Shown here piece by piece: positions 1 to 64,000 of a stretch of 64,000 nt of DNA. The translations under genes were made by a program, and so were the position numbers. Source of the stretch: Utricularia gibba (lineage: Eukaryota; Streptophyta; Magnoliopsida; Lamiales; Lentibulariaceae); the NCBI GenBank assembly GCA_002189035.1, contig CM007989.1, forward strand, positions 3,100,001-3,164,000, in the 5' to 3' direction. Below the pieces are notes generated by a model. It did not search any database. It was not told where the DNA came from and saw only the letters and a list, made by a program, of their open reading frames with translations. Positions within the stretch are counted from its first letter, which is position 1, and the number at the start of each line of letters is the position of its first letter.

Positions 1-651
1 GATCTAGATCATAGAACAATGTCTATAAGGAGATGCCAATACTAGCATCGGCCATGTACACCAAACAGAAAACTAACAATAATCTAGTAGTATTGGGACT
101 AAGAAATCAGCAATGCTAACTTAAAGATTAAGAACAAGCCAGTGGTATCCTACTTTTCATTCAAATGGAAAAAAAGATGATGGGAATATACTGACAAAAC
201 ATGATTCAATTTAGCATTATTAGTTTTCAGCATTGCAAATTTCTTTCCCTTTACTATAGTTGTACTCGGTCTGGTATGCCACACCCCCGCCCCACTTATC
301 CCCACTTATCCCCTCGCTGACATTCCATTTTGGGCACCTTCAGTCATCAACTTTTAAAGTTCCCAAGCGGGTACAAGCACTGACAAAAGAATTAGATAAT
401 TTCTTCAAAACTGACGATTTTAGCTTCGCTTCCAAATCCTAATTCCAGAAAAATAAAAATTTTAAACGTCGATATCAGTATATGTTTAGTAGATAATTGC
501 ATTAAACATCCAACACGGCTCGGAGACTGTGTTCCATCGCCAAATGACCAACTAAAAGGCATGAAAGAGCTCCAAGAAGCAAGTGTGATTCAACCCGTCC
601 ATGGCGAGAATTGAAAGAAATAGCATAACAGTCAGAGAAGCATGGAACCTG

Positions 652-807
652 TTCTTTCCGTTCATCTCCACTTGAAATCGACGCAGAGACGGTTGCGCTA
701 GCCGATCGGACAGCCGTGCTCGCATTTGAAGAGATCGTCTTGATGCAAGAAGAAACAATCCTCAAAGAACTCGGCAACTTGCCATTTCTCCCCATGGCTT
801 TCTTCAT
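652..807 (-). CDS. ATG18: Autophagy-related protein 18g/h-like, first exon only (gene continues beyond left edge)
   Basis: The first exon encodes about 50 residues beginning MKKAMGRNGKLPSSLRIVSS and followed by a Ser/Ala-rich stretch (SNASTAVRSASATVSAS) that ends near DERKEQ. This is the N-terminal signature of plant ATG18g/ATG18h, the large WD40/BCAS3-domain PROPPIN proteins that bind phosphoinositides on autophagosomal membranes. After EQ the frame becomes unlike the family, and a GT donor follows directly, so the exon should stop near position 652 and the WD40 part lies left of the window. Positions 1-650 would then be intron 1, and I see no coding similarity in them. An alternative start is the second Met four codons downstream. 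The assignment rests on the N-terminus alone, so g versus h cannot be decided. Confidence 0.7.
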
Positions 808-1576
808 CGCCTATCAATTCTTCTCCCCCTTTCCCCGTGATTACCTCCTCCGTCGGCCTTTCGCCACCGCCACCGACACAAAAAACACTTCCTCCTCCAC
901 TCCACCGCCTCCACCCACCGACACGTGAACGGCTACTCCTCTGATCATCGAATTCAAAGATCGTTCAACAAACAAAAAACTGTAACAATCGCGCGAATTT
1001 ATCAAATCAATTCGAAGATATCTTCAAGAATTTCGACTTTGACTTGAAGCGAAATCCATATCCGCATTAACTTGGAGCCACAGTTGGTGCATATCCATCC
1101 ATATATAGAAGAAGCTCTGTATTGAAGTTGCTTGCGCTTCACAATTCTATCCTCAGTTAAAAATAATAATAATAAATAAAATAAAATAAATAAAGAGCCC
1201 AATACCTTGAATAGTTTATTACTCGGTCTTGGGTTGAGCCCAAACTGGACCCGGCCCATTATAATATTTTATTTACGTAAAAAAATGATAAAAAATTCAA
1301 GAAACAAACTTCATCATCATAATCTCAACTAATCGCAGTACTTTACTTGAAATCCACGGCATGGGGATAATTAAGCGTTGTGGCGTGACCTCTGTATGGT
1401 ATTCAAGTTATCATGTCTTGAAGCACAATCTGTCCTTCATGATAACCGTCATTTTTCTCACCCCCTGAACCCAAATCTCTGCTTTCTTCAATCCCACATT
1501 CTTCTACTGTAAAAAGATACTGTCTTGAATTGTCTTCTTGTTCTAAAGTTCAGGCTTTTCTGTGAGTACTTGCTGA
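808..1576. promoter_or_regulatory. Shared divergent intergenic region between ATG18-like and RBK-like genes
   Basis: The two genes diverge from this 770-bp stretch. It holds a pyrimidine-rich tract, an ACACGTG element near 921-928 close to the ATG18 side, and GGCCC/GGGCC-type site II-like motifs near 1196-1260 (AGCCCA, CCGGCCCATT). No open reading frame with family resemblance is present. Promoter function is inferred from position only. Confidence 0.4.
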
Positions 1577-3196
1577 ATGTCGTCTTCCCCTGTAACAGTT
1601 CTTGAGGACCTGCTGAATGGGTCTCCATCGGATTCTCCCGATCACACGACGTCGTGTTCGATAGGATCTAGTGATGCAGAGCCGGTGGCAGGACTGTGTC
1701 ACTACAAGCAACGGCTTGCTGCATTGCCAAGAGGGATAGCAAGTGTTGTGATGAGGTGCAGGTTCAAGCACCAAGCATCTGACTGTTCGGTGCCCCATTT
1801 AAAGCATTTCAAGCTCAAAGAACTTCGAACCGCAACGAGAGACTTTTCTACCGGTTCCCACTCTGCATAATCTTGTATCCTTTTCACCGGTAGAATGTAA
1901 AGTCTGAAGCTTTGGTCAACAGATTGCTTGATCGGAAGGGGCTCGCACGCGGAGGTGTATCAAGGACGTTTCCGGGACGGGACGGTGGCTGCGATCAAAC
2001 GATACAAGGGTAGAAGTGTGAAGGAAATGGAAGAGGAATTACTTCATGAAGTTGGGATGATGGCTCACCTGAATCATCCAAACACAGCAAAGGCGATGGG
2101 GTATGGAGTTGAAGGAGGGATGCATCTTGTTCTTGAGTTTGCTCCACTCGGAAGCTTATGCTCTCTCCTTCATAGTGAGTGATGATGCTTCACTCACAGT
2201 CCCATGTGTGCTGCCTGCTTGATTCTTCTGTTGTTTCTGGGCAGACTCGAGCAGGAAAATGGAGTGGAATGCTCATTACAAGGTTGCAGTCGGGACGGCT
2301 AGAGGGCTACTGTACCTTCATGAGGTCTGTGGGAGAAGGATCATTCATAGAGATGTTAAGGCAGCAAATGTGCTGCTATCTGAGGATTTTGAGCCACAGG
2401 TTCTTCTCTCTGCTGCATAGTGCATAGTGCTCAACTTGATCCAAATTTGAGTCTTTTGTCTTAAACTTGGCTTTGAATCAGATATGTGATTTTGGACTAG
2501 CACGATGGCTTCCAAGGCAATGGACTCATGTTGTTGTTCCGAATGCAGAAGGCACATTCGGGTTCGTTCCACTCCGATGGCTTCTCGATTTCTACAGATT
2601 CAGGCTACAAACTTAGCAGCTCCTCCCCTGCTCATGTGATCAATGCAATTTGTATGCAGTTATTTAGCACCTGAGCTGCTGTCACAAGGGGTGGTGGATG
2701 AGAAAACTGATGTCTTCGCATTCGGAGTGCTGCTTCTGGAGCTGGTAACAGGGCGAAGAGCGCTGGATTACTCAAAGCGGAGCCTTGTCATGTGGGTGAG
2801 CTTCTGAACTTTTCTTTGCTTCAAAACTTAAGGCTTCACATGCTTGTGCAATGCAAAGACGAGGCCGATGTTGAGGAAGAACAAGATGAAGGAGCTCATT
2901 GATGCTAGGCTTGGACATGAATACAACATGGTGGAGCTGAATCTTGTCTCCCTTGCTGCTTCCCTATGCATCCAGGAAAGTGTTTCACTTCGGCCACGCA
3001 TGAACCAGGTAGGCTGAACACTGATCTACTGGCATCATTCCATTGCTACTTCCATATAAGCTTTCGATAAAAATGGCAGATTCTATTGATTCTGAAGGGA
3101 GGATGTGGAAGCTTGGAGCTGATGAGAAATGGAGTGGATATCTCAAGTTGTCAGAAGTTCTATCAGCAACTTTTTAGCTCAAATGGTGGGCATTAG
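1577..3196 (+). CDS. Receptor-like cytoplasmic serine/threonine kinase, RLCK-VI RBK1/RBK2 type
   Basis: Seven exons can be joined in frame: 1577-1853, 1923-2174, 2245-2399, 2482-2561, 2660-2795, 2859-3008 and 3080-3196, giving 388 residues with canonical GT-AG borders. The N-terminal 80 residues are Ser-rich; the kinase domain follows with the glycine loop [10 protein letters not shown], the VAIK-type lysine (AAIKRYK), the catalytic loop [11 protein letters not shown] (ICDFGLARW) and APE (YLAPELL). There is no signal peptide or transmembrane segment, so it acts in the cytoplasm. RBK kinases bind ROP GTPases and work in polarity and pathogen responses; that role is family knowledge. Arg before the catalytic Asp marks an RD kinase. 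Upstream 1490-1576 is the 5' leader. The gene looks intact. Confidence 0.88.
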
Positions 3197-3600
3197 CAGA
3201 AATATTGGCCTGTCCTTTGTACCATTTTCCCCTTAGAACAACACACTGAATTTGATTGCAATGATTTAGAAGCAGCTGTTGCGAATTTTCCGAGGTTTCC
3301 GCCACTAGGCCGTAATCACGACAACGAAGCACAGGATGACAAACCTGGTAAGAGGAGACATGGTAAGGAGGGCTGGCTGGCAGGCTGGGGCCTCATTGCA
3401 TGATTTGACTCTGACCCAGAGAGCCGATCTGTCACGTAACGGTTCTTGAGACCTGATAAGAAAGAAACCCAATTCCCCCTGAAAAATCTCCATGGATATC
3501 ACAACCACAACGGCGAACCAAACGGAGAACGTGGCACTCGTTTCAGTTTCGTTACCTTAGGCTCCTATAATCCACATATCCCAGTTTCCGGACAGCAGCC
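3197..3600. other. Intergenic region, RBK 3' flank and sugar transporter promoter
   Basis: About 400 bp between two same-strand genes. It contains the kinase 3' flank and, near 3520-3600, the probable leader of the transporter. The short minus-strand frame across 3305-3508 resembles no family known to me. Nothing else is recognised. Confidence 0.4.
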
Positions 3601-6284
3601 ATGACGAAGAATCACGACAACGAAATCGTTGACGAGCCGGAAAGCCTCCGCGCTTCACTTATTTCGCCAGATGAGTCTGGAGGAGGATGCAAGGAAGAAA
3701 GATTCATGGTGTACTTCACTACATTTGTAGCCGTCTGTGGGTCTTACGCATTTGGATCTTGTGTAAGTTCCAGTTGAGCCTTTTTCACGGAATACAAGAT
3801 GATTTGTGCCTGATAGAGAATTGTCCAGGCCGGGTACTCATCACCGACGCAAGATGCTATTAGAGAAGACGTGAAACTATCACTTGCAGAGGTTAGTTGG
3901 ATCACTGCTGGCTTGAAGATGAGTTTTTCTTTCACTGCTTGATCTGTGTTTCTGTATGCAGTACTCTTTGTTTGGCTCTATACTCACTTTTGGAGCCATG
4001 ATTGGAGCAATAACAAGTGGCAAAATTGCAGACCTCGCTGGCCGCAAAGGGTAAGTTCAAATTGTAATAAAAACAGCTTTGCTGCACTGAGAATAAGGTG
4101 CCGAGGTTAAAAAATATATATATGGGGCAGGCGATGCTGATATCAAGTGGATTCTGCATAGCAGGGTGGCTAGCCATTTATTTTGCCAAGGTAATGAGAG
4201 GAGAAGCCAGTGATCGGAGCTCTTGATCGATAATCCGAGACTTGATCCATTTATCCTGTAAATTAACAGGTAGCCACGGTTCTAGATGTTGGAAGATTGG
4301 CTACTGGATACGGAATGGGGCTCTTTTCCTATGTGGTAAACTTGAAGTCTCGGTTGTAATCATACTGCCCTTCAGAGATAACAGCTTCAGAGTTGTTCAG
4401 GTTCCTGTGTTTATTGCTGAAATCTCCCCCATGCGTCTAAGAGGTGCATTGACAACCATAAACCAGGTGAACTCTTAGAGCAGTCAAGATCTGAGTATAT
4501 CCATAATGAGTAAACACAAGTTACTCTTTTTCCTCGTTGGAACTCTGTCTGCAGCTCATGATTTGTACTGGAGTATCGGTATCGTTCATAATCGGAACGG
4601 TGCTAACATGGAGGACGCTAGCATTAGTTGGTAAGTCGGTCAATGTTCATGCAATTTCCCCATTCAATCAGCTGAAAGCAGGAGTTCAACTTTTGCAGGC
4701 ATAGTCCCTTGTGCTATTCTGGTGTTAGGCCTTTTTATCATTCCGGAGTCTCCTAGATGGCTTGTAAGTATCGTTGAATATCGCATTCAGTATCCATATG
4801 TGCATCTTTCTGTAAGTCCATAAATCCTCCCTGGTCAGGCAAAACAAGGACGGCAGAAAGAATTTGAAGCCTCCTTGAAGAGACTGAGAGGGAAGGATGC
4901 AGACATCTCTGAAGAGGCTGATGAAATTCAGGTAGGAAAATCAGTTCTTTAAACAAATTCATACCGAGTTTTTATGAGAGATTTCCTCCACAGGATTACA
5001 TAGAAACTCTAGAGAGACTTCCCAAGGCCAAAGTTCTTGATTTGTTCCAAAGAAGATATCTAAGCTCAGTCACCGTACGGATGGATGCATTCCTTTCTGA
5101 AAATTCTGACCCCTTAACCAAAAAGATTTGCCTTGACAATTTGCAATGCTAAAACAGATCGGAGTCGGCCTCATGATCTGCCAACAACTTGGAGGAATAA
5201 ATGGAGTATGCTTCTATACCAGCAGCATATTTGAGTCATCAGGTAAAACTGAAATAAGGATGGTCACTGCATAAATGCAATGCTTGTTCAAATAATGGAA
5301 TCTCCACACAATGTGCAACATTATGAGCTGGGGTAAACCGGGGCCATATTAAATCTTCTATATTATGTAACAGGATTCCCAGCTGATATCGGTACAATTA
5401 CATACGCAATTCTCCAGGTTGTGATCACTGCAATAGGGGCCATTTTGATTGACAGGGCTGGAAGGAAACCTCTCATAATTGTAAGATTCACCCATCCTTG
5501 TGTCTTGTATTTGTAACTCCATTCAATGTAACCAACATCAGTGCAGATTTCTGGAGCTGGCCTGGTCCTCGGTTGCCTGATGACGGCTGTTTCATTCTTT
5601 CTCAAAGTGAATACTCGCACTCCCTTGCTATCTCAGTTTTCTCCTTTTTTTCAGCAATTTGATTGAGAAAAATGAGTTCATGCCCTTTATCAGGATGCCA
5701 AACTTGCAACTGAGGCTGCTCCAGCGCTTGCCGTCACTGGTATATTGGTAATCTTATTTCCCATCAATCCAGTGACATGTTTTTACTAGAGGTCTTTCAC
5801 TTGGAAAAAATGCAATCTTCAGATCTACATAGGTTCCTTTTCTATCGGAATGGGAGCTGTTCCGTGGGTGGTGATGTCTGAGGTTCGTGTCTCTAAGCTG
5901 CTTTAGCGGGAAACTTCCGAGAAATGACTAAGAACTGAGTTCATATTGCAGATATTTCCAATAAACATCAAAGGAGTAGCAGGCAGTTTTGCAACACTAG
6001 TGAACTGGTTCGGAGCATGGGCTTGTTCTTACACTTTCAACTTCCTCATGAGCTGGAGTTCCTATGGTAACAAAAAATACAAAATCTTCGTCTACTTCGC
6101 ATAGCTTTCGATTCTTACCTCGGGAAAGTAACAGACATAGTTACAAGTCCGGTTATGTTTTTTTGCAGGAACATTCATTCTTTATGCAGCAGTGAATAGT
6201 CTTGCTATTGTGTTTGTGATCAAAGTGGTCCCTGAAACTAAAGGAAGAACTCTGGAACAAATACAGGCAGCCATAAACTCGTGA
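3601..6284 (+). CDS. ERD6-like monosaccharide transporter (MFS), frame broken by one base between exons 3 and 4
   Basis: Seventeen exons encode a 12-helix MFS sugar carrier of the ERD6-like/ESL group, which moves monosaccharides by facilitated diffusion or proton coupling, usually at the tonoplast. Visible marks are the N-terminal [20 protein letters not shown], the GRKG loop between helices 2 and 3, [35 protein letters not shown] and [11 protein letters not shown]. Exon 1 is 3601-3762; the last exon ends in TGA at 6282-6284. Exons 5 to 17 join cleanly. Exon 3 ends at 4050 after two bases of a codon, but exon 4 (from 4131) is read correctly only from its first base, so one base is missing, probably a G at the GG/GGG exon start. 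It is either an assembly deletion or a real lesion. The gene converges on the DNase-like gene downstream. Confidence 0.85.
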
Positions 6285-6810
6285 TTTCTCACCAGATTCA
6301 CAATTACCTCTATCTGTTTTTGTTGTTCCCCTGAACTACTGTGCCTTGCATGAATTGAACGTGAATACTGCACCGCCCTGTACTCCAATTTAAGCAGATG
6401 AATATATCTGATAGTATTGAATCAGAATATAAAACTATCAAACTAGAGAAGAACATAGAGAACTGAAGCATCACACAGTGATGCTGATTCCTATGCCATT
6501 TTCCACATCCATTCCAATGTTGATTTTTTTCGTTGAACAATCGATGGTTATTTCTGGATCACCGCCGCTGACGAGTACCTTTGAATGCAGGGAGATCCTT
6601 CGCAAAACACATCGAAGAGATCTCCGCCGCTGACGACGTACTCGAGAAACCCGTCGCCGCTGGCGGCAATGGTATTGTGCATATTTCTCGAATATAAGTT
6701 AATTTTTTTAATATCAATTAGCGGGATTTTAATATCCACCATGTTCGGTAGAAAATAAAATGTAATTATATGCCAGTCCACATGTCGTAATACGATTGGT
6801 TGGTTCTATT
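6285..6810. other. Convergent intergenic region with a short repeated GC-rich motif
   Basis: Convergent 3' ends flank this 526-bp stretch. Positions 6561-6670 are GC-rich compared with the surroundings and repeat CCGCCGCTGACGA-type text at about 6562-6573 and 6624-6635, plus a variant CGCCGCTGGCGG near 6655. The minus-strand frame here reads FLEYVVSGGDLFD, faintly like kinase subdomain V, but it is too short to call. Confidence 0.3.
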
Positions 6811-8680
6811 CTAGCCTGAGCTTGTACGGAGAAGATGAAGCGTCTTCAATGCCTTGGTTCTATTCTTAGCCGACCTTGACCTTGGAGTGTGGCAATGCGG
6901 CTCCGTACTACTAACGGTGGGCACCTTCATCACGTCCACCTTCACTACGTGATGATCAGAGGTCCCTTTTGATGAAATCACGGAGTATGATCCGGGGACA
7001 AACTTGTACGGCGATCGCGACGACGACAGTAAGTAGTCGACTCTGGTTCCGTACTTGCACGTCCCTTGTACACCTTCGTGTTGAAGACAGCGAGATTACA
7101 AACGAATCCAGACCATGAAGCGAGGTTAGTTTCAGTATGTACTCTGTCCCTTGGCGATCATGACGACGGCCTCGCATTCCCCGGCGAAATCCTTGGCGTC
7201 GGTGTATCCCACCTTCTTCAGCTGCTTCATCACCTCGGATTTAGGTGTTGGTTTTCCCATTTCTTCGTAGTACTGTGATGAAATACATTGTCGGGTTTCA
7301 GTCATGAATCGTCGATCAGTATGAAGGTAAATGGTGTATGTAACCTTCACTATGTCTCCCCATCTTTCGTCTGAATAATCAGTTTCGTCGAGGGCGTTTA
7401 GGCCTCCGGCCAAGATATGCGGAACTGTTGTGGATTTGATTATGGCGTTTACCTGCTCCATCCTCCAGTTCTCGTCTAAGTGATCAAGGAGTGTGCACAG
7501 CATGTTGATTTCTCCTGCTTGAGGTACTTCAATGGTGGCCTTCAGTACAATCCTGCATCAGTGACATGTTGACAACTTCTATACTACAAGGAGAAATTAG
7601 AGCTTATGATTGCTCCATTAAAGACGAAGACTCGCAGTGCTGGTACTCTGGAAAGCTTGAAAGCCACTCATCATAGCTACTCTTTCTCCTCTACAAGACA
7701 TCGCCATGTGCAGAAGAGTATTATTCTATTTATTGAAACACCCCACATGGTTGAAAGCATGGCCTTTACTTCAACGAAAGCCAGCCATGAAAATTAGAGT
7801 ACCCTTTTCTCTGTTCTTTCGCCATTGAAGTGCTCTTAAAAGCTTGGTACTTTGATTGACAATCTGGGAAGACAGTAAAAAGGTGAAAAAGGGGAACCCG
7901 ATTCTCACCTGAAATCAGAGTCGTCGAAGATTTTGTGAGCTTTCCATTTCTTGATCGGCCACTTGGAAAGAATGGCGTTTCCGAATTGAGGAGCCCAGCT
8001 CTCGGCAAACACAAATGTCATTCCGAGAGCAGCTGCTAAATCAGATAATGGCTTCATATTCTTCTCCTCCTCTGCCTTCACATCCTGCAGAGCCAAAATG
8101 TCGGCATCCAAATCTCTCAAGACTTCGAAAATGGTTCGATTACTCTGATAATCCATTGCGCTTTTTGAACATAAGGGAGCCTTCCCTTTGAGGATTTTCC
8201 CGGAGCTACTCTCGGGGTTCGAAGGTGAAGGCAAATCCTCTGTCTCGAGGATCAAGCGTCCACTCCTGCTCAACGAAATCTCATTATCGGGTAAGTTGAT
8301 AGACACCCGTAGTGATTTGGAATGGCTGTTTTGATTGGGATGCAGGGGAGAATTTTTGAGTATGCTCCTGGACGAGCTTTCAATTTCCGAACTTCCGACT
8401 CCAAGCTGTTTGATAAAATGCCGCTTTGAGGAACAGCTTGCGCCATGGAGAAAAGGGAAGCATTGAATGTCGCTACCCGTATCGGCCTCACCGAAATCCC
8501 TGGTTCAGTACCGCAACTGATCACCGACGAGGGACCGCAGCTATTCCTATGATCGAATCGGGTTCTTGAATTCGACTTCACGAGTTTCTTGATGACAATA
8601 TTTGGCTTCGACCGGCGGCGGACGCTCCACCCGAGATGGCGGTAGAAGCGGCGCAGGTTGTTGGTGAAAGCTTTCAGCAT
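6811..8680 (-). CDS. DNase I-like endonuclease/exonuclease/phosphatase-fold protein (At3g21530-like), frame broken once
   Basis: The minus-strand gene starts at ATG 8678-8680 (MLKAFTNNLRRFYRHLGW) and ends at TAG 6811-6813. The N-terminus carries IRVATFNASLFSMA, the opening strand of the EEP fold; then SINLPDNEISLSR, a DADILALQDVKAEEEKNMKPLSDLA-type block with the metal-binding Glu region, ESWAPQFGNAILSKWPIKKW, HLDENWR, ILAGGLNALDETDY and near the end GTSDHHVVKVDV, the terminal SDH motif. This matches the plant DNase I-like family represented by At3g21530. Exons run 8680-7909, 7552-7345, 7272 to about 7150, and about 7072-6811. In exon 1 the frame must shift by one base near 8380-8425 to pass from SMAQAVPQSG to RSILKNSPLHPN. 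No splice sites of workable spacing explain it. Substrate is unknown. Confidence 0.8.
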
Positions 8681-9841
8681 TTTTGGGTACACGAAAAAGG
8701 TGAGCTTTGATGGTGTAGCGACGCCATTTTCGGAGGTGCAGCACGAGATGTGCCTGACGGGGAAGAAAAATGAGAATGTAATGAGAGGTACTGTTCACGA
8801 CGAAGATTCTGTAAGGTTGAAACGTGAAGGGAGGTGACGCTTTCTTTTGCTTTCAGGTTGAAAAAGCAGAAAACTCAGCTTTGTTGCTTTGAGGAAGAAG
8901 GTGGAATATATGACAAATATACATACTAAAATATGCCAAAATAATAATATAAAATTAAAAGTCATTCCTAACTCATGTATCGCGCCATTTTTGGGACGAT
9001 ATTGCCCCCACATTGGTAAGTACTCGTTTGGACTTACCAAAGTAATAAAAAGGAAAAAGGATTCCAACTGCCTCCACTCACATTTTAATATTTAAATTTA
9101 TTTAAATACCTTTTTAAAAAAGTATTATTTATTATTTGCAATATATTCCAATTTTTAAAACAAATATTAAACTTAATTATTAACAGTTAACAAGCTAGAT
9201 TATCAGTTAACATGGTCATGTGTTTGAGAATTAAATTAGAAATAATTATTTTTCCTTAGAATGAATATAAAAATGATTTTAAAAATACAGCTGTATCTGA
9301 TTAAGGATATTTAATAATAATATTATTGTTATATGTGAAAAAAAGGAATGAATTTGACTTTATTTCAGTGAAGGAAGGAATGTTGCTACAAAAGCAACAA
9401 CTGTGCAAAATGCCAACTGGCAGATACCTTCAAACAACAAATAATAGACAGAAGGGAATGGAATTTTGCACCAGATTCATAAAAAAATAGATAAATAATA
9501 AAATTTGATATTAATTATTATTTTATTGATAAATAATAGTAATTGGAATTAAATAATATTGATGCAATAAATTGGAATATTAATTAATAATTGCTGTGGG
9601 CTGGAGAAATGGAGGAGAAAATGAAATGCGGGATGGGCCATTAATAGAAGTCAATGGCATTGGTGGCTTTTGAAAGCCCAATTAAATTTGGGCTTAGGGT
9701 CGACCCTCACATTCGCCTGTGTGTATATATCTATATATATAACAAGCTGAATATGAAAAGAGCGATTATTTCTTGCGATTCGCGAAAGCAGATCCTACGG
9801 CTTCCTCGGAGCAACCGTGAAAAGTGATTAACCGGAGGGCT
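8681..9841. other. AT-rich divergent intergenic region upstream of DNase-like and CW-MBD genes
   Basis: Roughly 1.16 kb, strongly AT-rich from 9060 to 9600. Near the right end are site II-like GGGCC/GCCCA motifs (9634-9700) and a TATA-like run, TATATATCTATATATATAA, at about 9722-9740, a plausible promoter for the CW-MBD gene. No gene was found. Confidence 0.45.
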
Positions 9842-11409
9842 ATGGATACTTACGCGACGCCGCCAGCGGTAAAGAAGAAAAAGCGGAAGTCTCTTACATG
9901 CTTGAAATCAGATCCGAGAAAATTCCTCAAGGTGTGTTTAATCTTTTGAATTCTCTCCTCATTGAGAATTGTGTTTGTTTCCACCCTTGATTGGATGTCT
10001 TGACCACGTTTACTGCGATTTTCTGTGATTGATGTGGATTTCTGAGTTTCCTCATTGTTGTTGTCTTGGAGAAATATATCTCGGTTCGCGAACTTGTTGC
10101 TTTTGAAACTTTAGCATTTTTTTCGGTACTGTGGATGGAAATAAGATGGATAGGTAGCAGCTAATTTAAACATGGGGAGAACAGACGTATAATTCATCAC
10201 GATCCTGAGTATTTTGATATGTTCTTTCCAATGGTTAAAATTTGCCCTCGGAAAGCTTTATTTCCATTTCCAGAGGCAATAGAAATGGTGTTGTTGCTGG
10301 CGATAGCTGATTTTGACTTTTTTCGAAGCGTGACTTTCGTTATGAAATTAGTTAGTAGTTAGTTGCTACTGTTTGTCTTGCGTCTTAAGGGCACCCACTT
10401 GGTATCACTGAACGAGAATATGTACTGTCTGTGTCAAAGTGGGAACACTGGTGAAGGTTGTTATCAAGATCACACAGTCCTGCATAAATCGGGTCTTGCT
10501 CTAAATACTAGATGCTGAAGTTGTCCAAAATATATCGAGGATGTCTGCATTGGCTTGTCCAACTTGAAGCCAACAACGTTTTGATTGTCTAGAAAATTGA
10601 CCACATGCAGTGTTGATTGATATCTGCATATATGCTTTTGAATTGCTGCTTGCACCTTTTATTTCCTTGACTTATGCAATGTTCCTGATGGGAGTGAGTA
10701 ATATATTTGAACTAGGCTGCTGCATTTTGTGTGATCTTTTAACACAGGCAGCACCTGCTTGTGTCTGGGAGTATGAGACTTGTCGTTTGTGATTTTTGTT
10801 GTATGCGCTAATGCCTCATCCATTTCCATTTATCCGCATATAATAAAAGATCCATCAGCATCCTATTTCCTTGAAAGATGCTAATTTCATGGTTTTCATG
10901 TTTCCTTTCTATTCTTGACGCTTCAGTATTCCAGCAATCCCTCCAGGATCAGCAGGTGGGCTGTACAGTGCAGTGCATGCTTCAAGTGGAGAGCCATACC
11001 AACAGAAGAAGAGTTTGAGGAGATCAGGAGCAACCAGATAGAGGATGCATTCACTTGTAGCAGGCTACCCAACGTTTCGTGTGATGACAATCAGAACATC
11101 GAGCCAGACACCAAACACACGTGGGTCATCGACAGGCCTAATATTCCCAAAACTCCCCTCGGTTTCAAGAGATCACTGATTATGAGAAAAGATAGTTCGA
11201 AGATGGATTGCTACTACATCACACCAAATGGCCTCAAGCTGAGGTCCATGACTGAAGTCTCCTTGTTCCTGCAGAAGCACCCCGAGTACAATAATGTCAC
11301 TCTGGAAGACTTCAGCTTCACTACTCCAAAGGTCATGAAAGAAACCATTCCGCAACATCTCCTTGTCCACAAGCAGGGGCCTTCAAGTGGCTGCATCGAA
11401 TACAACTGA
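9842..11409 (+). CDS. CW zinc finger plus methyl-CpG-binding domain protein (plant MBD2/MBD4 type)
   Basis: Two exons, 9842-9931 and 10927-11409, join in phase 0 to give 190 residues. Exon 1 encodes a basic, nuclear-localisation-like stretch (KKKKRK). Exon 2 opens with a CW-type zinc finger (WAVQCSACFKWRAIPTEEEF, then FTC and VSC), followed by an MBD: TPLGFKRSLIMRKD, CYYITPNGLKLRSMTEVSLF and LQKHPEY. CW domains read histone H3 K4 methylation and plant MBD1/2/4-type proteins share this CW-MBD order. The intron is about 1 kb, and an unseen small exon cannot be excluded, but the join without one is clean. Length is slightly short for the family. It converges on RRP4 with 319 bp between stop codons. 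Confidence 0.85.
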
Positions 11410-11728
11410 ATGCAAGCCACTCCACATCAACCGCAACCGGCCAAATCCAGTCTTGGACTGAATTGATCAGGTAGCAACTAACTTGACTCATAGCTTAGAG
11501 CCAGACCCTTTGTTGTTGCAGCTTAAAGCTAGTTGTTGTTCATCCTCTGAACAGTTCCAGCTTTTGGACATGCAGATTCGCTGTTTCGCGGCATTCTGCT
11601 TACTCAGATGAGAACCTCAAAAAGAACTTGAAAAATCTTGCATAAAATAAACTGGGGCTCTCAAAGTGTCATCCAAACAAGTAGCGTACAAAACTTGAAT
11701 TCAAAAGCATCACCACTCAGAACGATGA
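11410..11728. other. Convergent 3' flanks of CW-MBD and RRP4
   Basis: This 319-bp stretch lies between the two stop codons and should hold both 3' UTRs. A TTGCATAAAATAAA stretch near 11638-11651 could serve as a poly(A) signal for the plus-strand gene. Nothing else is seen. Confidence 0.4.
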
Positions 11729-13356
11729 TCATTTTCTTTTTGTGGATAACTGACGACGCTCAACTTCTTTCTCAGCAACTACCACATAGAATTCAGCTCC
11801 AAGCATGTCGTGTATGTCAACATTCTGAGACTTGCTTAGATTAACAATCTCTAGTATGCCTTCTAAGGTGATGGTGAAGCCTAAGCCAGATAGTACCCGT
11901 ACCGCATTACTCATCCTGCATATGTTTCGCCTTGTGTCAAGTGGGGTGTATGTTTCTTCCTCCGTCGTTTCGTCGCCTGTTGCGTCCGGGTGATCTGTGT
12001 TTCCAGGCTGCTGATCATCCTCTATCATCTCATCCATCACTTGGACATGTTCACCAATCCAAATGAATCCATTGCACCCCAGTATCAAGTCAATGCCATA
12101 CTGATCCAGAAAGTGGAAATGCTGCTTACGCCTCTTTACTAGATATGGGGGAACTGTTACGAGCTGACCTCTCTTGAGCTGCAGGAAGAACATCAAGCTC
12201 AGGAACAGAGTGCATAGGTTTTGGGTGTAGAGGACTTCAAAACATTTCAGATGCAGAAGCATCGCAATGAAATGGTCGACTTTGTCTTGAAAATTAATTA
12301 GCTCACTTTTCCATACTTCTGGCTTCTTGCTTGCAAGTGTAAGCAGCCATCATGCTGGAAACCACGAACTTCAGCCTGAAGAGGGATTGCATTCAAGAGC
12401 ATTAGATGAAAATCAGATGACGAGGAGAAAATGTAAAATGTAGAGAGTTAAAGAATCTTACACAGATAACATCATTTTCTTTAAAGATGGCACGCATGTT
12501 GAGTTCATCATTAGCAGTCCTCCGCCTCTAGAAACCCAATCCGGAAAGAAAATTAACACTATACTCACGTGAGTCAAAAGCTGTTTCAAAACATTTTCCA
12601 CTTGCCTGAATGCCATCTGGTAAGTTCATAGACGAAAGCATAAGCACAGCATCCTGGCTGAAGTTGATCTCCAGTCTCCAACGCTTTGGGGCAATCTAGG
12701 ATGGCATTTTGCAAAACCAATTAAGACACTGAAGATAATGTTTCAACAGAACAAAAAACCACCCAAAAGACACCAAGATCAAAACTTTATACAAGATGAA
12801 AAACTATGAACAATAATTATCACGCAGAGTTTTGCTGTAAACTTTTATAGCATCTTTCACCTCAAGGACACGGCCGACGATGGTATCACCGATCTCTGGC
12901 TTGTACCTGAACGACACAATACCATAACCAACAGCTGGAGCCATTCAAAAACAAGAATTCCAAAAAAAAAAAAAAAGTGTCCACATATCAAAAAACAGAT
13001 AACCACCTGGCTCGCAACTGGCGGACATATACTAGCTTATTAACGCGTTCCACCACCCCACAAAGCGTCGCAACCACGCGACCACCCATATCCCCTGTCC
13101 CATGACCCCTTCATCAAATCAAGGATCCAACATAAGCTTCTCGAATCACGAAATTTTAAACAAACGTCGAAGATGAATGTACCAAAAAAAAGTACTTTAG
13201 TATAGCGTCTTCATAGTTGACGGAAATTTCGTCGGCGACGGTGACGGTTGCGTCGGCGTTTACTTTAAATGACAGAGCATCCAACTCCTCAAAGGCTCTC
13301 TCGAGTCTCAATTTCTGGCCCTTGCTCAGCGATAGCTGCAGTCCCCTCATTTGCAT
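11729..13356 (-). CDS. RRP4: Exosome complex component RRP4 (S1 and KH domains)
   Basis: The protein is the cap subunit RRP4 of the RNA exosome, which feeds RNA into the nine-subunit core for 3'-5' decay and rRNA processing in nucleus and cytoplasm. Blocks in order: MRGLQLSLSKGQKLRLERA, VTVADEISVNYEDAILK, GHGTGDMGGRVVATLCGVVE, VRQLRARYKPEIGDTIVGR (S1 start), KRWRLEINFSQDAVLMLSSM, RRRTANDELNMRAIF, EVRGFQHDGCLHLQARSQKY, PYLVKRRKQHFHF, DLILGCNGFIWIGEHV (KH) and a basic C-terminus KRK. ATG at 13354-13356 is followed two codons later by a second Met matching the usual family start. All exon joins keep frame. The intron starting at 12605 uses a GC donor (CAG then GCAAGT). An AAACCCTAA telo-box lies upstream. 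Confidence 0.92.
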
Positions 13357-13424
13357 GCGCCGGAACCCCAATTCCCTGGTCTCGACTCCAAACCCTTGTA
13401 AAACCCCTAATTCCGCATCAGGAA

Positions 13425-13436
13425 ATTAGGGTTTTT
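13425..13436 (-). promoter_or_regulatory. Telo-box upstream of RRP4
   Basis: Read on the minus strand the sequence is AAAAACCCTAAT, about 70 bp before the RRP4 start codon. AAACCCTA telo-boxes are typical of plant promoters for ribosome biogenesis and translation genes, which fits RRP4's rRNA-processing role. Function is inferred from motif and position. Confidence 0.5.
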
Positions 13437-13690
13437 ACATTCACATTAAATTTTGTTTATGTTATTTTTTTGTAATTTTAAAAATACAATATTAATACAT
13501 AATTTCCACATTTTTTACATCATCAACACAATCTCGTACTGATGTTCATTACACAGAAATATCAGCAACAATGGAGACCTCTTCTTCATGACAAGAAAGA
13601 AGGTGTCTAAGCACTCCCCTGATAACTAACTAAACTACGTACTTCAGATGATCATCCAACAGAGGCATCGTACATCACACACATGAAAAG

Positions 13691-14149
13691 CTAAGAGACA
13701 TGTGGGGTGTTAAAGGATGAGTGTCTGATCATGGCCTTCCTTCTTCTCTCAATATATGCATCAGACTTCTCGTTTATGTTCGAAATCGCCTGCGGTCGAT
13801 GGCTCGGCTTCGTCTCCAGATGGTTGAATTCGATACGGATCAATGCCGTACCATCTTCACTTCTTGCGAAGCCTCCCTTCTTCCTGATGTGCTTCAAGGA
13901 TCCATCTGTGTGTCTGAAGTCAACTGAAATTTGGGAAGCTGTGTTTGGATCGATGCCCTGGATGGGCACATCGATGGACTCAGGGAGATGGGATGGTGTC
14001 TTCATGGTAGTGAAAATCTTCCTGAGCATTTGAGGGAGGAGATGAACTCTGGATTCAAGGTTGCTGCTCATTTTGTAGGCACTTATTCTGTGGGGATGCC
14101 ATGAAAAGGCCAGCTTGGAAGATTCTTTGCTTTGATTAGGGGAAAACAA
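13691..14149 (-). CDS. Small plant protein of unknown function (5' end unresolved)
   Basis: An open frame of up to about 150 codons ends at TGA 13691-13693. It contains SWHPHRISAYKMSSNLESRV, HLLPQMLRKIF, HLPESIDVPIQGIDPNTA, RKKGGFARSEDGTALIRIEF and YIERRRKAMIRHS. Its even composition and conserved-looking blocks suggest a real plant protein, but I do not recognise a domain or function. There is no signal peptide or transmembrane segment. The frame opens upstream of SPNQSKESSK without an ATG; the first internal ATG is at about 14069-14071 (MSSNLES). Either translation starts there or a short upstream exon exists; TTCCCCTAATCAAAG just before the open part could be an acceptor. Confidence 0.5.
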   Translation of the reverse strand: MFSPNQSKESSKLAFSWHPHRISAYKMSSNLESRVHLLPQMLRKIFTTMKTPSHLPESIDVPIQGIDPNTASQISVDFRHTDGSLKHIRKKGGFARSEDGTALIRIEFNHLETKPSHRPQAISNINEKSDAYIERRRKAMIRHSSFNTPHVS

Positions 14150-14643
14150 AAAGCATGGTGAGAAAAAAAACCTTTTGTGGAGAAATTTTCCCCATGTTGA
14201 ATTGACTCATTCTTCAACCAACTTACATGTTTCCTACTCTGAGCTTTCTGTTCTTACCAAAAACTAGAAGAACGTCATTTTACATTCCGGTTCGGATCCT
14301 CGTTTTCGTCTCTGTTGCTGCGAATTCATTTCATAGATTGCAATGAAAGAAATTTAACATGTAGGAAAGTTGAGCATCAACCGGCTTCTTAGGAGAGACT
14401 CTTCTTCTGTGCAATGCATGAACTTTTTAGACGATAAAGCAGTAAAGGCAACAGAGGGGAATGGAAAGCCAAATATGGAATATTGAGAGACTTGGATACT
14501 CTGTAAAGTGAACACGAGGATAAGGCCTGTTGAAGCTGACTCATTCAAGCAGCTCAGAGTAAACAAATAAGTCACGACCTCATCCTCAGAACATGTGTTA
14601 CAATTCAAAAGACTTCTGTAAAGCATGACTTGGACAAACAATG
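14150..14643. other. Intergenic region between the unknown gene and ALKBH10B
   Basis: About 490 bp carrying the leader of the unknown gene and the ALKBH10B 3' flank. A 97-codon minus-strand frame (14354-14647) has no family resemblance and probably lies in the ALKBH10B 3' UTR. Confidence 0.35.
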
Positions 14644-17600
14644 TCAACTTACATCAATTCCTGCATCGGAGATGGAATCGGATTTAGGGATCACAGCAGG
14701 CGAAGCAAGGGCAAGAAGGTGTGCCCTCTGAGCTCGTGGAGGAAGATGTTTTGTATGCTTGCGTGATCCCACCGCCCATGGCAGGAACACCCCTGTACCT
14801 CCATTGGGGATCCTCTGAGGGCTCATGACCAGTGGAGTCACTGCAGCTAATGTAACGGCAGGGGCTAAGGTCGACACAGTGTTAACGGCATAGCCATTTG
14901 GAACGGGATATGAAGCTGGAAAACTTGGTTGCCATACTGTCAGCGCCATGGATGGAGGGTTCAGCTCTGATGGAGGGCTGATGGTGTCTGTTCTGACTTT
15001 GAAGAAAGTAATTGTCACTCTCTTGTTTGGCGAGGCACACATAGCATGTCTTGCTGTATCGCAGCTATTTCCCCTCATCACTATGGTGGACCTGAAAAAA
15101 GGGTGTTTTGAGTCAGAATTGCAAGGTACGAGAAAAATCTGTAGAAGAACAGACTGTAACTTGCGTGCTAGTGATAAAGATACATACCCTTCTTTCAGGG
15201 GAAGCATGAGAGTTCCAGTATAATTCCCTTCACCATCACTTACTATTACACGGCCAAAAGCCATTGTCGATTCAGAGAGGACAATTGTTGAAAGAGGCTG
15301 ATCCAGATGAGGCGGTTTCAGAAATGGCTGGGAAAATTCTCCCTTCAAGTTCACAGAGTACACATTATAAGAAAGCCTTCAATATGAACGAGGAGACCTT
15401 CCATCCCCATGGTGAAGCAAGAAAAGAGGTAGAATTTAGAAAACTATTTTTACCGGATCAAAGAAGTTGATGATGCAGCTATTTGGTCTCCGTTTTTCCG
15501 GGATCAAACGCCACTGGATCAGGTGATGGATCACACTTTGGAGAAGAGCTGGGATTGGTTCAATATAACCTGCAAGGTGGCAATGCTCATCAAGATAGGA
15601 TTTGTTTTTTTATAGGAAATTTTCTAGTTGTAGACAAATATTTCACCTACCTGTCTGAATTGTTTCACCATCTTGTACCTTTCCGAAAATGGGAATTCCC
15701 AGCTGAATCAGCTCTCTCTTGTTACCCTTGATCTGATGGTTGTACATGGTAAATGTGTCCCCTGAGAGTTCACCATTCTGACCTGCGACTCGGATTTCAT
15801 TAGCGAAGTCACGCAGTTTAGCGAGCTCAACATCAGTAAACACCCCTTCAAATACTTTGAGACCTCGAAGTACATTCACCTGCAAGCCAGTGATGAGATG
15901 TCATCAAAATGTCATACGCAACTTCATGTAACATGCTACTCTTCTAGGCGAAACACAAAAGGGAAGGGAAAAGGGAAAAAAGCAAAAAGAACAATATGAT
16001 TCACCAAAAATGACTTGCCATGTGCCCTTTCACTGGCTCTTTCGCCATGAAACCTTTTTTTATCTCGATCATAGCGCACCGTGCTTCACAATCCTCGTGG
16101 TTGGAACAAATGTCAATGTGTTCCTTCGGGCCTGCATTTTTGGAGACCCTGCATTTGAATCATGAATGAGATAATGTGCATCTAAGTAATTAAAAGAAAG
16201 ACATGTCTCATGATTCAAATGTTGTTCTGGAAATAAACTCTAGAAGCAGTGGTCACAATCTCTAGACGGAACAATTTCTACCAACTCGGGACCACACTTT
16301 AATTTCAACAAGTGTTTATTCCCTGTAAATGTTCGTCGTGAAAATCCAGTGCACTTCAAAAGGGACCACTAGAATCATATCCCATTTCCATCCTCCCAGC
16401 AGCCTTGAATTCAATTGTCTACCCAACTACATAAAAATGAAACATCCCCAATACACAAGTACAGAATTTTTTGACAACGCCCATTTCAGAAAGGATAAGA
16501 GCTTTATGGAGAAGCACCAGGTTCTAGTCATCAGAACAATTAAACCATTGACTGAAAAAGAGCAAAGCTTTCAACTTTATTCTCCCTAAAGAGCTAGAAC
16601 CTGTGCCACTAATTATCGCTCAACATTGACCTATTCACCAAGATCAATTTCGAATAAGATCCACTACAATGACAAACATTGAAAAACCATCACCCCCTTC
16701 ATCTTCGTAGGTGGGCAACGGTCTATCATAATAATTTCAACACGACCCCCTCTTTGTCGGATAAGCTGAAATTACGACAAAGCTACACAGGAGAAAGTAG
16801 GAAAAAGGAGCACCACTCTCTAAGGACCCGAACACCCCACGAGCAACTTGTGGAGGAAGATACCCCGGAAAAATGGCGACAATACACGCTACCGGCCGTG
16901 GAAACCACGCGCCGCCGGGAACTCATAGTAGTTCTTTAATCAATTATTGCTGCGTCATCCCACAATAATGAGTATTAAAATAAATTCTACTATATCGCCT
17001 CGTTTTTCTACATCATTGCATTTCAATTTCATTGGAGAAATAAATCTACTACTTTATAATATATCGCTTCCTATGCCATTTATTTACATTAAAACCCATC
17101 TTTCAAATTGACTAAAAAAAATCCAAATTTTGCATCATATCAATTTTTGTATTTTTTGTGTGTGTCATTTTCATGAATTAAAGTACACAAAGAACCAGCC
17201 AACAATGCAATTAACATCAATATTTTAAATTATCACAAAAAAACCGTGAATTAATTTCATTAATGTTTTCTTTCTACCCAAATTTTTTATTTTTTTATTT
17301 TTTTATTTCGTTTATTAGAAACAAATTAATAGAGGCTATTTTATTTCCATATTTAAACTTATCCCACCACAATCTACTTGCTCTAGGGGTTAGTTATGCC
17401 ACAAAAATTATTTTCCACCAAACGAGATAATGTATTTGCTTCTAGTCAAATGTCCATCATGGTGTTATCGGTTGAGTAAACTATTGAATTTAATCAAAAA
17501 TTCAGCATTTTCCCCCTGAAAAAAGTTAGAACTTAGATCATGCTACCCGTCATGTCAACCTGAAAAGTGTATTTCCCATTATGCCATTGGGACTGAGAAG

Positions 17601-18523
17601 AAGCTTCGGAAATTAAAAAGGTAATTAAGGCTAAAGCAGGAGCATTTAATGGCAATCTGTGGCTAATGACGAAGGTCAAAGTTAGCAATCTTTTCTAGGT
17701 GAGACAGGGAAATTGAGAACCCTGGTTGTGGAATATGCTAAGCTTCTACCAAGATGAGGTTGATGATGATTCCTATTTCTTTAACTTTTCCGGTCACCGG
17801 AATCTGATTATCCCAACAGCATAAGCTTTCCGATTATTCCTTAATTAAGGATATGTCTACCTAATTCCAGAGTTTTTGTGAAGATTCTTCGTTAAACCGT
17901 TATCTAATCAGACGCTTAACCTAAGATTAATCTACTGATACCAGTTTTTTTTTTTTTTTTTTTTGAGGTCAGGTGAGCGAAAGAAAAGTAAAAAGAGAAC
18001 GGAAACGGAGAGATTGAGGTTGCGAAATAAAAGTACCTGCATCGGTGATTTCGGACTTCAAATCGTCGTCCGCGGTATCGGCGGAGCAATCTGGAGACTT
18101 TTCTTTCGATTTTTCTTCTTTGGTCGGCGCCGGGAAACCGCCGTTCCCCGCCGTAATAACCGCAGACTCTCTTTCTGATCTCTTCTTATCAGAGATTTTA
18201 TTCAGCTCCAGAATAACATCAGCAATCGGATAATAATTCTGCATCTGAAGAATCGGGATCCAGTTTACCCTTCGACGGTGAATCGCGGTAAACAAAGGCT
18301 CGTAGGTCGTCGTATCGCCTTCAATCTGTGCCAGATGACCGCAGAGAGCATCAATAATAGCGTTCGCCGCCGCGAACTCGCCACGAAACCAGGCGATCAC
18401 AGAGTCTTTGGCGTACGCGTCCGACGGCGGGGTTATCATCGGCTGTTGCGCCGTCGCCGGGAGCACCATTGGAGTCGCCGGCATCCGATTCCCCTGCGTC
18501 ACGACGCCGGCCGCTGGCGGCAT
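14644..18523 (-). CDS. ALKBH10B: RNA N6-methyladenosine demethylase ALKBH10B-like (2OG-Fe(II) oxygenase)
   Basis: The product resembles Arabidopsis ALKBH10B, a 2-oxoglutarate/Fe(II) dioxygenase that removes m6A from mRNA and promotes flowering. Exon 1 (18523-18037) starts MPPAAGVVTQGN and contains DSVIAWFRGEFAAANAIIDA and RRRVNWIPILQMQNYY. Exon 2 (16131-16019) has ICSNHEDCEARC. Exon 3 (from 15879) has GDTFTMYNHQIKGNKRELIQ; exon 4 has PNSCIINFFDP; then KPPHLDQPLSTIVLSESTMAFG (metal-binding HxD), VMRGNSCDTARHAMC (distal His) and NKRVTITFF. The C-terminal tail carries GGTGVFLPWAVGSRKHTKHLPPRAQ. Stop TGA is 14644-14646. Intron 2 uses a GC donor at 16018. The 96-nt intron at 15187-15092 is stop-free and frame-preserving. 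Intron 1 spans about 1.9 kb. All joins keep frame. Confidence 0.92.
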
Positions 18524-18677
18524 TCTAAACTCACGATTAAGAATATCTAGTGAAACCGACAAGGAAGGGAAAGGTTACTCCAATTCCGGCGAATCAACGG
18601 AAGAGGAAGTATCTGCGCCGACGAGATGTTGACAATAGACTGCGGTTTTCCGGTGTCCACAAATGAAATGAATCGCC

Positions 18678-18687
18678 TTATATATAG
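18678..18687 (-). promoter_or_regulatory. TATA-box candidate for ALKBH10B
   Basis: The minus strand reads CTATATATAAGG about 155 bp before the ALKBH10B start codon, a standard TATA position allowing for a 5' UTR of roughly 120 bases. Confidence 0.4.
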
Positions 18688-18699
18688 TTCTCAGTTTCT

Positions 18700-20757
18700 C
18701 ACACTATTTTCAAAAAAACAAATAATCAACAGCCCGATAGATGAATAAAAGCTCATCTAAGTACGTGCCCAATTACAAAACCCGTCACTTGCTGAAAAAT
18801 ACAAATAATCATACAATATTTTCCATAGTATTACTATTCCATTCCATACTACTTTTTAATATCTTAATTATTATTTTTTAAGGAGAAAAAATACGGATGG
18901 AAAATGAAATATGAGAGGGAAAGGAGAGGGCCCACCAGCGTGGAGGCAATGACCCCTCGGTGAAGGGCCCGCAAGTTAATTATACTTCAATAACTCTGTC
19001 GCCTAAAATGAATTATACTCATGATTATGATCTTTTTCAAATGCTAGAAATAGAATAATTCCTTTTCTGAAATGTAGAGCCTGCCTCCATGGCCCTAACA
19101 CAAACAAACACCCAACTAGACAAAAACATAATCCAAATAATTAGACAACACTACGTCCCCATTTATGAATTATTGAGCATTCAACATTAAGTTTTTAATC
19201 GATGGTTTAGGATGATTTGAGTGATTACATGAGAACATCAACTATACAATCAACAATCATATTAATAATATTAAATTCAACCGATTATTAGTTATTCATA
19301 ATTTTTATATATTAGATTATTTTACTTTCAAATCACAATATGATATTATTTATTCTAATATATTTGTATATCAATTTAAAATTATCACTACTATAATTAA
19401 CTTATTAAGGATGCATTTGGTTGTTGGGTTTGGTCAAAACCCAATTTTAATTTATTTGGGTTTAAAATTATCACTACTATAATTAACTTATAAAATGGTA
19501 TGCTTTTTATAAAATATGTATTTTATTTATTAAAACTATAGTTGGTCCTATAGCTTAATTCAAATGTTTATTTCGATTTAAAAATATAAAAGTGGTAATA
19601 TTATTATTCATATACTAATGAAAGTTGATTTTGATTTTATAGCAAATATATTTTTCATTTCAAAAAATCATTTTAATAACATATCCACGTGATTTGTAAT
19701 CATTGGTTTTAAATGGAGATGCACGTTTACTCCTTTACTCAAACGAAGCGACCACGTGATTCACGCTCAATAGAAATTAATTTGGACATAGGTTCCAAAC
19801 TATGAACGTATTTTGATTTTGAAGATCGATTGCTAGTTCGGATTCGGAGTGCCAAGAAGTTGACCAAAATATTTCCTTAGCAATAGTCACTTGGATTTGA
19901 AAATGGAAAGGGGTTTTAAGAAGCTTTTAAGAGTGATTAATGTTTAATAATATTTAAATACACCAGTTGACTCCCACACACGATGTGATTGTGAGTTCAA
20001 GGCAATAGATATTGTATAGTTTTTTATGTAAATATTTTAGTCGTGACAGAAATAAAGTGAAAGAAAATAAACAAGCGAAATTGACTGACTAGCGCATGTG
20101 TAAAATGACTTTCTTAATATTGGAAATTGTTTATCATTTTCAAGGAAAAAAATGATTGTTAAATGAATATGAATACGGAAAATCAATATTTTTAATAATT
20201 AAAATTTTGAATATTTTTAAAAACTATTTGAAACATATCGCAACGAAACCTAACGATGCATGAAGTCATTATTTGTTCTAGGCACCTTCCTTGTGTTCAA
20301 ACGCCTTCGAAATAGTGCACAAGATCACATCGAAAATTCAAAATTTTAGATTACTCTATGATATTAATATGTTATTTTTTAGCTTCTAGGGTCTATTTCT
20401 TAGTTTAGGATCCCTCTTACTAACTGAAATCAAAGACTTGAAAACCGAAAATCAACTTCACGCCATATAAAATAAATATCATTCAAATTTATAGTTAAAT
20501 TTATATATTTAATTATTTTTTTAAAAAATATAATAGTAGAAAATTTTTAATGTTAAATTAGGTGAGCAGCCCGATTTGGTATAGTCTATTTCCCCTTATA
20601 CCCATTTTTTATTGGCCCATTTCAGTTTATACCCATTTTCAGGCCCATTTCGTTTCAGTTGACCTTGAAAGGCGGGGAACTATGCGCTATGCGTGGTGAC
20701 TGGTGATGTCTGTGAGTGGGTTTTCAAGCAACAGGGAGTAACTTCACAGTGACCCTA
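18700..20757. other. AT-rich intergenic region with a 30-bp direct repeat
   Basis: About 2 kb without a recognisable gene. A perfect 30-bp direct repeat (TTTAAAATTATCACTACTAT followed by AATTAACTTA) occurs at 19375-19404 and 19461-19490. Near 20590-20655, just before the first MATH-BTB gene, TTGGCCCATTT and AGGCCCATTT site II-like motifs are clustered. ACGTG-type motifs occur near 19688 and 19754. Confidence 0.45.
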
Positions 20758-22104
20758 ATGGGATCTATGATCGATAATCATGGAGAAGATGATCTGGAGT
20801 CCTCATCTTCGATATTTGTTTCAGATGTCTGCGAAGGATCTCACAGTTTCAAGATCATGAATTACTCTTTGGCAAAATCACAGGAGATTGGGAATTGCGT
20901 TTCTTCTGATGTGTTTCATGTTGGTGGTTGTTCTTGGAGGGTCAATTTCTACCCTAATGGATTCAACGTTGATGTTGCTGATTACATCTCGGTTTATCTC
21001 GTGTTAGTTTCAGAGGCGGCGGATAAAAGGGCAATCTTTAAATTGTTTCTTGTGGATCAAAGCACCGGGAAGAAGTACAATTATTTCAAGCAGAAGCACG
21101 CCATTAAAGTCCATGGAAAAAACTTTGCATGGTGAGTTTGTTTCTTTCTTTTGAGAGTGTTGTTAAAAAAATGAATGTTTTGATGGAATGTTCATGCTGT
21201 TCTTAGGGGGTGTGATGAATTCATGGAAAGAAGTGTGTTGGAAACTTTGGGATTTTTGAAAGATGATTCTTTACAGATTGGTTGCTCAATTTGTGTCGTT
21301 CAGTCTCAAAAGACTCTGAAGATCAGTTCAGTTGTTGTGCCTCCATCAGATATCACTCATAATTTACTACATTTGTTGGAAACCGGGAAGAAGCGGATGT
21401 TAAATTTGATGTTGGTGGAGAAGAGTTTTCGGCCCACAAGTTAATTCTCGGTGCTCGTTCTTCGGTATTCAATGCGCAGTTTTTTGGATCACTGAAAGAT
21501 GAAGGAGTTATTCCGATAAAAGTTGAAGAAATGGAACCATCTGTGTTTAAGGTGATGATGTTTTAACTCGTGAACGTCTGCTTCTCTTCTTAAAATTCTT
21601 CCCTTTTCAATCTTGCAGGTCCTACTGCACTTCATCTACTCAGATGGCTTGCCAAATTTGGATGAGCTCAATGAAATGTCTTCAACCTCAATGTATGAGC
21701 ATCTACTCGCTGCTGCGGATAGATATGATTTAGATCGACTCAAGCTCCTCTGCGCAACTCATCTCAGTAAAAAAATCTCACATGATAATGTTATCATGTT
21801 ATGGGAACTAGCAGAACGGCATCATTTACCTCCATTGAAATCATGTTTACTTGAGTTTGTTTCGTCACATGACAATCTTCAAGGTAAGAAGGTCTCTGCC
21901 GTCTCCCTTTTTCATATATCTCATTTCTGAGTACTGTGACACAAACTATCTTGAGTTGGGATTTTTCATCAGGGAATCTTGAGCGTATACTGTTTGTTCC
22001 TTGCAGCCGTGATGGAAACTTCTGGTTTCCAACAGATCAAGCTAAGCGATTCCTGGTTGATCGCAGATTTTCTTCATCGTCTTCTTGCTTTGAAGTTCTT
22101 GTGA
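20758..22104 (+). CDS. MATH-BTB protein A (BPM-like CUL3 adaptor), single-base frame break in the BTB domain
   Basis: BPM-type proteins bind substrates with MATH and CUL3 with BTB to direct ubiquitination. Exon 1, from ATG 20758, encodes the MATH start: GSHSFKIMNYSLAKS, NCVSSDVFHVGGCSWRVNFYP and IFKLFLVDQ. Exon 2 opens WGCDEFMERSVLE, then DDSLQIGCSICVVQ. In the BTB domain the expected ETGKEADVKFDVGGEEFSAH is reached only if one base is added in GGGAAGAAGCGG near 21386-21392; the sister gene B has one more A there. After the break SAHKLILGARSSVFNAQFFG is intact. Exon 3 (from 21619) gives VLLHFIYSDGLP and AADRYDLDRLKLLC; exon 4 ends LLALKFL with stop at 22102-22104. Either a pseudogene with one lesion or a consensus error. 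Confidence 0.82.
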
Positions 22105-22388
22105 AGCTGGCAGAGGCTGCAAAATTGTAATCTAAACACATGGTGGCATTTTGTACAAAGAAGCCGTATGTATTTTTCCACTATGCATGATGATGATGAC
22201 GCCACTTTACGATGCATTTGTTTGGGTACAAAACGGCGTCGTCTCATTCGACAGGGCGAGTGGAAGAAAGCAAAAAGGTGTTCACTTCGGTCACAGGTCA
22301 CTTCTTTACTGGGCTTTCAGGGAAGAGCCCTTGTCCCACGGAAGCTTCTCTATTGTTTTATGGAAAATTCCAATACGCTTCCGTGAGA

Positions 22389-23731
22389 ATGCATTCGCCG
22401 GCGTCGATGGAGAATCAGCGCCAGAAGAAGCCGTCCCGTATTGAGACGTCTTCGGCGTGGTCGTCGGATGTCTCCGGCGGATCTCATGTATTTAAGATAA
22501 TGAATTATTCCTTAGCCAGAGGGCTTGGTGTCGGGAACTGCATATCTTCGAATAAGTTTTCCGTTGGTGGTTGCCTCTGGCAGATTAAGTTCTACCCTGA
22601 TGGTTATAACAACAGTGCTGTGGATTATATCGCAATTTTCTTAGCATTAGTTGCAGGTGAATCAGACGAGAAGGCGACTTTTAAATTGCTTCTTCTGAAT
22701 CAAAGCGGAGAGAAATACGCGAGTCTGGAGCAACAGGAAGCCATTAAATTTAGATACAAAAACTTCGTTTGGTAAGTTTTGAGTCCTGTGATTGGCGTTT
22801 TGTGTTTCAGTTTTGAGTGTTTTTTGCTGGGCTTCGCTTACAGAATACTGTACTGATGTGAAAGTTGATATTTTGGCTTCAGGGGAAGTACAAAATTTAT
22901 GAAAAGAGCTGATTTGGAAGCTTCTCAGCTCCTAGGAGACGACTGCCTGCATATTCGTTGCGAAATTCGTGTTTTTCAGTCTCCAAGGATTTCAAAGATG
23001 GATTCGATTGCGTTGTCCCCATCAAATATCAACCTTCATTTGAGACATTTGTTGGAAACTGGAAAAGAAGCGGATACCGATTTTCTAGTTGGTGGGGAAG
23101 TTATCTCAGCTCATAAGTTGGTTCTTGGTGCCCGTTCATCGAAATTCAGAGACCAGTTCTTTGGATCCAAGAAGGGTGAATGCAGTAACTGGACGAGAGT
23201 TGAAGGGATGCAAGCTCGCGTCTTTAAGGTGCTGGAAGTAAATAATCTTCTGATTCATCTGAAATCCATCGTCTTCTTAAATTCTTCTCCATTTCACAGG
23301 CTTTGCTTCACTTCATATACTGCGATGAGTTGCCATCCATGGATGAAAAGCTTACTCCAACCTTATGGTATCAACACCTAATCGCAGCAGCTGATCGATA
23401 CGATTTAGATCGACTGAAGCTGCTCTGCGCCGCTCGTCTCAGCAAGGAAATCTCAGCAGTTAATGTTGTTACAATTTGGGCACTCGCTGAGCAGCATCAA
23501 GTAGCGCAGCTCAAAATAAGGTGCCTTGAATTCATTCTTGAAAATAACAATCTTCAAGGTGAGATGATGCTTCTCTATCTCCATTTTGTATTCTCCATTC
23601 ATTCATTACATTGTATCCTTTTTTTTTCTGTAGAGGTGATGGAATCCACAGATTTTCTGGAAATGAAAGGAAGTGATCCATCAAAGATTGCAGAGTTCCT
23701 TCAAAGTCTTTTTGCTTTGAGATGTTTGTAA
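22389..23731 (+). CDS. MATH-BTB protein B (BPM-like CUL3 adaptor), intact
   Basis: Four exons, 22389-22771, 22883-23228, 23300-23558 and 23634-23731, give an uninterrupted 361-residue protein. The MATH part has GGSHVFKIMNYSLARGLGVG, NCISSNKFSVGGCLWQIKFY and KATFKLLLLNQSGEK; the BTB domain has LLETGKEADTDFLVGGEVIS, AHKLVLGARSSKFRDQFFG and ALLHFIYCDELPSMDE; the BACK-like helices follow as AADRYDLDRLKLLCAARLS and VVTIWALAEQHQ. It is the only one of the four local copies whose frame is clean, so it is the best candidate for a working CUL3 adaptor here. An ATG seven codons in (MENQRQKK) is an alternative start. Its stop lies 48 bp from the stop of the convergent copy C. Confidence 0.9.
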
Positions 23732-23779
23732 ATGTACAATGCAAGGAATGGACCAAACTGAGTTTCACTCTGAGGGCTA

Positions 23780-25064
23780 TCAGCATTTCCCAGCAGGGGG
23801 CTGCACGTCGTCATTATTCTTCCAGGAAACAACCCCTTGAATGATATCTGCTAAGGCTGGATCACTTTGTTTGAGAAGCATGCAATCATCAGTTCGCATC
23901 ACATCTGCAACCAAATCATGGCACATGAATGAGGAAGAATTTGAAAAGATGTGCTGTTGGGGATTAACTAAAATGCAATTGCCTTGCGGGTTTTCAAGCG
24001 AAGCTAAAAGCTTGATACACGATGATTTTAATTGGGAGGAACGATGCCGCTCGGCTAATGCCCAAGTTGAAGCTACGTTATCTATGGAGATGTTTTTGAT
24101 CAGATGGTCAGCACAGAAGGGTTTGAGTCCTTCCAATTTGTATCGATACGCGGCGGAAAGAAGATTCCGGCACATCGAGATTGGAGCTCCATCCAGAGAC
24201 GGCAGGTCTCACAGTATATGAAACCAAGCAGAGCCTGCACGATTGGGAGATGGAATGGTTTCAAGGCCAACAAAAGGCATGCATGAGTTGAAGAAACACC
24301 AACCCTAAAAACTGCTGGTTCAATTCCTTCTACTTTTATGGGATCTGCATGCGCATGTTTTGCTGGTCCAAAGAACTGGGCACAGAATGATGGTGAACGT
24401 TCGGCGAGAACCGGTGTATGGGCCTGAAATCGTTCTCCGTCGACATCAAACTTCACATCTGCGCCTTTCCCACTATCCAGAAGAAGTCGGAAGTGAGCAT
24501 CGATGTCTGCAGGAACATACGTTGTGATGGAACTGGAAATATTCGACGCCTGAATAACAGTAATGTCACAGAAAATCTGGAGGCAATCATCTTTCAAATA
24601 TTTCCCGGACCTGACTTCTTCCCTTGATACGAAATTGCAGCAACCCCTGCCATGAAAATTAAAAGTATAAACATTATACAGTAGCCAAGGAAATGGAACT
24701 CCAGTTGGTCTGCAAGATCTCACCAGAGATAATACTGAGTATCATTATCTGGAAATTTCCGTGGCTCAGCTGTCACAAAAACCTTGTGCTTTTGGCCTCC
24801 TCTTTTGTCTAAAATAGACAGCTTATAATTAGCCCTTGTATCCGATCCACCAGCTGCCAATGTCAAAAACAGTGAGATATATTCAGAATCTTTATCTCTG
24901 CCGTCGGGATAGAGGTCGATCTTCCATGCACGACCACCAACATGAAACTCATCAGAAGAAATGCAATTCCCATGTCCAAGACCTGTCACCAAGGAATAAT
25001 TTTTTACAGTGAAAACGTGAGAGCCTTCAAACTTCGTTGGTTCCCATATCGAAGATGTGCCCAT
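23780..25064 (-). CDS. MATH-BTB protein C (BPM-like), frame break plus GC donor at last intron
   Basis: Starting at 25064, exon 1 encodes the MATH domain (FEGSHVFTVKNYSLVTGLGH, GNCISSDEFHVGGRAWKIDL, ANYKLSILDK). Exon 2 has CNFVSREEVRSGKYLKDDCL and the BTB start LLLDSGKGADVKFDVDGERF. Exon 3 begins ALLGFIYCE, but the family continuation (LPSLDGAPISMCRNLLSAAY) appears only after a one-base shift near 24212-24219. Then YRYKLEGLKPFCADHLIKN is intact. The last intron, 23982-23905, should begin GT but reads GC, and it is stop-free and 78 nt long, so retained transcripts would still be translated into VMRTDDCMLLKQ. Stop is 23780-23782. The lesion leaves it uncertain whether this copy works. Confidence 0.8.
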
Positions 25065-25142
25065 TGAAAGAGATATTTTCGTTCGATGAATATCAAGGTG
25101 ATCCTTTATACAGTAAGCTGTGGAAGTATGTGATTACAAGGC

Positions 25143-25860
25143 ATGCGAGAAACTGAAAGGTCTCTCATCAAGCTTCGGATGAAGCAATGTGATGAGCCCC
25201 AGGAAGATAATGAAGTGTATTTGAAGAATGATGAGGAGTTTGTTCAAGTGAACAAATTAGAAAGAAAGATGATTCCACCAGTACCAATGACTAGGAGCAA
25301 GACAAAGATGGTTGAAGATACAGTTAAGGGTCTACTCAATACCATTGGAATCAAACATGGGCTTGAAGACATCCCATCAAAAGAGCTCAACTAATTGAAG
25401 ATGGACTTAACTTAGAGCATTGGGCTTGTTAGACTTTTCTATTTTATTTAGTTTGGGCTATGTAATGTTAGAGCCCAATTCTAGAGTATAAATACTCTAG
25501 AGATGTACTATTTCAGGATCTTTGGTCATTTTATGTATCTTGTGAGGATTCCCCTCTCCTTTGAGTGCTTGAACACTCTTAACTTATCAAGCTTTGAGCT
25601 TGTGGCGTTCTAGGATTATCACTTCCAATCAATCTCTCTTTTCTGAAGTGTGGCTCCTAATTTTCTTTGTTTCGAAGTCTGGTTGCAAGAGATTTATTCT
25701 CTTGAGGGTAGACTTGGGTGGGTTCTCTTCTAAGCTTCAAAATCACCTCTTTTTTGTGGGTTGCTAATCTCTATAGATTAGAGGGTCACATCACAATGTC
25801 TGCATTGGAATCTCAACACTCGTCATGAATACACACGCAGTGAGAGTAGTCGAATCGTCA
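25143..25860 (+). mobile_element. Ty3/gypsy-like retrotransposon remnant: end of polyprotein plus LTR-like sequence
   Basis: The frame 25143-25394 contains PVPMTRSKTKMVEDTVKGLL, the basic GPMTRxRxK-like tail that ends many plant Ty3/gypsy polyproteins, and stops at 25392-25394. Directly after it comes LTR-like text, about 25410-25860, with a TATAAATA core (25487-25494) inside a 22-bp perfect palindrome (25480-25501), then polyadenylation-type AT-rich DNA and GC-balanced leader-like sequence. No protease, reverse transcriptase or integrase was found upstream; copy C starts within 80 bp on the left. I read it as a 5'-truncated fragment. I could not locate both LTRs or a target duplication. Confidence 0.5.
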
Positions 25861-26743
25861 AGCTTTGGATGAAACGGATTCATGTCACATGAAACATGTA
25901 GCCGGTGGTTATGACTAGTTGAATACAATATGAAAAATTATATTATGTTAATTAAGAATACATGTTAATTATGTATGTGATACATAAAGAAACAATAGTA
26001 CATTTATTGCAATAGGCCTTTGATGTTTTTTGATGAATTGAGAAAATTAGGTAAATTAATCTATTAGCTTTAAGAATAAGTCAGAATGAGAATATAAAAA
26101 CCGATGTAGATCTCATTCCAATGATCTATTTTGGATGAAGAAAAAGAAAGAAAAATTTAAACAAAAATAAAAAAAAATGTTTATGGTTCTCATAAATCTC
26201 CATTTTTATGATTATAGAAATAAAATTAATTTAAAAAAAATCTTGCAGAACATCATCTTAGTATCATATTCTATATATTTAAATATTTTTATTTATTCTT
26301 TATTCATGACCAAACACAAATTATCTACTTTAGTTCGTTCAATCATGATAAAATAAAATACAACATAATGGTTTACATTTCTCAAAAAATTTATATGCAA
26401 ATATCTATTATTAATATGATAGCAATATTGTATATACATCTTATTGTATAATTTTATGTCAAAGATATGATAAATAATTTTATTTAAATAACATTTTATA
26501 CGAAATAAACTCATTTTCTTAAAATCTGTTATTATTATGTAAATTAATCTCAGATTTATTTAATACTGACCAAATTACTCTATATCAATATCTATACAAA
26601 AAAAAAATCTGAAGAAACGATTTAAATACGGGTCTGACCCGGTTTGTAATCAAACCGGAATCTCAGTGGGGTTCGCGTAGAGAGAACCGAGTCTATAACG
26701 GTACTAAAAGTAAATAAATTTTGGCTACTTCGCGTGAGCTGCG
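25861..26743. other. AT-rich spacer between retroelement remnant and MATH-BTB D
   Basis: About 880 bp, extremely AT-rich from 25920 to 26610, with no recognisable gene. The 73-codon minus-strand frame at 26293-26514 is composed mainly of Ile, Tyr, Asn and Lys, as expected by chance in such DNA. Confidence 0.4.
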
Positions 26744-28129
26744 CTACTTCATCCACGCAGAGGGGCGAAATTCTGGAGTTTCGGCCTGTCCCTTGTAGCG
26801 GATACCGGAAGTTAGAAAATCCAGAGTGCTATACGGATCGGCTTCCCGCATCTGCTTGAAATCGCCTGTTTGCATTACATCTGAAGAAAAAGACATGATG
26901 ATACTCAGTTCTATGAAGGACCCTCGTGAGCGAACAGCATGCATGCTTTGAGAATGAGTTGCATTGTTTACCTTGAAGATTTTTCATTGAAGCAAGAAAC
27001 TTAGTGCAGTATGTCATCAAGGTGGGGCAATGGTGTCTATGCGCCAGCACCCAAGTGGACGTAGCATTAGTCACAGAAATGCTTCCACAAAGTTCAGCTG
27101 CGCAGACAAGTTTGAGTCTGTGGATGTCATATCGATGTGCGGCAACAAGTAGATCTCGATAGATTGATTTCTGCTCTAGCTTTTTGAACTCACTCGAGTG
27201 TGGTAATTCATCGCAGTATATGAAGTGAAGCATAACCTGTGAGACAGAAAATGAGAATAGTTAAGAGAAGGCAGGCAACTGGGATACATGGATCTGAGCA
27301 ACTCCACCTTAAAAACAGAGGGTTTCATGTCATGAATTGTGATGGGCTCAGCGCCTCCTTCATCTCTTATTAATCCGAAAAACTGGGCACTGAATACAGA
27401 AGAACGTGCACCGAGAATCGCCTTGTGAGCTGGAAAGTGGTCTCCTTCAACATCAAAAATCACGTCTGCCCCCGTAGCACTCTCCAACAGATTCTGTAAA
27501 TGAAAGGAGATGTTCGAGGGGGGAATGGAATCGGGTTATTCTTGACAGGAAAGGCGGTAACGGTCTTTGCACAATTAAAAACATAGATCGCGCATCGAAT
27601 TTGGACATAGTCGTCCTTCAAGAAATCACTTTCCTCCAAAACAGATCGTTTCATGAATCTCGTTGCTCCCCTGTGAGGAATATAAAGATATGCTTCAGTG
27701 AAATCCATTAGGGATCTAAAGAAAACGCTTTGATCATAACTGCTCAGGTCATTGGGAAGAAGAAACTCACCAACGACGGCATGCTCCGAACCTGTGGGCC
27801 TCCGGTGAAACAAAAACTTCGTGGTTGTTACCTCCGGTTTGATCTAAGAGAAAAAACTTGAATGTCGCCCTTGTGCCAATTTCCCCAATTACACATGATA
27901 AATATATTGCAACATGATCAGATGCATTCATGAACCCCGCTGGGTAGAATTCAATCTGCCACCAGCAACCACCAACATGGAATTTATCAGACGACATGCA
28001 TTCTCCACACGCTGTCTCTTTGGCCAGGGAATAATTCCTTATGGTAAAAAGGTGAGATCCTTGGAACGACTCTGGTAACCACACAGAGCATGTTTCCCCT
28101 GGCTGAAATGGCTCGTAGTCATCCTTCAT
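26744..28129 (-). CDS. MATH-BTB protein D (BPM-like), frame break in a six-base G/C run
   Basis: Start ATG 28127-28129 (MKDDYEPFQPGE) follows a TTTGTGTTTGCAG acceptor-like sequence, so a 5' UTR intron is possible. Exon 1 has FQGSHLFTIRNYSLAKETAC, CMSSDKFHVGGCWWQIEFYP and TFKFFLLDQTGG and ends in RRW with a GT donor. Exon 2 has GATRFMKRSVLEESDFLKDD, then breaks frame at the C6 run (plus strand G6 at 27518-27523). One more C restores SNISFHLQNLLESATGADVI-type text and leads into FPAHKAILGARSSVFSAQFF. Exon 3 has MLHFIYCDELPHSSEFKKLE and AAHRYDIHRLKLVCAAELC; exon 4 ends FRPSAWMK with stop 26744-26746. Apart from one base it looks complete. Confidence 0.82.
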
Positions 28130-28684
28130 CTCTGCAAACACAAAGTAGAGATGAATTATAGGAAAAACGGCATCTGGGAATCGCAAAAGTTTAACCTTTT
28201 TCATAGCTATTCATTTTACAACACACATTCATAGAGACGGCGACTACAGAAACATGCTTCAATCAAATGCTGAACTACTATCATAAAATTGCCCAACAGT
28301 CTAAACTCCAGCAGCAAGCGGGGCGCGTATTTCTTTTGTCTCTGTAGTAGTCAACACATTCCTTAAGTTTGCTTCAAGATTTGGAACAGAACCTGGCGGG
28401 GAGGATAATCAAAGACGGGCTCTGCCAATCTCTCGGAGGGTTTTCAGATATAAACAGAACTCAAATAGGCTCAAAGGCCGGAACTTGAGAAGCAACAGCG
28501 GGTCGGTTCCACCACCCCAAATCTCGGTGATTTTGTTTTCTTGATATATTATATTCGAATTTGATCCTTTTATTTAAAATTGATTAATACGACTTAGTAT
28601 TGACATATGATTGTGATATGAGACAATTTATGATATATTCTAATTGAATGATTCTGTACAAAAAATTTAACATCACATGATGGG
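28130..28684. other. Intergenic region upstream of MATH-BTB D
   Basis: About 550 bp between the D start and the EDL3 stop. The right half is AT-rich and likely includes the EDL3 3' flank. No other feature is seen. Confidence 0.35.
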
Positions 28685-29455
28685 TTAGTCGTCGCCGGCG
28701 CCGCCGTAATCTCCTTCATTCAGTTCCTCATCCTCCGAGGATAGCGGCAGAAGCCAGCACGTGCCGTGAAGGTGGCCGTTCAAGCAAACGAAATACTCAA
28801 CCGCGTCGTCGCTGGACCCCAGCCGCCGTGCGGCGTTACGGCGAGGAATCAGCCTTGCAGCCGTCATACTCCACACGCGCGCGCCGCAATATGGGCAGCG
28901 AACCTGTGCCTCGAACTCCACGCGCCGCCGAATCAAACACTCCCTAGTCCGCGACTTCTTAAATGACCGGAATACCCCTCTGTATATCCCGACGTCGTAC
29001 CCGTCATCCCCTGTAGAATGCTCGCACGGATCCGTCACAAACAGCACGTCGCCACGGCAATTCTTCGCTAGGAAACTCCGACCGGAGGTTTTTGAAAACC
29101 GCGACGATTCCGCGAAGTGCCCAGGCGACGCGTGGCTGGGGCCGAAGTGGCGCGTGGGCACACAGCCGCCGCAGAAGAACAGGAGTTTTGCCAAAGCAGA
29201 CCATCCGCCTACTATCCGGCTATCTTCCGTCAACGTCGATATCATTCTCGGCGCTCGTCGACGGCAAAGCTCCCGCCATAGGATCCTCTTCGCTAGAGCT
29301 CGTAATTTACAGTTCACCGCCGACAAACGACAGAGAGTCCCAATGTCCCAATTCATGAACTCGAACAACAAAATTAAAACCCGCTCGTTGAGAATCCCAG
29401 AGTCCGCGTCCTTGCCCACTCCCAGCCGATTCGGAATCTCGCAACTTCTTTCCAT
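28685..29455 (-). CDS. EDL3: EID1-like F-box protein 3
   Basis: A single exon encodes 256 residues from the first ATG, 29453-29455 (MERSCEIPNRLG). It matches EID1-like F-box proteins: GILNERVLILLFEFMNWDIG and TLCRLSAVNCKLRALAKRIL form the F-box, followed by GWSALAKLLFFCGGC, RFSKTSGRSFLAKNC, FVTDPCEHSTGDDGYDVGIY, RGVFRSF, VRCPYCGARVWSMTAARLIP and YFVCLNGHLHGTCWLLPLSS. EDL3 acts in SCF ubiquitin ligases and is described as a positive regulator of ABA-dependent responses in Arabidopsis. The tail is acidic (SSEDEELNEGDYGG). The upstream 400 bp contain several ACGT-core elements, consistent with ABA control. The ORF is GC-rich and intact; the frame extends upstream to a GTG but without an ATG. Confidence 0.9.
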   Translation of the reverse strand: MERSCEIPNRLGVGKDADSGILNERVLILLFEFMNWDIGTLCRLSAVNCKLRALAKRILWRELCRRRAPRMISTLTEDSRIVGGWSALAKLLFFCGGCVPTRHFGPSHASPGHFAESSRFSKTSGRSFLAKNCRGDVLFVTDPCEHSTGDDGYDVGIYRGVFRSFKKSRTRECLIRRRVEFEAQVRCPYCGARVWSMTAARLIPRRNAARRLGSSDDAVEYFVCLNGHLHGTCWLLPLSSEDEELNEGDYGGAGDD

Positions 29456-29577
29456 TTCCCCTTTCCCGGCGACCGTCACACTGAATCCAGTCTCCACGCC
29501 GCCGATTTGAGTTCAATATAAAACAGGGGAATTAATTTGTGAACGTGTCAGCGGGCGATAAGGGCAAGGAATAAAGT

Positions 29578-29852
29578 ACGTACGTGGCTGACCATGATTG
29601 GCTCAACTGAGCTCATTAGAACGCGACACGTGGTCTGTCGAACCATCTTTTCGCTGGTCTAAAATATCTGAGGGCGCCGGGTGGTGCTGTGGGACCACGT
29701 AGGTAAATAAATATCAAGGACACGTGTAACCACGTAAGAGATTGACCTTCGTTTGACTTTGTCAAGATGATTTTTGTCGCATCCGTGCTGACACGTATGA
29801 TTCATAATTTTCTAATGGGAAAAAGTGAGTGGGATGCCCATGAGACACGTTG
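29578..29852 (-). promoter_or_regulatory. ACGT-core (ABRE/G-box-like) cluster in the EDL3 promoter
   Basis: Within 125-400 bp upstream of the EDL3 start I see TACGTGGC at 29581, CACGTG at 29627-29632, CCACGTAG near 29696, CACGTG at 29721-29726, CACGTA at 29731-29736, ACACGTAT near 29791 and ACACGTTG near 29847. Two TTGAC-type W-box cores lie near 29740-29760. Clustered ACGTG elements are the usual sign of ABA-responsive promoters bound by bZIP factors. Confidence 0.55.
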
Positions 29853-29859
29853 TCGTCTA

Positions 29860-31179
29860 TGGTATTAGCCGTACAAGTCCATTCATTATGAACTTACATT
29901 ATACTCCACTAATAATGTTTAAATAGATCTTCACACCGAGAGCCTATTTCAAACTTACTTTTAAAACTTCCACATAAAGAATCATCATGCAGTCTCCATG
30001 GGTTTGACTTACGTCCAAGTCCTCTCCGATTTCAAGTTACATGTAAAGAAGTCATTGAAGTTTAGACGTTAGGGCTTAAGATTTAGGCTTTGTTTGATTG
30101 GTGTATTTAGATATTGATATGTTAAAATTATTTGGTTTTAGACAAATTTAAAAATATTCATATTCTAAAGTATACATATACTCATATATGAGGATAATAT
30201 ATGAATATAATCATCATTATATTCATATAATTGATATAATTACACCTACATACCAATCAATATAATTTTATTAAATCCAGAATAAACCAATTTTATATTT
30301 TCATATCAAATAAGACTTTAGGGTTTGGAGTTTGAATGTGAGACTCAAAATGGGATGCTCAGGCCCGGCCCGGCCCATTCTTGGTTTAGGTTCTAAATGG
30401 GTCGGGTCTAGTCTAGATTGCCCCGATTGAACTCTATAACTACTAATTTATTAGATATTAAAATGAAATGTAAGTAAATCATATATATTCGCCTCATGTA
30501 AAATCCTAATCAAGGTTCATCTTTGATCCAAAATTAGGCACATTTGTTACGTTTTTTTTAAACGTATTTACGACTAGGTATATCCATCGTCACGTTTTTT
30601 GATCGATTAATTAAAAGATTGGTTTAAAGAAGTTTAGTTTTACTGGTCGTCTTGAAACACGATGAGGGACCCGGTGGTGTTAGTTCATGCCGACATCTTG
30701 GAAAGCCACTTGTTAGGACTCAATTATTTTCTTCTGGAAAGGCCGTCTTCTTGGGGACCAAGGGAACGGCACCACTATTTTAATTACAAAAATTAGAATA
30801 ATTGTGACTTGAGGTTCCCTGTGAAGTTGATGGCCACACCACCATGACCATGACTCTTGTTGCATGATGGTATTGTAATTGTGTTTCGCTTCTGGGTTTG
30901 GTGGAAGTTGTCGCCTTTCCACTTCAAATGTCAAATACGCTGAAAATCATGTCAATTTTGATGAAAAATACAAGAAATACCAGTAAACGTCGTCAACAGT
31001 ATACTACTTAAGATGGTGGTTGTGGTTAGTGCCTTTTTCCACTTTTCCAAGTTTTGTGTATTGAGATGAAAATCATGGTTTGCTTGTATGATTGGGTTGG
31101 AATTTTAGGGCCAGGGCTATAAATTGGTTGAGACAAAAGCCATTCCAAGCAAGAAATCTTGCTGGTGGTGATCGTCATC
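29860..31179. other. Intergenic region upstream of the UGT gene
   Basis: About 1.3 kb with no gene seen. Positions 30070-30320 are AT-rich with TATA/ATAT runs, and 30360-30390 hold GGCCCGGCCCGGCCCATT-type site II-like sequence. A TATAAAT box at 31118-31124 lies 56 bp before the UGT start codon. Confidence 0.4.
31118..31124 (+). promoter_or_regulatory. TATA box of the zeatin O-glucosyltransferase-like gene
   Basis: GGGCTATAAATTGG is placed 56 bp upstream of the ATG at 31180, a good core-promoter position with a short leader. Confidence 0.5.
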
Positions 31180-32580
31180 ATGGGGACCTTGGGGAACTCA
31201 ATCCATGGTGAGGATGCTGATAACCACAAGCCTAAAGTTGCGGTGCTGCTTGTTCCATTCCCAGCGCAAGGACACCTAAACCAGTTGCTTCAGCTTTCCT
31301 GCATCATATCCTCCCATGGCTTGCCCGTTTTCTACATCGGATCCGAGATCCATAACCGTCAGGCGAAGGTTCGTGCCAACGGCATCGATTCGAAGCATGT
31401 TGCAGCAATCAATTTCCATGACATGCCGCTGCCGCCGTTCGAGTCGCCTCCACCGAATCCTGATTCGCACGACAAGTTCCCGTCGCAGCTGCTTCCTTCA
31501 TGGTATGCGTCTCTGAGTTTGCGTGAGCCCTTTGCGGCATATCTGTGCAGCATGTCCCGGGAATACTCCAGAGTGGTGGTTATCTATGATCCGGCAATGG
31601 CTGCGGTGGTGCAAGATGTTACCTCGGTGGAGAACGCCGAAGCCTATTGCTTTGGCTGCATCCCTGCGCTGTTCAGCGTTGCTTTCTTCCAAGCAACTCT
31701 GGATAACCCGATACCGGAAGATTTCCCCAAGTTGCCGAGTTTAGAGGGAGTTTTCTCAGACGATATCATGAACTTCATGTCTATACATCTAGCGCACACA
31801 GATATTAGAACAGGGGATCTCCTGAACACCTCCAGAGTGATTGAAGGCCCTTATTTGAAGATCCTGGGGACTGAATCGATGTTCAAGAACAAGAAGATGT
31901 GGGCGATTGGGCCGATCATTTCGATGGTATCCCAGTTTTCTTCGCAACACGAAGCTCTCAAATGGCTAGACAAACAAGAACCGAACTCTGTCATCTATGC
32001 GTCTTTCGGAACCACAACTTCTTTATCAAATGAGGAAATACAAGAAATAGCCTCTGGTTTGGAGAACAGCGGGGTGAAGTTCATCTGGGTACTCAGAGAT
32101 GCAGATAAAGGCGACATCTTTGATGGAAAAGTTCGCAGAGGAGAACTGCCAAGCGGGTTCGAGGAAAGGGTGAAGGGAGTTGGACTAGTGATCAGGGATT
32201 GGGCGCCACAGCCCGAGATCCTGAACCATCCATCAACGGGCGGTTTCATGAGCCACTGTGGGTGGAATTCTTGCTTGGAAAGCATCACAGCAGGGGTTCC
32301 GATAGCTGCGTGGCCGATGCATTCAGACCAGCCACTGAACACAGCTTTGCTCACAGATGTATTGAAAATAGGGTTGATTGTAAGAGATTGGAGTCGAAGA
32401 GGAGAGCTTGTAAAAGCAGAAGAAGTTGAAGGTGCTGTGAGGAGATTAATGGCTTCGGCCGAGGGAACCCAGCTCCGAAACACGGCGGTGCAGTTGGGAG
32501 CTGAAGTCCGGCGGGCGACTCAGGCTGGGGGTGCGTCGGCCGTTGACATGGAGTCATTTATAGCTCATATCACAAGATAG
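31180..32580 (+). CDS. Zeatin O-glucosyltransferase-like UDP-glycosyltransferase (UGT93 type)
   Basis: A single exon encodes 466 residues, the usual length of a family-1 plant UGT. The N-terminus has VAVLLVPFPAQGHLNQLLQL with the catalytic His. LNTSRVIEGPYLKIL and WAIGPI precede the C-terminal domain. The 44-residue PSPG box is complete at residues 341-384 (32200-32331), from WAPQPEIL through HCGWNSCLESI to HSDQ; the final Gln favours UDP-glucose. Overall pattern (NFHDMPLPPFESPPPNPDS, EAYCFGC) matches zeatin O-glucosyltransferases, which reversibly inactivate zeatin as the O-glucoside in the cytosol. Substrate is inferred from family resemblance. The upstream in-frame codons begin at TTG, so I chose ATG 31180. 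An isopentenyltransferase gene lies 6.2 kb downstream. Confidence 0.85.
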   Translation: MGTLGNSIHGEDADNHKPKVAVLLVPFPAQGHLNQLLQLSCIISSHGLPVFYIGSEIHNRQAKVRANGIDSKHVAAINFHDMPLPPFESPPPNPDSHDKFPSQLLPSWYASLSLREPFAAYLCSMSREYSRVVVIYDPAMAAVVQDVTSVENAEAYCFGCIPALFSVAFFQATLDNPIPEDFPKLPSLEGVFSDDIMNFMSIHLAHTDIRTGDLLNTSRVIEGPYLKILGTESMFKNKKMWAIGPIISMVSQFSSQHEALKWLDKQEPNSVIYASFGTTTSLSNEEIQEIASGLENSGVKFIWVLRDADKGDIFDGKVRRGELPSGFEERVKGVGLVIRDWAPQPEILNHPSTGGFMSHCGWNSCLESITAGVPIAAWPMHSDQPLNTALLTDVLKIGLIVRDWSRRGELVKAEEVEGAVRRLMASAEGTQLRNTAVQLGAEVRRATQAGGASAVDMESFIAHITR

Positions 32581-33052
32581 ACCGCATCTATTGTAAGGGA
32601 ACGGACACCAGGCTACTGTTTGTGAACCTTTTTATTTTGGGAAATACAAATATTTTTTTAAAAAATATTTATTATTAAATGAAAATAATATTAATTTTAA
32701 AATAAATCATTTTATAATGGTTCTTATTTTTAAAAATTAATAAAAATTCAACGTCTATTTCATTAATCAATTAAGTAATCAATTATATTTTTATTTATTT
32801 CGTCATTAAAAATAAAAGAAGAAGGGCCCAAATTGATGTGCAGAATCGGGCCAAGGAAGTGAAAGGTGAAGCCCATTAATGAACGTGCAAAATGTATTGG
32901 CCCAAATGATCGGAAATGCAGCGTCAAATTTCACGACCCTGCCCAAATTTCCGTTGTAGTAGATGTAACTGAACTTGCAGGGGAAGCTTCTGTTCGGAAG
33001 TCCGGTCAATTCGACTGCGGCGGATGCTCGCCGGTGATATTGGGCGTAGATA
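32581..33052. other. Intergenic region between UGT and Apollo-like genes
   Basis: The first half (32640-32820) is AT-rich. From 32823 there are GGGCCC, CGGGCCAA, AGCCCATT and TTGGCCCAAA site II-like motifs, typical of housekeeping promoters, ahead of the Apollo-like start at 33053. Confidence 0.4.
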
Positions 33053-34897
33053 ATGCCAATTGAGATTCCCAAGGGCCTCCCTTTTAGCGTGGATACATGG
33101 ACAAAATCATCATCGGAGAAGCGCCACCATTTTCTTACCCACGCCCACATGGACCATTTACAGAGTATCGCCGGCTGCCGCTGTCGCCCCATCTACTCCA
33201 CATCATTGACCAGGACTATTGTCCAACAGTTCTTCCCAGATATTGATGATTCAAGATTTGTTGGTATCGAAGTTGGGGAATCTTTGGTTGTCGAGGATTC
33301 TGCCGGAGATTTTATTGTCACGGCTTTTGATGCTAATCATTGTCCTGGAGCCGTGATGTTTCTGTTTGAAGGTAAGTTTGGTAATATTTTGCACACGGGT
33401 GATTGTAGATTTACATCTAATTGCCTGCAAAGTTTACCAGTTAAGTACATTGGAAAGCGTGGAAAAGCTCCAAAATGTCAACTTGATTGCGTATTTTTGG
33501 ATTGCACATTTGGCCGATTTCCCTTTGACATGCCGAGTAAACGTATGGCAATTCAACAGGTTATCAATTGTATTTGGGAACATCCTGATGCCCCTGTTGT
33601 GTATTTAGCTTGTGATCTGTTGGGTCAGGAGGAGATTCTTGTAGAGGTGTCAAAGGCGTTTGGTGAGAAGATTTATGTTGATAGTAACTCCAAGTGCTTC
33701 AAAACTCTCCAGATTTTGGCACCGCACATCATATCTGAAGATAGTGCATCACGATTCCACCTACTTGGGTTTTCCTGCTTATATGAAGTAGCTAAATGCA
33801 AAATACTAGCGGCTCGTGAAAATCTTCAGCCTGAGCCTCTAGTTATACGCCCTTCTTCACAATGGTACGCTCAATCTGAGGGGGTTCGGAAAAGGCTGCA
33901 AAAGGGAACAATTGATCAAGCTGTTAGAGATGTAGCTGGTGTCTGGCATGTGTGCTACTCAATTCACTCGAGTAGAGATGAATTGGAGTGGGCCTTGGAA
34001 TGCCTTGCTCCTAAGTGGGTGGTTTCAACAACGCCTCCCTGTCGTGCTATGGAGCTGGATTACATGAGAAAGCATTGTTTGAACAATTCACAGGCTATTA
34101 ATGATTGTGTTTTGAAGCTTCTGAACATGAAAGAAGTACCAAGATCTGGATCAGATGAATGTTGTGGAATTTTGGAATGTGCAGGGGACAGTGGTGAAGA
34201 CAGCACAGAAACACAATGTGAACCTGTAGTCATATCAACACATAGCCGGAAGCGATTGAGTTTTTCCCCTCCTGGAAAAAGACCAGTGATCACGTTGTTT
34301 GGAAGAGCAAGACTTGGGCTACTTGATGATAAACACCCTGCAGTGTCGATCAGTTCAGAGATTTTTGGAAGGACAACAACAGACAATGTGCTATTGGAAA
34401 AGCAAGATGATAAAGAGTCGACGTTGAGCATGATATTAACCGAAAAGGGGGCTGACATTTCAGGGAGTACTGAAATCAGAAATGATAAATGTGCTCCAGA
34501 TTCATCGATTCGTCTTTCAACTTTGTTCCATACAAATAGGAAAAACTCTTCCCGGTCTGATGATGTGCCTTTGGAAAGGCAAGATGTTAAAGAGGTGACC
34601 TTTGAACATGATATTAACCAAAAAGAGGCTGACATTTTAGGTATTACTGAAACAAGAAACAATAAGTCTGGTACAGATCAAGAGACGAAGTTTGCAAAAG
34701 ATTTGCAACATAAGGAGGCTGACTCCTCAGACATTACTGAAAACAGAAACTATGCATACGTGTCCGGTTCGTCCGTTTGGTCCTACAGTGAAAACATGAG
34801 GAAGTACTACCGGTCTCTAAATGTTCCGGTACCACAGAGACTTCCCTCTCTTGTGAAACTGATGAAAGGAATAAAATCAAGAAGGCGATACTTCTGA
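33053..34897 (+). CDS. 5' exonuclease Apollo/SNM1B-like metallo-beta-lactamase DNA repair protein
   Basis: A single-exon 614-residue protein of the SNM1/Pso2 (metallo-beta-lactamase, beta-CASP) family, 5' exonucleases acting in cross-link repair and at telomeres. The metal site is HAHMDH at residues 30-35 within FLTHAHMDHLQSIAG, then FDANHCPGAVMFLFEG and ILHTGDCRFTSN. The beta-CASP part follows: LDCVFLDCTFGRFPF, YLACDLLGQEEILVEVSKAF, WHVCYSIHSSRDELEWALEC and PKWVVSTTPPCRAMELDYMR. Residues about 430-570 are low-complexity with three decayed copies of a KEAD...ITExRN unit. The C-terminus regains conservation (SENMRKYYRSLNVPVPQRLP). The catalytic core is intact; the extension makes it longer than I recall for the Arabidopsis relative. 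Start ATG 33053 is the first in frame. Confidence 0.87.
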   Translation: MPIEIPKGLPFSVDTWTKSSSEKRHHFLTHAHMDHLQSIAGCRCRPIYSTSLTRTIVQQFFPDIDDSRFVGIEVGESLVVEDSAGDFIVTAFDANHCPGAVMFLFEGKFGNILHTGDCRFTSNCLQSLPVKYIGKRGKAPKCQLDCVFLDCTFGRFPFDMPSKRMAIQQVINCIWEHPDAPVVYLACDLLGQEEILVEVSKAFGEKIYVDSNSKCFKTLQILAPHIISEDSASRFHLLGFSCLYEVAKCKILAARENLQPEPLVIRPSSQWYAQSEGVRKRLQKGTIDQAVRDVAGVWHVCYSIHSSRDELEWALECLAPKWVVSTTPPCRAMELDYMRKHCLNNSQAINDCVLKLLNMKEVPRSGSDECCGILECAGDSGEDSTETQCEPVVISTHSRKRLSFSPPGKRPVITLFGRARLGLLDDKHPAVSISSEIFGRTTTDNVLLEKQDDKESTLSMILTEKGADISGSTEIRNDKCAPDSSIRLSTLFHTNRKNSSRSDDVPLERQDVKEVTFEHDINQKEADILGITETRNNKSGTDQETKFAKDLQHKEADSSDITENRNYAYVSGSSVWSYSENMRKYYRSLNVPVPQRLPSLVKLMKGIKSRRRYF

Positions 34898-36096
34898 AGT
34901 TATACATACAGAAGTATACATACTCCCCTCTCTTGCGCCCTGAGTATACATACAATAACCATACTTCTGAAGTTACAAGTACAGGTACAGAAGAAGAACA
35001 CATACACAGTGAAGGAGAGAGCTTGAGGATCACAGATTAGTGATTCTATTGAGTCTGATGCTCATGACATCTGATGGTGTGAATATCAGATTCTCTTCTC
35101 TGATTCTTTAAGTGGATTTGGTTTGTTTCTTCATGGATCAGTGTGTCCAAATGCCTTAATTTAATGGCCAATAAGATGTAACAGAACTTTTTTCAATGAA
35201 GAAAATTCATTCTCCCACAAGAACCTGAGACTTAGTGTTCCACATCAGTTCTAAAAAATCACGCATGCCATTGCCACGTACGGATAAAAATACAATATTT
35301 CTTGTCTGACGCAGGCTATTTTTAGAATGTAAAAATTAATTCGGTAATGGAGAAAACATTGAATTCGGACAGTTGGCAGAACTAACGTTCAGATTTCAGG
35401 AGGCAGAAGCACGTGCCTGAAAAAACAACCAGATCCCACCAAGTCTCATAATTGCACAGCGGTGACATGGACCGGTGAGGGCGCTCGTGTACCTCCCCAG
35501 GCTCCCACGTGTGCAGTGAGAAATTTGGGGCTCTCATCGTTCCCCGTCACGTGAACACGGCCACCCTGTCGCCCTTCACCGCCATAACTCCACGACACTA
35601 TTATGTTCGCCGATGCGTTGCTTTCAGTCAAATGTGGGTTCACATACATGGAAGAAACTCAGAAACCCGCATTGATGAGATGTGCATGTAGAGATGCAAT
35701 GGAAGAAGAGCTCAGGGATGGAATAGGGTGTGATAGTATCTTGTTTATGTTTAAAAAATGGAGCTATGGAGCAGCCATGGCTTGGATGGGGCAGAGCTGA
35801 GTGCTGCTGCAGGTCAAGATCTTATCCACACAACATCAAAGCTTTGCACCCCCTCACCCATTGGGCACTGTCCCTCACCAAAACTACACGCATCCTTTAT
35901 CAGGAAGCTTGATTATTGTGTATTGTCCTTGAAGGCATCAATATATTCAACTTCTTTCTTTGACTTTTTCGTATATTTCTTTTATTGTGCACCCTACAAG
36001 TCTTATTACATGTCTCTGCCTTCACACCCTTACACTCCTATATATAAACCAGCAGCATTCTCCCATTTCCCCCACACTGAAAATCTTGCACCAAGA
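34898..36096. other. Apollo 3' flank and DVL promoter
   Basis: The Apollo stop codon lies in ATACTTCTGAAGTTA (34888-34902), repeated exactly at 34961-34975. AGCACGTGCC (35408), CCACGTGTGC (35505) and TCACGTGAAC (35547) are G-box cores upstream of the DVL gene. Small plus frames at 35509-36234 overlap this region but do not resemble proteins before the DVL peptide itself. Confidence 0.4.
36039..36048 (+). promoter_or_regulatory. TATA box of the DVL/RTFL peptide gene
   Basis: CCTATATATAAACC sits about 50 bp upstream of the DVL start codon at 36097, a typical core-promoter TATA box. Confidence 0.5.
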
Positions 36097-36234
36097 ATGA
36101 GAGCCGCCGCTAACTCAGTTTTCTCTATCAGGAGCTTGAAGAACCGGTCCATGAAGGAGCAGATCAGAGAGCAAAAGGGGCGTTTCTACATTGCTTGGAG
36201 ATGTGTTGTTCTGCTTCTCTGTTGTAATGACTGA
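36097..36234 (+). CDS. DEVIL/ROTUNDIFOLIA-like (DVL/RTFL) small polypeptide
   Basis: A 45-codon ORF (36097-36234) ends with the DVL/RTF signature: KEQIREQKGRFYIAWRCVVL followed by LLCCND. These short, plant-specific peptides associate with membranes and, when overproduced, shorten organs by limiting polar cell proliferation. Visible features are a basic N-terminal half (RSLKNRSMKEQ) and a hydrophobic, cysteine-containing end; the family more often has LLCW, here LLCC. The start is the only ATG after the TATA box and fits the family's tiny size; a longer in-frame stretch upstream (from 35758) crosses the TATA box and is unlikely to be translated. Confidence 0.75.
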   Translation: MRAAANSVFSIRSLKNRSMKEQIREQKGRFYIAWRCVVLLLCCND

Positions 36235-36699
36235 GGATGAAGATGGGTCACCAGTGTTTGTACAGTTAGGATCTTGGGCTTTGTTTGCAGTTTTGAATAG
36301 TGTTGTGTGCCCGAAGGAGATGGATGATGATGCCTTCTCGTGTACAGATTAGCTATGACATTAAGTTGAGATCTGTTTCCTTGTAATGAAGACAAATACA
36401 ATGCAAAATTCAGTAGCAATCAACAAAACCAGGATCACAAGATACTGTCAAAGCTCGAGCGGGATTGGGGATAATGGGCCTTAGTTGTTAGATCAGATTG
36501 TTTGGCCCAATAAATAAGTTCTTAATGGGCGAAAGGTGTTGGGCCCATGAGTTTGTTTGGCCCAGCCCAATCTGAAGCCGATAGCTTCTCTTTGCCGGAA
36601 CCGAAGGTACCAAATTGCTTCGGGCTCCCGAACGCTGGCGCGGAAGAGATCGGCTGCCCCTCTCTGAGATCTCAAATCAGGGCGCCGATGCTACACTTC

Positions 36700-37500
36700 A
36701 CCGGCTGGATTTTTTAATCTTGAAAGCAGTATGGAGAAAGTATTTAAACGTCTATCAAGCAGAAGAAAACGACAAGAAATAGGCGGCTGGGCGCTCGTGC
36801 TGTCAGCGAATCATTGAGCGAGATGGGTCAGGTAATCCCGCTTCGTTAGTTGGAGAAAGGCCGCTAGCGGTTCGGTCGACTTTCATAATCGGCCTAGTGA
36901 AACATAGATCCGTTAGCTATAAGGATATGATCAAGCCTTAATGCGATTTGGTTACTTTCCTCCGGCCTAGCGAGCATCTAGAAGGATATTTACAGGGAAA
37001 ATGAGCATTTGGGTGTGCAGAAGCTATGTACACTGTTGTTTGATTTCTGAGAAAAGGGACTGTATATTTCACCGTATAAGGTCACGTTTAGTATCGGTTT
37101 CTCCAGAACTGGAGAAGAGAATGGTTTCCCATGAACTACCTTCGCTTTGGATTGACAAGAGGCCAATCTCGGTTAAGTTTTTGAACGATCAGCATTTTCT
37201 AGTGGGTTCACAAGGCATTCAGGCATTTTCTTTATGTCCCTAGAGAAGCATATGGTTCTCTTCTTGCTATAAATGATATAAGTTTACCAAGTTGCGAAGT
37301 GGAGTTGAGAAAGCGTGCTGAAAATGTTGATACAGAGATTCGACTAATGGAGATGGGACAAAACAGCCTAATCAAGGCACTCGAGATAGATAACTCATAT
37401 TGTGCACATGGAGTCAGCTTTGATTCTGAACATTGCCTTTAGCATTTATGGAGATTAGCTAAGAGCTTGCTATGAAATTGACAACGCGACTGCTCGTCCC
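36700..37500 (+). pseudogene. Decayed protein-coding fragment of unknown family
   Basis: Protein-like text appears in broken frames. From 37001 one frame reads ELEKRMVSHELPSLWIDKRP and HFLVGSQGIQAFS and stops at 37241-37243; shifted by one base it continues REAYGSLLAIND, CEVELRKRAENVDTEIRLME and NSLIKALEIDNSYCAHGVSF until 37441. Past that point only stops appear among protein-like pieces. Composition and continuity across the shift suggest a degraded gene rather than chance, but I do not recognise the family. It could also be part of a multi-exon gene with unusual introns. Confidence 0.3.
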
Positions 37501-38808
37501 CAGCTATTGGCATTGATGCTTCTTCTACTGTGGCCAGGTTCGACCACCCCAGTGACACTTACTTGGCGGAGGATTCGTAAGAATAATACAAAAAGAAGTC
37601 AACTGATGCAGTGCTTCAGATCACCAGTTCCCTTTAAGGGACAATTCACATTCTTTCTCCATCAGCTTCTTCTCCATGATGATGGAATACAGAGCTTGTC
37701 GTCTGCAGCAGAAGACGTTAGTTTTGATGCATCCCTCTCACCTTTTTCTCCATGTTGTCTCGATGCTATTCTCCCCTGTGTTTTCCTCCTGTCTAGAAAG
37801 CATACACAGCGAGAAAGAGAAAGAGAGAGAGATGGAGAGGGGAATCTTTCCGTAGCACTTATCACTATCTGGAGGTCAGCGTCTAGAATATGAACAATTG
37901 AAGGAATCTCAGAGAAATTATTTTATTATAGCTCATCATGGAAACAGAAGGGCAGATAGATAATCTAGTAGAGAAGGAGAGCATGATTGGGACCTTTGCG
38001 TTCATTCCAATCTTATCTCTTTCATCTCCAAGGGATGCATCCCGTTTACTGCTCCCAAAAACCGTCCTTTTCCCACCCCACAGGCTCGACCTCTCCCCTT
38101 CCTCAACACACCCACTCCACCTCTCACAAGCAGCAAGCAGCAGGCAGCAGGCAGGAAGGCATCACATTACATTATTATTCCAACCAAGAGGAAACAAGGG
38201 GCCGGGGGTGGGCCCCGCATCCCATAATTAAAAAGAAGGGTGGATTAAGCTGGCCTTGGAATCTTAATCCCACTGAAAACCACGTACGGAGCAGGCATAA
38301 CCGCATAAAAGAAGGGAAAGAAGGCAGGAATATCATCATCATCTCATTATCACTCCTTAATCGCCAGCCCCAAAGCCCTCATCACCATTGTCGGTTGTGC
38401 GGCCATATTTATCCCTTTGGATGTTTTTACATTCGATGTGGGATTTTATTTCTAATTTGCTTCCTGTAATGTTGTGCTGGAATGGAATCAGCTGCTGAAT
38501 AGCCGGCCGTGCGCGCACTCTTTTTTTTTTGTTTGTTTAAGAAGCGTTCTTGTGAGGATATTTCTATTTTAATGGGTAATTGTGATATTTTTTGGGATGA
38601 GAAATTAAATATTTTTTGGGAAAAATAAACTGCAAGATAGGGTTTTGTATTGGAAAATTAGTGAAATGTTTATATAACAACCTCGTTAAACTCTATAGAC
38701 TACCCGAAGGAAAAGAAAAAAAAGGGGGGAAAAGGAATCGGAAATGCCACCGGGGACCAGGGTACAAAGGTAATTGTACACGACACGGAAAATCTAAATT
38801 GGTAAATT
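37501..38808. other. Non-genic region with microsatellite-like purine tract
   Basis: Contains a GA-rich stretch (37806-37845) and pyrimidine-rich segments near 37660-37790 and 38080-38130. The 160-codon frame 37987-38469 is rich in His, Ser, Pro and Gln from simple repeats (CAGCAGGCAGCAGG at about 38135) and looks non-coding. A poly-T run lies at 38521-38530. No gene is called. Confidence 0.35.
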
Positions 38809-39759
38809 TCAAACGCGGGAACCGGCCAATAGCTGCAGGGGAGGGGGTCTTTCGGCGGCAACGATGCCGCCGGGGCGAGGCGCCATGTGGTGGTTATTGA
38901 GAAAACTGCTGACTATGGAGGTGGCGGGGCCGGAGACTTTGTTATCCCACGCGACACCCGCGTCGGAGCCCGGCTTCTGCAGCACATCTGTCACGTCGAG
39001 GCGGTGGAGCCACCATCCTTTTACGTTTCTCAGTCGCCGGATTTTCTCCACCTGGCGGCAGGCCAGTTTTCCGGTGTTCGATTTTACGGCGGAGATGGCC
39101 CGGGAGAGCATCTTCTCCCGCGTCTCCTCGTCGTCCGAGGATTCGAATTGGAAAAACTCGTGGAATTCAGGGACGCCAATGGATTTTAAAATCCCTTTAG
39201 TGTAATCTCCGGTGGGCTGGTAAAAGCCCCTAACTTCTTCCACCATGCCACTCCGAACCATCTTATCAACACGAACGGAAAGTGAATTTTGCAGCGAGGG
39301 CATCGCGGCGTCGACCCAGAGAAAGCAGCATTCATACTTCAACCGAAAATTATAGTCAATCAGCGCCTCCAAGTACGAATTCGAGCCTCCGACGATGATC
39401 GGAAGATTCCCACGTCCCAAAATCGATCTAACAGAGGCCGCCGCCATGCTCCTGAAGTTCCCGGCGGAGAATTCCGACACCGGATCTGCAATCCCGAGGA
39501 GATGATGCGGCACCCCACATCTTTCTTCTTCCGTAACTTTGTTAGTAGTTACCTCTAAACCACGAAAGACTTGCATTTTATCCGAATTGATGACCTCCGC
39601 ACCAAAGTAGTTCGCGAGCTCTATCGAGAGGCGCGTCTTTCCAGTACCCGTAGCGCCCATGACGATGACGACCTTGTCCTCCGGCTGCGGCGGAGACGGG
39701 CGCAGGAAGAAGCTGGGGAAGGGTACAAGTGGCCGAGGAAGGGAAAGTGCAAGTTTCAT
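38809..39759 (-). CDS. IPT: Adenylate isopentenyltransferase (cytokinin synthase), plastid-type
   Basis: A single-exon, 316-residue protein of the plant ATP/ADP isopentenyltransferase family, the first committed step of cytokinin synthesis: transfer of the isopentenyl group from DMAPP to the N6 of ADP/ATP. After an N-terminal extension rich in Pro, Leu and Phe (MKLALSLPRPLVPFPSFFLR), probably a plastid transit peptide, comes the P-loop GATGTGKT at residues 35-42, then AEVINSDKMQVFRGLEVTTN, GVPHHLLGI, EFSAGNFRSMAA, IIVGGSNSYLEALID and CCFLWVDAAMPSLQNSLSVR, with YTKGILKSIGVPEFHEFF later. No C-terminal CaaX box is present (ends GSRV), unlike farnesylated IPT3. The closest groups are IPT1/3/5. 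A zeatin O-glucosyltransferase-like gene lies 6.2 kb away. Confidence 0.88.
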   Translation of the reverse strand: MKLALSLPRPLVPFPSFFLRPSPPQPEDKVVIVMGATGTGKTRLSIELANYFGAEVINSDKMQVFRGLEVTTNKVTEEERCGVPHHLLGIADPVSEFSAGNFRSMAAASVRSILGRGNLPIIVGGSNSYLEALIDYNFRLKYECCFLWVDAAMPSLQNSLSVRVDKMVRSGMVEEVRGFYQPTGDYTKGILKSIGVPEFHEFFQFESSDDEETREKMLSRAISAVKSNTGKLACRQVEKIRRLRNVKGWWLHRLDVTDVLQKPGSDAGVAWDNKVSGPATSIVSSFLNNHHMAPRPGGIVAAERPPPLQLLAGSRV

Positions 39760-42700
39760 TTTTTTTTTTCTTTTCTCTCGTTCCCCTTCCGATACTTCTT
39801 CTTCTTCTTCTCGTTGTAAAGCCGAGCAGAACCAATTTCTTCCTCTGATTATTTTGTTTTGGGGGGTTGCGGAGCAGTAGCATTTATAGACAAATTACTA
39901 ACACGGATGGATGCGGCGAAACGGAGCAGTGGCCGCGGGGTGTAGAGAGAGAGAGATGGAATCTAAGTATCTAACCGTTAAATAAACAATTATTTAATTT
40001 AATGATAAAATAAACAGCAGGGCCATGGTTGTTAGTTAATGCTTAAATCATGATTTAGTTTATTTTGATTTAGATAAATGTATTTTATGAATTTAGAAAA
40101 TTATTCATGTTTGATTGATATGTTTAATTTATTTGGATTTAAAATGAAAATATGTTTGATATATGAGCATAAAATTATATATATGATGAATTTATATATA
40201 AAATTACTAATATATCTTTTAATTAATTAAAATTAATTATCATACATATTAGTTTTTTTATTATTTTACATTTAATCAAGCATCATATAACATAAATCAC
40301 AATGCTTAATTGAAATAATATTTTGTAACAAGCATCATGTAATATATGCGAATGCTCGTCTTCAAAACGAAAACTCACATTTTAACAGCAAAAACGAAAA
40401 CCCACTATGCAGTACTCGTATTCTCATTTTTATCTTTGTCTTTATCTTTATGTTATTCTTCATCATCATCTTCTTCTTAACAATTAGTTTTATTCTTCTT
40501 ATTCTTCATCATCTTGAACCTATGTGAAGAGATCTGTAACATATCTGAAAAAATACCAACTTTCAAAAAGATTGATGAGTAGATTTGCATTAGTAATGCT
40601 TGCAGGTGCATTCTCATACATCTGCATTCAAATTCGTAGTAATGTGAAAGTAAAATTAAAAGCTGCAACCCTTGTTTATCTAAATCGACTATCCCCCCTT
40701 GATTTAATTTAACCCAGCTTGGTGGGTTCTCGTCGAGTATATAGGTGACAAGCGGGTTTATTATATATAAATTTATATAATAAACACGAATCAAACTCTC
40801 GACCATCAAGTTTCAAAAATAAAGATACTATCAATTAAGCTATAGACATTATTTATACTAATCTACGTCTGTATATATATGATATAGGCATGGGTTATGC
40901 GTTGTCTGCATATTTTCAATCGAGCACTCAAGCCTTATCTATTTATTTACATCGATTACATATTTTTGTTATTTAAATTTGTATTATTAGTTCAAAAGAA
41001 AATTAATATAAATTGATAATTTTAATATTTTTATGCATTAGTCAAAACAAAACAAACCAATAATTTAAGATTATAGTCTTTACTAATTTCATATGATTTA
41101 TTTTAACACTTTTATTTTGAATTTTATAATTTTTTTAAAAATCATCATTTACTTGTTAAAAAAATAAAAAACGACACTTACGCATTAGAGAATTTTGTAG
41201 TAATTTCATAAAAAATAATATAAAATTATTTTATATTAACATTATCTACGTAATATTTAATTTGATAGGATTTCAACATATGGATGTAATTTATACATAA
41301 TTCATGTACGTGTATTTAATTACTATCAAATTGTTTATTTTGTAGATAGTATTAATATAAAAAAATTAGGATTTTTAAAACCCTGGACCCGACAGATTGA
41401 TCAGAACCCATCAAACCATGACCCGACTCATACCCGTTATATATAAGTACCAATCACCGGGCGGGTCAACCTGCTGATCGGGCGGGTTGACTAGGAACCG
41501 TGACCACCCTACTTTGGAGTCACAACACTTTTAACTCGCAATGAATGAAAACCTTTGACTAAGTAATCAATGTGCCGAGTTCTTGGATTAAAATATGCTG
41601 ACCAATCCCAGAGTCAAACTCTCAGACCAAAGAAAATAAACACGTCAAAGATTGAGTTGAGTTGATCTTGCAGGAGTAGTAGGCACGTCCCCATTCCAGT
41701 TAACCCATCCCCTTCATTAAAAAATAACTGCGACTTGCCCCTACATTCTTCCTAATGGTTTCCACTAAAAAATGGCCACCATGACTTTGATTGTGTGAGA
41801 AAATTATAGATTGAATGTATCAAAAATTGATCATAGTATGTAATAGAGAAAAACTCATGATAATTACTTCTCGAGTAGACCTAATACCATACCCCGTTTA
41901 TGGGTAAAATTTACTTGTAATAACATCAAGTGATTTATAAATTATTTATTTATTTTGAATGTTTTTTTTTTAATTTTATGTACATAGATTTATTCAAAAA
42001 CATATCTTCTTTGTATTTTATTAATTAAACTCAACGACCACTAGGGGATGTAACCCATGCTTATTCCATACGCTCTTTGAATTTTTCAAAGGAGTAGACA
42101 ATAGCCTATACCACTAGGCTACAACCAATAGGAAACTTTGAGATTAGGGGTGGTTGAAGTTTTGCAAATGCGCTTTTTGGAAGATTAGATTCAATTCCTT
42201 GGTGGGGTGGGGTGATTATTCCATCAATCATCCCGCATTATAAAAATTCCAAATATTCCTTTTTCAACTATTTCCGAATGATTGTTTCACTTTAACACGA
42301 CCGGAAATATTGTTTTTTTTAACAATAATATTCTTTTTTCAACCCCAACAAAAAAAATTTAATTGCGGCTTGCTTGTCCCTGAAGTTTTCGTCTGGGGAA
42401 AAAAAAGAAAAATTCATTCAGAACTGTTGCTTTTGTTTTTCCGTTGTGTCCACTCTGGTAATAAAGTATTGGTTGGATCCCTTTCTGTTGTCTTGCTGTC
42501 GCTATGTGTAGCAATCTGATTGGGCGGCTGAATTTAAAATGATTAGGCACGTCTAGAGTCGTTGCTAGCGCACGTGCCATCTGGGCAAAAGGACAGATAC
42601 GCCCAATATTAAAATGTCATTACGAATAATTACACCAAAAGCTCCTTTCCAGTAACCTCGCCCCTCGCCCAAAACCCACTCCCATAGCAGACATAGCAAC

Positions 42701-45700
42701 TCAGTTGTCGTTACCCAACCACACTTAACCCTTATTTTGTATTCAATAATACACGTTAATTGACATGTTCTGTCTTAATAATTTTCGAAAGTGATTCTAT
42801 TTAATATTTGAAGATTCTAATGTTTAAACGTTCACTAGTAAAATAAAAAATTTAAATTTCGTTATTAACTTGATAAATTATTGATTTTTTGTTTTGATGA
42901 GTAAGTACAAAATTTAATTAGAAAAAATTATTATTTATTTATTTTTATTTATACTCTTCATGGTAGTGGGGGCTCATCCGAGTTTGTGGCCACACTAGTC
43001 CACTTGTGTTTTGGCTCGGGAACGTTTTCAAATTTACTTTTCATGTGGTTTTGAAATTTTATAATATAATTTTATATTATATTACAAAAAAATTTTATAA
43101 TATCAAACTGATTCTATTCATATAATCTTAAAATGAATATTATTTATTAATTTGAAGCACAACTTGAAATTATAGAACGTGACCTTACTATCATATCATA
43201 TATTAGATATCCAGATCATTTTATTATTTAATTATTTAATGATAATGAAACACCAACTTATATCATTAAAATACCGAATATTTTAAAATACCAAAACCAG
43301 AGTAGCTCACACATGATAATAATTGGTGTATACCTGGAATAATATTAAAAAAATTCATTTCTGACAAATCACGATTGGTGTTTATTCCAGGAATCCAAGT
43401 AAATCACGTGATAAATAATTTAAATTTCATGGTGCACGTGGGCATGTCGAAATTTTTCAATTAGGACTAGTACCTTCCTATGCCACGATCTAGCCATCCA
43501 CTTATAGGTGATAAAGAGTCATTTTTTATTTTATTTAAAAGCGACCAAGTGATAACAACCCCTCCCTCCATCAAAGATGCTTTTTTTTCCCCCTCATGGG
43601 GCTTCTTCACTTTAGGGATCAACCAAGAATGAAATAAACACCAAAGGACTATAGTGAGTTACCTGGTAAAATTGGAGAAAATGATGAAAACAAAGTGAAA
43701 TACAAAAGCGAAAAAACAATGAAATGATTGGAAAACAAAATTAGTAGTAAATTTACTTTGAAAATATAAGACACAAACTTTGGAATAGGGATTAAAATAA
43801 GGCCCCAAAGAAAGTTTACTAAATAATTAAACCAAATGATAGCCATGAGTGAGCCCCACGTGTAGAGTAAAACTATAAGGATATTTTATTTTAAAAAATT
43901 ATATAAGATAAACATCGTTTAAATTTTGTAATTATAGTTCGTTATATCTAGTTATTTTATTTTATAAAAATTTTAATGTTAAAAGATTTCAATCATGGAA
44001 AAAGAGTAGGGCATGTTGGAAAAGTAAGTATAACGCTAATTCTTAGTAACTACTTTATGGGATTCGATTCTAGTCCATATTATGTAGTAGATTCGACTCG
44101 TTTTAAAAGAAAAAAAAACGCGTTTCGTATCAGATTAAATTTCGTCGTGAACCTTAGGTTATGCACAAATGTAACTTAGGGAGGGTTATGAGGATGCCTT
44201 GAGTGGCTTTGCCTCCTTTAGTGCATTTCATGGAGCCATGTCCAAGTTTGGGCACGTTCGCCACAGTTATGCTCTCCAACCGACGTCCAAAGAAGTATAA
44301 AATGGACAAGCGAAAAGCAATATCACTAAGCCTTTATTGCACTCCCCACATGAAAAATATAAATATAAAAAAAGGACAAGAATTCTCGTGTCCAATTTGA
44401 CCCCAGACTCATCATTGGAAGCTCGGCTGTCAAGTTGAGAATCCAATAAAGGCCAAAATCTGGTTCACATGTGGTGGATGCAGTCCCAAACTTCGGAATG
44501 GTCTGGAAATTAAAAAAATGTGAACTCAAATACGATCTGGGTTGCAAGCTCAAGTAACACGAAAGAGTGATATAGCATCTAGGGAATCGACAACCCCGTT
44601 TGGTGTGATGTGGTGTAATTGCTTCTTAAATCATTGAGGGAATGATTTAAGTGTACTGTGAAATGCATGGGTTCCACTTCCAACTAATGTCGAAGTGTGG
44701 AAACCTAGAAGGCTGAAGACACGGTTCAACTTCTTGGTAATAATGTTGAAATTCAGGATTAAGGGTTGAGGGAGCGTTTAACATTACGTTCAAATACACA
44801 AAAAATATGAATTACATTAAAAAGATTAAATTCAATTAATTACTAGTGATTTATAATTTTTTTATATAATTGAATATTTTACTTTATGTTCCATATTAAA
44901 TTTAACTGGTTACTAATAATCTTTAGTTTTATTATATGTTTGATTATTTCAATTTTATTTTTGGAGATGTGATTGTGTATTTTAACAAATAATTCAGGCT
45001 AAGTCGGTCGGGTCATATGATCGAGTCAATCCAATCAGAATAAGCAGTTATGCGCTGCAATTTTGTGGAAGTTTTTTACAGTGTAGATCACTGGTCCTTG
45101 AGATTATGGATGTCGGCTGAGGAAAGGTGAACGCGGTCGCGAATGCGTGGGGACTAAGAAAAAAGAAAGGGAATTTGCGTTATTACACGACAGGGAACTT
45201 TGAGAGGCAAAGAGGGTCAAGGATCCAAAGTAAGTATGCTCATGGGTGGAGGGAAGAATGGGTTACGTTCAAAATCAGAAGTCTATTTCAGTGGGGGAGC
45301 CTTTGGTGAAGTCACGTCAGTTGGCAATTTCAGGCACTAGCGTATCACACCCAGTTGAAAAACGTACGTCCTAAAGATAACGAAGCATGCTGCCCATTCG
45401 AATCGATTATCACTTTGGAGATCTTGGAAAGAAGCTCCATTTGCGGATGCAAAAGGACTAGAAGACAACAAGGGTTTGTCTCCATCCAAAAGTAGACCGC
45501 CAGTGCATGCTGTAAATCACACACCCACTGCCACTAGGAATTCAGTCAACCCAAAAATGAATAGTAATCAGATGAAGACAATTCGGCTGCAGAATGCATC
45601 TCAAGTCTTCGACTGCCCACAGTGATGGCTATGTTGTTCTTTTTCCCGGTAAAAAAGAATCTAAGACAAGTGTTCAGTTGTCTGTTTTCAGCTGAATTGC

Positions 45701-45950
45701 GAATGTGTGCTGTCCTGGTTTTATTGTGACTGTTGGCTGGCGGGCTGTGTAAGTAGACGCCGGCCGGCATCATCATCTGAGGCCTGTGTTGGGCTTTCCG
45801 GGTTGCATCTGTTTCGGGCCAGGGGCCAGCCTGTGTGGATCTATTTGTGATCGTAGGGCCGGAGTATGCCGTCTCTTTGCTTGTGTTGCTTGAGTTATCT
45901 GAAATAATTGCCGAGTGCTAAGTTTCCTGGTGCAGCGCTTTTGATTTTCC
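39760..45950. other. Large gene-poor AT-rich intergenic region
   Basis: About 6.2 kb without a credible gene. The left end (39760-39960) is the IPT leader/promoter with CT-rich runs. 40030-41350, 41930-42010 and 42740-43960 are strongly AT-rich. A perfect 11-bp inverted repeat with a 5-nt loop (44625-44651) reads CTTAAATCATT then GAGGG then AATGATTTAAG. Frames such as 42310-42519, 43649-43846, 44203-44400, 45127-45309 and 45546-45776 show no family resemblance. I see no clear LTRs or transposase, though decayed transposons are likely. Confidence 0.4.
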
Positions 45951-47330
45951 ATGGGAACGAAGGGCGTCAAGTACTGTGTGGTAACAATGTTGTTTGTTTG
46001 TTGTGTTGCTTTAGAACCGCCTTGTTTAGTTAGATTTCAAAGCATCGAATGAGTTTTTGTTGGGTTTGAAAACAACTAGGTTGATGCGTTCACGGATTCA
46101 GCTTTCAAGGGTAATCCGGCGGCGGTGTGTCTTCTGGAGGAGGAGAAGAGCGAGGAGTGGATGCAGGCAGTGGCTTGTGAATTCAATCTTTCGGAAACAT
46201 GCTACCTGACTCGGGATTCCGATTCCCCTGTTCCCAGGTTCCGCCTTCGCTGGTTCACTCCCGTTTCCGAGGTCCAGCTTTATTTCCATCATTCGTGATC
46301 CTTGATCCCATTTTCCGGATTGCGGTTTTTAGTGTGTAGCTTTTTGCGAATTGGGATCTCTGTTTGGTTGTTGTCTGTTAACTGTTTGACGAAAGTCCTC
46401 ACGAAGATCATTATTTCGCCAGGTAGAACTTTGTGGGCACGCGACATTAGCTGCATCCCATTTTCTTTTCTCATATGGGTTCGTGGAATCTGATGCAGTT
46501 GATTTCTTGACCCTTTCTGGTATTCTAACGGCCAAAAGAATTCCTGCTTCAGAAATGGGCTCTCTCAACTCTCAGAACGGTAATGTTCCTCATGACTTCT
46601 TCATTGAGCTGAATTTTCCAGCCATCTCTATAGCCGGATATGACGGAGCTTCTGAAGAAAAGTTGAGTATTTCCAAATGCTTGAATGGCGCTTCGTTTAA
46701 TGAGGTTCATAGAACGACACCATCGGACGATCTCCTAGTGAGTTCAATGCCCCTCTTACTAAGTTACTTCTGCTTGGTTATCTTGAACAACCCACATTTG
46801 ATTGCCTGATATGATAACAGGTCCTTCTACCATCCGCAGCTGCAGTTAGAGAATTAGAGCCAAATCTAGATGAGGTAAGGAAATGCGACGGTAGAGGGCT
46901 GATTGTTACTGCACTTGCTCCCCCCGGGTCGGAATTTGACTTCTTCAGCCGCTTTTTCGCTCCAAAATTTGGTATAAACGAGGTAATACCATAGATAGAC
47001 AAAAAAAGAAGTTCAACGAATGGCTATGGCAGTAAAGATTCTCTTTTTGTACATCCAGGACCCTGTATGTGGAAGTGCACACTGTGCTTTAGCATCTTAC
47101 TGGAGCAAGAAGCTTGGAAAAACCGATTTGGCAGCATACCAAGTAAGGGAAGCTAATCCATCCATTTTAATCTTGTATCATGCTTCCCATCATGTGATTT
47201 ATGATGCCATTGAAAACGTTAGGCATCTCCAAGAAGTGGGATCTTGCACCTTCATATTGACAACATGAACAACAGAGTCCTGCTTCGAGGCAAAGCCATT
47301 GCAGTCATGGAAGGTACACTTCTAGTTTGA
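45951..47330 (+). CDS. PhzF-family isomerase/epimerase-like protein
   Basis: Six exons, 45951-45980, 46080-46271, 46423-46737, 46821-46982, 47059-47142 and 47223-47330, give 296 residues in one clean frame. The fold is that of PhzF/diaminopimelate epimerase-like enzymes. Seen: MGTKGVKYCVVDAFTDSAFK, GNPAAVCLL, FNLSETCYL with the likely acid-base Glu, FRLRWFTPVSEVELCGHATL, LAASHFLFSYGF, RGLIVTALAPPGSEFDFFSR and DPVCGSAHCALASYWSKKLG, ending SGILHLHI and VLLRGKAIAVMEG. Bacterial PhzF isomerises a phenazine precursor; the plant substrate is unknown, so the enzyme is annotated by fold only. Introns are short; the start codon follows a TTCC-rich leader. Intact. Confidence 0.88.
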
Positions 47331-48609
47331 AATCAGGTATGCTCCTCTTCATCAACTCTGCAAACAATAACCGAATCAGGCTTCAACCATGGTCCATTTA
47401 CAAGCTAAATTTATCCTTTCATGGCCCAAAGCGATTCACAGTTGTTTGGATGGTTCCAGCAGCCCAATCGGATTTGATGAACACAATGTCTTCCTCAACC
47501 AGTGAACTGTCTCCTCATATCCCTCTCCCTAGTTAGTTGAGATCTCTCTATCTATCCCAAGCATTGACATTATCCATGATAAATCGCCTGAGTAATCATT
47601 ATCTTGAATATTAGGAACAAGATTTTTTGGACATGTGGCCCTTGTAATATGATGCATTGTGCTTATCCTGATGTCCTTCAATGTGGGACATCCATTTTAG
47701 TACTATTTATGTTTATCAAAACTTGTGTACTCTGTCTGGAGTGGTTAGTTTACACAAGTTTTGTTGCAAGGGGGACAGACAATCTGGGAAGCTTGAGAAC
47801 TGGTGGGTTGTTGGTGAACTTTGAATTTTTTCTGTATTTAAAGAACTATTATTTATTAAATCCGATAATAAATAAATTAACCTATTGTTAGAGAACTCCC
47901 CACTAGTCATTAATGATCGCATTAGGTTCATTCAATGAGGTTTCCAACGTGTAAACCGCTATTAACCGGCGATTCCCTGTCCCCGTCCCTCTCTCTCATT
48001 AACTCCATTTTTGAAAAGCTACTGCTTGGCAAAATGTAGACAATCGACCTTAACTGCTGCTTAAGTTGTATTAAGTAGTCATTGAATACGTCTGCTGTCT
48101 TTTCGTTGAATAATTTTTACAGCTAATGTTGTTTACTAGTTGATCTTTCGGAGTTTTACTTTTTGTGCTCTAATGGCGGTGGATGGGGGCAGGGAAGAAT
48201 CTCATTCCCATCAGGGCGAGCGGTTACAAAGTGGATGAAACTTGTGGGTAATGGGAAGTTGCCAGTTTCCATGGATGTCTGTCTTACGGGGCTTGAGGGA
48301 GGACCCACGAAGCACATTCTCCATTTTCTTTTCTTCTATATATCGGACTCTCTCTCCTCTCCTCTCTCTGAGCTCTCCATCAATATACTCTTCATTTTAA
48401 GCAGGACCATTTTTCGGTACCTTCTTCGCCCTGTTTCTCGTGGTTGAATGTGAAAGCAAAGGAGGGAGTTGGAAGGAAGAGGAGTGCGTGAAAACTACCC
48501 CGAATGGTGACCGAGCTTGCCTCTTTGAGGTTTTCGAGTGTTGGGGACGTGAATCGTTAGCTCTGATAGAAAAAGCCATTTTTTTTCTTCACAAGGGCAA
48601 TGATAGAAG
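47331..48609. other. Intergenic region with the TBL promoter
   Basis: After the PhzF 3' flank there is no gene. A TATATAT box at 48337-48343 precedes a CT-rich leader (48347-48378, CTCTCTCC repeats) about 265 bp before the TBL start codon. Frames inside 47604-48447 look random. Confidence 0.4.
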
Positions 48610-50377
48610 ATGACCCACTTGGATTTTTTCAAGAAATCGAAGTTGTTGAAGTTCCAGGAAACCAGCACGGGGATTATTGGGTTCTTTCTACTCAGCTTGT
48701 GTTTAATCTTCTACTTTCTGATGTTGGATTGCAGAGTTTTGAATGGTTTGAGAGGGCAATTTCAGTTTAGGGGTAAGTTCAATGATTCTTCGATGGAAGT
48801 TGTAGCTAAGAAGCTGGGGTATCTTGAAGTTGGCGCTGGAGATTGTGATTTATATGAAGGGAATTGGGTTTGGGATGAAACCTATCCTCTTTACAAATCG
48901 CAGGATTGCCTGTTCTTGGATACAGGTTTCCGGTGTACAGAAAATGGAAGGCCTGATGATTTCTACAGCAAGTGGAGATGGCAGCCAAAAGGCTGTGATT
49001 TACCCAGGTTTTATTTCTGTGACTTCTTTACCAGTGCTCATGCACAGTTTTGTGTGAAGAACTTCTCTGCTTTAGAGATTATGTGAAATGGGTTTGGATT
49101 CTGAATTGACAATTCGTCTTTTCCTCTGAGTTTGAGCCTTGTTTTGTGATTAATGTGGTTTCTTCATGGTGGATTAATGTAGTTTCTTCATGGTGGATTA
49201 ATGTATTTGTTGTGTAATAGCAATGTCTAGATGCTTTGGAATGAAAGAGAACCTTAACAAGGAAATACTTATCCTGATTGCTTATCCTGCTGATTGGTTC
49301 TGTTAACTACAGCGTTGTCTGGTTTGTGATGGAGCAGATTTGATGCAAAAGCTCTGCTCGAAAAACTTCGTGGCCAAAGGGTTGCGTTTGTCGGAGATTC
49401 AATCGGAAGAAACCAGTGGGAGTCCCTTCTGTGCATGCTTTCTTCAGCCATACCTGATAAAACCTCTGTATATGAAGTGAATGGAAGCCCGATAACGAAG
49501 CATATGGGCTCTCTGGCTTTCTTCTTCAGGGATTACAACACCACGATCGAGTACTACAGAGCTCCGTTTCTGGTCGTCCAGGGCCGAGCTCCAAAGGGTG
49601 TGCCTGATGAAGTGAAGATGACTCTCAGGTTGGATCAAATAGATTGGAGCTCTGCCAAGTGGAGGGATTCTGATTTGCTTGTGATCAACACAGGGCATTG
49701 GTGGAATTATGAGAAAACCATCAGAGGGTAATGTGAGTGCCTTTCTTTGATCACATCCTAATCAGCTAAACATTGAAACGTTATGTGTCACTTCTCAGGG
49801 GATGCTACTTCCAGGAAGGGGATGAGATAAAGCTGGAAATGGGCGTCCCAGCCGCACTCCGACGATCGATCAAGACTCTGTCGAACTGGATAAGCCGGGA
49901 AGTGAACCTGTCCAGGACTCATGTGATCTTCCGAGGTTATGCTCCGGTGCACTTCAGGTGAATCACTGGCCTCCTTGGAGCATGATCTACATTTGCTGTG
50001 TGGGAATTTGAGGCTGAACTTGTGATTATTCCAGGGGTGGGGACTGGAACTCGGGTGGGGGCTGTCACACGGAGACGATTCCTGATGCTGGAGAGGAGCT
50101 TGCACCTAGTGACAGACACCTGCAGTACAAGGCAGTGGTTGATGGGTTAGCGAAGCATATAGAGAATGGGAACATTGACTTCTTGAATGTGACTGGCATG
50201 ACTTCACAGAGAAAAGATGGGCACTCTTCCTTGTATTACCTGGACCCGAAAAAGGGCAAGCCTCCGATCCACCGGCAAGATTGCAGCCATTGGTGCCTCC
50301 CTGGAGTGCCGGATATGTGGAATGAGCTTCTCTATGCTCTTGTCACCAAACGATGGATCTCTGAGGGGAAACTATGA
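48610..50377 (+). CDS. Trichome birefringence-like (TBL) polysaccharide O-acetyltransferase-like protein
   Basis: Four exons, 48610-49007, 49338-49727, 49799-49957 and 50035-50377, encode 429 residues. Residues about 20-40 ([19 protein letters not shown]) form a single membrane anchor, giving a Golgi type II protein. The TBL domain opens [20 protein letters not shown], then [19 protein letters not shown]-type text. The PMR5N/PC-esterase domain has the GDS motif [20 protein letters not shown] and near the end the DxxH motif [22 protein letters not shown] proteins O-acetylate cell-wall xylan, mannan or pectin; this one resembles the TBL10/11 branch, but the substrate is not shown by sequence. 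All exon joins keep frame. Intron 1 carries a 24-bp tandem repeat. The gene converges on GOT1. Confidence 0.88.
49148..49206 (+). repeat. 24-bp tandem repeat, about 2.4 copies, in TBL intron 1
   Basis: The unit starting GATTAATGTGGTTTCTTCAT repeats from 49148-49171 to 49172-49195 with one G/A change, followed by a partial third copy. It lies wholly in the intron. Confidence 0.8.
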
Positions 50378-50817
50378 GAAGGAAGCTTCTGTTTCACTGG
50401 AAGCATGTCTTCCGATTTCCCAAACTGGGTTGATTTTTGGGTAGAAATCGTCTACACAACAGAGTTCTCCACTGCAAATAAGACTTAAGAACACACAGCC
50501 ACTTCTCGCTTAAATTTATTCAACCAAAGGAAAACGAAAGAGCGATGAATGGAAATTCACATTCATGAAAGCCACAGTATTTAGTGATAACGATGAGTTC
50601 TCACTGCTCTATTCTTTAGTGAAGGTGAAGCCTTATAGAATGTTTCTACTTCAAACGGGAAACAATTAGGACTGATGCAACAAAATTCCCCGAGATGAGA
50701 GAAAAGGGATGCACGATGCCTCTATGTCAAGGATCAATCCATGTCCCTTGTTGTGTACGGCTGTGCCTGAAAAACATGCCGGGTGCTGAGCTTGCAACGG
50801 CAGTTGTTTAACGACCA
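50378..50817. other. Convergent 3' flanks of TBL and GOT1
   Basis: A 440-bp stretch between stop codons of convergent genes; it should contain both 3' UTRs. No further feature is recognised. Confidence 0.4.
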
Positions 50818-52077
50818 TCACACGGGCATTCTCTTCCCCCGACGGCTTTCGAACAACTGTAAATGAAACGCAGCCAAGGGATGTTTCAGCATGACGGTTG
50901 TCGACAGCATAAACTGCTTAAAGCACATCATCATCTATTGTCATATTTATGAACGGCTGAAAGATGAGGAATGCGCAACCCAGTTTGCAATTACTGAGCA
51001 GATGACAAGACGTAACAACTATTTTCTCTACCAACTAAGAGTGTCAGCCTAATCTGCACAATATTTGATTGGAAGGAACGTAGAACTTTTTCCTATTTTC
51101 AGCATATATCTAAAGTAATCTAGACAAGAGAAGGTGAAATCTGATAAACAGATGAAAAAGTAGTAATACCGATCTCACATAAGGTTGTTGGAACACCCAA
51201 CCAATTACAGGCACCTTCTGTACAAAAACTGCAAGTGTTGGCCAGAAGCCACTGAAAAATTTGCAGCCAAACGTTAGAACATCACAATAAAATTGAAGAG
51301 ACAAGGAGATCATATGTTTCACGACACTACACCTGAAGAGCACAAAGGTTCCATATGCCTCAAGAAGCATCCCAATGATGGGCCATCCAATGATCACCAA
51401 GAAGAATCCCACACCAAATGAAATGGTCCCCTGTTCCAAACAATATAACATCATATAGAAAATGAGCATGAAGTGTCTGGAAAGAAAAGGCACTCAACTC
51501 CATGCACTAGTCACATGATAGAAACCTTGAAATTTGAAGGTCTCATGAAAAATTGAACAGAAGACTTCAGCCCAATTGTGAGAGTCATACCAGAGACGAA
51601 GAGGATCTGTTGAATGAATTGTATAACACCATTAAAATAAACCATCAAAAGAAATATTCTGATACTGAACACCAATGTTAAATAGGACTTACATTTCCCA
51701 TAGCAAGTAAGCCTTTGTCAAAGAAGAAAATGATCCCCAAAATCGAAAATAACACTCCAAAAGATGTAAGACCAAGCCCAATTTCTGCTCCCTCCACAAA
51801 AAAACGAGAAACCGATTCTTTTTAATTGGTTCATCTTAAATCAGACATAGGAGATTACAGTGCATCAAATAAAAAGATCAGCAAAGACAAAAGAACTGCA
51901 TGGAATAACTCATGCAGTGAGAAAATGCATCCCATCCCATCCCATACAACAAAACGGCTATGGCCGAATTTTCAGATAAGGAACAGAACCACAGTGGCTA
52001 ACTGCAAGGATTAAAGAATTGGAAAACAAAAAACGAAGAAACATACTCTTGCGATCATTCATCTCGAAGGCCATCAT
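50818..52077 (-). CDS. GOT1: GOT1-family Golgi vesicle transport protein
   Basis: A small four-helix membrane protein of the GOT1/SFT2 family, involved in ER-to-Golgi and Golgi vesicle transport. Exons read on the minus strand: a short first exon (MMAFEMNDRK, ATG 52075-52077, with a second ATG directly after), then KIGLGLTSFGVLFSILGIIF and FFDKGLLAMGN; ILFVSGMTLTIGLKSSVQFF and MRPSNFK; GTISFGVGFFLVIIGWPIIG and MLLEAYGTFVLF; GFWPTLAVFVQKVPVIGWVF and QQPYVRS; and a last exon (50856-50818) LFESRRGKRMPV with TGA 50818-50820. That gives about 140 residues, the family size. The basic C-terminal tail is typical. The gene appears intact and probably housekeeping; its upstream DNA has a GGGCCGGCCC palindrome. 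Confidence 0.9.
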
Positions 52078-52450
52078 CTTCACCGACGCTGATTGGAATA
52101 CCAAGGTTCAAAACGATCCAATGAAATCTCAATCCTCTATCATAAAAATTGCAACGACCACGTCCACATTACAGATCCTTCATTCGGAGATTAAACACAA
52201 TCTAAAAACAACGCACCAGCACCCCCTTACAGTTCAAGATTCAGAGGGGTGAGCAAGCGCACCAATATCCCTTCCCGGTTCAACAAATGGAAAAGACACA
52301 CAACGGATCTCGTCTTGCACAACACGCGAAAAACACGATCGAGGATTTCAAGGCGGTTTCTTCAACGCGAATTCTGAGATTTGACAAGTAGCCCAAAACG
52401 CACACTATTAACAAATCGAAGAAGAAGAACATTCACCGGAATTACTCGTA

Positions 52451-52466
52451 ATTGGGCCGGCCCAAT
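52451..52466. promoter_or_regulatory. 16-bp perfect palindrome with paired site II-like motifs upstream of GOT1
   Basis: ATTGGGCCGGCCCAAT is its own reverse complement and holds two TGGGCC elements in opposite orientation, about 375 bp before the GOT1 start. TGGGCC/T site II elements are bound by TCP factors in housekeeping promoters. A second AGCCGGCCCGAT lies 30 bp on (near 52491). Confidence 0.5.
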
Positions 52467-52479
52467 GAAAACGAGCTTC

Positions 52480-53595
52480 ACACTTCATTGAGCCGGCCCG
52501 ATGTACCGACCCGTGCAGGAGTGTCGAGGTCATGATGATAGCGACGTGGAGCCATGTGGTGAGGAATTTTCTAAATGCTATAAATAGACAGAGATAGGGT
52601 GGAAGGTGACGTGTACACATCTATTCCCACACGGATCTGCTGACCCGGTGGAGCCCCCCAGACACGGTTACGGGTCCAAACCACAGGTTGCGGCAATGAT
52701 CCTCCCTCCTCCACTCCTCCCATGGAGTCGCATGTTTGTGTCTCCACACCATCATCAATTATTCATTATGCAGTCTCATTTCATTAAGAATGAGAATGAC
52801 CTCATTTTCACATTCTGTAAAATATTATATTTTCCAAAAATAAGAATTTAAATTATATGAGAATGAAAAAAGTATTATATGGAGTCTGTTATGTAGTTTT
52901 TAATTGTGCATCAAATTATGTAAAATATAATTAATTTTAAAATTATGTAAATAAAATTAGTTTAAAATTATAAAATACTTTTATGGGATAATATAATTAA
53001 AAAAAAAAGAATATTTCAATAATTGAATAATTTTTAAAATTAATCACAAAATCTGAATTTCTAATTTACTACAAAATGATTAAAAATTAGAATTTTTAAA
53101 AAATAAATGGAATCATTTATGAAATTATTGAAATAAAGCAGATTCATGATATACTTGTTTTTTACATTCTGATTTTTTAAAATGAGAATGCAATATTAAA
53201 ATATATAAGCAACATGATTTCTGTTGATTAATCTATTTTGGATTGTTGATTATGTATTGGTTTTTTTACGATTTTTATTATGGATTGAAAAATTGATGGA
53301 TTGAGAGATGGGGATTGGATTAAACTTTTTGTAAGCGCAAGTCACTATTGTTATAAATTCGATTATTTTTATTTTTAATTTGGTGATTGTGTAACAGTCT
53401 TTCAGATTTATGCTATCTTAAATTCTATCATAAATGCAATACATTTAATGGATGTACAGCCACAAAATCCAATCATATTATTTAATATTTTAACACATTC
53501 GCCCTAACCAGCACACGCACCCAAACTTCTGGTAATCTTTGTTTTGGAATTCAAAGTAGAGATAACATCATAAATCGAGGGGAGGGAGGCATTTC
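52480..53595. other. Intergenic region, largely AT-rich
   Basis: From the GOT1 upstream region to the LTP stop. 52780-53500 is strongly AT-rich and empty of recognisable genes. Short frames (52408-52620, 52606-52851) show no resemblance. Confidence 0.4.
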
Positions 53596-54334
53596 TTACG
53601 CGAGGATTTGAGCTGCTACAGCAATGGCGAACGACATAAGGACGCCCCAGAGCGCCCTCTTCCTGCTCCCTGCATCGCTCGCTAGACGCCCCCCGGATGT
53701 CGGCAGCGGCACGTCGGTGGAATTCGCTGCCAAGGCTGCATAAGGAAAATCAATGGTTTTGGATGTGTGTGGCCAACCAATTGGTGATTGAATGAATTTA
53801 CAGCTCCATTCTCACCGGAGGGGGCCGGGGAAGGGGCCGTGCCGCTGTGTTTGTTGTCAGTGCCTCCGAACTGCTGGAAAATCTGAGCGTCCGGCGAGTT
53901 CGGCGGCAGATGAAGTATACCTGAGGAACAAAGCAGGGTATGATGAGTTGTCTGAAACGGGATAAACAGGGGAGGGTTCGTCTCCACTCACTTGGGCAGT
54001 CAGCAACCGTGAGCCTGGTGTTGATTTTGCATCTCTGTGGGAGGGAGAGAGCGAGGGTGACGTTAATATCGAGGCCAAGGCTGGGATCGTCCCGGTCCTT
54101 GATGAGGATACAGATGCACTCTGGGTTCTGCTGCAGCACCTGCTTGAACCCTGTACAGCAGTCCATGGTGGGAATCTTCGACTCGCCGCTGACGAACGGG
54201 AGACACGTGGCGACCGCGATCAGAGGGTCGCCGCAGCGGTTCCGGTCCTCGTTGATATCACAGACCGCAAACTCCGGCAGCATCATCACCGAAATGGTGA
54301 GCATGAGTAGCAGAAGCAGGAGGGGAATCTTCAT
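53596..54334 (-). CDS. GPI-anchored non-specific lipid transfer protein (LTPG-like)
   Basis: Three exons, 54334-53992, 53920-53816 and 53735-53596, encode 195 residues. A signal peptide (MKIPLLLLLLMLTISVMMLP) is followed by an eight-cysteine LTP/2S-albumin fold: DRNRCGDPLIAVATCLPFVS, TMDCCTGFKQVLQQNPECIC and LPQRCKINTRLTVADCPS. A Ser/Pro-rich spacer (SGTAPSPAPS) leads to a hydrophobic C-terminal tail (RALWGVLMSFAIAVAAQILA) with no basic residues at the end, the pattern of a GPI attachment signal. Such proteins bind lipids at the outer face of the plasma membrane and serve cuticle or suberin deposition. The donor after PAPS is GTGAGA; a downstream GT at GGAGCT would lose the tail frame. Confidence 0.87.
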
Positions 54335-57135
54335 GGCAGAGCTTCAGGGGGGGGGGGGAGTGGGAGTTGGGGAAGAAGAATCTGAATAGAAAACTTGGAA
54401 GTGGAGCGTTAAAAAGGCAGGAGAAATTATAGCAGAACTGGATGGGGAGTTCGAAGCTCGCGGGGAAAGAGTGACTCATGAGAGAAAAAGTCGTTTTCTT
54501 TCAACCTCCTTTTCTTTCTCCATTGTGTTTGTATGCAGAGAACTCAACTTGCTGCACTTACAAGAATTTCCTTTTATCTCCATTATTTTCTGGGTTTTTT
54601 CGCTGTAAGATCAAGACGTGGACTTAAGTAAGACAATCACCCAAACTTGGAATAGAAAAATAAAATAACTACTATTATTTTTATTTTTGGAATTGAAAAC
54701 ACAGTGCATAATTATGGCAAGAATGTTATTTTTTACAAAAAATAAAGAACCCTGACAAAGACGGAGAGGGGCGGGGGGGTTAGGGGAATTTAATAGATGG
54801 CGGATGGGAGAATGGTGATGTGATCCGGGTTGGACCCCCTCCCCTCCCCCCATGCCATTTATTTGGCCAATGCCTCCTATTTCTGGGATTTCCCATTTCT
54901 TTTAATAAAATAAAAAAAACCCCATTTTTGGATTTGTATTCTTTTTATAGTAAAAGTGGTTCATATTTTATAATAAAATGTTTTTCAAAACTTAAGAGCC
55001 CAACCCAAGAAAGTAGTAATGAATTTACATGAATCTTATATTGGTTATGAATGATATAAAATGAGAGTTTAAATAAATGTATTTTATCTAATTTTGTACG
55101 AACTCTTTTACTAAAATAAAAAATATAAAATTATAAGGATGAAATGATTAAAACGAATAATATCATATAAATTAAATATAATACAAATTTGATCATGGGG
55201 CTGCCAACTATGCATTCATTGGATAGGATTTATTTAGAATAATTAATGTTAATAATTTTCTATGAAAAACAAAAATTAAAAATATTTTTTTTATTTTTAA
55301 AAAACTGTAAAGATTTAAGTTTCATTTTATTAAAACCAATTCTCGAAAAAATAAAAACAACACATGTTCTAAATCCAAGCCAACCAGAGGCATATAGGGT
55401 GAAACACAAGGGTATGTGTGTGTTTAGGGTGCACTTGCTCATGAGAGTATAGGAAATGATAAGACCAAGATCCTGTTTTTTAATGCCATGGTTGTCGTTA
55501 TTGTATGATGAGGCTTCAAATCAAACAGCGCAGAGCGATATCAAGGAACACCATCACATAGATCCCATTTATTTTCCCTTCTTTATTTGTTTGGATTTTT
55601 AAAAAATGGATGCTGGTAATGAAATCCTGACAAGTTGGAATTTAGAAACAGATACATCCCACCGTTTAGATTCAAATTTGAAGGTGTGAATCTCGTTGGG
55701 TCCAATTCGATATATACGATGAATGATTGGGGGAGAATGCAATAATTGAAATACTGGATAGGCAGTCAGGAAGACCAATTTGTAATTTTAGGACAATTTA
55801 TTCGAAAGATTTGAGGCAGAAACCAGCAAAACTTGGAACCGAAACTCCGGTCGGTGATGATCAGCATCCCATGGAGTATCGGTTGTAATGAGAACAACCC
55901 CATAGCTCCGAAGGATCTGACGTAGTGTCTGTTTGGTTCATGGCTCGGTATAACATTAAAGCATTGTTATATAGTTTACTGTGTCTGATTCTGATTTTCT
56001 AACAAACAGTCTCACATGTCGGGAGGTTGGTATAACCTCGGGAGACCAATGGATGATTCTGGGCAGTGTGTTTGAAGCAACAGTTGCTTGTTGGGCATTC
56101 TGTCATAAACAGTTGCTGTGCGCCGGAGAGATTCCTACGCCGGAAAAAGGCAACTTCTGTCGTGAAGGGAGCTATGCTTTTAGCTCGGAGACATGGATTC
56201 CGACCGCGACAAGATCCGGGAACACTGTTTTGGACAGCTTTCTGACGAAATTTCCTCAAAATGGGCAGCTTCCCAAACACAAATCCATACAGGAAAACGC
56301 AGGCGACCTCCGACAACATCTCCATTCCCAGAAGCAACTGAATTTGGGACTACTAAATTCATGCCCAAGTCAGGTATGCTAGAAGTGAATTTACAACTTT
56401 CTTGTTACTTTTTCCTTTATACAAATAAAACGAACTCCTCAACAACATTATAAAAACGATACTAAAAAGCCGATAAACACAGATAGGATAGGATAGTTAG
56501 ATTGTCATAACTCAATTCTATAACAATGTTTTAAATTTCGAAAAAAATTTGTATTTCGGTTTTTTTTAAAAAAATTTATTCTTGAAATTTGATCAAATTC
56601 TAAATGCGAAATAACCAACTTTGAGTGGTAATGGTAAAAATTCAGGAGATTGAATGATTGAGAAGACATGCCACCTCCTACACGTGAATTCGCGCGAAGC
56701 CATGACAGCAACCATAGCACAACCAATACCATTTTTTTATAATATTATGTACTATAACCATTTTTTATATTTAAAGGATAGTTTCAAATTGTATTAATTT
56801 ATATATTAAATAAAATAATATGCTAAAAAATTGTTATTATTATTCTCTCCTGAAAAAAGTGCAATTATTTACCTCCCAAATACGCACGCTTTGCCTTCCA
56901 CCATATCTCATTTGGTTCATGCGTCTGTGGTTCTGGATCGCCATCGCGTGAGCCGGTTAGGTTATTTGAGGCGAGGGATTGATATCGCAGTAGGTAACCT
57001 TATCGTAGTCGTGAGTCTTGAGGAAAGTTTGGATCTTTGGATCGAATCACGGGACAAAGAATCGGGTGTTGTGCTCTATTGTGTAATTTTTGAACTCCTA
57101 CTAGTAGATTTCTCGGGGAATTCAGATCTTGGTCG
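54335..57135. other. Intergenic region between LTPG and GTP cyclohydrolase genes
   Basis: About 2.8 kb. Just upstream of the LTPG start is a G-run (around 54348-54358). 54900-55350 and 56510-56830 are AT-rich. Between 55980 and 56400 both strands have long frames; the plus frame from 56193 reads DKIREHCFGQLSDEISSKWA and a GT donor follows GTTKFMPKS, so an exon fragment is possible, but I cannot name a family. Confidence 0.35.
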
Positions 57136-58663
57136 ATGGGAGCTTTAGATGAGTGCCCTTATGACTTGGAACTGGATAATGAGGTGAAGTTTGTGGGTGG
57201 TGTGCGGCGAAGTTTTGAGGACCAGCCGGAGATGTTGGCTATTGAAGAAGCTGTCAAAGTGCTTCTGCAGGGTCTAGGTGAAGACGTCGATCGCGAAGGT
57301 CTGCAGAAAACGCCTCGTCGCGTTGCCAGCGCTCTCAGGGAAGGAACTAGAGGTGGCCTTTTTTTCCAGTTAATTGTATCTCCTGCTCTATTATGTTGCT
57401 TATTTCCTGTTTCCGTTTTGCCGTCTGTGCTGATAAGGGCGATGCGCTTGGTCAGATCAAAATCTTCTGAATATGCCGAAGCTTCACATATTATGTTAGG
57501 AATAGCATTCATTGCTTAGGAAGTCTTGTGGTTTATACAGGGCATGGGGGTAGGTATAAAGAATTGATCAAGTTGACACTGAAAATTTAACTGGGTTTGG
57601 GAATGGGAGAGATGTATATTTGTTCATTGTTTTCATTAGCGTTAAACCTCTTTATGCATATCCAGGGTATTCGCAGAAAGCCAAAGACATTGTAGAATCT
57701 GCTTTATTCCCTGAAGCCGGATTTGTACGCAGAGTTGGGCATGCCGGAGGGGCTGGAGGACTTGTTGTTGTCCGTGATCTTGACCTTTTTTCTTACTGTG
57801 AATCTTGCTTGCTGCCATTCCGTGTCAAGTGTCACATAGGGTATGTGCCTTTTGGACAAAGAGTAGTGGGACTTAGCAAGCTCTCTCGTGTTGCCGAGGT
57901 GTTTGCGAAACGATTGCAGGATCCATATCGATTGGCCAATGAAATATGTTCAGCATTGCAGCACAGCGTCAAACCAGCTGGAGCTGCTGTGATCTTGAAA
58001 TGTCAACATATTCAATTTCCAAATCTTGGATCAGCGGCATTCTTCAACCCGAATCACGATGGTTGGGCTACAGCATTAGTGAAGTCAGGCTCTGGGGTCT
58101 TCCTTGATGACTTTGCAGAAGTTTGGAGTGACTTGTTCAGTCTTTTGAGATTCCGAGAAGTTGAGGACATCCACTGTACGGGTTCCGAAAAGAACAAGTC
58201 TTGGTGCCCATGTCGTACGTTTTGCAAGATGGGGGAACCTGATCCTTCAATGCTTAGAGCGGTATCTTCCATACTTGGTTCCCTTGGGGAAGATCCCTCG
58301 AGAAAAGAACTTGCGGAAACATCTGCCTGCTTTATCAATTGGCTCATGAATTTCAAAAGCTGTAATCTGGACTTGAAGTTAAATGAGTACCCTCGAATGA
58401 AGATGGATTCCAAAAATCTGAGTAGAGACTCGCTTCAATCTGAAATGAATCTCTCTTTCTGGTCACAATGTGAACACCACTTACTTCCTTTTTATGGCAT
58501 TGTCCACATTGGCTATTTCGGTTCTGATCAGTACGGGTCCAACCCTGTTGGAAAATCACTTCTACAGTCAGTGGTGCATTTCTATGGCTTCAAGCTTCAG
58601 GTACAAGAAAGGCTAACCAGACAGATAGCTGAAACTGTTTCCGCATTCTTGGGGAAGATGTAA
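57136..58663 (+). CDS. GCH1: GTP cyclohydrolase I (plant bipartite type)
   Basis: Two exons, 57136-57352 and 57666-58663, encode 404 residues. Plant GTP cyclohydrolase I converts GTP to dihydroneopterin triphosphate, the first step of folate pterin synthesis in the cytosol, and consists of two fused GCHI-like halves, neither active alone. The first half has EEAVKVLLQGLGEDVDREGL and QKTPRRVASALREGTRGYSQ, then YCESCLLPFRVKCHIGYVPF, VGLSKLSRVAEVFAKRLQDP and KPAGAAVILKCQHI. The second half begins near LGSLGEDPSRKELAETSACF and has FWSQCEHHLLPFYGIVHIGY and LTRQIAETV. The canonical CEHHLLPFYG zinc/catalytic motif survives only in the second half; in the first it is CESCLLPFRV. This division is normal for the plant enzyme. 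Both exons keep frame. Confidence 0.93.
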
Positions 58664-59220
58664 TCGTAGTTGTTGAAGCTAGTCACACTTGCATGATGTC
58701 TCGAGGGATCGAGAAGCTCGGTAGCATTACTGCTACAATTGCTCTCTTGGGTAGATTTTCTACCGATTCCTTGGCAAGGGCGAAATTTTTGCAGATGATT
58801 CCAAGCTCGGGAAGTGCTGAAAGCTGAGCCTTTTCATTTTTTGGCCCAGCAGCATTTTTGCACTATTAATCGAGCTTCTTTTCTTCTTGAATAAAGTCAA
58901 TGAGAAGTAGGCAATGCTCTCATCAGACTCTCTTTCTATGGTGCTTCCTATTTGTGCTAGCTGTAAGCATTAAGCACTGTAGCTTCAGTGCCACTTATTT
59001 TGTTCATCTTGATTCATGGGAAGCTTTCCAAGACTTTATACATAATTTTGGAACGCTATTAGTTCCTTGCTTTATCATTGTTGGTTTGATGCTATTATTT
59101 GTGCAATCATTCTTTAGTTTCTGCCATTCCCTGCTAGTTATTTCGTTAATTACCTTGTCAAGGGGAGAGGAAGTTTAGCAATTGCATTGGCATATTGATC
59201 CTCGTAACATTACAAATGCT
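58664..59220. other. Convergent 3' flanks of GTP cyclohydrolase and TMK
   Basis: About 560 bp between stop codons of two convergent genes. The 92-codon plus frame at 58900-59178 is Phe/Ser/Leu-rich and most likely chance within 3' UTR sequence. Confidence 0.35.
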
Positions 59221-61973
59221 TCACTGGGATGTTGTTTTACTGTTGCCTCTGTCATCAAAGAAACTACTAGAAAATGATGAATGCAAGCCTTCATCGGCTT
59301 TCCATTTCTGTAGAACCTGTGGTAAGCTCATCTGCATATCAGTCCCAAAACTGTCATCGTTGTCTAGGACTGGTTTCCATTGGTCTAGCAGAGGTGAAAG
59401 TACATTGACAACGTGGCTCATATCAGGCCTTTGGTGGGGCTCTCTGACTGTGCAGTATCCGGCAAGCTCGGCCAATTTACAAAGACACTGGAAGCTCTCT
59501 TCGTCTAGAGTTGCACGAAGAACCGGGTCTTGAGCTTCCTTAATAGCTTCTTTGTCCATGAGGAGATGCCGGAACCATGCCACGAGGTGACATTGCTCGT
59601 CAGGCAAGGATTCGTCAAGGGCTTTTCTTCCGGTGATGATCTCCATGAGAATCACACCATACGCATAGACGTCCACCTTCGTTGTTACTCTCCCTGTTGC
59701 TGTTAGGAATATGTGCAGAGAAGTTAGTAAGAAGCTCGTGGTAGCAAGGATTTATGAAGAAGGATGCAGAGTCATACTGGCATATTCCGGAGCGAGATAC
59801 CCGAATGTTCCGGCCAACCGTGTTTCGACGGAATAGTTTCCGTCGGGAGCAGACCGTACCAAGCCGAAGTCGGAGACCTTGGCTCTCATGTCTTCCCCAA
59901 GGAGAATGTTTGACGGCTTTAAATCTCGGTGAATAAAGCTTTGTTGTGCCAAACTATGCAAATACTCTACTCCTCTGGCAATGTCCAACGCAATGGTTAC
60001 TCTTTGGTTCCAACTCAATGGAGGAACTCCCATGTCCTTCCAATGGAGCAGACGCTGATCCAAACTCCCGTAAGGCATGAATTCATAGACCAAGAGGCGA
60101 TGGCTGCCGCTCTCACAGAACCCATGAAGCGACACCAAGTTCCGGTGCCTCACCTTCTTGAGAACTTCGATTTCTGCCTTGAACTCGTGAAGACCCTTGT
60201 TACTGATCATGGAGGACTCCATTCTTTTGACTGCTATTTTTGTGCCATCATGGAGCTGCCCCTTGTACACCACGCCAAATCCCCCTCTTCCAAGTATGTT
60301 CTTCTCACTGAAGCAGTTTGTTGCTTCGTCTAGGACTTCGATTCTTATGCATGCGCTTCCAACATCATGCAAAAGGTAATCTTTTTTTTCAACGCCAGCA
60401 GCGGTGCTTGAAGTTGAGTTCTGTACATTATCTTTGGGCATGTCCAGGCTTACGACACGCCGGTTTTCCACATTCCCTTGTTTCGTCTGCTTTGCCCTCC
60501 GTCTTGTGTAGATGAAGACGAGCACCACTCCAATGGCTACTAAACCAAGAACAATGATGATGATCACGGTGGATAAAACCATAGAGGCTCCTCCAATTCC
60601 TTGAGCTGGGGATCCTTCTTCAAGATCTTTCCCAATGTTCACGTTCCCAATAACGTTCAACTTCACAGAAGGAGCGAATGTGGGTATTTTCCCTGAAAGA
60701 TTGTTGTTGGAAAGATCCAGAATCTGCAGATGCATCAACATTGTCAAGCTCTGAGGGATGGTACCCTCGAGTTTATTGTCATTTAAGAGCAAAGTTTTCA
60801 GTTGAGGTAAAGATGCATAAGCTGGAGATATGGTTCCCGTCCAGTTCTGCTTAGCAAAATTGATGACTGTTACACTTCCATGTTCACAGACAATGAATTT
60901 CCATTGCTGGCATGGATTGTTCCCAACCCAATTCTCCGCCAACGCCATCGGATAGTTCATCGCTTCAGAAACTTCAAGTAAAGCAGTGATTTCTGGTGCA
61001 CAAGGACCAGGATTGGGAAGACAGAAGTTGTTGTCAGTTCCAAGTTCAACTTGCACTCCTGGTGCAAAACTAGGCATTGGACCCTGAAATTTGTTGTGCT
61101 GCAGAGCAACATATTGCAGACTCGGGAGCTTAGTTAGCGAATCAGGGACCACTCCCGTGAGAGAATTGTCACGGAGGAGCAGATCAGTAAGCTGTTTGCA
61201 GGAAGAAAGATCAGGAATTGGGCCATTGAAGTTGTTGGAATGGAGCCAAGCAACTCTAAGCTGTGTCATGGATGCAAGAACATGAATGGTGTCTGAGAGC
61301 CCGATGTTCTGGTTGTTGAGTGACAGGTTTTGAATAGGGGAATTGGAAAATGAAGCTGGCAAAGGCCCTGAAAGATTGTTGTAAGTGAGCCTGAGATTTA
61401 GAAAATTGGGTAGCGATCCAAAGATGTCAGGGATTTCGCCGGAGATGCTGGATTTGCTGGCTGAGAAACTCGTAAGAGAGGATGAATCGGCTAGGGTTTC
61501 AGGGATTTTCCAGGAGGGAGATTATTGTTGTTGCCGATGCTGAAAAACTGTAAGCTCGTTAACCCAGACAAGAAATCCGAAGGAAAGGAATCGAAACCAT
61601 TATCCTCGAGGTTCACTTGTTCTAGCGATGTGAGCCCCGACAACGGCGGCAATTGTCCGGTAAAGCGATTATGTTGGAGGCTAAGGGATTTGAGGCCGGA
61701 GAGTTGGTTAATCTCCGCAGGAATTGTACCGGAAAGTGACATGGAAGAAAGATTAATGGATGTAACTTGGCCGGAGGAATCGCAGCTTACGCCCTTCCAT
61801 TTGCAGAAGTCGGAGGCGGTGGTAGTCCATCCAGCGGGGGTGGGGAGAACGGATTGCGCGAAAATGGACATTACTTGCGCGTCGTCCGCGGAGACACCGG
61901 GGAAGAAGAAGGTTGAGGTGAGTATCAGGAGAAAGGCGGCTGGAAAAAGGTTGCTCTGCCCCTCTCTACGCAT
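59221..61973 (-). CDS. TMK-type LRR receptor-like kinase, one-base frame break in the LRR region
   Basis: Two exons, 61973-59778 and 59699-59221, with TGA at 59221-59223. An N-terminal signal peptide ([20 protein letters not shown]) is followed by two LRR blocks separated by the [20 protein letters not shown] insertion typical of TMKs, a transmembrane helix ([20 protein letters not shown]) and a kinase domain with [37 protein letters not shown] and YLAPEYA, then [20 protein letters not shown]. TMKs work with auxin-binding proteins at the plasma membrane and in auxin-controlled growth. The frame breaks at 61510-61514: CCTCCTGGAAAATCC lacks one T relative to the expected [14 protein letters not shown], then LLR continues intact. 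The kinase half is unaffected. Either a consensus error or a null allele. Confidence 0.88.
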
Positions 61974-62221
61974 TGCGGCCCCGTCGATACATTTTCCGGC
62001 AGTGGGGTAGAAACCTCCGGCCGGAAATACCAGGCTTGCAGACGAGGTGGCGCGGAATTTGGAAGGACGGGAGAAGAGGGCGGTGGGCCATCCGATCAGC
62101 CTTTTCGAGATTTTTATTTTTGACCTAATATATTAATGCATTTTTATATCTAATTAAAAATTAAAAATATTGGGAGTTGATTGCAAATTAAGAGTAGTTT
62201 AGGGCCTTGAGAGCTATTCTT
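61974..62221. other. TMK upstream region left of the solo LTR
   Basis: This 250-bp stretch holds the TMK leader and part of its promoter; the promoter is then interrupted by the solo LTR from 62222. The left copy of the target duplication (ATTCTT) is 62216-62221. Confidence 0.5.
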
Positions 62222-63506
62222 TGTAACGACCCGAGAAGGGGGCCTAGGAGCCATGGTCGTTACCCCACCCAGAAACGTGGCCTGTCTCTTGGGTGGCTTT
62301 GGTTTGATTCGTTCAACCCACATGAACACGAGATTACCGGGGAATATCTTATTCATAAATACAGCAAGAGGGTCCAACATAATCCACGAAATCACATCAT
62401 GAACATAAAGGAAAAGCACGAGCACAACAGCTGCTTCTATTCCCCAGGCTCTCCGGTCCTCCGAGTTCACTCCGTCAGCCCCTCCGCCTCTCCGCCAGTC
62501 TCCGCACGACCAGAACCTTCACCTACACATAAGTTCGTAAGGGGATCAACATATGCATAGGGTAGACCACACTACCAACCATAAACACATCAGCTTAAGC
62601 ATGGCACATATCATCGTAAGCATATCATCAGCACATATCGTCGTAAGAGCATAAACACATATATCATAAGAGACCCATTGGTCACAAGGGGCGTGCATCC
62701 CGTGATGGCACATCACGTTACCGTCGGGAGGGACACCAGCCACGGTAATCCGTCCCAACCCCGCTCCCTTTGGAGCTCACGGCGATATCTACCCCCAAAC
62801 TCACGTTGGGTTGCCGTCGGAGATACCTCGGCGAAGGGTCCGACCCCGCCCCTTCGGGCTCATCAACTTACGGCCCTTCGGCCCTTATTCGTACTTTCCG
62901 GCTCATGCTTCCCCTTACCTTCGTGTGGCTCCTTCCCCTTCTGCCAAATCGTGACCTTCTCCTTCCATATCTCGGCATGGTGGCGCTCCTTCTCTGATTT
63001 CGAATGCCAAACCCGCCACCATGCCAAGCCCTTATATCCTACCTCCTGACTGTTGGGTTTCTGAGCCCTTTCCTCTTCCAACCCTTCACCTTTCGGCCCA
63101 GTATATGAAAGGTCGGCCCTCTTACACTTCTTAGGCCCTTGGGCTCTTCCCCAACACCTCATTGGGCCAATCCACACTAGCCATGTCTCACCTAACACTT
63201 GGGCTCGCGACCACTCTCCGCCCAGCATCCAGCGCGTCACTCACCATCCCTTGGGCACGCATGCTTGCTCGATCGCATAGAGTCCCGTAGCTCAAGTGGG
63301 TCTCTCCCACGAGCACCCTTGGGGATCACCCAAGAGTTCGGTACACCTCTAACAAGAGTTGCACGCCGTGTTCGGATCAGACCGATTCGTTGCGCGCGGA
63401 CCGCCAGGCAGAGGGTTCCTCGTAGCCACTCTATGCACGTTCCCTTAGCTCCTTCACATGCTGTATCACCATCGAAACGCAACATACTTCTACCCGGGTT
63501 ATGACA
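62222..63506. mobile_element. Solo LTR of an LTR retrotransposon with 6-bp target site duplication
   Basis: The 1,285-bp element begins TGTAACGACCCGAG and ends CCGGGTTATGACA, the TG...CA ends of an LTR with imperfect inverted terminal similarity (TGTAACGACCCG against TGTCATAACCCG). It is flanked by ATTCTT at 62216-62221 and 63507-63512. It is GC-richer than its surroundings and has internal short repeats (GCACATATCATCGTAAGCAT at about 62605 and a variant near 62632). There is no gag, pol, primer-binding site or second LTR, as expected after unequal recombination between two LTRs. Family (Ty3 or Ty1) cannot be decided from the LTR alone. Frames inside it are not genes. Confidence 0.7.
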
Positions 63507-63512
63507 ATTCTT

Positions 63513-63843
63513 GGCAATTTCAAGAGCAGTACAGCAGCATGCAGAAGAAGGCGCGGTTATACCTATTTTGGTCGACTAGGCTTCCGTATCCACCTGGCCC
63601 ATCTTGTCATTGGAGGATGATGCCACGTGGACGGAGATCGAGCCGTTACCAACAAAATGAGAGAAAATCTGTTGTGTCTGGGGGGTAAGTTTGGTATATC
63701 ACAAGGCTTTTAATTCCGGATTTGCCCCTAACGGTTTCCGCTTCATGCCTTTTTGTCTCTCCACAACCCCCACACATCCTTTCATTTTATCCTCTCCCTG
63801 TTTGCGATTTTCTTCTCTCTAGGGTTTTAGAAGTTCTGATTTC
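63513..63843. other. Right flank of the solo LTR and promoter of the VOC-fold gene
   Basis: Contains a GCCACGTGGA G-box near 63622-63631, a pyrimidine-rich leader (63750-63820) and TCTAGGGTTTTAG, a telo-box-like motif at about 63818-63830, just before the ATG. Confidence 0.45.
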
Positions 63844-64000
63844 ATGGCGCTTGAGGAAGGCATTGGCGTTTCTGCTCAGGTGAGTACCAAGGGAGAGGCT
63901 TCGAAGGTCGTTTTCACGGGGCTGAAAACGAAACTAGTGCTTGACGCTAATAAGACGATCGACGCTGTGGAGTTTTACAAAGCCGCATTCGGAGCGGAGG
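63844..64000 (+). CDS. VOC/glyoxalase-fold protein (At5g48480-like), 5' end only
   Basis: From ATG 63844 the frame reads MALEEGIGVSAQVSTKGEAS and KVVFTGLKTKLVLDANKTID then AVEFYKAAFGAE and runs off the right edge. The pattern TxLxVxxAxxAVxFYKxAFGA is the opening beta-alpha unit of the vicinal oxygen chelate fold, and the sequence resembles the small plant protein At5g48480, annotated as glyoxalase-like with no defined substrate. The usual length of that protein is about 165 residues, so roughly two thirds lies outside. A donor-like GGTGAG at 63879 directly after SAQ is not needed because the frame continues in a family-like way. Confidence 0.7.
   Translation, partial: MALEEGIGVSAQVSTKGEASKVVFTGLKTKLVLDANKTIDAVEFYKAAFGAE

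Follow-up and report, generated by a model that had tools for sequence, protein, structure and literature searches.

Should genes that lose their reading frame by exactly one base be regarded as pseudogenes, or as intact genes that the assembly has misspelt? The question is raised by six genes in a 64-kb stretch of the Utricularia gibba genome (hereafter the window: positions 3,100,001-3,164,000 of C1, an 8.5-Mb contig in an assembly that totals 100.09 Mb in 516 contigs). A sequence-only reading had proposed that the uniform deletion bias of these lesions fits residual long-read consensus error better than pseudogenisation. Our follow-up supports that proposal: the bias recurs in a control drawn from elsewhere in the assembly, near-identical contigs differ in a matching way, and the number of lesions in the window is what the genome-wide rate leads one to expect. 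Errors left in the consensus of a long-read assembly very probably account for most, if not all, of the six one-base losses, and the genes are probably intact in the plant.

Six genes with a shifted frame

The reading frames were checked in two ways, by three-frame reading and by frameshift- and intron-aware alignment in which one- or two-base frame changes were allowed. The aligner was used in two versions, the first without and the second with a penalty for stops within inserted codons. Five foreign homologues per gene served as references for the sugar transporter, the DNase-like gene and the TMK gene, and the intact gene B from the same window served for MATH-BTB genes A, C and D. Genes and sites are as follows (window coordinates).

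3601..6281, + strand: ERD6-like sugar transporter gene; 17 exons in alignment to P0121, P0122, P0124, P0126 and P0131; homologue search
4051..4131, + strand: site 1, intron 3 and the first base of exon 4; missing base, or acceptor shifted to 4105
6814..8680, - strand: DNase-I-like (endonuclease/exonuclease/phosphatase) gene, four exons; Pfam PF03372, homologues, alignments to P0241-P0244 and P0249
8366..8372, - strand: site 2, -1 frame change in exon 1 of the DNase-I-like gene, placed at 8368 by alignment
20803..22101, + strand: MATH-BTB gene A, with four exons and one lesion in the aligned part; Pfam MATH_2, three-frame reading, alignment
21385..21393, + strand: site 3, -1 frame change in exon 2 of gene A, at 21388 in both aligner versions
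22407..23728, + strand: MATH-BTB gene B, intact, the reference
23831..25097, - strand: MATH-BTB gene C (aligned part), one lesion; Pfam BTB, alignment
24207..24215, - strand: site 4, -1 frame change in exon 3 of gene C, at 24210, outside any run
26807..28096, - strand: MATH-BTB gene D (aligned part), one lesion; Pfam BTB, alignment
27518..27528, - strand: site 5, -1 frame change in gene D, at 27528, at or beside a run of six (27518-27523)
59236..61931, - strand: gene for a TMK-type leucine-rich-repeat receptor-like kinase, with two exons and one lesion in the aligned part; references P0003, P0004, P0007 and P0012
61512..61518, - strand: site 6, -1 frame change in the LRR ectodomain of the TMK gene, at 61514 in both aligner versions

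The sugar transporter is 83% identical to P0121 over 469 codons, a near full-length similarity to MFS sugar transporters, and its listed homologues carry PF00083. The DNase-I-like gene, with its PF03372 domain at 7905-8504, shares 71% identity with P0241 over 445 codons and is otherwise intact, while the TMK gene, which combines an LRR ectodomain with a kinase domain (Pfam LRR and Pkinase), shares 68% with P0003 over 867 codons. In the MATH-BTB cluster, Pfam places MATH_2 in an exon of gene A and BTB in exons of genes C and D, and all three can be aligned to gene B over the length of B. Among the matches listed, the top homologues of the TMK and sugar-transporter genes come largely from Lamiales (Handroanthus, Paulownia, Orobanche, Erythranthe and Genlisea among them). 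Scans of the window for tRNA genes, and for Rfam families at scores above gathering, gave nothing.

At five sites (8368, 21388, 24210, 27528 and 61514), three-frame reading and both versions of the aligner agree on a -1 frame change inside an exon, and in each case this is the sole lesion found in the gene. Site 2 falls at 8368 with all five references, and the motif across it is present in 100 of 120 listed DNase-like homologues. Site 6 is placed at 61514 with four references and at 61517 with one; alignment to P0002 adds further events in the C-terminal part of the TMK gene that are absent with the other four references. A pattern for the TMK site matched 29 of 120 listed homologues and was left out of the evidence.

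How do these positions compare with those proposed initially? The losses put at about 21390 in gene A and about 24215 in gene C align against gene B at 21388 and 24210, and that put at about 61512 in the TMK gene lies at 61514. The DNase-like gene does lose one base, slightly outside the range of about 8380-8425 given for it. Gene D likewise loses a base, and a run of six is indeed found at 27518-27523, where the loss had been assigned, but the alignment puts the change at 27528. As for the broader statement that six genes each lose one base, the five exon-internal losses stand by both methods, whereas the sixth, in the sugar transporter, is a phase mismatch at a splice junction and ambiguous. 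We regard the observation as confirmed at the first five of these and as probable at the splice junction. The accompanying remark that most sites are short homopolymers needs qualifying: five of the six lie in or beside a run of at least two (a run of six in gene D, of two and three in the TMK gene, and of two in the sugar transporter, the DNase-like gene and gene A), but gene C lies in none, and runs of at least two are common in any DNA.

A missing base or a shifted acceptor at site 1

In the sugar transporter, exon 3 runs to 4050 and closes in phase 2; by homology exon 4 starts at 4131, one base short. No other lesion was found in this gene. When introns of at least 60 nt were required, the stop-penalised aligner picked a one-base deletion with all five references. 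When introns of at least 45 nt were permitted, it picked a shifted acceptor with four of the five, ahead by just 0 to 4 points, and the fifth again gave a one-base deletion. (The first version of the aligner bridged the junction by an inserted stop codon, an artefact of unpenalised stops.) A shifted acceptor would leave an intron of 55 nt (4051-4105), compared with 62-131 nt for the other 15 introns of the gene, and would add eight residues to the protein. These residues are absent from all 120 listed homologues, where the spacing over the exon 3/4 junction is 12 residues with no insert. A missing base is the likelier reading, though site 1 may be a splice variant instead of a deletion.

This junction and gene C are the chief candidates for a mixed account, overlapping with the one we favour, in which most of the sites are errors and one or two are real sequence. 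In gene C, the donor of the third intron (23982) is GC instead of GT; this could be a genuine splice-site variant or else a further defect of the gene. Together with the preference for the shifted acceptor once short introns are permitted, this donor lends the mixture some appeal; against it stand the slim scoring margin, the unusually short intron and the eight unmatched residues, and we hold a mixture to be rather unlikely.

Are the losses genuine and recent?

Imagine that the deletions are real and have disabled these genes independently and recently, most plausibly in the tandem MATH-BTB cluster. Three of the four cluster genes are affected, one of them with the GC donor just described, and the same genome harbours stop-bearing, pseudogene-like GRAS copies (L049 and L051, see below). 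However, the 2826 aligned codons contain no in-frame stop, barring the aligner artefact at the sugar-transporter junction, and none in the rerun with stops penalised. The claim that multiple genes have no other lesion is thereby borne out in the aligned parts, with a single lesion per gene. In these genes a random substitution has a chance of about 4.3% of creating a stop, and by a rule-of-three estimate neutral divergence since loss is at most about 0.8% if all six genes were lost. Genuine losses would hence all need to be very recent, and it is unlikely that six such recent losses should occur in one 64-kb window beside an error process that itself predicts four. Moreover, three of the six genes lie outside the MATH-BTB cluster, and the excess of -1 changes extends to HSP70 and GRAS genes. 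Genuine recent loss of function strikes us as very unlikely.

We also searched the assembly for second copies in an intact frame. No such copy of the searched loci was found, nor a near-identical partner contig of the kind described below, which counts against the error reading: the searches returned the loci themselves and distant paralogues, with gene D having no search of its own and one earlier MATH-BTB search dominated by a repeat.

Frame changes in conserved gene families across the assembly

That all six changes go in the same direction is, taken alone, weak evidence for a bias (p = 0.03), so the weight of the argument is carried by a genome-wide control. We used profile matches in the assembly to three conserved families, GRAS (69 rows, 47.4 kb), KCS (53 rows, 27.7 kb) and HSP70 (71 rows, 35.2 kb), for a total of 110 kb of matched coding sequence, and counted frame changes between adjoining matches at most 45 nt apart. 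Wider pairs were omitted as possible introns, and two adjoining row pairs (GRAS on C3 and HSP70 on C1) were omitted on account of query ranges that overlap too far. The count covers neither the UDP-glycosyltransferase, P450 and sugar-transporter profiles, where matches were too partial or introns too frequent, nor the BTB rows.

The same deletion bias, which the sequence-only reading had suggested looking for elsewhere in the assembly, is present: 24 of 29 frame changes belong to the -1 class and five to the +1 class, a departure from an even split with p = 0.0005. The class is read modulo three, so that "-1" could also be a two-base insertion. By family, -1 and +1 changes number 13 and 3 in GRAS, 3 and 2 in KCS, and 8 and 0 in HSP70. 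An identical -1 change occurs at the same place in HSP70 on two contigs, C241 and C304, which is not what random error would produce; it is possible that this is one event seen twice, a real variant, the product of shared reads or a systematic error. When it is counted once, 23 of 28 changes are of the -1 class (p = 0.0009). This shared break and the five +1 changes among the 29 speak against the error reading. Overall we observe one frame change per 3.8 kb, or one per 4.6 kb for the -1 class alone, and the changes are found on large contigs too, C1 among them.

Set against this rate, the six changes in the window are ordinary, since the control predicts 4.2 for the roughly 16 kb of coding sequence concerned (P of six or more = 0.25). 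Note that the 16 kb combine the six affected genes as aligned with approximate lengths for six genes taken as intact. Among the latter, alignment covered MATH-BTB gene B, and long open frames were the criterion for five more: UDP-glycosyltransferase (named by its profile), SNM1-like, isopentenyl-transferase-like, GTP cyclohydrolase and a gene that we take to be an F-box gene, with Pfam supplying part of the names.

The GRAS genes were also aligned locus by locus (45 loci, L009-L053, of which the 15 from L039 to L053 were chosen for split or partial matches and form a biased sample). Best-reference alignments contain 26 one-base deletions and eight one-base insertions, four of which (in L016, L021, L025 and L043) are the counterpart of a deletion in the reference copy, besides two two-base deletions and three two-base insertions. 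A few events near the N-terminal end of the open frame (L015/L016, L025-L027) may be edge effects. Stops occur in L043, L049, L051 and L053; with both stops and frame breaks, L049 and L051 look like true pseudogenes, a further point against a pure error reading. Within near-identical contig pairs, the same GRAS gene is found broken on one contig and unbroken on the other (L020/L021 and L048/L029).

Six GRAS breaks coincide on the profile, with the second match starting at 135-139, which looks like a shared biological signal but is probably none. The break on C4 is a 67-nt intron, and the other five lie in or near short G and C runs around a conserved stretch, so that the coincidence is probably due to base composition.

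Near-identical contigs differ chiefly by one-base gaps

Over 10 kb, contigs C316 and C412 differ by four substitutions and 18 one-base gaps, 16 of them in C316, which also has all four of the longer gaps. Over 9.4 kb, C416 and C422 differ by six substitutions (five in one cluster) and nine one-base gaps, eight of them in C416. Over the two pairs together (19.4 kb), 10 substitutions thus compare with 27 one-base gaps. Of these gaps, 24 are on one partner, which is either a small contig or the end of a contig; 24 also fall in runs of at least two, a class of run common in any DNA. Allelic differences are expected to be mostly substitutions and should not follow one contig, and both the excess of gaps and their one-sidedness are what consensus error predicts. 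The gaps that remain in C412 and C422, three in 19.4 kb or one per 6.5 kb, are near the -1 rate of the control, so that nothing beyond error is needed to explain the breaks in coding sequence.

The one-sidedness also bears on the idea of a strong lineage bias towards one-base deletions, with the sites as its products. A -1 excess in all three families tested is what such a bias would leave behind, and genome contraction, with deletion bias and high substitution rates as possible factors, is discussed for this plant family in the available text of one paper, whose authors, in that text, favour selection over deletion bias for Genlisea (PMC3728226). Yet mutation would not place 24 of 27 gaps on one partner, and if conserved coding sequence really carried a change about every 4 kb, a large share of the genes would be disabled. 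A lineage bias of this kind is extremely unlikely as the source of the sites. We give equally little credence to the wider reading in which the deletions are real and stem from deletion-biased mutation in a carnivorous plant whose genome is shrinking, many of its conserved genes bearing new loss-of-function alleles.

Consensus error, our preferred reading, would work by single bases being dropped at consensus calling, often but not always in short runs. The type of lesion, its frequency and direction in other genes, and the indel-dominated differences between contigs are directly observed; that these particular sites are errors we infer, as we do the sequencing platform. As far as sequence comparison goes, the control, the contig pairs and the rate in the window lend strong indirect support to assembly error, the call at any one site being probabilistic.

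Relation to known cases and consequences for annotation

Residual indels that split genes in long-read-only assemblies are described as a general problem in the accessible portions of two papers (PMC12007338, PMC8812927). The present case resembles these errors in its one-base indels, few substitutions and apparent pseudogenes, but differs in having no clear tie to long homopolymers and in being found inside multi-megabase contigs. With unitary pseudogenes it shares the loss of frame in genes that are conserved elsewhere; unlike them, the aligned parts of the six genes have no second lesion or in-frame stop. No title among the literature matches listed concerns the indel rate of the U. gibba assembly.

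The six genes should not be annotated as pseudogenes, which is a caution for annotation and not a statement about biology. At around one frame change per 4 kb of coding sequence in the tested families, any count of gene losses, pseudogenes or gene-family members that relies on this assembly and is not checked against reads would go astray for many genes. According to an excerpt of PMC8333044, the truncated DCL3 of U. gibba was confirmed with transcripts and 5' RACE, and confirmation of that kind is the right precaution. In size and contiguity, the assembly analysed here agrees with what the available texts say of the species: that excerpt gives the genome of U. gibba as ca. 100 Mb (100.09 Mb here), and PMC5793159 describes a PacBio assembly made with HGAP (contig N50 3.4 Mb), though its figure for the size is 82 Mb.

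Assembly-level observations

One gene of the HSP70 family, which served as a control alongside GRAS and KCS, is present on two contigs of the assembly (C241:16598-18237 and C304:2235823-2237462), and its -1 frame change falls at the identical position in both copies. Among the contigs listed, four, including the one that carries the window (C1), have sizes that divide evenly by 2,500, which looks as though contigs were cut at selected points.

Contig sizes that are exact multiples of 2,500
C1: 8,500,000
C2: 6,192,500
C505: 3,452,500
C507: 642,500

Genes and repeats in the window

At window positions 3601-8680, a DNase-I-like gene adjoins an ERD6-like sugar transporter gene. Because homologues of both genes in Handroanthus, Sesamum calycinum and Phlomoides, among the matches listed, come with contigs of equal size or close locus tags, our results suggest that the two form a conserved pair.

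In MATH-BTB gene C, intron 3 opens with GC (window 23982) rather than with the GT found in genes A, B and D of the same cluster. A solo LTR of 604 bp lies at 25190-25793, has TG...CA ends and is bordered on each side by the same 5-bp direct repeat. Of 419 candidate matches, 39 were scored; among these, copies of the LTR at 97-99% identity are numerous, some of them paired at a spacing of ~6.1 kb in the arrangement of a full element. Further along, positions 40001-45000 are AT-rich (GC 21-40% per 500-base step) and contain weak repeats, both dispersed and inverted.
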